Part shown: in pieces, positions 1-64,000 of the stretch | Layout: each line of letters opens with the position of its first letter | How positions within the stretch are numbered: the stretch's first letter is position 1 | Assembly (NCBI GenBank): GCA_019054805.1 | Contig: JAHQIY010000002.1 | Span: 9,486,001-9,550,000 of the forward strand | Length of the DNA stretch: 64,000 nucleotides | Direction: 5' to 3' | Source of the DNA: Brachionus manjavacas | Taxonomy: Eukaryota; Rotifera; Eurotatoria; Ploima; Brachionidae | Translations under genes and position numbers: made by a program | Notes under the pieces: generated by a model | What the model was told of the DNA's origin: nothing | Seen by the model: only the letters and a program-made list of their open reading frames with translations | Databases searched by the model: none

Positions 1-3000
1 CATTAAGCATATCATCTTTATTCTTGATCTCTTAAAAATAAAAATGATGATGAATAAAAAAATTCATTATTTCATCAAATAGTGATTGTACATTGATCTT
101 TTGACGTTGGTAATTTTTCAAAGATCGTTTTCCGGTCCTATTCGTTATTCGACGTCAAACTCTCATTTTCGTTTATTTTTTGCTCTAATTCTTTTAGAAG
201 CTGATCTTTTGCTGATAATTTTTCATTGTTTTCTTTCAGAACTAATTTTGTATTTTAAATATTCATAAAAATTTGAAATAAAGAATGAAGTAAAATAGTT
301 TTTCTTGTTGATTTAATTGTCGACAAATTTTGTTTTTCAGTTTTAATCGCAAATTTGAGATCAGAAATTTGCTTTTTTTGTCATCCAGTGCTAATTAATT
401 ATCCTTTAGCTTTTTATCTTTATCATTAAGCAAATCATCTTTATGCTCAATGTCTTAAAAGTAAAAATGATGATAAATAAAAAAATATTCAATATTTCAT
501 CAAATAGTGATTGTAACTTGATCTTTTGACGTTCGTAATTTTTCAAAGATCGCTTTCTGGTCCTATTCGAGATTCGACGTCATACTCTCATTTTCGTTTA
601 TTTTTTGCTCTAATTCTTTTAGAAGTTGATCTTTTGCTGCTAATTTTTCATTGTTTTCTTTCAGAACTACTTTTATATTTAAATATTTATGTAAAATTGA
701 CTTAAAGAATGAAGTAAAATAGTTTTACTTGTTGATTTAATTGTCGACAAATTATGTTTCTCAGTTTTATTCGAAAATTTGAGATCAGAATTTCGCTTTT
801 CTCTGTCGTCTAGTGCTAAATAATTATCCTTTAGCTTTTTATCTTTATCATTAAGCAAATCATCTTTATGCTTAATCTCTTAAAAATAAAAATGATGATA
901 AATAAAAAAATATTCAATATTTCATCAAAAAGTGAATATAACTTGATCTTTTGACGTTCGTTTTTTTTCAAAGATCGCTTTCTGTTCCTATTCAAGATTC
1001 GACGTCATACTCTCATTGTCGTTAATTTTTTGCTCTAATTCTTTTTGAAGCTGATTTTTTGCTTTTGATTTTTAATTGTTTTCTTTCAGAACTAATTTTG
1101 TATTTCAAATATATATGTAAAATTGAATTAAAGAAATAAGTAAAATAGTTTTACTTCTTGATTTAATTGTCGACAAATTTTTTTCTCAGTTTTATTCCCA
1201 AATTTAAGATCAGAAATTTGCTTTTTTTGTCGTCTAGTGCTAAATAATTATCCTTTAGCTTTTTATCTTTATCATTAAGCAAATCGTCTTTATGCTTAAT
1301 CTCTTAAAAATAAAAATGATGATAAATAAAAAAATATTCAATGTTTCATCAAAAAGTGAATATAACTTGATCTTTTGACGTTCGTTATTTTTCAAAGATC
1401 GCTTTCTGGGCCTATTCGAGATTCGACGTCATACTCTCATTTTCGTTTATTTTTTGCTCTAATTCTTTTAGAAGTTGATCTTTTGCTGCTAATTTTTCAT
1501 TGTTTTCTTTCAGAACTACTTTTATATTTAAATATTTATGTAAAATTGTTTTAAAGAATGAAGTAAAATAGTTTTACTTGTTGATTTAATTGTCGACAAA
1601 TTTTGTTTCTCAGTTTTATACGCAAATTTGAGATCAGAAATTTGCTTTTCTTTACAATCTAGTGCTAATTTATTGTCCTTTAGCTTTTTATCTTTATCAT
1701 TAAGCAAATCTTCTTTATGCTTAATCTCTTAAAAATAAAAATGATTATGAATAAAAAAATTCATTATTTCATCAAATAGTGATTGTACCTTGATCTTTTG
1801 ACGTTCGTATTTTTTCAAAGATCGCTTTCTGTTCCTATTCGAGATTCGACGTCATGCTCTCATTTTCGTTTATTTTTTGCTCTAATTCTTTTAGAAGCTG
1901 ATTTTTTGCTTTTGATTTTTAATTGTTTTCTTTCAGAACTAATTTTGTATTACAAATATATTTGTAAAAATGAATTAAAGAATGAAGTAAAATAGTTTTT
2001 CTTGTTGATTTAATTGTCGACAAATTTTGTTTCTCAGTTTTAATTGCAAATTTGAGATCAGAAAATGGCTTTTCATTATAATTTAGTGCTAATAAATTCT
2101 CCTTTAGCTTTTTATCTTTGTCCTTATGCAAGGCATCATAATGCATAATCTCTTAAAAATTTAAAATGATGATAAATAAATAGATATTCAATATTTCATC
2201 AAAAAGTGAATATAACTTGATCTTTTGACGTTCGTAATTTTTCAAAGATCGCTTTCTGGTTCTATTCGAGATTCGACGTCATACTCTCATTTTCGTTTAT
2301 TTTGCTCTAATTCTTTTAGAAGCTGAACTTTTGCTTCTAATTTTTCATTGTTTTCTTTCAGAACTACTTTTGTATTTAAATATTTATGTAAAATTAAATT
2401 AAAGAATGAACTAAAATAGTTTTACTTGTTGATTTAATTGTCGACAAATATTGTTTCTCAGTTTTATTCGCAAATTTGAGATCAGAAATTTGCTTTTTTT
2501 GTCATCCAGTGCTGAATCATATTCCTTTAGCTTTTTATCTTTATCATTAAGCAAATCGTCTTTATGCTTAATCTCTTAAAAGTAAAAATGATGATAAATA
2601 AAAAAATATTCAATGTTTCATCAAAAAGTGATTATACCTTGATCTTTTGACGTTCGTTTTTTTTCAAAGATCGCTTTCTAGTCCTATTCAAGATTCGACG
2701 TCAAACTCTCATTTTCGTTTATTTTTTGCTCTAATTCTTTTAGAAGCTGATATTCTACTGTTAATTTTTCATTGTTTTCTTTCAGAAGTACTTTTGTGTA
2801 TAAATATTTATGTAAAATTGAATTAAAGAATGAGGTAAAATAGTTTTACTTGTTGATTTAATTGTCGACAAATTATGTTTCTCAGTTTTATTCGCAAATT
2901 TGAGATCGGAATTTTGCTTTTCTCTGTCATCTAGTGCTAATTAATATTCCTTTAGCTTTTTATCTTTATCATTAAGCAAATCGTCTTTATGCTAAATCTC

Positions 3001-6000
3001 TTGAAAATAAAAATGATGATAAATAAAAAAATATTCAATACTTTCTCAAAAGGTCATTTGACCTTGATCTTTTGACGTTCTTAATTTTTCAAAGATCGCT
3101 TTCTGTTCCTATTCAAGATTCGACGTCATACTCTCATTGTCGTTTATTTTTTTCTCAAATTATTTTAGAAGCTGATCTTTTTCTTATAATTTTTCATTGT
3201 TTTCTTTCAGAACTACTTTTGTATTTAATTATTTATGTAAAATAGAATTAAAGAATGAAGAAAAATAGTTTTACTTGTTGATTTAATTGTCGACAAATTT
3301 TGTTTCTCTTTTTTATTCGCAAATTTGAGATCAGAATTTTGCTTTTCTCTGTCATCTAGTGCTAATTAATATTCCTTTAGCTTTTTATCTTTATCATTAG
3401 GCAAATCGTCTTTATGCTTAATCTCTTAAAAATTAAAATGATGATGAATAAAAAAATTCAATATTTTCTCAAATATTGATAGTACTTTGATCTTTTGACG
3501 TTTGTAATTTTTCAAAGATCGTTTTCCGGTCCTATTCGAGATTCGACATCATATTCTCATTTTCTTTTATTTTTTGCTATAATTCATTTCGAAGCTGATC
3601 TTCTGCTGTTAATTTTCCATTGTTTTCTTTCAGAACTAATTTTCTATTTCAAATATATATGTAAAATTGAATTAAAGAATGAAGGGTTAGGTGAATATAA
3701 AATAGTTTTACTTGTTGATTTAATTTTCGACTAATTTTGTTTCTCAGTTTTATTCCTAAATTTAAGATCAGAATTTCGCTTTTCTTTGTCATCTAGTGCT
3801 AATTAATTATCCTTTAGCTTTTTATCTTTATCATTAAGCAAATCATCTTTATGCTTAATCTCTTAAAAATAAAAATGATGATAAATAAAAAAATATTCAA
3901 TACTTTCTCAAAAGGTCATTTGACCTTGATCTTTTGACGTTCGTAATTTTTCAAAGATCGCTTTCTGGTCCTATTCGAGATTCGACGTCATACTCTCATT
4001 TTCGTTTATTTTTTGCTCTAATTCTTTTAGAAGTTGATCTTTTGCTGCTAATTTTTCATTGTTTTCTTTCAGAACTATTTTTGTATTTAAATATTTATGT
4101 AAAATTGACTTAAGGAATGAAGTTAAATAGTTTTTCTTGTTGATTTATTTGTCGACAAATTTTGTTTTTCAGTTTTAATCGCAAATTTGAGATCAGAAAT
4201 TTGTTTTTCTTTGTCATCTAGTGCTGATTCATATTCCCTAAGCTTTTTATCTTTATCATTAAGCAAATCGTCTTTATGCTTAATCTCTTAGAAATAAAAA
4301 TGATGATAAATAAAAAAATATTCGATATTTCATCAAAAAGTGAATATAACTTGATCTTTTGAAGTTCGTAATTTTTCAAAGATCGCTTTCTGGTCCTATT
4401 CGAGATTCGACGTCATACTCTCATTTTCGTTTATTTTTTGCTCTAATTCTTTTAGAAGTTGATCTTTTGCTGCTAATTTTTCATTGTTTTCTTTCAGAAC
4501 TATTTTTGTATTTAAATATTTATGTAAAATTGACTTAAGGAATGAAGTTAAATAGTTTTTCTTGTTGATTTATTTGTCGACAAATTTTGTTTCTCAGTTT
4601 TATTCGCAAATTTGAGATCAGAAATTTGCTTTTCTATGTCATCTAGTGCTGATTAATTTTCCTTTAGCTTTTTATCTTTGTCCTTAAGCAAATCATCTCT
4701 ATGCTTAATCTCTTAAAAATAAAAATGATGATAAATAAAAAAACATTCAATATTTCATCAAAAAGTGAAAATAACTTGATCTTTTGACGTTCGTAATTTT
4801 TCAAAGATCGCTTTCTGGTCCTATTCGAGATTCGACGTCATACTCTCATTTTCGTTTATTTTTTGCTCTAATTCATTTAGAAGCTGATCTTCTGCTGTTA
4901 ATTTTTCATTGTTTTCTTTCAGAACTAATTTTGTATTTCAAATATATATGTAAAATTGAATTAAAGAATGAAGTAAAATAGTTTTACTTGTTGATTTAAT
5001 TGTCGACAAATTTTTTTCTCAGTTTTATTCGCAAATTAGAGATAAGAAATTTGTATTTCTTTGTAATCAAGTTCTAATTCATATTCCTTTAGCTTTTTAT
5101 CTTTATTATTAAGCAAATCATCTTTATGCTATATCTCTTAAAAATAAAAATGATGATATATAAAAAAATATTCAATACTTTCTCAAAAGGTCATTTGACC
5201 TTGATCTTTTGAAGTTCGTAATTTTTCAAAGATCGCTTTCTGGTCCTATTCGAGATTCGACGTCATACTCTCATTTTCGTTTATTTTTTGCCCTAATTCT
5301 TTTAGAAGCTGATCTTTTGCTGCTAATTTTTCATTGTTTTCTTTCAGAACTACTTTTATATTTAAATATTTATGTAAAATTGACATAAAGAATGAACTAA
5401 AATAGTTTTACTTGTTGATTTAATTGTCAACAAATTTTGTTTTTAGTTTTATTCGCAAATTTGAGATCAGAAATTTGCTTTTTTTGTCATCCAGTGCTGA
5501 ATCATATTCCTTTAGCTTTTTATCTTTATCATTAAGCAAATCATCTTTATGCTTAATCTCTTAAAAGTAAAAATGTTGATAAATCTAAAAATATTCAATT
5601 TTTAATCTAATAGTGATTTTAACTTGATCTTTTGAAGTTCGTAATTTTTCAAAGATCGCTTTCTGGTCCTATTCGAGATTCGACGTCATACTCTCATTTT
5701 CGTTTATTTTTTGCTCTAATTCTTTTAGAAGTTGATCTTTTGCTGCTAATTTTTCATTGTTTTCTTTCAGAACTATTTTTGTATTTAAATATTTATGTAA
5801 AATTGACTTAAGGAATGAAGTTAAATAGTTTTTCTTGTTGATTTATTTGTCGACAAATTTTGTTTCTCAGTTTTATTCGCAAATTTGAGATCAGAAATTT
5901 GCTTTTCTCTGTCATCTAGTGCTAATTAATATTCCTTTAGCTTTTTATCTTTATGATTAAGCAAATCGTCTTTATGCTTAATCTCTTAAAAATAAAAATG

Positions 6001-9000
6001 ATGATAAATAAAAAAATATTCAATATTTCATCAAAAAGTGAATATAACTTGATCTTTTGATGTTCGTAATTTTCCAAAGATCGCTTTCTGGTCCGATTCG
6101 AGATTCGACGTCATGCTCTCATTTTCGTTTATTTTTTGCTCTAATTCTTTTAGAAGCTGATCTTTTGCTGTTAATTTTTCATTGTTTTCTTTCATAACTA
6201 ATTTTGTATTTAAATATTTATGTAAAATTGTTTTAAAGAATGAAGTAAAATAGTTTTACTTGTTGATTTAATTGTCGACAAATTTTGTTTCTCAGTTTTA
6301 TTCGCAAATTTGAGATCAGAAATTTGCTTTTCTCTGTCATCTAGTGCTAATTAATTTTCCTTTAGCTTTTTATCTTTATGATTAAGCAAATCGTCTTTAT
6401 GCTTAATCTCTTAGAAATAAAAATGATGATGAATAAAAAAATTCAATATTTTCTCAAATATTGATTGTAGCTTGATCTTTTGACGTTCGTAATTTTTCAA
6501 GGATCGCTTTCTGGTCCTATTCGAGATTCGACGTCATACTCTCATATTCGTCTTTTATTGCCCTAATTCTTTTAGAAGCTGATCTTTTGCTGCTAATTTT
6601 TCATTGTTTTCTTTCAGAACTACTTTTGAATTTAAATATTTATGTAAAATTGTTTTAAAGAATGAAGTAAAATAGTTTTACTTGTTGATTTATTTGTCGA
6701 CAAATTTTTTTCTCAGTTTTATTCGCAAATTTGAGATCAGAAATTTGCTTTTCTCTGTCATCTAGTGCTAATTAATTTTCCTTTAGCTTTTTATCTTTAT
6801 CATTAAGCAAATCGTCTTTATGCTTAATATCTTAGAAATTAAAATGATGATAAATAAAAAAATATTCAATATTTCATCAAAAAGTGAATATAACTTGATC
6901 TTTTGACGTTCGTAATTTTTCAAAGATCGCTTTCTGGTCCTATTCGAGATTCGACGTCATACTCTCATTTTCGTTTATTTTTTGCTCTAATTCTTTTAGA
7001 AGTTGATTTTTTGCTGCTAATTTTTCATTGTTTTCTTTCAGAACTACTTTTGTATTTAAATATTTATGTAAAATAGAATTAAAGAATGAAGTAAAATAGT
7101 TTTACTTGTTGATTTAATTGTCGACAAATTTTGTTTCTCAGTTTTATTCGCAAATTTGAGATCAGAAATTTGCTTTTCTTTGTAATCTAGTTCTAATTCA
7201 TATTCCTTTAGCTTTTTATCTTTATTATTAAGCAAATCATCTTAATGCTTTATCTCTTAAAAATTAAAATGATGATGAATAAAAGAATATTCAATACTTT
7301 CTCAAATAGTCATTAAATTTTGATCTTTTGACGTTCGTAATTTTTCAAAGATCGCTTTCTGGTCCGATTCGAGATTCGACATCATATTCTCATTTTCTTT
7401 TATTTTTTGCTCTAATTCTTTTAGAAGCTGATTTTCGCTGTTGATTTTTCATTGTTTTCTTTCAGAACTATTTTTCTATTTAAATATTTATGTAAAATTG
7501 ACATAAAGAATGAACTAAAATAGTTTTACTTGTTGATTTAATTTTCGACAAATTTGGTTTCTCAGTTTTATTCGCAAATTTGAGATCAGAATTTTGCTTT
7601 TCTCAGTCATCTAGTGCTAATTAATATTCCTTTAGCTTTTTATCTTTATCATTAAGCAAATCGTCTTTATGCTTAATATCTTTCAAATTAAAATGATGAT
7701 AAATAAAAAAATATTCAATATTTCATCAAAAGGTCATTTGACCTTGATCTTTTGAAGTTCGTAATTTTTCAAAGATCGCTTTCTGGTCCTATTCGAGATT
7801 CGACGTCATACTCTCATTTTCGTTTATTTTTTGCCCTAATTCTTTTAGAAGCTGATCTTTTGCTGCTAATTTTTCATTGTTTTCTTTCAGAACTACTTTT
7901 ATATTTAAATATTTATGTAAAATTGAATTAAAGAATGATGTAAAATAGTTTTACTTGTTGATTTAATTGTCGACAAATTATGTTTCTCAGTTTTATTCGC
8001 AAATTTGAGATCAGAATTTCGCTTTTCTCTGTCGTCTAGTGCTAAATAATTATCCTTTAGCTTTTTATCTTTATCATTAAGCAAATCATCTTTATGCTAA
8101 ATCTCTTAAAAATAAAAATGATGATAAATAAAAAAATATTCAATATTTCATCAAAAGGTCATTTGACCTTGATCTTTTGACGTTCGTAGTTTTTCAAAGA
8201 TCGCTTTCTGGTCCTATTCGAGATTCGACGTCATACTCTCATTTTCGTTTATTTTTTGCTCTAATTCTTTTAGAAGCTGATCTTTTGCTGCTAATTTTTC
8301 ATTGTTTTCTTTTAGAACTATTTTTGTATTTAAATATTTATGTAAAATTGAATTAAAGAATGAAGTAAAATAGTTTTACTTGTTGATTTAATTGTCGACA
8401 AATTTTGTTTCTCAGTTTTATTCGCAAATTTGAGATCAGAAATTTGCTTTTCTCTGTCATCTAGTGCTAATTAATTTTCCTTTAGCTTTTTATCTTTATC
8501 ATTAAGCAAATCGTCTTTATGCTTAATCTCTTAAAAATAAAAATGATGATAAATAAAAAATTCAATATTTCATCAAAAAGTGAATATAACTTGATCTTTT
8601 GAAGTTCGTAATTTTTCAAAGATCGCTTTCTGGTCCTATTCGAGATTCGACGTCATACTCTCATTTTCGTTTATTTTTTGCCCTAATTCTTTTAGAAGCT
8701 GATCTTTTGCTGCTAATTTTTCATTGTTTTCTTTTAGAACTATTTTTGTATTTGAATATTTATGTAAAATTGACTTAAAGAATGAAGTAAAATAGTTTTA
8801 CTTGTTGATTTATTTGTCGACAAATTTTGTTTCTCAGTTTTATTCGCAAATTTGAGATCAGAAATTTGTTTTTCTTTGTCATCTAGTGCTAATTAATTTT
8901 CCTTTAGCTTTTTATCTTTATCATTAAGCAAATCATCTTTATGCTTAATCTCTTAAAAATAAAAATGATGATAAATAAAAAAATATTCAATACTTTCTCA

Positions 9001-12000
9001 AAAGGTGATTTGACCTTGATCTTTTGACGTTCGTAATTTTTCAAAGATCGCTTTCTGGTCCTATTCGAGATTCGACGTCATACTCTCATTTTCGTTTATT
9101 TTTTGCTCTAATTCTTTTAGAAGCTGATCTTTTGCTGCTAATTTTTCATTGTTTTCTTTCAGAACTAATTTTTATTTAAATTTTTATTTAAAATTGAATT
9201 AAAGAATAAAGTAAAATAGTTTTACTTGTTGATTCAATTGTCGCCAAATTATGTTTCTCAGTTTTATTCGCAAATTTGATATCAAAAATTTTTTCTTCTT
9301 GGTCATCTAGTGATAATTCATATTCCTTTAGCTTTTTATCTTTGTCCTTAAGCAAATCATCTATATGCTTAATCTCTTAAAAATAAGAATGATTATAAAT
9401 AAAAAAATATTCAATATTTCATCGAAAATTGACTATACCTAGATCTTTTGACGTTCGTAATTTTTCAAAAATCGCTTTCTGGTCCTATTCGAGATTCGAC
9501 GTCATACTCTCATTTTCGTTTATTTTGCTCTAATTCTTTTAGAAGCTGATCTTTTGCTGCTAATTTTTCATTGTTTTCTTTTAGAACTATTTTTGTATTT
9601 AAATATTTATGTAAAATTAAATTAAAGAATGAAGTAAAATAGTTTTACTTGTTGATTTAATTGTCGACAAATTTTGTTTCTCAGTTTTATTCGCAATTTT
9701 GATATCTGAAATTTTTTTTTCTTTGTCATCTAGTGCTAATTAATAATCCTTTAGATTTTTATTTTTGTCCTTAAGCAAATCATCTTTATGCTTAATCTCT
9801 TAAAAATAAAAATGATAAAAAATAAAAAAATTCAATATTTTCTCAAAAAGTGATTGTACCTTGATCTTTTGACGTCCGTAATTTTTCAAAGATTACTTTC
9901 TGGTCCTTTTCGAGATTCGACATCACATTCTCATTTTCGTTTATTTTTTGCTCTAATTCTTTTTGAAGCTGATTTTTTGCTTTTGATTTTTAATTGTTTT
10001 CTTTCAGAACTAATTTTGTATTTCAAATATATATGTAAAATTGAATTAAAGAATGAAGTGAAATAGTTTTACTTGTTGATTTAATTGTCGACAAATATTG
10101 TTTCTCAGTTTTATTCGCAAATTTGAGATCAGAAATTTGCTTTTCTCTGTCATCTAGTGCAAATTAATTTTCCATTAGCTTTTTATCTTTATCATTAAGC
10201 AAATCATCTTTATGCTCAATGTCTTAAAAGTAAAAATGATGATAAATAAAAAAATATTCAATTTTTCATCAAAAAATGAATATAACTTGATCTTTTGACG
10301 TTCGTAATTTTTCAAAGATCGCTCTCTGGTCCTATTCGAGATTCGACAACATATTCTCATTTTGTTTATTTTTTGCTCTAATTCTTTTAGAAGCTGATTT
10401 TTTGCTTTTGATTTTTCATTGTTTTCTTTCAGAACTACTTTTATATTTAAATATTTAGGTAAAATAGACTTAAAGAATGAAGTAAAATAGTTTTACTTGT
10501 TGATTTAATTGTCGACAAATTATGTTTCTCAGTTTTATTCGCAAATTTGAGATCAGAATTTTGCTTTTCTCTGTCATCTAGTGCTAATTAATTTTCCTTT
10601 AGCTTTTTATCTTTATCATTAAGCAAATCGTCTTTATGCTTAATATCTTAGAAATTAAAATGATGATAAATAAAAAAATATTCAATATTTCATCAAAAAG
10701 TGATTATACCTTGATCTTTTGACGTTCGTTTTTTTTCAAAGATCGCTTTCTGTTCCTATTCAAGATTCGACGTCATACTCTCATTGTCGTTTATTTTTTG
10801 CTCTAATTCTTTTTGAAGCTGATTTTTTGCTTTTGATTTTTAATTGTTTTCTTTCAGAACTAATTTTGTATTTCAAATATATATGTAAAATTGAATTAAA
10901 GAATGAAGTTCAATAGTTTTACTTGTTGATTTAATTGTCGACAAATTATGTTTCTCAGTTTTATTCGCAAATTTGAGATCAGAAATTTGCTTTTCTCTGT
11001 CATCTAGTGCAAATTAATTTTCCATTAGCTTTTTATCTTTATCATTAAGCAAATCATCTTTATGCTTAATCTCTTAAAAATAAAAATGATGATAAATAAA
11101 AAAATATTCAATATTTTCTCAAATAGTGATTGTATCTTGATCTTTTGAGGTTCGTATTTTTTCAAAGATCGCTTTCTGTTCCTGTTCGAGATTCGACGTC
11201 ATGCTCTCATTTTCGTTTATTTTTTGCTATAATTCTTTTAGAAGCTGATCTTTTGCTGCTAATTTTTCATTTTTTTCTTTCAGAACTACTTTTGTATTTA
11301 AATATTTATGTAAAATTAACTTAAAGAATGAAGTAAAATAGTTTTACTTGTTGATTTAATTGTCGACAAATTATGTTTCTCAGTTTTTTTCGCAAATTTG
11401 AGATCAGAATTTTGCTTTTCTCTGTCGTCTAGTGCTAAATAATTTTCCTTTAGCTTTTTATCTTTATCATTAAGCAAATCGTCTTTATGCTTAATCTCTT
11501 AAAAATAAAAATGATGATAAATAAAAAAATATTCAATGTTTCATCAAAAAGCGATTGTACCTTGATCTTTTGTAGTTCGTAATTTTTCAAAGATCGCTTT
11601 CTGTTCCTATTCAAGATTCGACGTCATTCTCTCATTTTCGTTTATTTTTTGCCCTAATTCTTTTAGAAGCTGATCTTTTGCTGCTAATTTTTCATTGTTT
11701 TCTTTCAGAACTACTTTTGTATTTAAATATTTATGTAAAATAGAATTAAAGAATGAAGTAAAATAGTTTTACTTGTTGATTTAATTGTCGACAAATTTTG
11801 TTTCTCAGTTTTATTCGCAAATTTGAGATCAGAAATTTGCTTTTCTCTGTCATCTAGTGCTAATTCATTTTCCTTTAGCTTTTTATCTTTGTCCTTAAGC
11901 AAATCATCTTTATGCTTAATCTCTTAAAAATAAAAATGATGATAAATAAAAAAATATTCAATATTTCATCAAAAGGTCATTTGACCTTGATCTTTTGAAG

Positions 12001-15000
12001 TTCGTAATTTTTCAAAGATGGCTTTCTGGTCCTATTCGAGATTCGACGTCATACTCTCATTTTCGTTTATTTTTTGCTCTAATTCTTTTAGAAGCTGATT
12101 TTTTTCTTTTGATTTTTCATTTTTTTCTTTCAGAACTACTTTTGTATTTAAATATTTATGTAAAATTGAATTAAAGAAATAAGTAAAATAGTTTTACTTC
12201 TTGATTTAATTGTCGACAAATTTTGTTTTTCAGTTTTAATCGCAAATTTGAGATCAGAAATTTGTTTTTCTTTGTCATCTAGTGCTGATTCATATTCCCT
12301 AAGCTTTTTATCTTTATCATTAAGCAAATCGTCTTTAAATGATGATGAATAAAAAAATATTCAATACTTTCTCAAAAAGTCATTAAAGCTTGATCTTTTG
12401 ACGTTCGTATTTTTTCAAGGATGGCTTTCTGTTACTATTCAAGATTCGACGTCATACTCTCATTGTCGTTTATTTTTTGCTCTAATTCTTTTAGAAGCTG
12501 ACTTTTTACTTTTTATTTTTAATTGTTTTCTTTCAGAACTACTTTTATATTTAAATATTTATGTAAAATTGACTTAAAGAATGAAGTAAAATAGTTTTAC
12601 TTGTTGATTTATTTGTCGACAAATTATGTTTCTCAGTTTTATTCGCAAATTTGAGATCAGAATTTTGCTTTTCTTTGTCATCTAGTGCTAATTAATATTC
12701 CTTTAGCTTTTTATCTTTATGATTAAGCAAATCGTCTTTATGCTTAATCTCTTAAAAATAAAAATGATGATAAATAAAAAAATATTCAATATTTCATCAA
12801 AAAGTGAATATAACTTGATCTTTTGAAGTTCGTAATTTTTCAAAAATCGCTTTCTTGTCCATTTCGAGATTCGACATCATATTCTCATTTTATTTTATTT
12901 TTTGCTCTAATTCTTTTAGAAGCTGATCTTTTGCTGTTGATTTTTCATTTTTTTCTTTCAGAACTAATTTTGTAATTTAAATATTTATGTAAAATTGAAT
13001 TAAAGAATGAAGAATAATAATTTTTCTTGTTGATTTAATTTTCGACAAATTTTGTTTTTTCAGTTTTATTCCTGAATTTGAGATCAGAAATTTGCTTTTT
13101 TTGTCATCCAGTGCTGATTAAAATTCCTTTAGCTTTTTATCTTTATCATTAAGCAAATCATCTTTATTCTTGATCTCTTAAAAATTAAAATGATGATGAA
13201 TAAAAAAATTCATTATTTTCTCAAATATTGATAGTACTTTGATCTTTTGACGTTTGTAATTTTTCAAAGATCGTTTTCCGGTCCTATTCGAGATTCGACA
13301 TCATACTCTCATTGTCGTTTATTTTTTGCTCTAATTCTTTTAGAAGCTGATCTTTTGCTGCTAATTTTTCATTTTTTTCTTTCAGAACTACTTTTGTATT
13401 TAAATATTTATGTAAAATTGAATTAAAGAAATAAGTAAAATAGTTTTACTTCTTGATTTAATGGCGACTAATTTTGTTTCTCAGTTTTATTCCTAAATTT
13501 AAGATCAGAAATTTGCTTTTTTGATCATCAAGTGCTGATTCAAATTCCTTTAGCTTTTTATCTTTATCATTAAGCAAATCATCTTTATTCTTGATCTCTT
13601 AAAAGTAAAAATGATGATAAATCAAAAAACATTCAATATTTCATCAAAAAGTGAATATAACTTGATCTTTTGACGTTCGTAATTTTTCAAAGATCGCTTT
13701 CTGGTTCTATTCGAGATTCGACGTCATACTCTCATTTTCGTTTATTTTGCTCTAATTCTTTTAGAAGCTGAACTTTTGCTTCTAATTTTTCATTGTTTTC
13801 TTTCAGAACTACTTTTGTATTTAAATATTTATGTAAAATTGTTTTAAAGAATGAAGTAAAATAGTTTTACTTGTTGATTTAATTGTCGACAAATTTTGTT
13901 TCTCAGTTTTATACGCAAATTTGAGATCAGAAATTTGCTTTTCTTTACAATCTAGTGCTAATTAATTGTCCTTTAGCTTTTTATCTTTGTCCTTATGCAA
14001 AGCATCATTATGCATTATCTCTTAAAAATTTAAAATGATGATAAATAAAAAAAAATCAATATTTTCTCAAATAGTGATTGTACCTTAATCTTTTGACGTT
14101 CGTAATTTTTCAAAGGTCGCTTTCTGTTCCTTTTCAAGATTCGACGTCATACTCTCATTGTCGTTTATTTTTTGCTCTAATTCTTTTTGAAGCTGATTTT
14201 TTGCTTTTGATTTTTAATTGTTTTCTTTCAGAACTACTTTTATATTTAAAAATCCATGTAAAATTGAATTAAAGAATTAAGAATAATAGTTTTTCATGTT
14301 GATTTAATTGTCGACTAATTTTGTTTCTCAGTTTTATTCCTAAATTTAAGATCAGAAATATGCTTTTTTGGTCATCCAGTGCTGAATCATATTCCTTTAG
14401 CTTTTTATCTTTATCATTAAGCAAATCATCTTTATTCTTGATCTCTTAAAAATTAAAATGATGATGAATAAAAAAATTCATTATTTCATCAAAAAGTGAT
14501 TATACCTTGATCTTTTGACGTTCGTTTTTTTTCAAAGATCGCTTTCTGTTCCTATTCAAGATTCGACGTCATACTCTCATTGTCGTTTATTTTTTGCTCT
14601 AATTCTTTTAGAAGCTGATTTTCGCTGTTGATTTTTCATAGTTTTCTTTCAGAACTAATTTTGTAATTTAAATATTTATGTAAAATTGAATTAAAGAATG
14701 AAGTAAAATAGTTTTACTTGTTGATTTAATTGTCGACAAATATTGTTTCTCAGTTTTATTCCTGAATTTGAGATCAGAAATTTGCTTTTCTCTGTCATCT
14801 AGTGCAAATTAATTTTCCATTAGCTTTTTATCTTTATCATTAAGCAAATCATCTTTATGCTAAATCTCTTAAAAATAAAAATGATGATAGATAAAAAAAT
14901 ATTCAATATTTCATCAAAAAGTGAATATACTTGATCTTTTGAAGTTCGTAATTTTTCAAAGATCGCTTTCTGGTCCTATTAGAGATTCGACGTCATACTC

Positions 15001-18000
15001 TCATTTTCGTTTATTTTTTGCCCTAATTCTTTTAGAAGCTGATCTTTTGCTGCTAATTTTTCATTGTTTTCTTTCAGAACTATTTTTGTATTTAAATATT
15101 TATGTAAAATTGACTTAAGGAATGAAGTTAAATAGTTTTTCTTGTTGATTTAATTTTCGACAAATTTTGTTTCTCAGTTTTATTCGCAAATTTGAGATCA
15201 GAATTTTGCTTTTCTCTGTCATCTAGTGCTAATTAATATTCCTTTAGCTTTTTATCTTTATGATTAAGCAAATCGTCTTTATGCTTAATCTCTTAAAAAT
15301 AAAAATGATGATAATTAAAAAAATATTCATTATTTCATCAAAAAGTGATTGTACCTTGATCTTTTGACTTTCGTTTTTTTTCAAAGATCGCTTTCTGTTC
15401 CTATTCGAGATTCGACGTCATGCTCTCATTTTCGTTTAATTTTTGCTCTAATTCTTTTAGAAGCTGATTTTTTTCTTTTGATTTTTAATTGTTTTCTTTC
15501 AGAACTTATTTTGTATTTAAATATTTATATAAAATTGAATTAAAGAATGAAGTTAAATAGTTTTACTTGTTGATTTAATTGTCGACAAATTTTGTTTCTC
15601 AGTTTTATTCGCAAATTTGATATCAGAAATTTTTTTTCTTTGTCATCTAGTGCTAATTCATATTTCTTTAGCTTTTTATCTTTGTCATTAAGCAAATCAT
15701 CTTTATGCTAAATCTCTTAAAAATAAAATGATAAATAAAAAAATATTCAATACTTTCTCAAAAAGTGATTGTACCTTGATCTTTTGACGTCCGTAATTTT
15801 TCAAAGATTACTTTCTGGTCCTTTTCGAGATTCGACATCACATTCTCATTTTCGTTTATTTTTTGCTCTAATTCTTTTAGAAGCTGATCTTTTGCTGCTA
15901 ATTTTTCATTGTTTTCTTTCAGAACTACTTTTATATTTAAATATTTATGTAAAATTGACATAAAGAATGAACTAAAATAGTTTTACTTGTTGATTTAATT
16001 GTCGACAAATTATGTTTCTCAGTTTTATTCGCAAATTTGAGATCAGAATTTTGCTTTTCTCTGTCGTCTAGTGCTAATTAATATTCCTTTAGCTTTTAAT
16101 CTTTATCATTAAGCAAATCGTCTTTATGCTTAATCTCTTAAAAATAAAAATGATGATAAATAAAAAAATATTCAATATTTCATCAAAAAGTGAATATACT
16201 TGATCTTTTGAAGTTCGTAATTTTTCAAAGATCGCTTTCTGGTCCTATTAGAGATTCGAAGTCATACTCTCATTTTCGTTTATTTTTTGCCCTAATTCTT
16301 TTGGAAGCTGATCTTTTGCTTTTGATTTTTCATTGTTTTCTTTCAGAACTACTTTTGTATTTAATTATTTATGTAAAATAGAATTAAAGAATGAAGTAAA
16401 ATAGTTTTACTTGTTGATTTAACTGTCGACAAATTTTGTTTCTCAGTTTTATACGCAAATTTGAGATCAGAAATTTGCTTGTCTTTATAATCTAGTGCTA
16501 ATTAATTGTCCTTTAGCTTTTTATCTTTATCATTAAGCAAATCATCTTTATGCTAAATCTCTTAAAAATAAAAATGATGATAAATAAAAAAATATTCAAT
16601 ACTTTCTCAAAAGGTGATTGTACCTTGATCTTTTGAAAGTCGTAATTTTTCAAAGATCGCTTTCTGGTCCTATTCGAGAATCGACGTAATACTCTCATTT
16701 TCGTTTATTTTTTGCTCTAATTCTTTTAGTCGCTGATCTTTTGATGCTAATTTTTCATTGTTTTCTTTCAGAACTAATTTTGTAATTTAAATATTTATGT
16801 AAAATTGAATTAAAGAATGAAGTAAAATAGTTTTACTTGTTGATTTAATTGTCGACAAATATTGTTTCTCAGTTTTATTCGCAAATTTGAGATCAGAAAT
16901 TTGCTTTTCTCTGTCATCTAGTGCTAATTAATTTTCCTTTAGCTTTTTATCTTTATCATTAAGCAAATCGTCTTTATGCTTAATCTCTTAAAAATAAAAA
17001 TGATGATAAATAAAAAAATATTCAATATTTCATCAAAAAGTGAATATAACTTGATCTTTTGAAGTTCGTAATTTTTCAAAGATCGCTTTCTGGTCCTATT
17101 AGAGATTCGACGTCATACTCTCATTTTCGTTTATTTTTTGCCCTAATTCTTTTAGAAGCTGATCTTTTGCTGCTAATTTTTCATTGTTTTCTTTCAGAAC
17201 TATTTTTGTATTTAAATATTTATGTAAAATTGACATAAAAAATGAACTAAAATAGTTTTACTTGTTGATTTAATTGTCGACAAATTTTGTTTCTCAGTTT
17301 TATTCGCAAATTTGAGATCAGAAATTTGCTTTTCTCTGTCATCTAGTGCTAATTAATTTTCCTTTAGCTTTTTATCTTTATCATTAAGCAAATCGTCTTT
17401 ATGCTTAATCTCTTAAAAATAAAAATGATGATAAATAAAAAAATATTCAATATTTCATCAAAAAGTGAATATAACTTGATCTTTTGACGTTCGTAATTTT
17501 TCAAAGATCGCTTTCTGGTCCTATTCGAGATTCGACGTCATACTCTCATTTTCGTTTATTTTTTGCCCTAATTCTTTTAGAAGCTGATCTTTTGCTAATA
17601 ATTTTTCATTGTTTTCTTTCAGAACTACTTTTATATTTAAATATTTATGTAAAATTGACTTAAAGAATGAAGTAAAATAGTTTTACTTGTTGATTTAATT
17701 GTCGACAAATTATGTTTCTCAGTTTTTTTCGCAAATTTGAGATCAGAATTTTGCTTTTCTCTGTCGTCTAGTGCTAAATAATTTTCCTTTAGCTTTTTAT
17801 CTTTATCATTAAGCAAATCGTCTTTATGCTTAATCTCTTAAAAATAAAAATGATGATAAATAAAAAAATATTCAATATTTCATCAAAAAGTGAATATAAC
17901 TTGATCTTTTGACGTTCGTAATTTTTCAAAGATCGCTTTCTGGTCCTATTCGAGATTCGACGTCATACTCTCATTTTCGTTTATTTTTTGCTCTAATTCT

Positions 18001-21000
18001 TTTAGAAGCTGATCTTTTGCTGTTGATTTTTCATTGTTTTCTTTCAGAACTACTTTTATATTTAAATATTTATGTAAAATTGAATTAAAGAATGAAGTAA
18101 AATAGTTTTACTTGTTGATTTAATTGTCGACAAATTTTGTTTCTCAGTTTTATTCGCAAATTTGAGATCAGAAATTTGCTTTTCTCTGTCATCTAGTGCT
18201 AATTAATTTTCCTTTAGCTTTTTATCTTTATCATTAAGCAAATCGTCTTTATGCTTAATCTCTTAAAAATAAAAATGATGATAAATAAAAAAATATTCAA
18301 TATTTCATCAAAAAGTGAATATACCTTGATCTTTTGACGTTCGTTTTTTTTCAAAGATCGCTTTCTGTTCCTATTCAAGATTCGACGTCATACTCTCATT
18401 GTCGTTTATTTTTTGCTCTAATTCTTTTTGAAGCTGATTTTTTGCTTTTGATTTTTAATTGTTTTCTTTCAGAACTACTTTTGTATTTAAATATTTATGT
18501 AAAATAGAATTAAAGAATAATAAAATAGTTTTACTTGTTGATTTAATTTTCGACAAATTTGGTTTCTCAGTTTTATTCGCAAATTTTAGATCAGAAATTT
18601 GCTTTTCTCTGTCATCTAGTGCTAATTCATTTTCCTTTAGCTTTTTATCTTTATCCTTAAGCAAATCATCTTTATTCTTAATTTCTTAAAAATTAAAATG
18701 ATGATGAATAAAAAAATTCAATATTTCATCAAAAAGTGATTATACCTTGATCTTTTGAAGTTCGTAATTTTTCCAAGATCGCTTTCTGGTCCGATTCGAG
18801 ATTCGACAACATATTCTCATTTTCGTTTATTTTTTGCCCTAATTCTTTTAGAAGCTGATCTTTTGCTGCTAATTTTTCATTGTTTTCTTTCAGAACTACT
18901 TTTATATTTAAATATTTATGTAAAATTGACTTAAAGAATGAAGTAAAATAGTTTTACTTGTTGATTTAATTGTCGACAAATTTTGTTTCTCAGTTTTATT
19001 CGCAAATTTTAGATCAGAAATTTGCTTTTCTCTGTCATCTAGTGCTAATTAATTTTCCTTTAGCTTTTTATCTTTATCATTAAGCAAATCGTCTTTATGC
19101 TTAATCTCTTAAAAATAAAAATGATGATAAATAAAAAAATATTCAATATTTCATCAAAAAGTGAATTTAAATTGATCTTTTGACGTTCGTAATTTTTCAA
19201 AGATCGCTTTCTGGTCCTATTCGAGATTCGACGTCATACTCTCATTTTCGTTTATTTTTTGCTCTAATTCTTTTAGAAGTTGATCTTTTACTGCTAATTT
19301 TTCATTGTTTTCTTTCAGAACTATTTTTGTATTTAAATATTTATGTAAAATTGACATAAAGAATGAACTAAAATAGTTTTACTTGTTGATTTAATTGTCG
19401 ACAAATTTGGTTTCTCAGTTTTATTCGCAAATTTGAGATCAGAAATTTGCTTTTCTCAGTCATCTAGTGCTAATTAATATTCCTTTAGCTTTTTATCTAT
19501 ATCATTAAGCAAATCATCTTTATGCTTAATCTCTTAAAAATAAAAATGATGATATATAAAAAAATATTCAATACTTTCTCAAAAGGTGATTGTACCTTGA
19601 TCTTTTGACGTTCGTAATTTTTCAAAGATCGCTCTCTGGTCCTATTCGAGATTCGACGTAATACTCTCATTTTCGTTTATTTTTTACTCTAATTCTTTTA
19701 GAAGCAGATCTTTTGCTGCTAATTTTTCATTGTTTTCTTTCAGAATTACTTTTATATTTAAAATTTATGTAAAATAGAATTAAAGAATGAAGTAAAATAG
19801 TTTTACTTGTTGATTTAATTGTCGACAAATTTTGTTTCTCAGTTTTATTCGCAAATTTGAGATCAGAAATTTGCTTTTCTTTGTCATCTAGTGCTAATTA
19901 ATATTCCTTTAGCTTTTTATCTTTATCATTAAGCAAATCGTCTTTATGCTTAATCTCTTAAAAATAAAAATGATGATAAATAAAAAAATATTCAATATTT
20001 CATCAAAAAGTGAATATACTTGATCTTTTGAAGTTCGTAATTTTTCAAAGATCGCTTTCTGGTCCTATTAGAGATTCGAAGTCATACTCTCATTTTCGTT
20101 TATTTTTTGCTCTAATTCTTTTAGAAGCTGATCTTTTGCTGCTAATTTTTCATTGTTTTCTTTCAGAAGTACTTTTGTGTATAAATATTTATGTAAAATT
20201 GAATTAAAGAATGAGGTAAAATAGTTTTACTCTTGATTTAATGTCGACAAATTTTGTTTCTCAGTTTTATTCGCAAATTAGAGCAATGAAATTTGCTTTT
20301 CTTTGTCATTTAAAGCTAATTCATATTCCTTTAGCTTTTTATCTTTATTATTAAGCAAATATTCTTTATGCTTAATCTCTTAAAAGTAAAAATGATGATA
20401 AATCGAAAAATATTCAATTTTTCATCATAAAGTGAATTTAAATTGATCTTTTGACGTTCGTAATTTTTCAGAGATCGATTTCTGGTCCTATTAGAGATTG
20501 GACGTCATACTCTCATTTTCGTTTATTTTTTGCCCTAATTCTTTTAGAAGCTGATCTTTTGATGCTAATTTTTCATTGTTTTCTTTCAGAACTACTTTTA
20601 TATTTAAATATTTATGTAAAATTGAATTAAAGAATAAAGTAAAATAGTTTTACTTGTTGATTCAATTGTCGCCAAATTATGTTTCTCAGTTTTATTCGCA
20701 AATTTGATATCAAAAATTGCCTTTTCTTTGTCATCTAGTGCTAATTAATTTTCCTTTAGCTTTTTATCTTTGTCCTTAAGCAAATCATCTTTATGCTTAA
20801 TCTCTTAAAAATAAAAATGATGATAAATAAAAAAATATTCAGATGCATCAAAAAGTGAATATAACTTGATCTTTTGACGTCCGTAATTTTTCAAAGATTA
20901 CTTTCTGGTCCTTTTCTAGATTCGACATCACATTCTCATTTTCGTTTATTTTTTGCTCTAATTCTTTTAGAAGCTGATCTTTTGCTGCTAATTTTTCATT

Positions 21001-24000
21001 GTTTTCTTTTAGAATTAATTTTGTTTTTTAATATTTATGTAAAATTGAATTAAAGAATGAAGTTAAATAGTTTTACTTGTTGATTTAATTGTCGACAAAT
21101 TTTGTTTCTTAGTTTTATTCGCAAATTTGAGATCAGAAATTTTTTTTCTTTGTCATCTAGTGCTAATTCATATTTCTTTAGCTTTTTATCTTTGTCATTA
21201 AGCAAATCATCTTTATGCTAAATCTCTTAAAAATAAAATGATGAATAAAAAATTTAAAATATTTCATCGAAAATTGATTATACCTTGATCTCTTGGCGTT
21301 CGTAATTTTTCAAAAATCGCTTTCTAGTCCTATTCAAGATTCGACGTCATTCTCTCATTTTCGTTTATTTTTTGCTCTAATTCTTTTAGAAGCTGATCTT
21401 TTGCTGCTAATTTTTCATTGTTTTCTTTCAGAACTATTTTTGTATTTAAATATTTGTGTAAAATTGACTTGAGGAATGAAGTTAAATAGTTTTTCTTGTT
21501 GATTTATTTGTCGACAGATTTTGTTTTTTCAGTTTTATTCCTGAATTTGAGATCAGAAATTTGCTTTTTTTGTAATCCAGTGCTGAATCATATTCCTTTA
21601 GCTTTTTATCTTTATAATTAAGCAAATCATCTTTATGCTATATCTCTTAAAAATAAAAATGATGATATATAAAAAAATATTCAATACTTTCTCAAAAGGT
21701 CATTTGACCTTGATCTTTTGAAGTTCGTAATTTTTCAAAGATCGCTTTCTTGTCCTATTCGAGATTCGATGTCATACTCTCATTTTCGTTTATTTTTTTC
21801 TATTATTCTTTTAGACGCTGATCTTAGCTTTTAATTTTTCATTGTTTTCTTTCAGAACTAATTTTTCATTTAAATATTTATAAAAAATTGAATTAAAGGA
21901 TAAAGTAAAATAGGTTTACTTGTTGATTTAATTGTCGACAAATTTTGTTTCTCAGTTTAATTCGCAAGTTTGAGATCAGAAATTTTTTTTTCTTTGTCAT
22001 CTAGTGCTTATTCATATTCCTTTAGCTTTTTATCTTTATCATTAAGCAAATCATCTTTATGCTAAATCTCTTAAAAATAAAAATGATGATAAATAAAAAA
22101 ATATTCAATATTTCATCAAAAAGTGAATATAACTTGATCTTTTGAAGTTCGTAATTTTTCAAAGATCGCTTTCTGGTCCTATTCGAGATTCGACGTAATA
22201 CTCTCATTTTCGTTTATTTTTTACTCTAATTCTTTTAGAAGCAGATCTTTTGCTGCTAATTTTTCATTGTTTTCTTTCAGAACTAATTTTGTATTTAAAT
22301 ATTTATACAAAATTTAATTAAAGAATGAAGTAAAATAGTTTTACTTGTTGATTTAATTGTCGACAAATTTTGTTTCTCAGTTTTATACGCAAATTTGAGA
22401 TCAGAAATTTGCTTTTCTTTACAATCTAGTGCTAATTTATTGTCCTTTAGCTTTTTATCTTTGTCCTTAAGCAGATCATCTTTATGCTTAATCTCTTAAA
22501 AATAAAAATGATGATAAATAAAAAAATATTCAGATTCATCAAAAAGTGAATATAACTTGATCTTTTGACGTTCGTAATTTTTCAGTGTTTTCTTTCAGAA
22601 CTAATTTTTTATTTTAATATTGAAATAACATTGAATTAAAGAATGAAGTTAAATAATTTTACTTGTTGATTTAATTGTCGACAAATTTTGTTTCTCAGTT
22701 TTATTTGCAAAATTGAGGTCAGAAATTTGCTTTTCTTTGTCATCCAGTGCAAATTCATTTTCCTTTAGCTTTTTTCTTTGTCCTTAAGCAAATCATCTTT
22801 ATGCTTAATCTCTTAAAAATAAAAATGATGATAAATAAAAAAATATTCAATATTTCATCGAAAATTTACTATACCTTGATCTTTTGACGTTCGTAATTTT
22901 TCAGTGTTTTCTTTCAGAACTAATTTTTTATTTAAAATTTATGTAAAATAGAATTAAAGAATAAAGAAAAAAAGTTTTACTTGATGATTTAATTGTCAAC
23001 AAATTTTGTTTTTTCAGTTTTATTCCTGAATTTGAGATCAGAAATTTGCTTTTTTTGTAATCCAGTGCTGAATCATATTCCTTTAGCTTTTTATCTTTAT
23101 AATTAAGCAAATCATCTTTATGCTTGATCTCTTAAAAGTAAAAATGATGATAAATCGAAAAATATTCAATTTTTCATCATAAAGTGAATTTAAATTGATC
23201 TTTTGACGTTCGTAATTTTTCAGAGATCGATTTCTGGTCCTATTAGAGATTGGACGTCATACTCTCATTTTCGTTTATTTTTCGCTGTAGTTCATTTCGA
23301 AGCTGATCTTCTGCTGTTAATTTTTCATTGTTTTCTTTCAGAACTAATTTTGTTTTTCAAATATTCATAAAAATTTGAATTAAAGAATGAAGTAAAATAG
23401 TTTTACTTGTTGATTTAATTGTCGACAAATTTTGTTTCTCAGTTTTATTCGCAAATTTGAGATCAGAAATTTTTTTTTCTTTGTCATCTAGTGCTAATTC
23501 ATATTCCTTTAGCTTTTTATCTTTGTCCTTAAGCAAATCATCTTTATGCTTAATCTCTTAAAAATAAAATGATAAATAAAAAAATATTCAATATTTCATC
23601 GAAAATTGATTATACCTTGATCTCTTGGCGTTCGTAATTTTTCAAAAATCGCTTTCTGGTCCGATTCGAGATTCGAAGTCATACTCTCATTTTCGTTTAT
23701 TTTTTGCTCTAATTCTTTTAGAAGTTGATCTTTTGCTGCTAATTTTTCATTGTTTTCTTTTAGAATTAATTTTGTTTTTTAATATTTATGTAAAATTAAC
23801 TTAAAGAATGAAGTAAAATAGTTTTACTTGTTGATTTAAATGTCGACAAATTTTGTTTCTCAGTTTTATACGCAAATTTGAGATCAGAAATTTGCTTTTC
23901 TTTGTCATCTAGTGCAAATTCATATTCCTTTAGCTTTTTATCTTTGTCCTTAAGCAAATCATCTTTATGCTAAATCTCTTAAAAATAAAATGATGAATAA

Positions 24001-27000
24001 AAAATTTAAAATATTTCATCGAAAATTGATTAAATTTTGATCTTTTGACGTTCGTAATTTTTCAAAGATCGCTTTCTGGTCCGATTCGAGATTCGACATC
24101 ATATTCTCATTTTCTTTTATTTTTTGCTATAATTCATTTAGAAGCTGATCTTCTGCTGTTAATTTTTCATTGTTTTCTTTCAGAACTAATTTTGTATTTC
24201 AAATATATATGTAAAATTGAATTAAAGAATGAAGTAAAATAGTTTTACTTGTTGATTTATTTGTCGACAAATTTTTTTCTCAGTTTTATTCGCAAATTTG
24301 AGATCAGAAATTTGCTTTTCTCTGTCATCTAGTGCTAATTAATTTTCCTTTAGCTTTTTATCTTTGTCCTTAAGAAAATCATCTTTATGCTTAATCTCTT
24401 AAAAATAAAAATGATTATAAATAAAAAAAAATTCAATATTTCATCAAAAAGTGAAAATAACTTGATCTTTTGAAGGTCGTAATTTTTCAAAGATCGCTTT
24501 CTGGTCCTATTCGAGATTCGACGTTATACACTCATTTTCGTTTATTTTATGCTCTTATTCTTTTAGAAGCTGATCTTTTGCTGCTAATTTTTCATTGTTT
24601 TCTTTCAGAATTACTTTTATTTTTAAATATTTATGTAAAATTGAATTAAAGAATGAAGTTCAATAGTTTTACTTGTTGATTTAATTGTCGACAAATTGTG
24701 TTTCTCAGTTTTATTCGCAAATTTGAGATCAGAAATTTGCTTTTCTCTGTCATCTAGTGCTAATTAATTTTCCTTTAGCTTTTTATATTTGTCCTTAAGC
24801 AAATCATCTCTATGCTTAATCTCTTAAAAATAAAAATGATGATAAATAAAAAAACATTCAATATTTCATCAAAAAGTGAATATACTTTAGTTTTTTGATG
24901 TTCGTATTTTTTCAAAGATCGCTTTCTGTTCCTATTCGAGATTCGACGTCATGCTCTCATTTTCGTTTATTTTTTGCTCTAATTCATTTAGAAGCTGATC
25001 TTTTACTGTTAATTTTTCATTGTTTTCTTTCAGAACTAATTTTGTAATTTGAATATTCATAAAAATTTGAAATAAAGAATGAAGTAAAATAGTTTTACTT
25101 GTTGATTTAATTTTCGACAAATTTTGTTTCTCAGTTTTATTCCTAAATTTAAGATCAGAAATTTGCTTTTTTGGTCATCCAGTGCTGAATCATATTCCTT
25201 TAGCTTTTTATCTTTATCATTAAGCAAATCATCTTTATTCTTTGTCTCTTAAAATTAAAAATGATGATAAATCGAAAAATATGCAATATTTTCTCAAATA
25301 GTGATTGTACCTTGATCTTTTGACGTTCGTAATTTTTCAAAGATCGCATTTTTGTCCGATTCGAGATTCGACATCATATTCTCATTTTCTTTTATTTTTT
25401 CCTATAATTCATTTAGAAGCTGATCTTCTGCTGTTAATTTTTCATTGTTTTCTTTTAGAACTGATTTTGTATTTTAATATTGAAATGACATTGAATTAAA
25501 GAATGAAGTTAAATAGTTTTACTTGTTGATTTAATTGTCGACAAATTTTGTTTCTCAGTTTTATTCGCAAATTTGAGATCAGAAATTTTTTTTTCTTTGT
25601 CATCTAGTGCTAATTCATATTCCTTTAGCTTTTTATCTTTGTCCTTAAGCAAATCATCTATATGCTTAATCTCTTAAAAATAAAAATGATAATAAATAAA
25701 AAAATATTCAATATTTCATCGAAAATTGACTATACCTAGATCTTTTGACGTTCGTAATTTTTCAAAAATCACTTTCTGGTCCGATTCGAGATTCGAAGTC
25801 ATTCTCTCATTTTCGTTTATTTTTCGCTCTAATTCTTTTAGAAGCTGATCTTTTGCTGCTTATTTTTCATTGTTTTCCTTCAGAATTAAATTTGTTTTTT
25901 AATATTTATGTAAAATTGACTTAAGGAATGAAGTTAAATAGTTTTTCTTGTTGATTTATTTGTCGACAAATTTTGTTTCTCAGTTTTATTCGCAAATTTG
26001 AGATCAGAAATTTGCTTTTCTCTGTCATCTAGTGCTAATTCATTTTCCTTTAGCTTTTTATCTTTGTCCTTAAGCAAATCATCTTTATTCTTAATCTCTT
26101 AAAAGTAAAAATGATGATAAATAGAAAAATATTCAATATTTCATCAAAAAGTGAATATAACTTGATCTTTTGAAGTTCGTAATTTTTCAAAAATCGCTTT
26201 CTAGTCCGATTCGAGATTCGACGTAATACTCTCATTTTCTTGTGCTTTTTGCTCTAATTCTTTTAGACGCTGATCTTTTGCTTTTAATTTTTCATTGTTT
26301 TCTTTCAGAACTAATATTATATTTAAATATTGAAATGACATTGAATTAAAGAATGAAGTTAAATAGTTTTACTTGTTGATTTAATTGTCGACAAATTTTG
26401 TTTCTCAGTTTTATTCGCAAATTTGAGATCAGAAATTTGCTTTTCTTTGTCATCTAGTGCTAATTCATATTCCTTTAGCTTTTTATCTTTGTCCTTAACT
26501 AAATCATCTTTATGCTTAATCTCTTAAAAATAAAAATGATAATAAATAAAAAAATATTCAATATTTCATCGAAAATTGATTGTAGCTTGATCTTTTGACG
26601 TTGGTAATTTTTCAAAGATCGTTTTCTGTTCCTATTCAAGATTCGACGTCATACTCTCATTGTCGTTTATTTTTTGCTCTAATTCTTTTAGAAGCTAATC
26701 TTTTGCTGATAATTTTTCATTGTTTTCTATCAGAACTACTTTTATATTTAATTATTTTTGTAAAATTGAATTAAAGAATGAAGTTAAATAGTTTTACTTG
26801 TTGATTTAATTGTCGACAAATTTTGTTTCTCAGTTTTATTCGCAAATTTGAGATCAGAAATTTGCTTTTCTTTGTCATCTAGTGCTAATTCATATTCCTT
26901 TAGCTTTTTATCTTTGTCCTTAACTAAATCATCTTTATGCTTAATCTCTAAAAAAAAATGATAATAAATAAAAAAATATTCAATATTTCATTGAAAATTG

Positions 27001-30000
27001 ATTATACTCTGATCTTTTGACGTTCGTAATTTTTCACAAATCGCTTACTGGTCCGATACGAGATTCGAAGTCATACTCTCTTTTTCTTGTGCTTTTTGCT
27101 CTAATTCTTTTAGACGCTGATCTTTTGCTTTTAATTTTTCATTGTTTTCTTTCAGAACTAATTTTTTATTTTAATATTTAAATAAAATTGAATTAAAGAA
27201 TGAAGTTAAATAGTTTTACTTGTTGATTTAATTGTCGACAAATTTTGTTTCTCAGTTTTATTCGCAAATTTGAGATCAGAAATTTGCTTTTCTTTGTCAT
27301 CTAGTGCTAATTCATATTCCTTTAGCTTTTTATCTTTGTCCTTAACTAAATCATCTTTATGCTTGATCTGTTAAAAGTAAAAATGATGATAAATCGAAAA
27401 ATATTCAATTTTTCATCTAATAGTGAATATAACTTGATGTTTTGACGTTCGTAGTTTTTCAAAGATCGCTTTCTGGTCCTATTCGAGATTCGACGTCATA
27501 CTCTCATTTTCTTGTGCTTTTTGCTCTAATTCTTTTAGACGCTGATCTTTTGCTTTTAATTTTTCATTGTTTTCTTTCAGAACTAATTTTTTATTTAAAT
27601 ATTTACATAAAATTGAATTAAAGAATGAAGTTAAATAGTTTTACTTGTTGATTTAATTGTCGACAAATTTTGTTTCTCAGTTTTATTCGCAAATTTGAGA
27701 TCAGAAATTTGCTTTTCTTTGTCATCTAGGAATAATTCATATTCCTTTAGCTTTTTATCTTTGTCCTTAACTAAATCATCTATTTGCTTAATCTATTAAA
27801 AATAAAAATGATAATAAATAAAAAAATATTCAATATTTCATCGAAAATTGACTATACCTAGATCTTTTGACGTTCGTTATTTTCAAAGATCGCTTTCTGG
27901 TCCTATTCGAGATTCGACGTCATACTCTAATTTTCGTTTATTTTTCGCTCTAATTCTTTTAGAAGTTGATTTTTTGCTGCTAATTTTTCATTGTTTTCTT
28001 TCAGAACTAAATTTGTTTTTTAATATTTATGTAAAATTGAATTAAAGAATGAAGTTAAATTGTTTTACTTGTTGATTTAATTGTCGACAAATTTTGTTTC
28101 TCAGTTTTATTCGCAAATTTGAGATCAGAAATTTGCTTTTCTTTGTCATCTAGTGCTAATTCATATTCCTTTAGCTTTTTATCTTTGTCCTTAAGCAAAT
28201 CATCTTTATGCTTAATCTCTTAAAAATAAAATGATAAATAAAAAAATATTCAATATTTCATCGAAAATTGATTATACTCTGATCTTTCGACGTTCGTAAA
28301 TTTTCAAAAATCGCTTTCTGGTCCGATTCGAGATTCGAAGTCATACTCTCATTTTCTTCTAATTTTTGCTCTAATTCTTTTAGACGCTGATCTTTTGCTT
28401 TTAATTTTTCATTGTTTTCTTTCAGAACTAATTTTTATTTTAATTTTTATATAAAATTGAATTAAAGAATGAAGTTAAGTAGTTTTACTTGTTGATTTAA
28501 TTGTCGACAAATTTTGTTTCTCAGTTTTATTCGCAAATTTGAGATCAGAAATTTGCTTTTCTTTGTCATCTAGTGCTAATTCATATTCCTTTAGCTTTTT
28601 ATCTTTGTCCTTAACTAAATCATCTATATGCTTAATCTATTAAAAATAAAAATGATAAAAAATAAAAAAATATTCAATATTTCATTGAAAATTGATTTTA
28701 CCTTGATCTTTTGACGTTCGTAATTTTTCAAAAATCGCTTTCTGGTCCGATTCGAGATTCGATGTCATACTCTCATTTTCGTTTATTTTTTTCTATTATT
28801 CTTTTAGACGCTGATCTTTTGCTTTTAATTTTTCATTGTTTTCTTTCAGAACTAATTTTTATTTTAATATTGAAATAACATTGAATTAAAGAATGAAGTT
28901 AAATAGTTTTACTTGTTGATTTAATTGTCGACAAATTTTGTTTCTCAGTTTTATTCGCAAATTTGAGATCAGAAATTTGCTTTTCTTTGTCATCTAGTGC
29001 TAATTCATATTCCTTTAGCTTTTTATCTTTGTCCTTAACTAAATCATCTATATGCTTAATCTCTTAAAATTAAAAATGATAATAAATAAAAAAATATTCA
29101 ATTTTTCATCGAAAATTGATTATACTCTGATCTTTTGACGTTCGTAAATTTCTAAAAATCGCTTTCTGGTCCGATTCGAGATTCGAAGTCATACTCTCAT
29201 TTTCTTCTTTTTTTTGCTCTAATTCTTTTAGACGCTTATCTTTGTCTTTTAATTTTTCATTGTTTTCTTTCAGAACTAATTTTTTATTTAAATATTTATA
29301 TAAAATTGAATTAAAGAATGAAGTTAAATAGTTTTACTTGTTGATTTAATTGTCGACAAATTTTGTTTCTCAGTTTTATTCGCAAATTTGAGATCAGAAA
29401 TTTGCTTTTCTTTGTCATCTAGTGCTAATTCATATTCCTTTAGCTTTTTATCTTTGTCCTTAACTAAATCATCTATTTGCTTAATCTATTAAAAATAAAA
29501 ATGATAATAAATAAAAAAATATTCAATATTTCATCGAAAATTGACTATACCTAGATCTTTTGACGTTCGTAATTTTTCAAAAATCACTTTCTGGTCCGAT
29601 TCGAGATTCGAAGTCATACTCTCATTTTCTTTATTTTTTGCTCTAATTCTTTTAGAAGCTGATCTTTTTCTGTTAATTTTTCAGTGTTTTCTTACAGAAC
29701 TAATTTTTATTTAAATTTTTAAATAAAATTGAATTAAAGAATGAAGTTAAATAGTTTTACTTGTTGATTTAATTGTCGACAAATTTTGTTTCTCAGTTTT
29801 ATTCGCAAATTTGAGATCAGAAATTTGCTTTTCTTTGTCATCTAGTGCTAATTCATATTCCTTTAGCTTTTTATCTTTGTCCTTAACTAAATCATCTATA
29901 TGCTTAATCTCTTAAAATTAAAAAATGATAAGAAATAAAAAAATATTCAATATTTCATCGAAAATTGATTATAACTTTAGTTTTTTGACGTTCGTAATTT

Positions 30001-33000
30001 TTCAAAAATCGCTTTCTGGTCCGATTCGAGATTCGAAGTCATACTCTCATTTTCTTCTTTTTTTTTCTATTATTCTTTTAGACGCTGATCTTTTGCTTTT
30101 AATTTTTCATTGTTTTCTTTCAGAACTAATTTTTATTTTAATATTGAAATAACATTGAATTAAAGAATGAAGTTAAATAGTTTTACTTGTTGATTTAATT
30201 GTCGACAAATTTTGTTTCTCAGTTTTATTCGCAAATTTGAGATCAGAAATTTGCTTTTCTTTGTCATCTAGTGCTAATTCATATTCCTTTAGCTTTTTAT
30301 CTTTGTCCTTAACTAAATCATCTATATGCTTAATCTCTTAAAATTAAAAATGATAATAAATAAAAAAATATTCAATTTTTCATCGAAAATTGATTATACT
30401 TTAGTTTTTTGACGTTCGTAATTTTTCACAAATCGCTTTCTGGTCCGATTCGAGATTCGAAGTCATACTCCTTTTCTTGTGCTTTTTGCTCTAATTCTTT
30501 TAGACGCTGATCTTTTGCTTTTAATTTTTCATTGTTTTCTTTCAGAACTAATATTTTATTTTAATATTGAAATGACATTGAATTAAAGAATGAAGTTAAA
30601 TAGTTTTACTTGTTGATTTAATTGTCGACAAATTTTGTTTCTCAGTTTTATTCGCAAATTTGAGATCAGAAATTTGCTTTTCTTTGTCATCTAGGAATAA
30701 TTCATATTCCTTTAGCTTTTTATCTTTGTCCTTAACTAAATCATCTATTTGCTTAATCTATTAAAAATAAAAATGATAATAAATAAAAAAATATTCAATA
30801 TTTCATCGAAAATTGACTATACCTAGATCTTTTGACGTTCGTAATTTTTCACAAATCGCTTTCTGGTCCGATTCGAGATTCGAAGTCATACTCTCATTTT
30901 CGCTTATTTTTTGCCATTAATTCTTTTAGAAGCTGATCTTTTGCTGCTAATTTTTCATTGTTTTCTTTCAGAACTAAATTTTTATTTTAATATTGAAATA
31001 ACATTGAATTAAAGAATGAAGTTAAATAGTTTTACTTGTTGATTTAATTGTCGACAAATTTTGTTTCTCAGTTTTATTCGCAAATTTGAGATCAGAAATT
31101 TGCTTTTCTTTGTCATCTAGTGCTAATTCATATTCCTTTAGCTTTTTATCTTTGTCCTTAACTAAATCATCTATATGCTTAATCTCTTAAAATTAAAAAT
31201 GATAAGAAATAAAAAAATATTCAATTTTTCATCGAAAATTGATTATACTTTAGTTTTTTGACGTTCGTAATTTTTCACAAATCGCTTTCTGGTCCGATTC
31301 GAGATTCGAAGTCATACTCTCCTTTTCTTGTGCTTTTTGCTCTAATTCTTTTAGAAGCTGATCTTTTGCTTTTAATTTTTCATTGTTTTCTTTCAGAACT
31401 AATATTTTATTTTAATATTGAAATAAAATTGAATTAAAGAATGAAGTTAAATAGTTTTACTTGTTGATTTAATTGTCGACAAATTTTGTTTCTCAGTTTT
31501 ATTCGCAAATTTGAGATCAGAAATTTGCTTTTCTTTGTCATCTAGTGCTAATTCATATTCCTTTAGCTTTTTATCTTTGTCCTTAACTAAATCATCTTTA
31601 TGCTTAATCTCTTAAAATTAAAAATGATAAGAAATAAAAAAATATTCAATATTTCATCGAAAATTGATTATAACTTTAGTTTTTTGACGTTCGTAATTTT
31701 TCAAAGATCGCTTTCTGGTCCGATTCGAGATTCGAAGTCATACTCTCATTTTCTTGTGCTTTTTGCTCTAATTCTTTTAGACGCTGATCTTTTGCTTTTA
31801 ATTTTTCATTGTTTTCTTTCAGAACTAATATTTTATTTTAATATTGAAATAAAATTGAATTAAAGAATGAAGTTAAATAGTTTTACTTGTTGATTTAATT
31901 GTCGACAAATTTTGTTTCTCAGTTTTATTCGCAAATTTGAGATCAGAAATTTGCTTTTCTTTGTCATCTAGTGCTAATTCATATTCCTTTAGCTTTTTAT
32001 CTTTGTCCTTAACTAAATCATCTATATGCTTAATCTCTTAAAATTAAAAATGATAATAAATAAAAAAATATTCAATTTTTCATCGAAAATTGATTATAAC
32101 TTTAGTTTTTTGACGTTCGTAATTTTTCACAAATCGCTTTCTGGTCCGATTCGAGATTCGAAGTCATACTCTCCTTTTCTTGTGCTTTTTGCTCTAATTC
32201 TTTTAGACGCTGATCTTTTGCTTTTAATTTTTCATTGTTTTCTTTCAGAACTAATATTTTATTTTAATATTGAAATGACATTGAATTAAAGAATGAAGTT
32301 AAATAGTTTTACTTGTTGATTTAATTGTCGACAAATTTTGTTTCTTAGTTTTATTCGCAAATTTGAGATCAGAAATTTGCTTTTCTTTGTCATCTAGTGC
32401 TAATTCATATTCCTTTAGCTTTTTATCTTTGTCCTTAACTAAATCATCTATATGCTTAATCTCTTAAAAATAAAAATGATAATAAATAAAAAAATATTCA
32501 ATATTTCATCGAAAATTGATTATACTTTAGTTTTTTGACGTTCGTAATTTTTCAAAAATCGCTTTCTGGTCCGATTCGAGATTCGAAGTCATACTCTCCT
32601 TTTCTTGTGCTTTTTGCTCGAATTCTTTTAGACGCTGATCTTTTGCTTTTAATTTTCATTGTTTTCTTTCAGAACTAATATTTTATTTTAATATTGAAAT
32701 GACATTGAATTAAAGAATGAAGTTAAATAGTTTTACTTGTTGATTTAATTGTCGACAAATTTTGTTTCTCAGTTTTATTCGCAAATTTGAGATCAGAAAT
32801 TTGCTTTTCTTTGTCATCTAGTGCTAATTCATATTCCTTTAGCTTTTTATCTTTGTCCTTAACTAAATCATCTATATGCTTAATCTCTTAAAATTAAAAA
32901 TGATAAGAAATAAAAAAATATTCAATTTTTCATCGAAAATTGATTATACTTTAGTTTTTTGACGTTCGTAATTTTTCACAAATCGCTTTCTGGTCCGATT

Positions 33001-36000
33001 CGAGATTCGAAGTCATACTCTCTTTTTCTTGTGCTTTTTGCTCTAATTCTTTTAGACGCTGATCTTTTGCTTTTAATTTTTCATTGTTTTCTTTCAGAAC
33101 TAATATTTTATTTTAATATTGAAATAACATTGAATTAAAGAATGAAGTTAAATAGTTTTACTTGTTGATTTAATTGTCGACAAATTTTGTTTCTCAGTTT
33201 TATTCGCAAATTTGAGATCAGAAATTTGCTTTTCTTTGTCATCTAGTGCTAATTCATATTCCTTTAGCTTTTTATCTTTGTCCTTAACTAAATCATCTAT
33301 ATGCTTAATCTCTTAAAATTAAAAATGATAATAAATAAAAAAATATTCAATTTTTCATCGAAAATTGATTATACTTTAGTTTTTTGACGTTCGTAATTTT
33401 TCACAAATCGCTTTCTGGTCCGATTCGAGATTCGAAGTCATACTCTCTTTTTCTTGTGCTTTTTGCTCTAATTCTTTTAGACGCTGATCTTTTGCTTTTA
33501 ATTTTTCATTGTTTTCTTTCAGAACTAATATTTTATTTTAATATTGAAATGACATTGAATTAAAGAATGAAGTTAAATAGTTTTACTTGTTGATTTAATT
33601 GTCGACAAATTTTGTTTCTCAGTTTTATTCGCAAATTTGAGATCAGAAATTTGCTTTTCTTTGTCATCTAGTGCTTATTCATATTCCTTTAGCTTTTAAT
33701 CTTTGTCCTTAACTAAATCATCTATTTGCTTAATCTCTTAAAAATAAAAATGATAAAAAATAAAAAAATATTCAATATTTCATCGAAAATTGATTATACC
33801 TAGATCATTTGACGTTCGTAATTTTTCAAAAATCGCTTTCTGTTCCTGTTCGAGATTCGACGTCATGCTCTCATTTTCGTTTATTTTTTTGCTCTAATTC
33901 TTTTAGAAGCTGATCTTTTGCTGCTAATTTTTCAGTGTTTTCTTTCAGAACTAAATTTTTATTTTAATATTGAAATAACATTGAATTAAAGAATGAAGTT
34001 AAATAGTTTTACTTGTTGATTTAATTGTCGACAAATTTTGTTTCTCAGTTTTATTCGCAAATTTGAGATCAGAAATTTGCTTTTCTTTGTCATCTAGTGC
34101 TAATTCATATTCCTTTAGCTTTTTATCTTTGTCCTTAACTAAATCATCTATATGCTTAATCTCTTAAAATTAAAAATGATAAGAAATAAAAAAATATTCA
34201 ATTTTTCATCGAAAATTGATTATACTTTAGTTTTTTGACGTTCGTAATTTTTCACAAATCGCTTTCTGGTCCGATTCGAGATTCGAAGTCATACTCTCCT
34301 TTTCTTGTGCTTTTTGCTCTAATTCTTTTAGACGCTGATCTTTTGCTTTTAATTTTTCATTGTTTTCTTTCAGAACTAATATTTTATTTTAATATTGAAA
34401 TGACATTGAATTAAAGAATGAAGTTAAATAGTTTTACTTGTTGATTTAATTGTCGACAAATTTTGTTTCTCAGTTTTATTCGCAAATTTGAGATCAGAAA
34501 TTTGCTTTTCTTTGTCATCTAGTGCTAATTCATATTCCTTTAGCTTTTTATCTTTGTCCTTAACTAAATCATCTATATGCTTAATCTCTTAAAATAAAAA
34601 TGATAATAAATAAAAAAATATTCAATATTTCATCGAAAATTGATTATACTTTAGTTTTTGACGTTCGTAATTTTTCACAAATCGCTTTCTGGTCCGATTC
34701 GAGATTCGAAGTCATACTCTCATTTTCTTGTGCTTTTTGCTCTAATTCTTTTAGACGCTGATCTTTTGCTTTTAATTTTTGATTGTTTATTTTTTCAGAA
34801 CTAATTTTTTATTTTAATATTGAAATAACATTGAATTAAAGAATGAAGTTAAATAGTTTTACTTGTTGATTTAATTGTCGACAAATTTTGTTTCTCAGTT
34901 TTATTCGCAAATTTGAGATCAGAAATTTGCTTTTCTTTGTCATCTAGTAATAATTCATATTCCTTTAGCTTTTTATCTTTGTCCTTAACTAAATCATCTT
35001 TTTGCTTAATCTATTAAAAATAAAAATGATAATAAATAAAAAAATATCCAATATTTCATCGAAAATTGATTATACCTTGATCTTTTGACGTTCGTAATTT
35101 TTCAATACTCGCTTTCTGGTCCGATTCGAGATTCGAAGTCATACTCTCATTTTCTTCTTTTTTTTGCTCTAATTCTTTTAGACGCTTATCTTTGTCTTTT
35201 AATTTTTCATTGTTTTCTTTATGAACTAATTTTTATTTTAATATTGAAATAACATTGAATTAAAGAATGAAGTTAAATAGTTTTACTTGTTGATTTAATT
35301 GTCGACAAATTTTGTTTCTCAGTTTTATTCGCAAATTTGAGATCAGAAATTTGCTTTTCTTTGTCATCTAGTGCTAATTCATATTCCTTTAGCTTTTTAT
35401 CTTTGTCCTTAACTAAATCATCTATATGCTTAATCTCTTAAAATTAAAAATGATAAGAAATAAAAAAATATTCAATTTTTCATCGAAAATTGATTATACT
35501 TTGATCTTTTGACGTTCGTAATTTTTCACAAATCGCTTTCTGGTCCGATTCGAGATTCGAAGTCATACTCTCTTTTTCTTGTGCTTTTTGCTCTAATTCT
35601 TTTAGACGCTGATCTTTTGCTTTTAATTTTTCATTGTTTTCTTTCAGAACTAATTTTTTATTTTAATATTGAAATAACATTGAATTAAAGAATGAAGTTA
35701 AATAGTTTTACTTGTTGATTTAATTGTCGACAAATTTTGTTTCTCAGTTTTATTCGCAAATTTGAGATCAGAAATTTGCTTTTCTTTGTCATTTAGTAAT
35801 AATTCATATTCCTTTAGCTTTTTATCTTTGTCCTTAAGCAAATCATCTTTATGCTTAATCTCTTAAAAATAAAAATGATAATAAATAAAAAAATATTCAA
35901 TATTTTATTGAAAATTGATTTTACCTAGATCTTTTGACGTTCGTAATTTTCCACAAATCGCTTTCTGGTCCGATACGAGATTCGAAGTCATACTCTCATT

Positions 36001-39000
36001 TTCTTATACTTTTTGCTTTGATTCTTTTAGACGCTGATCTTTTGCTTTTAATTTTTCAATGTTTTCTTTCAGAACTAATTTTTTATTTAAATATATATAT
36101 AAAATTGAATAAAAGAATGAAGTTAAATAGTTTTACTTGTTGATTTAATTGTCGACAAATTTTGTTTCCTAGTTTAATTCGCAAATTTGAAATCAGAAAT
36201 TTGCTTTTCTTTGTCATCTAGTGCTAAATCATATTCCTTTAGCTTTTTATCTTTGTCCTTAAGCTTTTTATCCTTGTCCTTAACTAAATCATCTTTATGC
36301 TTAATCTCTTAAAAATAAAAATGATAATAAATAAAAAAAATATCCAATATTTCATCGAAAATTGATTATACTTTGATCTTTTGACGTTCGTAATTTTTAA
36401 CAAATCGCCTTCTGGTCCGATTCGAGATTCGAAGTCATACTCTCATTTTCTTATTCTTTTTGCTCTAATTCTTTAAGACGCTGATCTTTTGCTTTTAATT
36501 TTTCATTGTTTTCTTTCAGAACTAATTTTTTATTTTAATATTAAAATAACATTGAATTAAAGAATGAAGTTAAATAGTTTTACTTGTTGATTTAATTGTC
36601 GACAAATTTTGTTTCCTAGTTTAATTCGCAAATTTGAGATCAGAAATTCGCTTGTCTTTGTCATCTAGTGCTTATTCATATTCCTTTAGCTTTTTATCTT
36701 TGTCCTTAAGCCTTTTATCCTTGTCCTTAAGCAAATAATCTTTTTGCTTAATCTATTGAAAATAAAAATGATAATAAATAAAAAAATATTCAATATTTCA
36801 TCGAAAATTGATTATACCTAGATCTTTTGACGTTCGAAATTCTTCATTGTTTTCTTTCAGAACTAATTTTTTATTTTAATATTGAAATAACATTGAATTA
36901 AAGAATGAAGTTAAATAGTTTTACTTGTTGATTTAATTGTCGACAAATTTGGTTTCACAGTTTTATTCGCAAATTTGAGATCAGAAATTTGCTTTTCTTT
37001 GTCATCTAGTGCTAAATCATATTCCTTTAGCTTTTTATCTTTGTCCTTAAGCTTTTTATCCTTGTCCTTAAGCAAATAATCTTTATGCTTAATCTCTTAA
37101 AAATAAAAATGATAATAAATAAAAAAATATCTAATATTTCATCGAAAATTGATTATACTTTGATCTTTTGACGTTCGTAATTTTTCACAAATCGCTTTCT
37201 GGTCCGATTCGATATTCGAAGTCATACTCTCATTTTCTTAAATTTTTTGCTCTAATTCTTTTAGACGCTGATCTATTGCTTTTAATTTTTCATTGTTTTC
37301 TTTCAGAACTAATTTTGTTTTTTAAATATTCATAAAAATTTGGATTAAAGAATGAAGTGAAATAGTTTTACTTCTTGATTTAATTTTCGACAAATTTTGT
37401 TTCTCAGTTTAATTCCTAAATTTAAGATCAGAAATAAGCTTTTTTGGTCATCGAGTGCTGAATCATTTTCCTTCAGCTTTTTATCTTTGTCCATTAAGCA
37501 AATCATCTTTATCCTTGATCTCTTAAGCAAATAATGATGATAAATAAAAAAATTCAATCTTTTCATCGAAAATTGATTATACTGATCTTTTGACGTTCGT
37601 AATTTTTCAATATCTGGTCCGATTCGAGATTCGAAGTCATACTCTCATTTTCTTTATTTTTGCTCTAATTCTTTTAGACGCTGATCTTTTGCTTTTAATT
37701 TTTCATTGTTTTCTTTCAGAACTAATTTTTTATTTAATATTGAAATAAATTGAATTAAAGAATGAAGTTAAATAGTTTTACTTGTTGATTTAATTGTCGA
37801 CAAATTTTGTTTCTCAGTTTTATTCGCAAATTTGAGATCAGAAATTTTTTTTTCTTTGTCATCTAGTGCTAATTCATATTCCTTTAGCTTTTTATCTTTG
37901 TCCTTAAGCAAATCATCTTTATGCTTAATCTCTTAAAAATAAAAATGATAAAAAATAAAAAAATATTCAATATTTCATCGAAAATTGATTATACTTTGAT
38001 CTTTTGACGTTCGTAATTTTTCAAAAATCGCTTTCTGGTCCGATTCGAGATTCGAAGTCATACTCTCATTTTCTTCTTTTTTCTGCCATTATTCTTTTAG
38101 ACGCTAATCTTTGTTTTTTAATTTTTCATTGTTTTCTTTCATGAATAATTTTTTATTTAAATATTTATTTAAAATTGAATTAAAGAATGAAGTTAAATAG
38201 TTTTAATTATTGATTTAATTGTCGACAAATTTTGTTTCTCAGTTTTATTCGCAAATTTGAGATCAGAAATTTGCTTTTCTTTGTCATCTAGTGCTAATTC
38301 ATATTCCTTTAGCTTTTTATCTTTGTCCTTAAGCAAATCATCTTTATGCTTAATCTCTTAAAAATAAAAATGATAATAAATAAAAAAATATTCAATATTT
38401 CATCGAAAATTGATTATACCTTGATCTTTTGAAGTTCGTAATTTTTCCAAGATCGCTTTCTGGTCCGATTCGAGATTCGACAACATATTCTCATTTTTTT
38501 TATTTTTTGCTCTAATTCTTTTAGAAGCTGATTTTCGCTGTTGATTTTTCATTGTTTTCTTTCAGAACTAATTTTTATTTTAATATTGAAATAACATTGA
38601 ATTAAAGAATGAAGTTAAATAGTTTTACTTGTTGATTTAATTGTCGACAAATTTTGTTTCTCAGTTTTATTCGCAAATTTGAGATCAGAAATTTGCTTTT
38701 CTTTGTCATCTAGTGCTAATTCATATTCCTTTAGCTTTTTATCTTTGTCCTTAACTAAATCATCTTTATGCTTAATCTCTTAAAAATAAAAATGATAAAA
38801 AATAAAAAAATATTCAATATTTCATTGAAAATTGATTTTACCTTGATCTTTTGACGTTCTTAATTTTTCACAAATCGCTTTCTGGTCCGATTCGAGATTC
38901 GAAGTCATACTCTCATTTTCTTCTTTTTTTTTCTATAATTCTTTTAGACGCTGATCTTTTGCTTTTAATTTTTCATTGTTTTCTTTCAGAACTAATTTTT

Positions 39001-42000
39001 TATTTTAATATTGAAATAACATTGAATTAAAGAATGAAGTTAAATAGTTTTACTTGTTGATTTAATTGTCGACAAATTTTGTTTCTCAGTTTTATTCGCA
39101 AATTTGAGATCAGAAATTTGCTTTTCTTTGTCATCTAGTGCTAATTCATATTCCTTTAGCTTTTTATCTTTGTCCTTAAGCAAATCATCTTTATGCTTAA
39201 TCTCTTAAAAATAAAAATGATAATAAATAAAAAAATATTCAATATTTCATTGAAAATTGATTATACCTAGATCTTTTGACGTTCGTAATTTTCACAAATC
39301 GCTTTCTGGTCCGATTCGAGATTCGAAGTCATACTCTCATTTTCTTATACTTTTTGCTTTAATTCTTTTAGACGCTGATCTTTTGCTTTTAATTTTTCAT
39401 TGTTTTCTTTCAGAACTAATTTTTTATTTAAATATATATATAAAATTGAATTAAAGAATGAAGTTAAATAGTTTTACTTGTTGATTTAATTGTCGACAAA
39501 TTTTGTTTCCTAGTTTAATTCGCAAATTTGAAATCAGAAATTTGCTTTTCTTTGTCATCTAGTGCTAAATCATATTCCTTTAGCTTTTTATCTTTGTCCT
39601 TAAGCTTTTTATCCTTGTCCTTAACTAAATCATCTTTATGCTTAATCTCTTAAAAATAAAAATGATAATAAATAAAAAAAATATTCAATATTTCATCGAA
39701 AATTGATTATACTTTGATCTTTTGACGTTCGTAATTTTTAACAAATCGCCTTCTGGTCCGATTCGAGATTCGAAGTCATACTCTCATTTTCTTATTCTTT
39801 TTGCTCTAATTCTTTAAGACGCTGATCTTTTGCTTTTAATTTTTCATTGTTTTCTTTCAGAACTAATTTTTTATTTTAATATTAAAATAACATTGAATTA
39901 AAGAATGAAGTTAAATAGTTTTACTTGTTGATTTAATTGTCGACAAATTTTGTTTCTAGTTTAATTCGCAAATTTGAGATCAGAAATTCGCTTGTCTTTG
40001 TCATCTAGTGCTTATTCATATTCCTTTAGCTTTTTATCTTTGTCCTTAAGCCTTTTATCCTTGTCCTTAAGCAAATAATCTATTTGCTTAATCTATTAAA
40101 AATAAAAATGATAATAAATAAAAAAATATTCAATATTTCATCGAAAATTGACTATACCTAGATCTTTTGACGTTCGTAATTTTTCAGTGTTTTCTTTCAG
40201 AACTAAATTTTTATTTTAATATTGAAATAACATTGAATTAAAGAATGAAGTTAAATAGTTTTACTTGTTGATTTAATTGTCGACAAATTTTGTTTCTCAG
40301 TTTTATTCGCAAATTTGAGATCAGAAATTTGCTTTTCTTTGTCATCTAGTGCTAAATCATATTCCTTTAGCTTTTTATCTTTGTCCTTAAGCTTTTTATC
40401 CTTGTCCTTAAGCAAATAATCTTTATGCTTAATCTCTTAAAAATAAAAATGATAATAAATAAAAAAATATCTAATATTTCATCGAAAATTGATTATACTT
40501 TGATCTTTTGACGTTCGTAATTTTTCAAAAATCGCTTTCTGGTCCGATTCGAGATTCGAAGTCATACTCTCATTTTCTTCTTTTTTTTGCTCTAATTCTT
40601 TTAGACGCTTATCTTTGTCTTTTAATTTTTCATTGTTTTCTTTCAGAACTAATTTTTTATTTAAATTTGTATAAAAAATTGAATTAAAGAATGAAGTTAA
40701 ATAGTTTTACTTTTTGATTTAATTGTCGACAAATTTTGTTTCTTAGTTTTATTCGCAAATTTGAGATCAGAAATTTGCTTTTCTTTGTCATCTAGTGCTA
40801 AATCATATTCCTTTAGCTTTTTATCTTTGTCCATAAGCTTTTTATCCTTGTCCTTAAGCAAATAATCTTTATGCTTAATCTCTTAAAAATAAAAATGATA
40901 AAAAATAAAAAAATATTCAATATTTCATCGAAAATTGATTATACCTAGATCTTTTGACGTTCGAAATTCTTCATTGTTTTCTTTCAGAACTAATTTTTTA
41001 TTTTAATATTGAAATAACATTGAATTAAAGAATGAAGTTAAATAGTTTTACTTGTTGATTTAATTGTCGACAAATTTTGTTTCCTAGTTTAATTCGCAAA
41101 TTTGAGATCAGAAATTTGCTTTTCTTTGTCATCTAGTGCTAAATCATATTCCTTTAGCTTTTTATCTTTGTCCTTAAGCTTTTTATCCTTGTCCTTAAGC
41201 AAATAATCTTTATGCTTAATCTCTTAAAAATAAAAATGATAATAAATAAAAAAATATCCAATATTTCATCGAAAATTGATTATACTTTGATCTTTTGACG
41301 TTCGTAATTTTTCACAAATCGCTTTCTGGTCCGATTCGAGATTCGAAGTCATACTCTCATTTACTTAAACTTTTTGCTCTAATTCTTTTAGACGCTGATC
41401 TTTTGCTTTTAATTTTTCATTGTTTTCTTTCAGAACTAATTTTTTATTTAAATATATATATAAAATTGAATTAAAGAATGAAGTTAAATAGTTTTACTTG
41501 TTGATTTAATTGTCGACAAATTTTGTTTCCTAGTTTAATTCTCAAATTTGAATTCAGAAATTTGCTTTTCTTTGTCATCTAGTGCTAAATCATATTCCTT
41601 TAGCTTTTTATCTTTGTCCTTAAGCTTTTTATCCTTGTCCTTAAGCAAATAATCTTTATGCTTAATCTCTTAAAAATAAAAATGATAATAAATAAAAAAA
41701 TATTCAATATTTCATCGAAAATTGATTATACCTAGATCTTTTGACGTTCGAAATTCTTCATTGTTTTCTTTCAGAACTAATTTTTTATTTTAATATTGAA
41801 ATAACATTGAATTAAAGAATGAAGTTAAATAGTTTTACTTGTTGATTTAATTGTCGACAAATTTTGTTTCCTAGTTTAATTCGCAAATTTGAGATCAGAA
41901 ATTTGCTTTTCTTTGTCATCTAGTGCTAAATCATATTCCTTTAGCTTTTTATCTTTGTCCTTAAGCTTTTTATCCTTGTCCTTAAGCAAATAATCTTTAT

Positions 42001-45000
42001 GCTTAATCTCTTAAAAATAAAAATGATAAAAAATAAAAAAATATTCAATATTTCATCGAAAATTGATTATACTTTGATCTTTTGACGTTCGTAGTTTTTC
42101 ACAAATCGCTTTCTGGTCCGATTCGAGATTCGAAGTCATACTCTCATTTTCTTATACTTTTTGCTCTAATTCTTTTAGACGCTGATCTTTTGCTTTTAAT
42201 TTTTCATTGTTTTCTTTCAGAACTAATTTTTTATTTTAATATTGAAATAACATTGAATTAAAGAATGAAGTTAAATAGTTTTACTTGTTGATTTAATTGT
42301 CGACAAATTTTGTTTCCTAGTTTAATTCGCAAATTTGAAATCAGAAATTTGTTTTTCTTTGTCATCTAGTGCTTATTCATATTCCTTTAGCTTTTTATCT
42401 TTGTCCTTAAGCTTTTTATCCTTGTCCTTAAGCAAATAATCTTTATGCTTAATCTCTTAAAAATAAAAATGATAATAAATAAAAAAATATTCAATATTTC
42501 ATCGAAAATTGATTATACCTAGATCTTTTGACGTTCGAAATTTTTCATTGTTTTCTTTCAGAACTAATTCTTTATTTTAATATTGAAATAACATTGAATT
42601 AAAGAATGAAGTTAAATAGTTTTACTTGTTGATTTAATTGTCGACAAATTTTGTTTCCTAGTTTAATTCGCAAATTTGAGATCAGAAATTCGCTTGTCTT
42701 TGTCATCTAGTGCTTATTCATATTCCTTTAGCTTTTTATCTTTGTCCTTAAGCTTTTTATCCTTGTCCTTAAGCAAATAATCTTTTTGCTTAATCTATTA
42801 AAAATAAAAATGATAATAAATAAAAAAATATTCAATATTTCATCGAAAATTGATTATACCTAGATCTTTTGACGTTCGAAATTCTTCATTGTTTTCTTTC
42901 AGAACTAATTTTTTATTTTAATATTGAAATAACATTGAATTAAAGAATGAAGTTAAATAGTTTTACTTGTTGATTTAATTGTCGACAAATTTTGTTTCCT
43001 AGTTTAATTCGCAAATTTGAGATCAGAAATTTGCTTTTCTTTGTCATCTAGTGCTAAATCATATTCCTTTAGCTTTTTATCTTTGTCCTTAAGCTTTTTA
43101 TCCTTGTCCTTAAGCAAATAATCTTTATGCTTAATCTATTTAAAATAAAAATGATAATAAATAAAAAAATATCCAATATTTCATCGAAAATTGATTATAC
43201 TTTGATCTTTTGACGTTCGTAATTTTTCACAAATCGCTTTCTGGTCCGATTCGAGATTCGAAGTCATACTCTCATTTTCTTAAACTTTTTGCTCTAATTC
43301 TTTTAGACGCTGATCTTTTGCTTTTAATTTTTCATTGTTTTCTTTCAGAACTAATTTTTTATTTAAATATATATATAAAATTGAATTAAAGAATGAAGTT
43401 AAATAGTTTTACTTGTTGATTTAATTGTCGACAAATTTTGTTTCCTAGTTTAATTCGCAAATTTGAGATCAGAAATTCGCTTGTCTTTGTCATCTAGTGC
43501 TTATTCATATTCCTTTAGCTTTTTATCTTTGTCCTTAAGCTTTTTATCCTTGTCCTTAAGCAAATAATCTTTTTGCTTAATCTATTAAAAATAAAAATGA
43601 TAATAAATAAAAAAATATTCAATATTTCATCGAAAATTGATTATACCTAGATCTTTTGACGTTCGAAATTTTTCAGTGTTTTCTTTCAGAACTAATTTTT
43701 ATTTTAATATTGAAATAACATTGAATTAAAGAATGAAGTTAAATAGTTTTACTTGTTGATTTAATTGTCGACAAATTTTGTTTCCTAGTTTAATTCGCAA
43801 ATTTGAGATCAGAAATTCGCTTGTCTTTGTCATCTAGTGCTTATTCATATTCCTTTAGCTTTTTATCTTTGTCCTTAAGCTTTTTATCCTTGTCCTTAAG
43901 CAAATAATCTTTTTGCTTAATCTATTAAAAATAAAAATGATAATAAATAAAAAAATATTCAATATTTCATCGAAAATTGATTATACCTAGATCTTTTGAC
44001 GTTCGAAATTCTTCATTGTTTTCTTTCAGAACTAATTTTTTATTTTAATATTGAAATAACATTGAATTAAAGAATGAAGTTAAATAGTTTTACTTGTTGA
44101 TTTAATTGTCGACAAATTTGGTTTCACAGTTTTATTCGCAAATTTGAGATCAGAAATTTGCTTTTCTTTGTCATCTAGTGCTAAATCATATTCCTTTAGC
44201 TTTTTATCTTTGTCCTTAAGCTTTTTATCCTTGTCCTTAAGCAAATAATCTTTATGCTTAATCTCTTAAAAATAAAAATGATAATAAATAAAAAAATATC
44301 CAATATTTCATCGAAAATTGATTATACTTTGATCTTTTGACGTTCGTAATTTTTCACAAATCGCTTTCTGGTCCGATTCGAGATTCGAAGTCATTCTCTC
44401 ATTTTCTTAAACTTTTTGCTCTAATTCTTTTAGACGCTGATCTTTTGCTTTTAATTTTTCATTGTTTTCTTTCAGAACTAATTTTTTATTTAAATATATA
44501 TATAAAATTGAATTAAAGAATGAAGTTAAATAGTTTTACTTGTTGATTTAATTGTCGACAAATTTTGTTTCCTAGTTTAATTCGCAAATTTGAGATCAGA
44601 AATTCGCTTGTCTTTGTCATCTAGTGCTTATTCATATTCCTTTAGCTTTTTATCTTTGTCCTTAAGCTTTTTATCCTTGTCCTTAAGCAAATAATCATTT
44701 TGCTTAATCTATTAAAAATAAAAATGATAATAAATAAAAAAATATTCAATATTTCATCGAAAATTGATTATACCTAGATCTTTTGACGTTCGAAATTCTT
44801 CATTGTTTTCTTTCAGAACTAATTTTTTATTTTAATATTGAAATAACATTGAATTAAAGAATGAAGTTAAATAGTTTTACTTGTTGATTTAATTGTCGAC
44901 AAATTTTGTTTCCTAGTTTAATTCGCAAATTTGAGATCAGAAATTTGCTTTTCTTTGTCATCTAGTGCTAAATCATATTCCTTTAGCTTTTTATCTTTGT

Positions 45001-48000
45001 CCTTAAGCTTTTTATCCTTGTCCTTAAGCAAATAATCTTTATGCTTAATCTCTTAAAAATAAAAAATGATAATAAATAAAAAAATATCCAATATTTCATC
45101 GAAAATTGATTATACTTTGATCTTTTGACGTTCGTAATTTTTCACAAATCGCTTTCTGGTCCGATTCGAGATTCGAAGTCATACTCTCATTTTCTTAAAC
45201 TTTTTGCTCTAATTCTTTTAGACGCTGATCTTTTGCTTTTAATTTTTCATTGTTTTCTTTCAGAACTAATTTTTTATTTAAATATATATATAAAATTGAA
45301 TTAAAGAATGAAGTTAAATAGTTTTACTTGTTGATTTAATTGTCGACAAATTTTGTTTCCTAGTTTAATTCGCAAATTTGAGATCAGAAATTCGCTTGTC
45401 TTTGTCATCTAGTGCTTATTCATATTCCTTTAGCTTTTTATCTTTGTCCTTAAGCTTTTTATCCTTGTCCTTAAGCAAATAATCTTTATGCTTAATCTCT
45501 TAAAAATAAAAATGATAATAAATAAAAAAATATCCAATATTTCATCGAAAATTGATTATACTTTGATCTTTTGACGTTCGTAATTTTTCACAAATCGCTT
45601 TCTGGTCCGATTCGAGATTCGAAGTCATACTCTCATTTTCTTAAACTTTTTGCTCTAATTCTTTTAGACGCTGATCTTTTGCTTTTAATTTTTCATTGTT
45701 TTCTTTCAGAACTAATTTTTTATTTAAATATATATATAAAATTGAATTAAAGAATGAAGTTAAATAGTTTTACTTGTTGATTTAATTGTCGACAAATTTT
45801 GTTTCCTAGTTTAATTCGCAAATTTGAGATCAGAAATTCGCTTGTCTTTGTCATCTAGTGCTTATTCATATTCCTTTAGCTTTTTATCTTTGTCCTTAAG
45901 CTTTTTATCCTTGTCCTTAAGCAAATAATCTTTATGCTTAATCTCTTAAAAATAAAAATGATAATAAATAAAAAAATATCCAATATTTCATCGAAAATTG
46001 ATTATACTTTGATCTTTTGACGTTCGTAATTTTTCACAAATCGCTTTCTGGTCCGATTCGAGATTCGAAGTCATACTCTCATTTTCTTAAACTTTTGCTC
46101 TAATTCTTTTAGACGCTGATCTTTTGCTTTTAATTTTTCATTGTTTTCTTTCAGAACTAATTTTTTATTTAAATATATATATAAAATTGAATTAAAGAAT
46201 GAAGTTAAATAGTTTTACTTGTTGATTTAATTGTCGACAAATTTTGTTTCCTAGTTTAATTCGCAAATTTGAGATCAGAAATTCGCTTGTCTTTGTCATC
46301 TAGTGCTTATTCATATTCCTTTAGCTTTTTATCTTTGTCCTTAAGCTTTTTTATCCTTGTCCTTAAGCAAATAATCTTTTTGCTTAATCTATTAAAAATA
46401 AAAATGATAATAAATAAAAAAATATTCAATATTTCATCGAAAATTGATTATACCTAGATCTTTTGACGTTCGAAATTCTTCATTGTTTTCTTTCAGAACT
46501 AATTTTTTATTTTAATATTGAAATAACATTGAATTAAAGAATGAAGTTAAATAGTTTTACTTGTTGATTTAATTGTCGACAAATTTTGTTTCCTAGTTTA
46601 ATTCGCAAATTTGAGATCAGAAATTTGCTTTTCTTTTGTCATCTAGTGCTAAATCATATTCCTTTAGCTTTTTATCTTTGTCCTTAAGCTTTTTATCCTT
46701 GTCCTTAAGCAAATAATCTTTATGCTTAATCTCTTAAAAATAAAAATGATAATAAATAAAAAAATATCCAATATTTCATCGAAAATTGATTATACTTTGA
46801 TCTTTTGACGTTCGTAATTTTTCACAAATCGCTTTCTGGTCCGATTCGAGATTCGAAGTCATACTCTCATTTTCTTAAACTTTTTGCTCTAATTCTTTTA
46901 GACGCTGATCTTTTGCTTTTAATTTTTCATTGTTTTCTTTCAGAACTAATTTTTTATTTAAATATATATATAAAATTGAATTAAAGAATGAAGTTAAATA
47001 GTTTTACTTGTTGATTTAATTGTCGACAAATTTTGTTTCCTAGTTTAATTCGCAAATTTGAGATCAGAAATTCGCTTGTCTTTGTCATCTAGTGCTTATT
47101 CATATTCCTTTAGCTTTTTATCTTTGTCCTTAAGCTTTTTATCCTTGTCCTTAAGCAAATAATCTTTTTGCTTAATCTATTAAAAATAAAAATGATAATA
47201 AATAAAAAAATATTCAATATTTCATCGAAAATTGATTATACCTAGATCTTTTGACGTTCGAAATTCTTCATTGTTTTCTTTCAGAACTAATTTTTTATTT
47301 TAATATTGAAATAACATTGAATTAAAGAATGAAGTTAAATAGTTTTACTTGTTGATTTAATTGTCGACAAATTTTGTTTCCTAGTTTAATTCGCAAATTT
47401 GAGATCAGAAATTTGCTTTTCTTTGTCATCTAGTGCTAAATCATATTCCTTTAGCTTTTTATCTTTGTCCTTAAGCTTTTTATCCTTGTCCTTAAGCAAA
47501 TAATCTTTATGCTTAATCTCTTAAAAATAAAAATGATAATAAATAAAAAAATATTCAATATTTCATCGAAAATTGATTATACCTAGATCTTTTGACGTTC
47601 GAAATTCTTCATTGTTTTCTTTCAGAACTAATTTTTTATTTTAATATTGAAATAACATTGAATTAAAGAATGAAGTTAAATAGTTTTACTTGTTGATTTA
47701 ATTGTCGACAAATTTTGTTTCCTAGTTTAATTCGCAAATTTGAGATCAGAAATTTGCTTTTCTTTGTCATCTAGTGCTAAATCATATTCCTTTAGCTTTT
47801 TATCTTTGTCCTTAAGCTTTTTATCCTTGTCCTTAAGCAAATAATCTTTATGCTTAATCTCTTAAAAATAAAAATGATAATAAATAAAAAAATATCCAAT
47901 ATTTCATCGAAAATTGATTATACTTTGATCTTTTGACGTTCGAAATTCTTCATTGTTTTCTTTCAGAACTAATTTTTTATTTAAATATTGAAATAACATT

Positions 48001-51000
48001 GAATTAAAGAATGAAGTTAAATAGTTTTACTTGTTGATTTAATTGTCGACAAATTTTGTTTCCTAGTTTAATTCGCAAATTTGAGATCAGAAATTTGCTT
48101 TTCTTTGTCATCTAGTGCTAAATCATATTCCTTTAGCTTTTTATCTTTGTCCTTAAGCTTTTTATCCTTGTCCTTAAGCAAATAATCTTTATGCTTAATC
48201 TCTTAAAAATAAAAATGATAATAAATAAAAAAATATTCAATATTTCATCGAAAATTGATTATACCTAGATCTTTTGACGTTCGAAATTCTTCATTGTTTT
48301 CTTTCAGAACTAATTTTTTATTTTAATATTGAAATAACATTGAATTAAAGAATGAAGTTAAATAGTTTTACTTGTTGATTTAATTGTCGACAAATTTTGT
48401 TTCCTAGTTTAATTCGCAAATTTGAGATCAGAAATTTGCTTTTCTTTGTCATCTAGTGCTAAATCATATTCCTTTAGCTTTTTATCTTTGTCCTTAAGCT
48501 TTTTATCCTTGTCCTTAAGCAAATAATCTTTATGCTTAATCTCTTAAAAATAAAAATGATAATAAATAAAAAAATATCCAATATTTCATCGAAAATTGAT
48601 TATACTTTGATCTTTTGACGTTCGTAATTTTTCACAAATCGCTTTCTGGTCCGATTCGAGATTCGAAGTCATACTCTCATTTTCTTAAACTTTTTGCTCT
48701 AATTCTTTTAGACGCTGATCTTTTGCTTTTAATTTTTCATTGTTTTCTTTCAGAACTAATTTTTTATTTAAATATATATATAAAATTGAATTAAAGAATG
48801 AAGTTAAATAGTTTTACTTGTTGATTTAATTGTCGACAAATTTTGTTTCCTAGTTTAATTCTCAAATTTGAAATCAGAAATTTGCTTTTCTTTGTCATCT
48901 AGTGCTAAATCATATTCCTTTAGCTTTTTATCTTTGTCCTTAAGCTTTTTATCCTTGTCCTTAAGCAAATAATCTTTATGCTTAATCTCTTAAAAATAAA
49001 AATGATAATAAATAAAAAAATATTCAATATTTCATCGAAAATTGATTATACCTAGATCTTTTGACGTTCGAAATTCTTCATTGTTTTCTTTCAGAACTAA
49101 TTTTTTATTTTAATATTGAAATAACATTGAATTAAAGAATGAAGTTAAATAGTTTTACTTGTTGATTTAATTGTCGACAAATTTTGTTTCCTAGTTTAAT
49201 TCGCAAATTTGAGATCAGAAATTTGCTTTTCTTTGTCATCTAGTGCTAATTCATATTCCTTTAGCTTTTTATCTTTGTCCTTAAGCAAATCATCTTTATG
49301 CTTGATCTCTTAAAAATAAAAATAATAATAAATAAAAAAAATTCAATATTTCATCGAAAATTGATTATACTTTGATCTTTTGACGTTCGTAATTTTTCAA
49401 AAATCACTTTCTGGTCCGATTCGAGATTCGAAGTCATACTCCGATTTTCTTCTACTTTTTGCTCTAATTCTTTTAGACGCTGATCTTTTGCTTTAATTTT
49501 TCATTGTTTTCTTTCAGAACTAATTTTTTATTTAAATATATATATAAAATTGAATTAAAGAATGAAGTTAAATAGTTTTACTTGTTGATTTAATTGTCGA
49601 CAAATTTTGTTTCCTAGTTTAATTCTCAAATTTGAAATCAGAAATTTGCTTTTCTTTGTCATCTAGTGCTAAATCATATTCCTTTAGCTTTTTATCTTTG
49701 TCCTTAAGCAAATAATCTTTATGCTTAATCTCTTAAAAATAAAAATGATAATAAATAAAAAATATCCAATATTTCATCAGAAAATTGATTATACTTTGAT
49801 CTTTTGACGTTCGTAATTTTTCACAAATCGCTTTCTGGTCCGATTCGAGATTCGAAGTCATACTCTCATTTTCTTAAACTTTTTGCTCTAATTCTTTTAG
49901 ACGCTGATCTTTTGCTTTTAATTTTTCATTGTTTTCTTTCAGAACTAATTTTTTATTTAAATATATATATAAAATTGAATTAAAGAATGAAGTTAAATAG
50001 TTTTACTTGTTGATTTAATTGTCGACAAATTTTGTTTCCTAGTTTAATTCTCAAATTTGAAATCAGAAATTTGCTTTTCTTTGTCATCTAGTGCTAAATC
50101 ATATTCCTTTAGCTTTTTATCTTTGTCCTTAAGCTTTTTATCCTTGTCCTTAAGCAAATAATCTTTATGCTTAATCTCTTAAAAATAAAAATGATAATAA
50201 ATAAAAAAATATTCAATATTTCATCGAAAATTGATTATACCTAGATCTTTTGACGTTCGAAATTCTTCATTGTTTTCTTTCAGAACTAATTTTTTATTTT
50301 AATATTGAAATAACATTGAATTAAAGAATGAAGTTAAATAGTTTTACTTGTTGATTTAATTGTCGACAAATTTTGTTTCCTAGTTTAATTCGCAAATTTG
50401 AGATCAGAAATTTGCTTTTCTTTGTCATCTAGTGCTAAATCATATTCCTTTAGCTTTTTATCTTTGTCCTTAAGCTTTTTATCCTTGTCCTTAAGCAAAT
50501 AATCTTTATGCTTAATCTCTTAAAAATAAAAATGATAATAAATAAAAAAATATTCAATATTTCATCGAAAATTGATTATACCTAGATCTTTTGACGTTCG
50601 AAATTCTTCATTGTTTTCTTTCAGAACTAATTTTTTATTTTAATATTGAAATAACATTGAATTAAAGAATGAAGTTAAATAGTTTTACTTGTTGATTTAA
50701 TTGTCGACAAATTTTGTTTCCTAGTTTAATTCGCAAATTTGAGATCAGAAATTTGCTTTTCTTTGTCATCTAGTGCTAAATCATATTCCTTTGTCCTTAA
50801 GCTTTTTATCTTTGTCCTTAAGCAAATAATCTTTTATGCTTAATCTCTTAAAAATAAAAATGATAATAAATAAAAAAATATCCAATATTTCATCGAAAAT
50901 TGATTATACTTTGATCTTTTGACGTTCGAAATTCTTCATTGTTTTCTTTCAGAACTAATTTTTATTTTAATATTGAAATAATATTGGGAATTAAAGAATG

Positions 51001-54000
51001 AAGTTAAATAGTTTTACTTGTTGATTTAATTGTCGACAAATTTTGTTTCCTAGTTTAATTCGCAAATTTGAGATCAGAAATTTGCTTTTCTTTGTCATCT
51101 AGTGCTAAATCATATTCCTTTAGCTTTTTATCTTTGTCCTTAAGCCCTTAAGCAAATAATCTTTATGCTTAATCTCTTAAAAATAAAAATGATAATAAAT
51201 AAAAAAATATCCAATATTTCATCGAAAATTGATTATACTTTGATCTTTTGACGTTCGTAATTTTTCACAAATCGCTTTCTGGTCCGATTCGAGATTCTAA
51301 GTCATACTCTCATTTTCTTAAACTTTTTGCTCTAATTCTTTTAGACGCTGATCTTTTTTTCATTGTTTTCTTTCAGAACTAATTTTTTATTTAAATATAT
51401 ATATAAAATTGAATTAAAGAATGAAGTTAAATAGTTTTACTTGTTGATTTAATTGTCGACAAATTTTGTTTCCTAGTTTAATTCTCAAATTTGAGATCAG
51501 AAATTTGCTTTTCTTTGTCATCTAGTGCTAAATCATATTCCTTTAGCTTTTTATCTTTGTCCTTAAGCTTTTTATCCTTGTCCTTAAGCAAATAATCTTT
51601 ATGCTTAATCTCTTAAAAATAAAAATGATAATAAATAAAAAAATATTCAATATTTCATCGAAAATTGATTATACCTAGATCTTTTGACGTTCGAAATTCT
51701 TCATTGTTTTCTTTCAGAACTAATTTTTTATTTTAATATTGAAATAACATTGAATTAAAGAATGAAGTTAAATAGTTTTACTTGTTGATTTAATTGTCGA
51801 CAAATTTTGTTTCCTAGTTTAATTCGCAAATTTGAGATCAGAAATTTGCTTTTCTTTGTCATCTAGTGCTAAATCATATTCCTTTAGCTTTTTATCTTTG
51901 TCCTTAAGCTTTTTATCCTTGTCCTTAAGCAAATAATCTTTATGCTTAATCTCTTAAAAATAAAAATGATAATAAATAAAAAAATATCCAATATTTCATC
52001 GAAAATTGATTATACTTTGATCTTTTGACGTTCGTAATTTTTCACAAATCGCTTTCTGGTCCGATTCGAGATTCGAAGTCATACTCTCATTTTCTTAAAC
52101 TTTTTGCTCTAATTCTTTTAGACGCTGATCTTTTGCTTTTAATTTTTCATTGTTTTCTTTCAGAACTAATTTTTTATTTAAATATATATATAAAATTGAA
52201 TTAAAGAATGAAGTTAAATAGTTTTACTTGTTGATTTAATTGTCGACAAATTTTGTTTCCTAGTTTAATTCGCAAATTTGAGATCAGAAATTTGCTTTTC
52301 TTTATCATCTAGTGCTAAATCATATTCCTTTAGCTTTTTATCTTTGTCCTTAAGCTTTTTATCCTTGTCCTTAAGCAAATAATCTTTATGCTTAATCTCT
52401 TAAAAATAAAAATGATAATAAATAAAAAAATATTCAATATTTCATCGAAAATTGATTATACCTAGATCTTTTGACGTTCGAAATTTTTCAGTGTTTTCTT
52501 TCAGAACTAATTTTTATTTTAATATTGAAATAACATTGAATTAAAGAATGAAGTTAAATAGTTTTACTTGTTGATTTAATTGTCGACAAATTTTGTTTCC
52601 TAGTTTAATTCGCAAATTTGAGATCAGAAATTTGCTTTTCTTTGTCATCTAGTGCTAAATCATATTCCTTTAGCTTTTTATCTTTGTCCTTAAGCTTTTT
52701 ATCCTTGTCCTTAAGCAAATAATCTTTATGCTTAATCTCTTAAAAATAAAAATGATAATAAATAAAAAAATTCAATATTTCATCGAAAATTGATTATACC
52801 TAGATCTTTTGACGTTCGAAATTCTTCATTGTTTTCTTTCAGAACTAATTTTTTATTTTAATATTGAAATAACATTGAATTAAAGAATGAAGTTAAATAG
52901 TTTTACTTGTTGATTTAATTGTCGACAAATTTCGTTTCCTAGTTTAATTCGCAAATTTGAGATCAGAAATTTGCTTTTCTTTGTCATCTAGTGCTAAATC
53001 ATATTCCTTTAGCTTTTTATCTTTGTCCTTAAGCTTTTTATCCTTGTCCTTAAGCAAATAATCTTTATGCTTAATCTCTTAAAAATAAAAATGATAATAA
53101 ATAAAAAAATATCCAATATTTCATCGAAAATTGATTATACCTAGATCTTTTGACGTTCGTAATTTTTCACAAATCGCTTTCTGGTCCGATTCGAGATTCG
53201 AAGTCATACTATCATTTTCTTAAACTTTTTGCTCTAATTCTTTTAGACGCTGATCTTTTGCTTTTAATTTTTCATTGTTTTCTTTCAGAACTAATTTTTT
53301 ATTTAAATATATATATAAAATTGAATTAAAGAATGAAGTTAAATAGTTTTACTTGTTGATTTAATTGTCGACAAATTTTGTTTCCTAGTTTAATTCGCAA
53401 ATTTGAAATCAGAAATTTGCTTTTCTTTGTCATCTAGTGCTAAATCATATTCCTTTAGCTTTTTATCTTTGTCCTTAAGCTTTTTATCCTTGTCCTTAAG
53501 CAAATAATCTTTATGCTTAATCTCTTAAAAATAAAAATGATAATAAATAAAAAAATATCCAATATTTCATCGAAAATTGATTATACTTTGATCTTTTGGC
53601 GTTCGTAATTTTTCACAAATCGCTTTCTGGTCCGATTCGAGATTCGAAGTCATACTCTCATTTTCTTAAACTTTTTGCTCTAATTCTTTTAGACGCTGAT
53701 CTTTTGCTTTTAATTTTTCATTGTTTTCTTTCAGAACTAATTTTTTATTTAAATATATATATAAAATTGAATTAAAGAATGAAGTTAAATAGTTTTACTT
53801 GTTGATTTAATTGTCGACAAATTTTGTTTCCTAGTTTAATTCGCAAATTTGAGATCAGAAATTTGCTTTTCTTTGTCATCTAGTGCTAAATCATATTCCT
53901 TTAGCTTTTTATCTTTGTCCTTAAGCTTTTTATCCTTGTCCTTAAGCAAATAATCTTTATGCTTAATCTCTTAAAAATAAAAATGATAATAAATAAAAAA

Positions 54001-57000
54001 ATTCAATATTTCATCGAAAATTGATTATACCTAGATCTTTTGACGTTCGAAATTCTTCATTGTTTTCTTTCAGAACTAATTTTTTATTTTAATATTGAAA
54101 TAACATTGAATTAAAGAATGAAGTTAAATAGTTTTACTTGTTGATTTAATTGTCGACAAATTTTGTTTCCTAGTTTAATTCGCAAATTTGAGATCAGAAA
54201 TTTGCTTTTCTTTGTCATCTAGTGCTAAATCATATTCCTATAGCTTTTTATCTTTGTCCTTAAGCTTTTTATCCTTGTCCTTAAGCAAATAATCTTTATG
54301 CTTAATCTCTTAAAAATAAAAATGATAATAAATAAAAAAATATCCAATATTTCATCGAAAATTGATTATACCTAGATCTTTTGACGTTCGTAATTTTTCA
54401 CAAATCGCTTTCTGGTCCGATTCGAGATTCGAAGTCATACTCTCATTTTCTTAAACTTTTTGCTGTAATTCTTTTAGACGCTGATCTTTTGCTTTTAATT
54501 TTTCATTGTTTTCTTTCAGAACTAATTTTTTATTTAAATATATATATAAAATTGAATTAAAGAATGAAGTTAAATAGTTTTACTTGTTGATTTAATTGTC
54601 GACAAATTTTGTTTCCTAGTTTAATTCGCAAATTTGTGATCAGAAATTTGCTTTTCTTTGTCATCTAGTGCTAAATCATATTCCTTTAGCTTTTTATCTT
54701 TGTCCTTAAGCTTTTTATCCTTGTCCTTAAGCAAATAATCTTTATGCTTAATCTCTTAAAAATAAAAATGATAATAAATAAAAAAAAATTCAATATTTCA
54801 TCGAAAATTGATTATACCTAGATCTTTTGACGTTCGAAATTCTTCATTGTTTTCTTTCAGAACTAATTTTTTATTTTAATATTGAAATAACATTGAATTA
54901 AAGAATGAAGTTAAATAGTTTTACTTGTTGATTTAATTGTCGACAAATTTTGTTTCCTAGTTTAATTCGCAAATTTGAGATCAGAAATTTGCTTTTCTTT
55001 GTCATCTAGTGCTAAATCATATTCCTTTAGCTTTTTATCTTTGTCCTTAAGCTTTTTATCCTTGTCCTTAAGCAAATAATCTTTATGCTTAATCTCTTAA
55101 AAATAAAAATGATAATAAATAAAAAAATATTCAATATTTCATCGAAAATTGATTATACCTAGATCTTTTGACGTTCGTAATTTTTCACAAATCGCTTTCT
55201 GGTCCGATTCGAGATTCGAAGTCATACTCTCATTTTCTTATACTTTTTGCTCTAATTCTTTTAGACGCTGATCTTTTGCTTTTAATTTTTCATTGTTTTC
55301 TTTCAGAACTAATTTTTTATTTTAATATTGAAATAACATTGAATTAAAGAATGAAGTTAAATAGTTTTACTTGTTGATTTAATTGTCGACAAATTTTGTT
55401 TCCTAGTTTAATTCGCAAATTTTAGATCAGAAATTCGCTTGTCTTTGTCATCTAGTGCTTATTCATATTCCTTTAGCTTTTTATCTTTGTCCTTGAGCAA
55501 ATCATCTTTATGCTTAATCTCTTAAAAATAAAAATGATAATAAATAAAAAAATATTCAATATTTCATTGAAAATTGATTATACTTTGATCTTTTGACGTT
55601 CGTAATTTTTCAAAAATCGCTTTCTGGTCCGATTCAAGATTCGAAGTCATACTCTCATTTTCTTATACTTTTTGCTCTAATTCTTTTAGACGCTGATCTT
55701 TTGCTTTTAATTTTTCATTGTTTTCTTTCAGAACTAATTTTTTATTTTAATATTGAAATAACATTGAATTAAAGAATGAAGTTAAATAGTTTTACTTGTT
55801 GATTTAATTGTCGACAAATTTTGTTTCCTAGTTTAATTCGCAAATTTGAGATCAGAAATTTGCTTTTCTTTGTCATCTAGTGCTAAATCATATTCCTTTA
55901 GCTTTTTATCTTTGTCCTTAAGCTTTTTTATCCTTGTCCTTAAGCAAATAATCTTTATGCTTAATCTCTTAAAAATAAAAATGATAATAAATAAAAAAAT
56001 ATCCAATATTTCATCGAAAATTGATTATACCTAGATCTTTTGACGTTCGTAATTTTTCACAAATCGCTTTCTGGTCCGATTCGAGATTCGAAGTCATACT
56101 CTCATTTTCTTAAACTTTTTGCTCTAATTCTTTTAGACGCTGATCTTTTGCTTTTAATTTTTCATTGTTTTCTTTCAGAACTAATTTTTTATTTAAATAT
56201 ATATATAAAATTGAATTAAAGAATGAAGTTAAATAGTTTTACTTGTTGATTTAATTGTCGACAAATTTTGTTTCCTAGTTTAATTCGCAAATTTGAGATC
56301 AGAAATTTGCTTTTTCTTTGTCATCTAGTGCTAAATCATATTCCTTTAGCTTTTTATCTTTGTCCTTAAGCTTTTTATCTTTGTCCTTAAGCAAATAATC
56401 TTTATGCTTAATCTCTTAAAAATAAAAATGATAATAAATAAAAAAAAATTCAATATTTCATTGAAAATTGATTATACTTTGATCTTTTGACGTTCGAAAT
56501 TCTTCATTGTTTTCTTTCAGAACTAATTTTTTATTTTAATATTGAAATAACATTGAATTAAAGAATGAAGTTAAATAGTTTTACTTGTTGATTTAATTGT
56601 CGACAAATTTTGTTTCCTAGTTTAATTCGCAAATTTGAGATCAGAAATTTGCTTTTCTTTGTCATCTAGTGCTAAATCATATTCCTTTAGCTTTTTATCT
56701 TTGTCCTTAAGCTTTTTATCCTTGTCCTTAAGCAAATAATCTTTATGCTTAATCTCTTAAAAATAAAAATGATAATAAATAAAAAAATATCCAATATTTC
56801 ATCGAAAATTGATTATACCTAGATCTTTTGACGTTCGTAATTTTTCACAAATCGCTTTCTGGTCCGATTCGAGATTCGAAGTCATACTCTCATTTTCTTA
56901 AACTTTTTGCTCTAATTCTTTTAGACGCTGATCTTTTGCTTTTAATTTTTCATTGTTTTCTTTCAGAACTAATTTTTTATTTAAATATATATATAAAATT

Positions 57001-60000
57001 GAATTAAAGAATGAAGTTAAATAGTTTTACTTGTTGATTTAATTGTCGACAAATTTTGTTTCCTAGTTTAATTCGCAAATTTGAGATCAGAAATTTGCTT
57101 TTCTTTTGTCATCTAGTGCTAAATCATATTCCTTTAGCTTTTTATCTTTGTCCTTAAGCTTTTTATCCTTGTCCTTAAGCAAATAATCTTTATGCTTAAT
57201 CTCTTAAAAATAAAAATGATAATAAATAAAAAAAATATTCAATATTTCATCGAAAATTGATTATACCTAGATCTTTTGACGTTCGAAATTCTTCATTGTT
57301 TTCTTTTCAGAACTAATTTTTTATTTTAATATTGAAATAACATTGAATTAAAGAATGAAGTTAAATAGTTTTACTTGTTGATTTAATTGTCGACAAATTT
57401 TGTTTCCTAGTTTAATTCGCAAATTTGAGATCAGAAATTTGCTTTTCTTTGTCATCTAGTGCTAAATCATATTCCTTTAGCTTTTTATCTTTGTCCTTAA
57501 GCTTTTTATCCTTGTCCTTAAGCAAATAATCTTTATGCTTAATCTCTTAAAAATAAAAATGATAATAAATAAAAAAATATTCAATATTTCATTGAAAATT
57601 GATTATACCTAGATCTTTTGACGTTCGTAATTTTTCACAAATCGCTTTCTGGTCCGATTCGAGATTCGAAGTCATACTCTCATTTTCTTATACTTTTTGC
57701 TCTAATTCTTTTAGACGCTGATCTTTTGCTTTTAATTTTTCATTGTTTTCTTTCAGAACTAATTTTTTATTTTAATATTGAAATAACATTGAATTAAAGA
57801 ATGAAGTTAAATAGTTTTACTTTTTGATTTAATTGTCGACAAATTTTGTTTCCTAGTTTAATTCGCAAATTTGAGATCAGAAATTCGCTTGTCTTTGTCA
57901 TCTAGTGCTTATTTATATTCCTTTAGCTTTTTATCTTTGTCCTTAAGCTTTTTATCCTTGTCCTTAAGCAAATAATATTTTTGCTTAATCTATTAAAAAT
58001 AAAAATGATAATAAATAAAAAAATATTCAATATTTCATCGAAAATTGATTATACCTAGATCTTTTGACGTTCGAAATTCTTCATTGTTTTCTTTCAGAAC
58101 TAATTTTTTATTTTAATATTGAAATAACATTGAATTAAAGAATGAAGTTAAATAGTTTTACTTGTTGATTTAATTGTCGACAAATTTTGTTTCCTAGTTT
58201 AATTCGCAAATTTGAGATCAGAAATTCGCTTGTCTTTGTCATCTTGTGCTTATTCATATTCCTTTAGCTTTTTATCTTTGTCCTTAAGCAAATCATCTTT
58301 ATGCTTAATCTCTTAAAAATAAAAATGATAATAAATAAAAAAATATTCAATATTTCATTGAAAATTGATTATACCTAGATCTTTTGACGTTCGTAATTTT
58401 TCACAAATCGCTTTCTGGTCCGATACGAGATTCGAAGTCATACTCTCATTTTCTTATACTTTTTGCTCTAATTCTTTTAGACGCTGATCTTTTGCTTTTA
58501 ATTTTTCATTGTTTTCTTTCAGAACTAATTTTTTATTTTAATATTGAAATAACATTGAATTAAAGAATGAAGTTAAATAGTTTGACTTGTTGATTTAATT
58601 GTCGACAAATTTTGTTTCTCAGTTTTATTCGCAAATTTGAGATCAGAAATTTGCTTGTCTTTGTCATCCAGTGCTTATTCATATTCCTTTAGCTTTTTAT
58701 CTTTGTCCTTAAGCAAATCATCTTTATGCTTAATCTCTTAAAAATAAAAATGATAATAAATAAAACAATATTCGATATTTCATCGAAAATTGATTATACC
58801 TAGATCTTTTGCTTTTAATTTTTCATTGTTTTCTTTCAGAACCAATTTTTTATTTTAATATTGAAATAACATTGAATTAAAGAATGAAGTAAAATAGTTT
58901 GACTTGTTGATTTAATTGTCGACAAATTTTGTTTCCTAGTTTAATTCGCAAATTTGAGATCAGAAATTTGCTTTTCTTTGTCATCTAGTGCAAATTCATA
59001 TTCCTTTAGCTTTTTATCTTTGTCCTTAAGCTTTTTATCCTTGTCCTTAAGCAAATAATCTTTATGCTTAATCTCTTAAAAATAAAAATGATATTAAATA
59101 AAAAAATATTCAATATTTCATTGAAAATTGATTATACCTAGATCTTTTGACGTTCGTAATTTTTCACAAATCGCTTTCTGGTCCGATACGAAATTCGAAG
59201 TCATACTCTCTTTTTTTTCTACTTTTTTCTCTAATTCTTTTAGACGCTGATCTTTTGCTTTTAATTTTTGATTGTTTTCTTTCAGAACTAATTTTTTATT
59301 TTAATATTGAAATAACATTGAATTAAAGAATGAAGTTAAATAGTTTTACTTGTTGATTTAATTGTCGACAAATTTTGTTTCCTAGTTTAATTCGCAAATT
59401 TGGGATCAGAAATTCGCTTGTCTTTGTCATCTTGTGCTTATTCATATTCCTTTAGCTTTTCATCTTTGTCCTTAAGCAAATCATCTTTATGCTTAATCTC
59501 TTAAAAATAAAAATGATAATAAATAAAAAAATATTCAATATTTCATTGAAAATTGATTATACCTAGATCTTTTGACGTTCGTAATTTTTCACAAATCGCT
59601 TTCTGGTCCGATACGAGATTCGAAGTCATACTCTCATTTTCTTATACTTTTTGCTCTAATTCTTTTAGACGCTGATCTTTTGCTTTTAATTTTTCATTGT
59701 TTTCTTTCAGAACTAATTTTTTATTTTAATATTGAAATAACATTGAATTAAAGAATGAAGTTAAATAGTTTGACTTGTTGATTTAATTGTCGACAAATTT
59801 TGTTTCTCAGTTTTATTCGCAAATTTGAGATCAGAAATTTGCTTGTCTTTGTCATCCAGTGCTTATTCATATTCCTTTAGCTTTTTATCTTTGTCCTTAA
59901 GCAAATCATCTTTATGCTTAATCTCTTAAAAATAAAAATGATAATAAATAAAACAATATTCGATATTTCATCGAAAATTGATTATACCTAGATCTTTTGA

Positions 60001-63000
60001 CGTTCGAAATTTTTCAGTGTTTTCTTTCAGAAACAATTTTTTATTTTATTATTGAAATAACATTGAATTAAAAAAATGAAGTTAAATAGTTTTTCTTGTT
60101 GATTTAATTGTCGCCAAATTTTGTTTCTCAGTTTTATTCGCAAATTTGAGATCAGAAATTTGCTTGTCTTTGTCATCTAGTGCTAATTCATATTCCTTTA
60201 GCTTTTTATCTTTGTCCTTAACTAAATCATCTATATGCTTAATCTCTTAAAAATAAAAATGATAATAAATAAAAAAATATTCAATATTTCATCGAAAATT
60301 GATTATACTTTGATCTTTTGACGTTCGTAATTTTTCAAAAATCGCTTTCTGGTCCGATTCAAGATTCGAAGTCATACTCTCATTTTCTTATACTTTTTGC
60401 TCTAATTCTTTTAGACGCTGATCTTTTGCTTTTAATTTTTCATTGTTTTCTTTCAGAACCAATTTTTTATTTTAATATTGAAATAACATTGAATTAAAGA
60501 ATGAAGTAAAATAGTTTGACTTGTTGATTTAATTGTCGACAAATTTTGTTTCCTAGTTTAATTCGCAAATTTGAGATCAGAAATTTGCTTTTCTTTGTCA
60601 TCTAGTGCAAATTCATATTCCTTTAGCTTTTTATCTTTGTCCTTAAGCTTTTTATCCTTGTCCTTAAGCAAATAATCTTTATGCTTAATCTCTTAAAAAT
60701 AAAAATGATATTAAATAAAAAAATATTCAATATTTCATTGAAAATTGATTATACCTAGATCTTTTGACGTTCGTAATTTTTCACAAATCGCTTTCTGGTC
60801 CGATACGAAATTCGAAGTCATACTCTCTTTTTTCTACTTTTTTCTCTAATTCTTTTAGACGCTGATCTTTTGCTTTTAATTTTTGATTGTTTTCTTTCAG
60901 AACTAATTTTTTATTTTAATATTGAAATAACATTGAATTAAAGAATGAAGTTAAATAGTTTTACTTGTTGATTTAATTGTCGACAAATTTTGTTTCCTAG
61001 TTTAATTCGCAAATTTGGGATCAGAAATTCGCTTGTCTTTGTCATCTTGTGCTTATTCATATTCCTTTAGCTTTTCATCTTTTGTCCTTAAGCAAATCAT
61101 CTTTATGCTTAATCTCTTAAAAATAAAAATGATAATAAATAAAAAAATATTCAATATTTCATTGAAAATTGATTATACCTAGATCTTTTGACGTTCGTAA
61201 TTTTTCACAAATCGCTTTCTGGTCCGATACGAAATTCGAAGTCATACTCTCATTTTCTTATACTTTTTGCTCTAATTCTTTTAGACGCTGATCTTTTGCT
61301 TTTAATTTTTCATTGTTTTCTTTCAGAACTAATTTTTTATTTTAATATTGAAATAACATTGAATTAAAGAATGAAGTTAAATAGTTTTACTTGCTGATTT
61401 AATTGTCGACAAATTTTGTTTCCTAGTTTAATTCGCTAATTTGAGATCAGAAATTTTCTTGTCTTTGTCATCTAGTGCTTATTCATATTCCTTTAGCTTT
61501 TTATCTTTGTCCTTAAGCTTTTTATCTTTGTCCTTAAGCAAATAATCTTTTTGCTTAATCTATTAAAAATAAAAATGATAATAAATAAAAAAATATTCAA
61601 TATTTCATCGAAAATTGATTATACCTAGATCTTTTGACGTTCGAAATTTTTCAGTGTTTTCTTTCAGAAACAATTTTTTATTTTAATATTGAAATAACAT
61701 TGAATTAAAAGATGAAGTTAAATAGTTTTACTTGCTGATTTAATTGTCGACAAATTTTGTTTCCTAGTTTAATTCGCAAATTTTAGATCAGAAATTCGCT
61801 TGTCTTTGTCATCTAGTGCTTATTCATATTCCTTTAATTTTTCAGTGTTTTCTTTCAGAAACAATTTTTTATTTTAATATTGAAATAACATTGAATTAAA
61901 AGATGAAGTTAAATAGTTTTACTTGCTGATTTAATTGTCGACAAATTTTGTTTCCTAGTTTAATTCGCAAATTTTAGATCAGAAATTCGCTTGTCTTTGT
62001 CATCTAGTGCTTATTCATATTCCTTTAGCTTTTTATCTTTGTCCTTGAGCAAATCATCTTTATGCTTAATCTCTTAAAAATAAAAATGATAATAAATAAA
62101 AAAATATTCAATATTTCATTGAAAATTGATTATACTTTGATCTTTTGACGTTCGTAATTTTTCAAAAATCGCTTTCTGGTCCGATTCAAGATTCGAAGTC
62201 ATACTCTCATTTTCTTCTACATTTTTCTCTAATTCTTTTAGACGCTGATCTTTTGCTTTTAATTTTTGATTGTTTTCTTTCAGAACTAATTTTTTATTTT
62301 AATATTGAAATAACATTGAATTAAAGAATGAAGTTTAATAGTTTTACTTGTTGATTTAATTGTCGACAAATTTTGTTTCCTAGTTTAATTCGCAAATTTG
62401 AGATCAGAAATTTGCTTTTCTTTGTCATCTAGTGCAAATTCATATTCCTTTAGCTTTTTATCTTTGTCCTTAAGCTTTTTATCCTTGTCCTTAAGCAAAT
62501 AATCTTTATGCTTAATCTCTTAAAAATAAAAATGATATTAAATAAAAAAATATTCAATATTTCATCGAAAATTGACTATACCTAGATCTTTTGACGTTCG
62601 TAATTTTTCACAAATCGCTTTCTGGTCCGATTCAAGATTCGAAGTCATACTCTCATTTTCTTCTACATTTTTCTCTAATTCTTTTAGACGCTGATCTTTT
62701 GCTTTTAATTTTTGATTGTTTTCTTTCAGAACTAATTTTTTATTTTAATATTGAAATAACATTGAATTAAAGAATGAAGTTTAATAGTTTTACTTGTTGA
62801 TTTAATTGTCGACAAATTTTGTTTCCTAGTTTAATTCGCAAATTTGAGATCAGAAATTCGCTTGTCTTTGTCATCTTGTGCTTATTCATATTCCTTTAGC
62901 TTTTTATCTTTGTCCTTAAGCAAATCATCTTTATGCTTAATCTCTTAAAAATAAAAATGATAATAAATAAAAAAATATTCAATATTTCATCGAAAATTGA

Positions 63001-64000
63001 TTATACCTAGATCTTTTGACGTTCGAAATTTTTCAGTGTTTTCTTTCAGAAACAATTTTTTATTTTAATATTGAAATAACATTGAATTAAAAAATGAAGT
63101 TAGATAGTTTTTCTTGTTGATTTAATTGTCGACAAATTTTGTTTCTCAGTTTTATTCGCAAATTTGAGATCAGAAATTTGCTTGTCTTTGTCATCTTGTG
63201 CTTATTCATATTCCTTTAGCTTTTTATCTTTGTCCTTAAGCAAATCATCTTTATGCTTAATCTCTTAAAAATAAAAATGATAATAAATAAAAAAATATTC
63301 AATATTTCATCGAAAATTGATTATACCTAGATCTTTTGACGTTCGAAATTTTTCAGTGCTTTCTTTCAGAAACAATTTTTTATTTTAATATTGAAATAAC
63401 ATTGAATTAAAAAATGAAGTTAAATAGTTTTTCTTGTTGATTTAATTGTCGACAAATTTTGTTTCTCAGTTTTATTCGCAAATTTGAGATCAGAAATTTG
63501 CTTGTCTTTGTCATCTAGTGCTTATTCATATTCCTTTAGCTTTTTATCTTTGTCCTTAAGCAAATCATCTTTATACTTAATCTCTTAAAAATAAAAATGA
63601 TAATAAATAAAAAAATATTCAATATTTCATTGAAAATTGATTATACCTAGATCTTTTGACGTTCGTAATTTTTCACAAATCGCTTTCTGGTCCGATTCAA
63701 GATTCGAAGTCATACTCTCATTTTCTTATACTTTTTGCTCTAATTCTTTTAGACGCTGATCTTTTGCTTTTAATTTTTCATTGTTTTCTTTCAGAACTAA
63801 TTTTTTATTTTAATATTGAAATAACATTGAATTAAAGAATGAAGTTAAATAGTTTGACTTGTTGATTTAATTGTCGACAAATTTTGTTTCCTAGTTTAAT
63901 TCGCAAATTTGAGATCAGAAATTCGCTTGTCTTTGTCATCTTGTGCTTATTCATATTCCTTTAGCTTTTTATCTTTGTCCTTAAGCTTTTTATCCTTGTC
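1..64000 (-). CDS. Giant multi-intron coiled-coil gene, interior part (ciliate code), open at both ends
   Basis: I see a two-exon, two-intron unit repeated about 157 times on the minus strand. After removal of GT-AG introns of about 62 and 63 nt and with UAA/UAG read as Gln, intact units join into one frame of about 100 residues per unit. The product is rich in Lys, Glu, Asp, Gln and Leu, with Leu/Ile spaced by seven (exon positions 2, 9, 16, 44, and 23 and 30 in exon A), which indicates a coiled coil. I see no membrane segment, signal peptide or catalytic motif. From family knowledge, long coiled coils of this type are usually cytoskeletal, basal-body or scaffold proteins, but nothing here identifies the role. 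Start codon, terminal UGA, promoter and polyadenylation region lie outside. Several units have frameshifts or lost splice sites, so this could be several genes, or partly a pseudogene. Confidence 0.62.
3912..3927. repeat. Short inverted repeat at an intron 2 donor
   Basis: AAGGTCA, TT, TGACCTT: perfect 7-bp arms with a 2-base spacer, spanning the exon B/intron 2 junction. It occurs only in a scattered subset of left-domain units (near 3.06, 3.91, 5.19, 7.73, 8.15, 11.97 and 21.69 kb). Confidence 0.6.
3925..4074 (-). CDS. Left-domain exon B carrying the common in-frame TAG
   Basis: This is a 150-nt exon with TAG at codon 35 (3971-3973), between Glu and Asp-Gln-Lys. The same codon is AAG (15.8 kb) or TCG (most of the middle and right domains) elsewhere. 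The donor is G|GTCAAATGAC, part of a short inverted repeat. The following intron 1 donor is GA instead of GT, so this copy may be partly defective in splicing. Confidence 0.6.
12320..12360 (-). pseudogene. Unit with deleted intron 2 acceptor
   Basis: About 22 nt are missing between the Asp codons near the start of exon A and the intron, removing the TTTAAG acceptor and the Ile-Lys-His-Lys start of exon A. The unit is about 403 bp instead of 425. Exon A of this copy probably cannot be spliced in normally. Confidence 0.6.
15775..15924 (-). CDS. Left-domain exon B, fully open even in the standard code
   Basis: This 150-nt copy has AAG at codon 35 where neighbours have TAG, so it is open in any code. 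It encodes LKENNEKLAAKDQLLKELEQ, then Lys-Ile-Asn-Glu-Asn-Glu, Met-Ser-Asn-Leu-Glu-Lys-Asp and a C-terminal Lys-Leu-Arg-Thr-Ser-Lys-Asp-Gln. The donor is G|GTACAATCAC. It is useful as a template because the coiled-coil reading needs no codon reassignment here. Confidence 0.7.
15987..16136 (-). CDS. Left-domain exon A with two in-frame TAA codons
   Basis: This copy is exactly 150 nt with both splice sites present (TTTAAG acceptor, GTAAAA donor). TAA occurs at codon 20, where other copies have GAA or AAA, and at codon 14, where most copies have AAA. Under the standard code the exon would be dead. With UAR read as Gln it is open and keeps the Lys/Glu/Gln character. Confidence 0.62.
18455..18664 (-). 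CDS. Exon A plus an in-frame 60-nt intron 1, open through into exon B
   Basis: Here intron 1 is 60 nt (two bases shorter than usual), so the reading is continuous from exon A (LKDKDKKLKENELALDD...) through the intron into the start of exon B (VVLKENN). The intron part is Ser/Ile/Leu/Phe/His/Tyr-rich and unlike the charged exons. The GT and AG are still in place. The simplest reading is a normal intron that happens to be 3n and open. Confidence 0.55.
   Translation of the reverse strand: MLKDKDKKLKENELALDDREKQISDLKFANKTEKPNLSKIKSTSKTILLFFNSILHKYLNTKVVLKENN
22557..22600 (-). CDS. Leftmost mini-exon B
   Basis: The junction reads ACT GAA AAA TTA CGA ACG, which is exactly what a deletion between the two GAAAAATTA words of a full exon B would leave. 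The donor is the CAA|GTTATA form (phase 0), so this exon is 44 nt; it fits only with an acceptor at AAGAG| (also phase 0), which is present in the same intron. It may represent the ancestral mini-exon type. Confidence 0.58.
22875..22919 (-). CDS. Second left-side mini-exon B (45 nt)
   Basis: It has the same junction as the copy at 22.56 kb, about 320 bp away, but with the usual phase 1 donor (G|GTATAG). Together they form an isolated pair 14 kb from the next mini-exons. Either the deletion arose more than once or a block was transposed within the array. Confidence 0.6.
36261..36281 (-). repeat. First copy of the 21-nt heptad duplication
   Basis: Reading from the left, this is the first exon A with two LKDKDKK heptads. 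The two copies differ by one base (AAG versus AAA for a Lys codon), which marks the duplicated heptad in later copies too. It is absent from 1 to 36.2 kb and present in most units to the right. Confidence 0.8.
37583..37721 (-). pseudogene. Broken exon B with several deletions
   Basis: The exon is 139 nt instead of 150. There is a 2-nt loss at the donor end, a 7-nt loss in the Gln-Lys-Ala-Ile region and a 2-nt loss in the Glu-Gln-Lys run. The shifted frame meets TGA. It lies at the boundary between the middle and right domains, next to an exon A with unusual variants, so it may be a remnant of an older unit. Confidence 0.6.
48606..48755 (-). CDS. Representative full exon B (150 nt, 50 codons)
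   Basis: The exon opens with a split Ile codon (A from exon A, TT here), continues LKENNEKLKAKDQRLKELEQ, then Lys-Val-UAA-Glu-Asn-Glu, a Met-Thr-Ser-Asn-Leu-Glu-Ser block, and ends with Lys-Leu-Arg-Thr-Ser-Lys-Asp-Gln plus one base. Codon 24 (48685-48687) is TAA here, but CAA in many copies between 30 and 35 kb, so it reads as Gln. There is no in-frame TGA. Leu at positions 2, 9, 16 and 44 marks the heptads. The TTAG acceptor lies immediately upstream and the GTATAA donor immediately downstream. Confidence 0.72.
48756..48817 (-). other. Representative intron 1 (62 nt, GT-AG, phase 1)
   Basis: On the minus strand it starts GTAAAACTATTTAAC and ends in AAAAAATTAG. Length is 62 nt in most copies and ranges from 60 to 63, with drift concentrated in the AT-only middle. 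If it were not spliced, the 62-nt length shifts the frame and the reading meets TGA a few bases into exon B (TAG TTC TGA), the only stop in this code. Where the copy is 60 nt (near 18.5 kb) the reading stays open through the intron. Retention cannot be excluded for that copy. Confidence 0.7.
48818..48988 (-). CDS. Representative exon A with duplicated heptad (171 nt)
   Basis: It begins with the last two bases of a split Lys/Glu codon, then Ile-Lys-His-Lys-Asp-Tyr-Leu, two copies of LKDKDKK, then LKEYDLALDDKEKQISDLKF and ends near Ser-Thr-Ile-Lys-Ser-Thr plus one base. Codon 38 (48855-48857) is TAA; the same codon is AAA in copies of the left and middle domains. There are no in-frame TGAs, although TGA is common out of frame. 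The invariant GTCGAC lies at 48832-48837. The length of 171 nt is the basic 150 plus one heptad of 21 nt, so frame and coiled-coil register are kept. Confidence 0.72.
48830..48839. other. Near-invariant palindrome TTGTCGACAA (representative)
   Basis: This 10-bp perfect palindrome falls in exon A over Asn-Leu-Ser-Thr-Ile codons. It is kept in nearly all units, even diverged left-domain ones where flanking bases vary. Rare exceptions are GTCGCC (9.24, 20.67 and 60.11 kb) and GTCAAC (5.43 and 23.0 kb). It contains a SalI recognition site once per unit. Confidence 0.75.
48989..49051 (-). other. Representative intron 2 (63 nt, GT-AG, phase 1)
   Basis: On the minus strand it starts GTATAATCAATTTTCGATGA and ends in ATTTTTAAG. 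It is a multiple of three in length, so read-through would keep the frame, but TGA is present in frame (CGA TGA) shortly after the donor. That is the pattern expected for a real intron in an organism where only UGA stops. Left-domain copies have a different start (GTATAATCAC) but also carry in-frame TGA. Confidence 0.7.
49052..49096 (-). CDS. Representative mini-exon B (45 nt)
   Basis: It is a shortened exon B of 15 codons: Ile-Leu-Lys-Glu-Asn-Asn-Glu-Glu-Phe-Arg-Thr-Ser-Lys-Asp-Leu plus a split base. Compared with the full exon it lacks exactly 105 nt (35 codons, five heptads) between two copies of the word GAAAAATTA. Both splice sites remain and the phase is unchanged, so the unit still joins in frame. 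About thirty such mini-exons occur from 36.8 kb to the right edge. Confidence 0.68.
49159..49308 (-). CDS. Representative exon A without heptad duplication (150 nt)
   Basis: It has the same layout as the 171-nt exon but with a single LKDKDKK. Starting two bases into a split codon, it runs from the TTTAAG acceptor to the GTAAAA donor and contains 50 codons including split ends. It sits inside the heptad-duplicated domain, giving a 320-bp unit together with the preceding mini-exon. This shows that duplicated and unduplicated copies recombine freely. Confidence 0.68.
51239..51378 (-). pseudogene. Exon B with a 10-nt deletion
   Basis: Ten bases are missing in the Leu-Lys-Ala-Lys part, giving 140 nt and a frameshift. 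The rest of the unit is nearly identical to its neighbours, so the event is recent or an assembly error. The exon A just to the left of it is also shortened in its heptad region (near 51.14 kb). Confidence 0.55.
58800..58845 (-). CDS. Mini-exon B of a different origin
   Basis: Here the exon joins Lys-Ala-Lys-Asp of the first part directly to Leu of the exon end. The breakpoints lie in the word GATCTTTTG (plus strand), present at both ends of a full exon B. The deletion is 108 nt (36 codons), in frame. The acceptor is altered from TTAG to TTGG, so this exon may be skipped or use another AG. The right boundary is approximate because of that loss. Confidence 0.5.
59988..60245 (-). CDS. Exon A, former intron 1 and mini-exon B as one open block (258 nt)
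   Basis: In this unit intron 1 (60033-60095) has lost both splice sites: the donor is GA and the acceptor GT. Its length is 63 nt instead of 62, so exon A, the former intron and the mini-exon form 86 codons without a TGA. The former intron reads as a Phe/Leu/Asn-rich insert. This is either an intron turned into coding sequence or a dead unit that happens to be open. A sister copy near 63.0-63.1 kb has the same losses but 62 nt and therefore a frameshift. Confidence 0.45.
61732..61860 (-). CDS. Fused exon B/exon A (129 nt) lacking intron 2
   Basis: Exon B codons 1-9 (Leu-Lys-Glu-Asn-Thr-Glu-Lys-Leu) run straight into exon A codon 17 onward (Lys-Glu-Tyr-Glu-UAA-Ala-Leu-Asp-Asp). Intron 2 and the rest of both exons are missing. 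The length is 43 codons, so frame is kept, and joining position 9 to position 17 substitutes Leu9 for the homologous Leu16, which keeps the heptad register. The AG acceptor in front is lost (AATTGT instead of AATTAG), so this exon may be skipped. Confidence 0.55.

Follow-up and report, generated by a model that had tools for sequence, protein, structure and literature searches.

DNA transposons that carry a Ulp1-type protease gene exist, such as Ginger, and they form one point of reference for the locus described here. A second point of reference is satellite DNA that grew out of mobile elements. In Drosophila virilis, the internal repeats of the foldback transposon Tetris are the building blocks of longer TIR-220 satellite arrays, according to the available part of the source (PMC4079207). 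A more general model, as laid out in the accessible portion of another article, holds that tandem repeats multiply inside a transposon, after which the termini decay and a classical satellite remains (PMC12628747). Closer to the organism of this study, the satellites rotiSat1 and rotiSat2 of the rotifer Brachionus asplanchnoidis have 154- and 143-bp monomers, with a GC peak at 37%, in the sections of the source at hand (PMC8447722). Within an open-access library and the terms used, no description of the satellite analyzed in the present work was found by title or by the start of the abstract.

The subject of this study is a 64,000-nt stretch of Brachionus manjavacas DNA (C2:9486001-9550000, hereafter the window), which we examined together with the 114-Mb genome, in 61 contigs, to which it belongs. 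A preliminary description had taken the window to hold a giant gene on the minus strand, with introns removed from each unit and with UAA and UAG decoded as Gln, that would encode a coiled-coil protein of perhaps ~15,000 residues. Our analysis leads to a different reading: the array is, with high probability, satellite DNA that arose by tandem amplification of an exon pair from a transposon-borne coiled-coil gene.

Unit anatomy of the array

A head-to-tail array of one monomer fills the whole window without a break on the minus strand, with unit spacings that fall into classes near 320, 341, 425 and 446 bp and a GC content of 0.235-0.257 in 2-kb steps (~24.5% GC for the satellite). The array extends beyond the window and occupies C2:9429206-9580418 as a whole, where matched repeat totals 111,891 bp in C2:9.43-9.58 Mb, plus interruptions. 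An nhmmer search with the consensus gave 331 matches in C2:9.40-9.60 Mb, 21 in C30, 48 in C56 and 6 at C2:9.14 Mb, with two matches per unit being possible in these counts. The unit consensus itself was built column by column, using 331 pieces of units on C2, C30 and C56—a procedure by which variable codons, such as codon 22, differ from the commonest codon—and consists of exon A (150 nt), intron 1 (63 nt), exon B (150 nt) and intron 2 (62 nt), adding up to 425 nt. Walking the window intron by intron, we encountered 313 introns (157 of one kind and 156 of the other, corresponding to ~156 units) and 311 regular exons out of 312 exon pieces.

Much of the anatomy put forward in the preliminary description is borne out by these data. 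Standard translation of the window yields short fragments only, with no complete ORF of at least 90 aa under table 11; two introns of ~63 and 62 nt per unit are present in the consensus; both proposed splice junctions (Table 1) agree letter by letter; and the unit sizes follow from exon and intron arithmetic, with 150/150-nt exons, 63/62-nt introns and the +21 and -105 variants lying inside exons. Moreover, the minus-strand introns join a single open, coiled-coil-like frame of 100 codons in the consensus, which contains no standard-code stop once spliced, while the remaining two frames are stop-rich. The heptad periodicity of the consensus is weak, the best of three periods being reached by 4.4% of shuffles.

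In the window, 44 of the 311 exons measure 171 nt and 31 measure 45 nt, representing the gain of 21 nt and the loss of 105 nt, respectively. That such sizes come in multiples of three had been regarded as evidence of coding, but a simpler cause is available, because a 10-bp direct repeat (TGAAAAATTA) occurs twice in consensus exon A, exactly 105 nt apart and bounding the 105-nt loss, and because 21 nt would correspond to one coiled-coil heptad of codons. Recombination between the short repeats can have produced the loss, and the gain is presumably an additional copy of a heptad-coding stretch. Both variants are common to many units, a distribution that would fit their inheritance during amplification. 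Consistent intron positions, confinement to a single strand and exon lengths divisible by three in 258 of 311 cases all favor a working giant gene; however, an open spliced consensus, regular introns and multiple-of-3 sizes can also come from a parent gene, and are no proof of a gene.

Table 1. Coordinates of array features, interrupting elements, cassettes and attached arrays. Plain numbers are window positions; prefixed numbers are contig positions.
Feature	Position	Strand	Details	Basis
Satellite array part	1..64000	-	425/446/320/341-bp units	unit search, intron walk
Exon A, example unit	48606..48755	-	150 nt; reads LKENNEKLKAK..., phase runs on into exon B	sequence and consensus
In-frame TAA, exon A	48685..48687	-	codon 22	sequence
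Intron 1, example unit	48543..48605	-	63 nt; GTATAATC...TTTTTAAG	sequence and consensus
Exon B, long form, example unit	48372..48542	-	171 nt = 150 + 21; putative extra heptad	sequence and length classes
In-frame TAA, exon B	48409..48411	-	codon 86	sequence
Intron 2, example unit	48310..48371	-	62 nt; GTAAAAC...ATTAG	sequence and consensus
Exon A, short form	49052..49096	-	45 nt; 105 nt missing	sequence and length classes
Intron 1	48989..49051	-	junction 48988/49052	sequence
Intron 2	48756..48817	-	junction 48755/48818	sequence
20.9-kb insertion	C2:9449663-9470571		449-bp terminal inverted repeats, 97.3% alike; outside window	
Two ~8.3-kb elements	C2:9553901-9562213, 9569527-9577895		repeats near both ends; outside window	
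Cassette	C34, 85.5 to 80.3 kb			ORF order
Cassette	C29, 643.8 to 635.5 kb			ORF order
Cassette	C23, 562.5 to 555.2 kb			ORF order
Cassette	C24, 615.7 to 611.0 kb			ORF order
Cassette	C2, 9.2236 to 9.2289 Mb, and at 9.14 Mb			ORF order
Weaker or partial cassette sets	C12, C19 (two), C37, C56			ORF order
Short array	C19:48762-56645		429-bp period; after 5' exons 47838-48591	
Short array	C19:211-2946		429-bp period; beside 5' exons 3117-3870 on other strand	
Short array	C29:635464-639051		429-bp period; behind 5' exons; at least 9 exon A matches	
Longer array behind shortened gene	C56:6-20873		N-terminal exon 21003-21314	

Genetic code and the codons at which stops arose

In the genome we read six tubulin loci, two of them beta-like and four alpha-like. 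All have full-length frames in which Gln is encoded by CAA or CAG, and their stops—TAA in five loci and TAG in one—directly follow canonical C-termini such as EEY. The host reads the standard code in these six loci. Across the genome, 23 of 27 tubulin-family matches are free of internal stops, and the four with in-frame stops may reflect introns or pseudogenes. We also observed a cluster of five tubulin-family matches at C4:7059274-7102911, of which the three that were read are all alpha-like, as well as a COX1-family match (667-aa open frame) and a tubulin/FtsZ-family match on C21 (120555-121901 and 293057-293542), which is perhaps a bacterial contig in the assembly.

Within the array, in-frame TAA and TAG arose mostly at sites where the consensus has Lys, Ser, Glu or Leu. 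At the seven commonest stop sites, the consensus residues are Lys, Ser, Glu, Leu, Lys, Glu and Glu, and the first Gln site ranks eighth. Codon 86, the commonest of all, is AAA in 194 and TAA in 78 of 274 copies in C2, and AAA in 98 and TAA in 59 of the 157 copies in the window. At codon 22, the C2 copies (n = 230) comprise AAC (87), GAA (76), TAA (38), AAA (14) and CAA (13), so that AAA, the column-wise consensus codon, is itself rare there; Gln is a possible forerunner of TAA at this one site. A ciliate-type code with UAA and UAG as Gln is rejected because the six tubulin genes read are standard and because of the codons at which the array stops arose. Recoding is also superfluous for the consensus, which is already open without it.

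Two observations speak for a recoded giant gene, namely the CAA found in some copies at codon 22 and the count of only 4 TGA versus 221 TAA/TAG codons among the window's in-frame exons. That TGA is nearly absent is nonetheless explained by codon composition—2.7 distinct changes to TGA are expected from the intron spectrum, and 1 was seen—and scarcity of TGA in AT-rich, Lys/Glu-rich sequence is no proof of a changed code.

Decay of the coding frame

The walk through the window revealed extensive damage to the frame and to its splice sites. GT-AG is retained in 239 of the 313 introns and absent in 74, and the length of 53 of the 311 exons is not divisible by three. Under the standard code 90 of 311 exons are intact, and the longest intact, correctly spliced run comprises 4 exons and 179 aa. 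Reading TAA and TAG as Gln after intron removal, as had been proposed, brings the number of intact exons to 255 of 311 and the longest run to 22 exons and 995 aa, far short of the ~15,000 residues claimed; with splice-site letters ignored, the longest runs are 250 aa (standard code) and 1,325 aa (TAA/TAG as Gln). An unbroken 15,000-residue frame across the window is excluded. When scoring in the window was restricted to exons covered within 2 nt of both ends, leaving out short exons with split matches, a frameshift was present in 27 of 119 copies of exon A and 20 of 118 copies of exon B, and a standard stop occurred in 81 of the remaining 92 and 55 of the remaining 98, respectively; the donor GT was missing after 32 of the 119 copies of exon A and 14 of the 118 of exon B.

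The pattern of substitutions points in the same direction. With expectations taken from the intron spectrum, 300 distinct nonsynonymous substitutions were seen against 342.8 expected, 93 synonymous ones against 89.6, and 41 changes to TAA/TAG against 39.1; the nonsynonymous/synonymous split is not clearly different from neutral (chi-square ~2, by hand arithmetic). Small exon indels in C2 comprise 123 that are not multiples of three versus 11 that are, in a count that leaves out the 105-nt losses and many of the 21-nt gains, which the search splits. For codon positions 1, 2 and 3, divergence across C2 copies, calculated with gaps and N skipped, amounts to 0.0614, 0.0725 and 0.0596 in exon A and to 0.0579, 0.0363 and 0.0597 in exon B; the introns show 0.0592 and 0.0715. 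Stops in the array accumulate as fast as neutrality predicts, no codon position is consistently favored, and the original coding frame is without selection there, the reservation being the lower divergence at exon B position 2. This position alone is low in C2, in the first array (C2:9.43-9.45 Mb) and in C30, and it is high in C56.

A point against plain neutral decay is that exons are slightly more alike across units than introns, with between-unit identities of 0.905/0.912 versus 0.885/0.879 in 199 near full-length C2 units; another is the slight shortfall of nonsynonymous substitutions noted above (300 versus 342.8). In addition, decay in C2 is not uniform, because the array at 9.43-9.45 Mb is mostly intact in the standard code (30 of 44 copies of exon A and 32 of 48 of exon B). 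This largely intact stretch, together with the standard-code openness of the consensus and the low divergence at position 2 of exon B, would also suit a giant gene that was functional until recently, encoding a long coiled-coil protein under the standard code, and has since become a pseudogene; the near-neutral substitutions over the depth of the array argue against such a history.

Array growth and interrupting elements

Identity between units depends on their distance, with values of 0.930 below 1 kb, 0.883 at 30-60 kb and 0.903 above 60 kb (199 near full-length C2 units). The array is interrupted by three transposon-like elements, all located outside the window (Table 1). The 20.9-kb insertion contains ORFs of 470 and 304 aa, the former related to Brachionus proteins, and a GC-rich stretch near its end. 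It also harbors distant relatives of the transposase-like and Ulp1/RING-like ORFs described below (with identities of 34% and 44%, at 9.455 and 9.457 Mb) and has no match to the coil exons. An ORF of an array-interrupting transposon matched one protein of B. calyciflorus (47%, covering 63% of the query) and one of B. plicatilis (95%, covering 21%). Together with the B. plicatilis matches of the coiled-coil gene reported below, these place the host in or close to the B. plicatilis complex. One of the two ~8.3-kb elements holds a sub-threshold KDZ transposase match. Both occupy the same satellite unit position (124/137) and are 98.9% alike, for which reason we reject their independent insertion; a single insertion, followed by duplication of a ~15.7-kb block, probably explains the pair.

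A transposon-like cassette carries the probable parent gene

In a copy at C2:9.14 Mb, the exon pair is present once, within a 7.18-kb tandem unit. More coiled-coil exons lie upstream of it (two stops among them), and exon B continues downstream into a different sequence, MESSYIWQ.... These upstream coil exons have 59 matches genome-wide, and the acidic N-terminus of the coiled-coil gene has 98; at E 0.001, neither had any match in C2:9.40-9.67 Mb, with 75 of 75 and 85 of 85 candidates scored, respectively. The array in C2 is therefore headless as far as these 5' exons are concerned, a result that counts against a giant gene there, whether working or recently dead.

The same components recur in a dispersed cassette, which has the order transposase-like ORF, Ulp1/RING-like ORF, acidic N-terminus, coil exons and exon A/B, all in the same orientation. 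We found this order, complete or partial, on C34, C29, C23, C24, C12, C19 (two), C2 (9.14 and 9.22 Mb), C37 and C56. From the ORF order and the dispersal of the cassette we infer that it is mobile, and the coiled-coil gene seems to be part of a transposon.

The transposase-like match at C34 sits in an 808-aa open frame. In an alignment of 18 relatives of this ORF, D393, C440 and H443 are invariant, and the D in WFFDATGS and the E in NNxVExWF are the majority residues—a pattern that, we presume, resembles that of DDE transposases with an RNase H core. No Pfam match at cut-off was obtained for the transposase-like or the Ulp1/RING-like ORF, the Ulp1/RING matches being sub-threshold, and the coiled-coil repeat displayed sub-threshold Pfam resemblances only. 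Two separate observations concern transposon ORFs. On C46 (4960-150133), many short degenerate matches to the transposase-like ORF, with open frames of ~50-70 aa and mostly on one strand, may form a further repeat array derived from part of a transposase. Furthermore, the public B. plicatilis protein annotated as mitogen-activated kinase kinase kinase kinase 3 looks like a chimera in which a fragment of a kinase is fused to a transposon ORF of the kind found here.

Against 5.8 billion proteins, the 100-aa consensus gave no match at E 0.001 (9 candidates). A longer query with flanking exons (8000 candidates scored) retrieved two B. plicatilis hypothetical proteins, BpHYR1_035912 and BpHYR1_041415, with identities of 71% over 62% and 54% over 76%. 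The former is informative for a 410-base piece of C29, which contains a single exon A flanked by portions of exon B and has open exons and GT-AG introns: the spliced reading of this piece and BpHYR1_035912 are identical at 89 of 94 residues, with no gaps. The splice positions are independently supported because BpHYR1_035912, a gene model and not RNA, spans both junctions. As a side observation, the BpHYR1_041415 model appears to continue past exon A into the sequence of intron 1, and its end, which reads GIITFRSNIEYGNLV, looks mispredicted.

Three pN/pS values, all from very small comparisons, suggest a mixed result for selection on the exon pair. They amount to 0.38 between the C29 piece and the consensus (10 synonymous and 17 nonsynonymous differences), 0.35 between the C29 piece and the C2:9.14-Mb copy (7 and 12) and 1.63 between the C2:9.14-Mb copy and the consensus (2 and 15).

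Arrays and copies elsewhere in the genome

Exon copies were searched for across the genome, with the best 150 of 675, 666 and 673 candidates scored. Among the matches listed, exon A/B was found once at each of C34, C24 and C2:9.22 Mb. At other loci, arrays are attached to 5' exons of the gene (Table 1). The two arrays on C19 contain at least 26 exon A matches, all with identical score, behind intact-looking 5' exons. TGA is present in 3 of 9 copies of exon A on C29 among the matches listed, and exon B carries stops on C37 and C56, again among the matches listed. In the C56 array a stop was found in 31 of 32 in-frame copies of exon B; therefore, an attached array can be dead too. Additionally, a 23-base core of exon B had 390 matches genome-wide with up to 3 mismatches, and its reversed control had 0.

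Origin of the array and alternative readings

These findings can be arranged into a possible sequence of events. An exon-intron-exon-intron module of 100 coiled-coil codons would have sat in a gene behind the DDE-like transposase and Ulp1/RING-like ORFs, and the exon pair would have been amplified in tandem within the cassette. A whole module keeps the reading frame, so that early growth would have been harmless to the frame. The array would then have shed the remainder of the gene, and unequal exchange together with local homogenisation would have enlarged it to >100 kb; the size variants would stem from recombination at short direct repeats, and further transposons would have inserted. At present, stops, frameshifts and broken splice sites are accumulating under neutral decay. 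We infer both the direction of these events and unequal exchange as the mechanism of growth, and likewise that the array makes no protein.

An unlikely, though not negligible, extension of this reading is that the exon pair acts as a frame-neutral expansion module. The youngest cassettes, C19 above all, would keep an open frame and splice sites, and a functional coiled-coil protein would vary by 100-residue modules. The odds are lowered because the listed matches on C29, C37 and C56 carry stops. If the idea were true, satellite arrays of the type seen in the window would be the dead, runaway outcome of a system by which a coding sequence varies in length.

Among the competing explanations, the recently dead giant gene introduced above fares best, and we still consider it improbable, given the lack of 5' exon matches adjoining the C2 array and the near-neutral substitutions. 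Less probable again is a satellite with a chromosomal role, e.g., a centromeric one, in which the repeat would be used as DNA and not as coding sequence. A long one-strand array situated toward one contig end (at 9.43-9.58 of 9.90 Mb), local homogenisation and a further array with which a contig opens (C19:211 onward) would agree with such a role; however, short or single matches lie on many contigs, so this is not one site per chromosome, and no result obtained here favors binding by chromosomal proteins. Finally, a working giant gene with UAA and UAG as Gln is scarcely credible, being ruled out by the direct walk through the window even under that recoding, with neutral decay, the missing 5' exons and the transposon interruptions all standing against it. 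Amplification of a transposon-borne exon pair is thus the reading we retain.

Comparison with known systems

With Ginger, the cassette shares the pairing of a transposase-type ORF with a Ulp1-like protease ORF, but its transposase-like ORF is without a Pfam family and is not placed with Ginger, MULE or KDZ. The likeness to Tetris lies in repeats inside a DNA transposon that seeded satellite arrays; the ~220-bp repeats of Tetris are situated in terminal inverted repeats, whereas here the monomer consists of two coding exons plus introns (PMC4079207, for the part of that source available). The general model has in common with our reading the growth of repeats inside an element, followed by loss of the terminal parts, but it discusses MITEs and Helitrons, and the terms exon and coding region are absent from the accessible portion of its text (PMC12628747). 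Long satellite arrays in the same genus connect the locus to rotiSat1 and rotiSat2, which differ from it in monomer size and composition (154/143 bp and 37% GC versus 425 bp and ~24.5% GC here; PMC8447722, sections at hand).

Transposon-born satellites are, in sum, already known, and what differs in the present case is the monomer, a coding exon-intron-exon-intron module. Within a single genome, the loci appear to form a graded series that leads from an exon pair in a dispersed cassette through short, regular, gene-joined arrays to a headless array of >100 kb, which makes it possible to test directly how a coding module with introns gives birth to a satellite.
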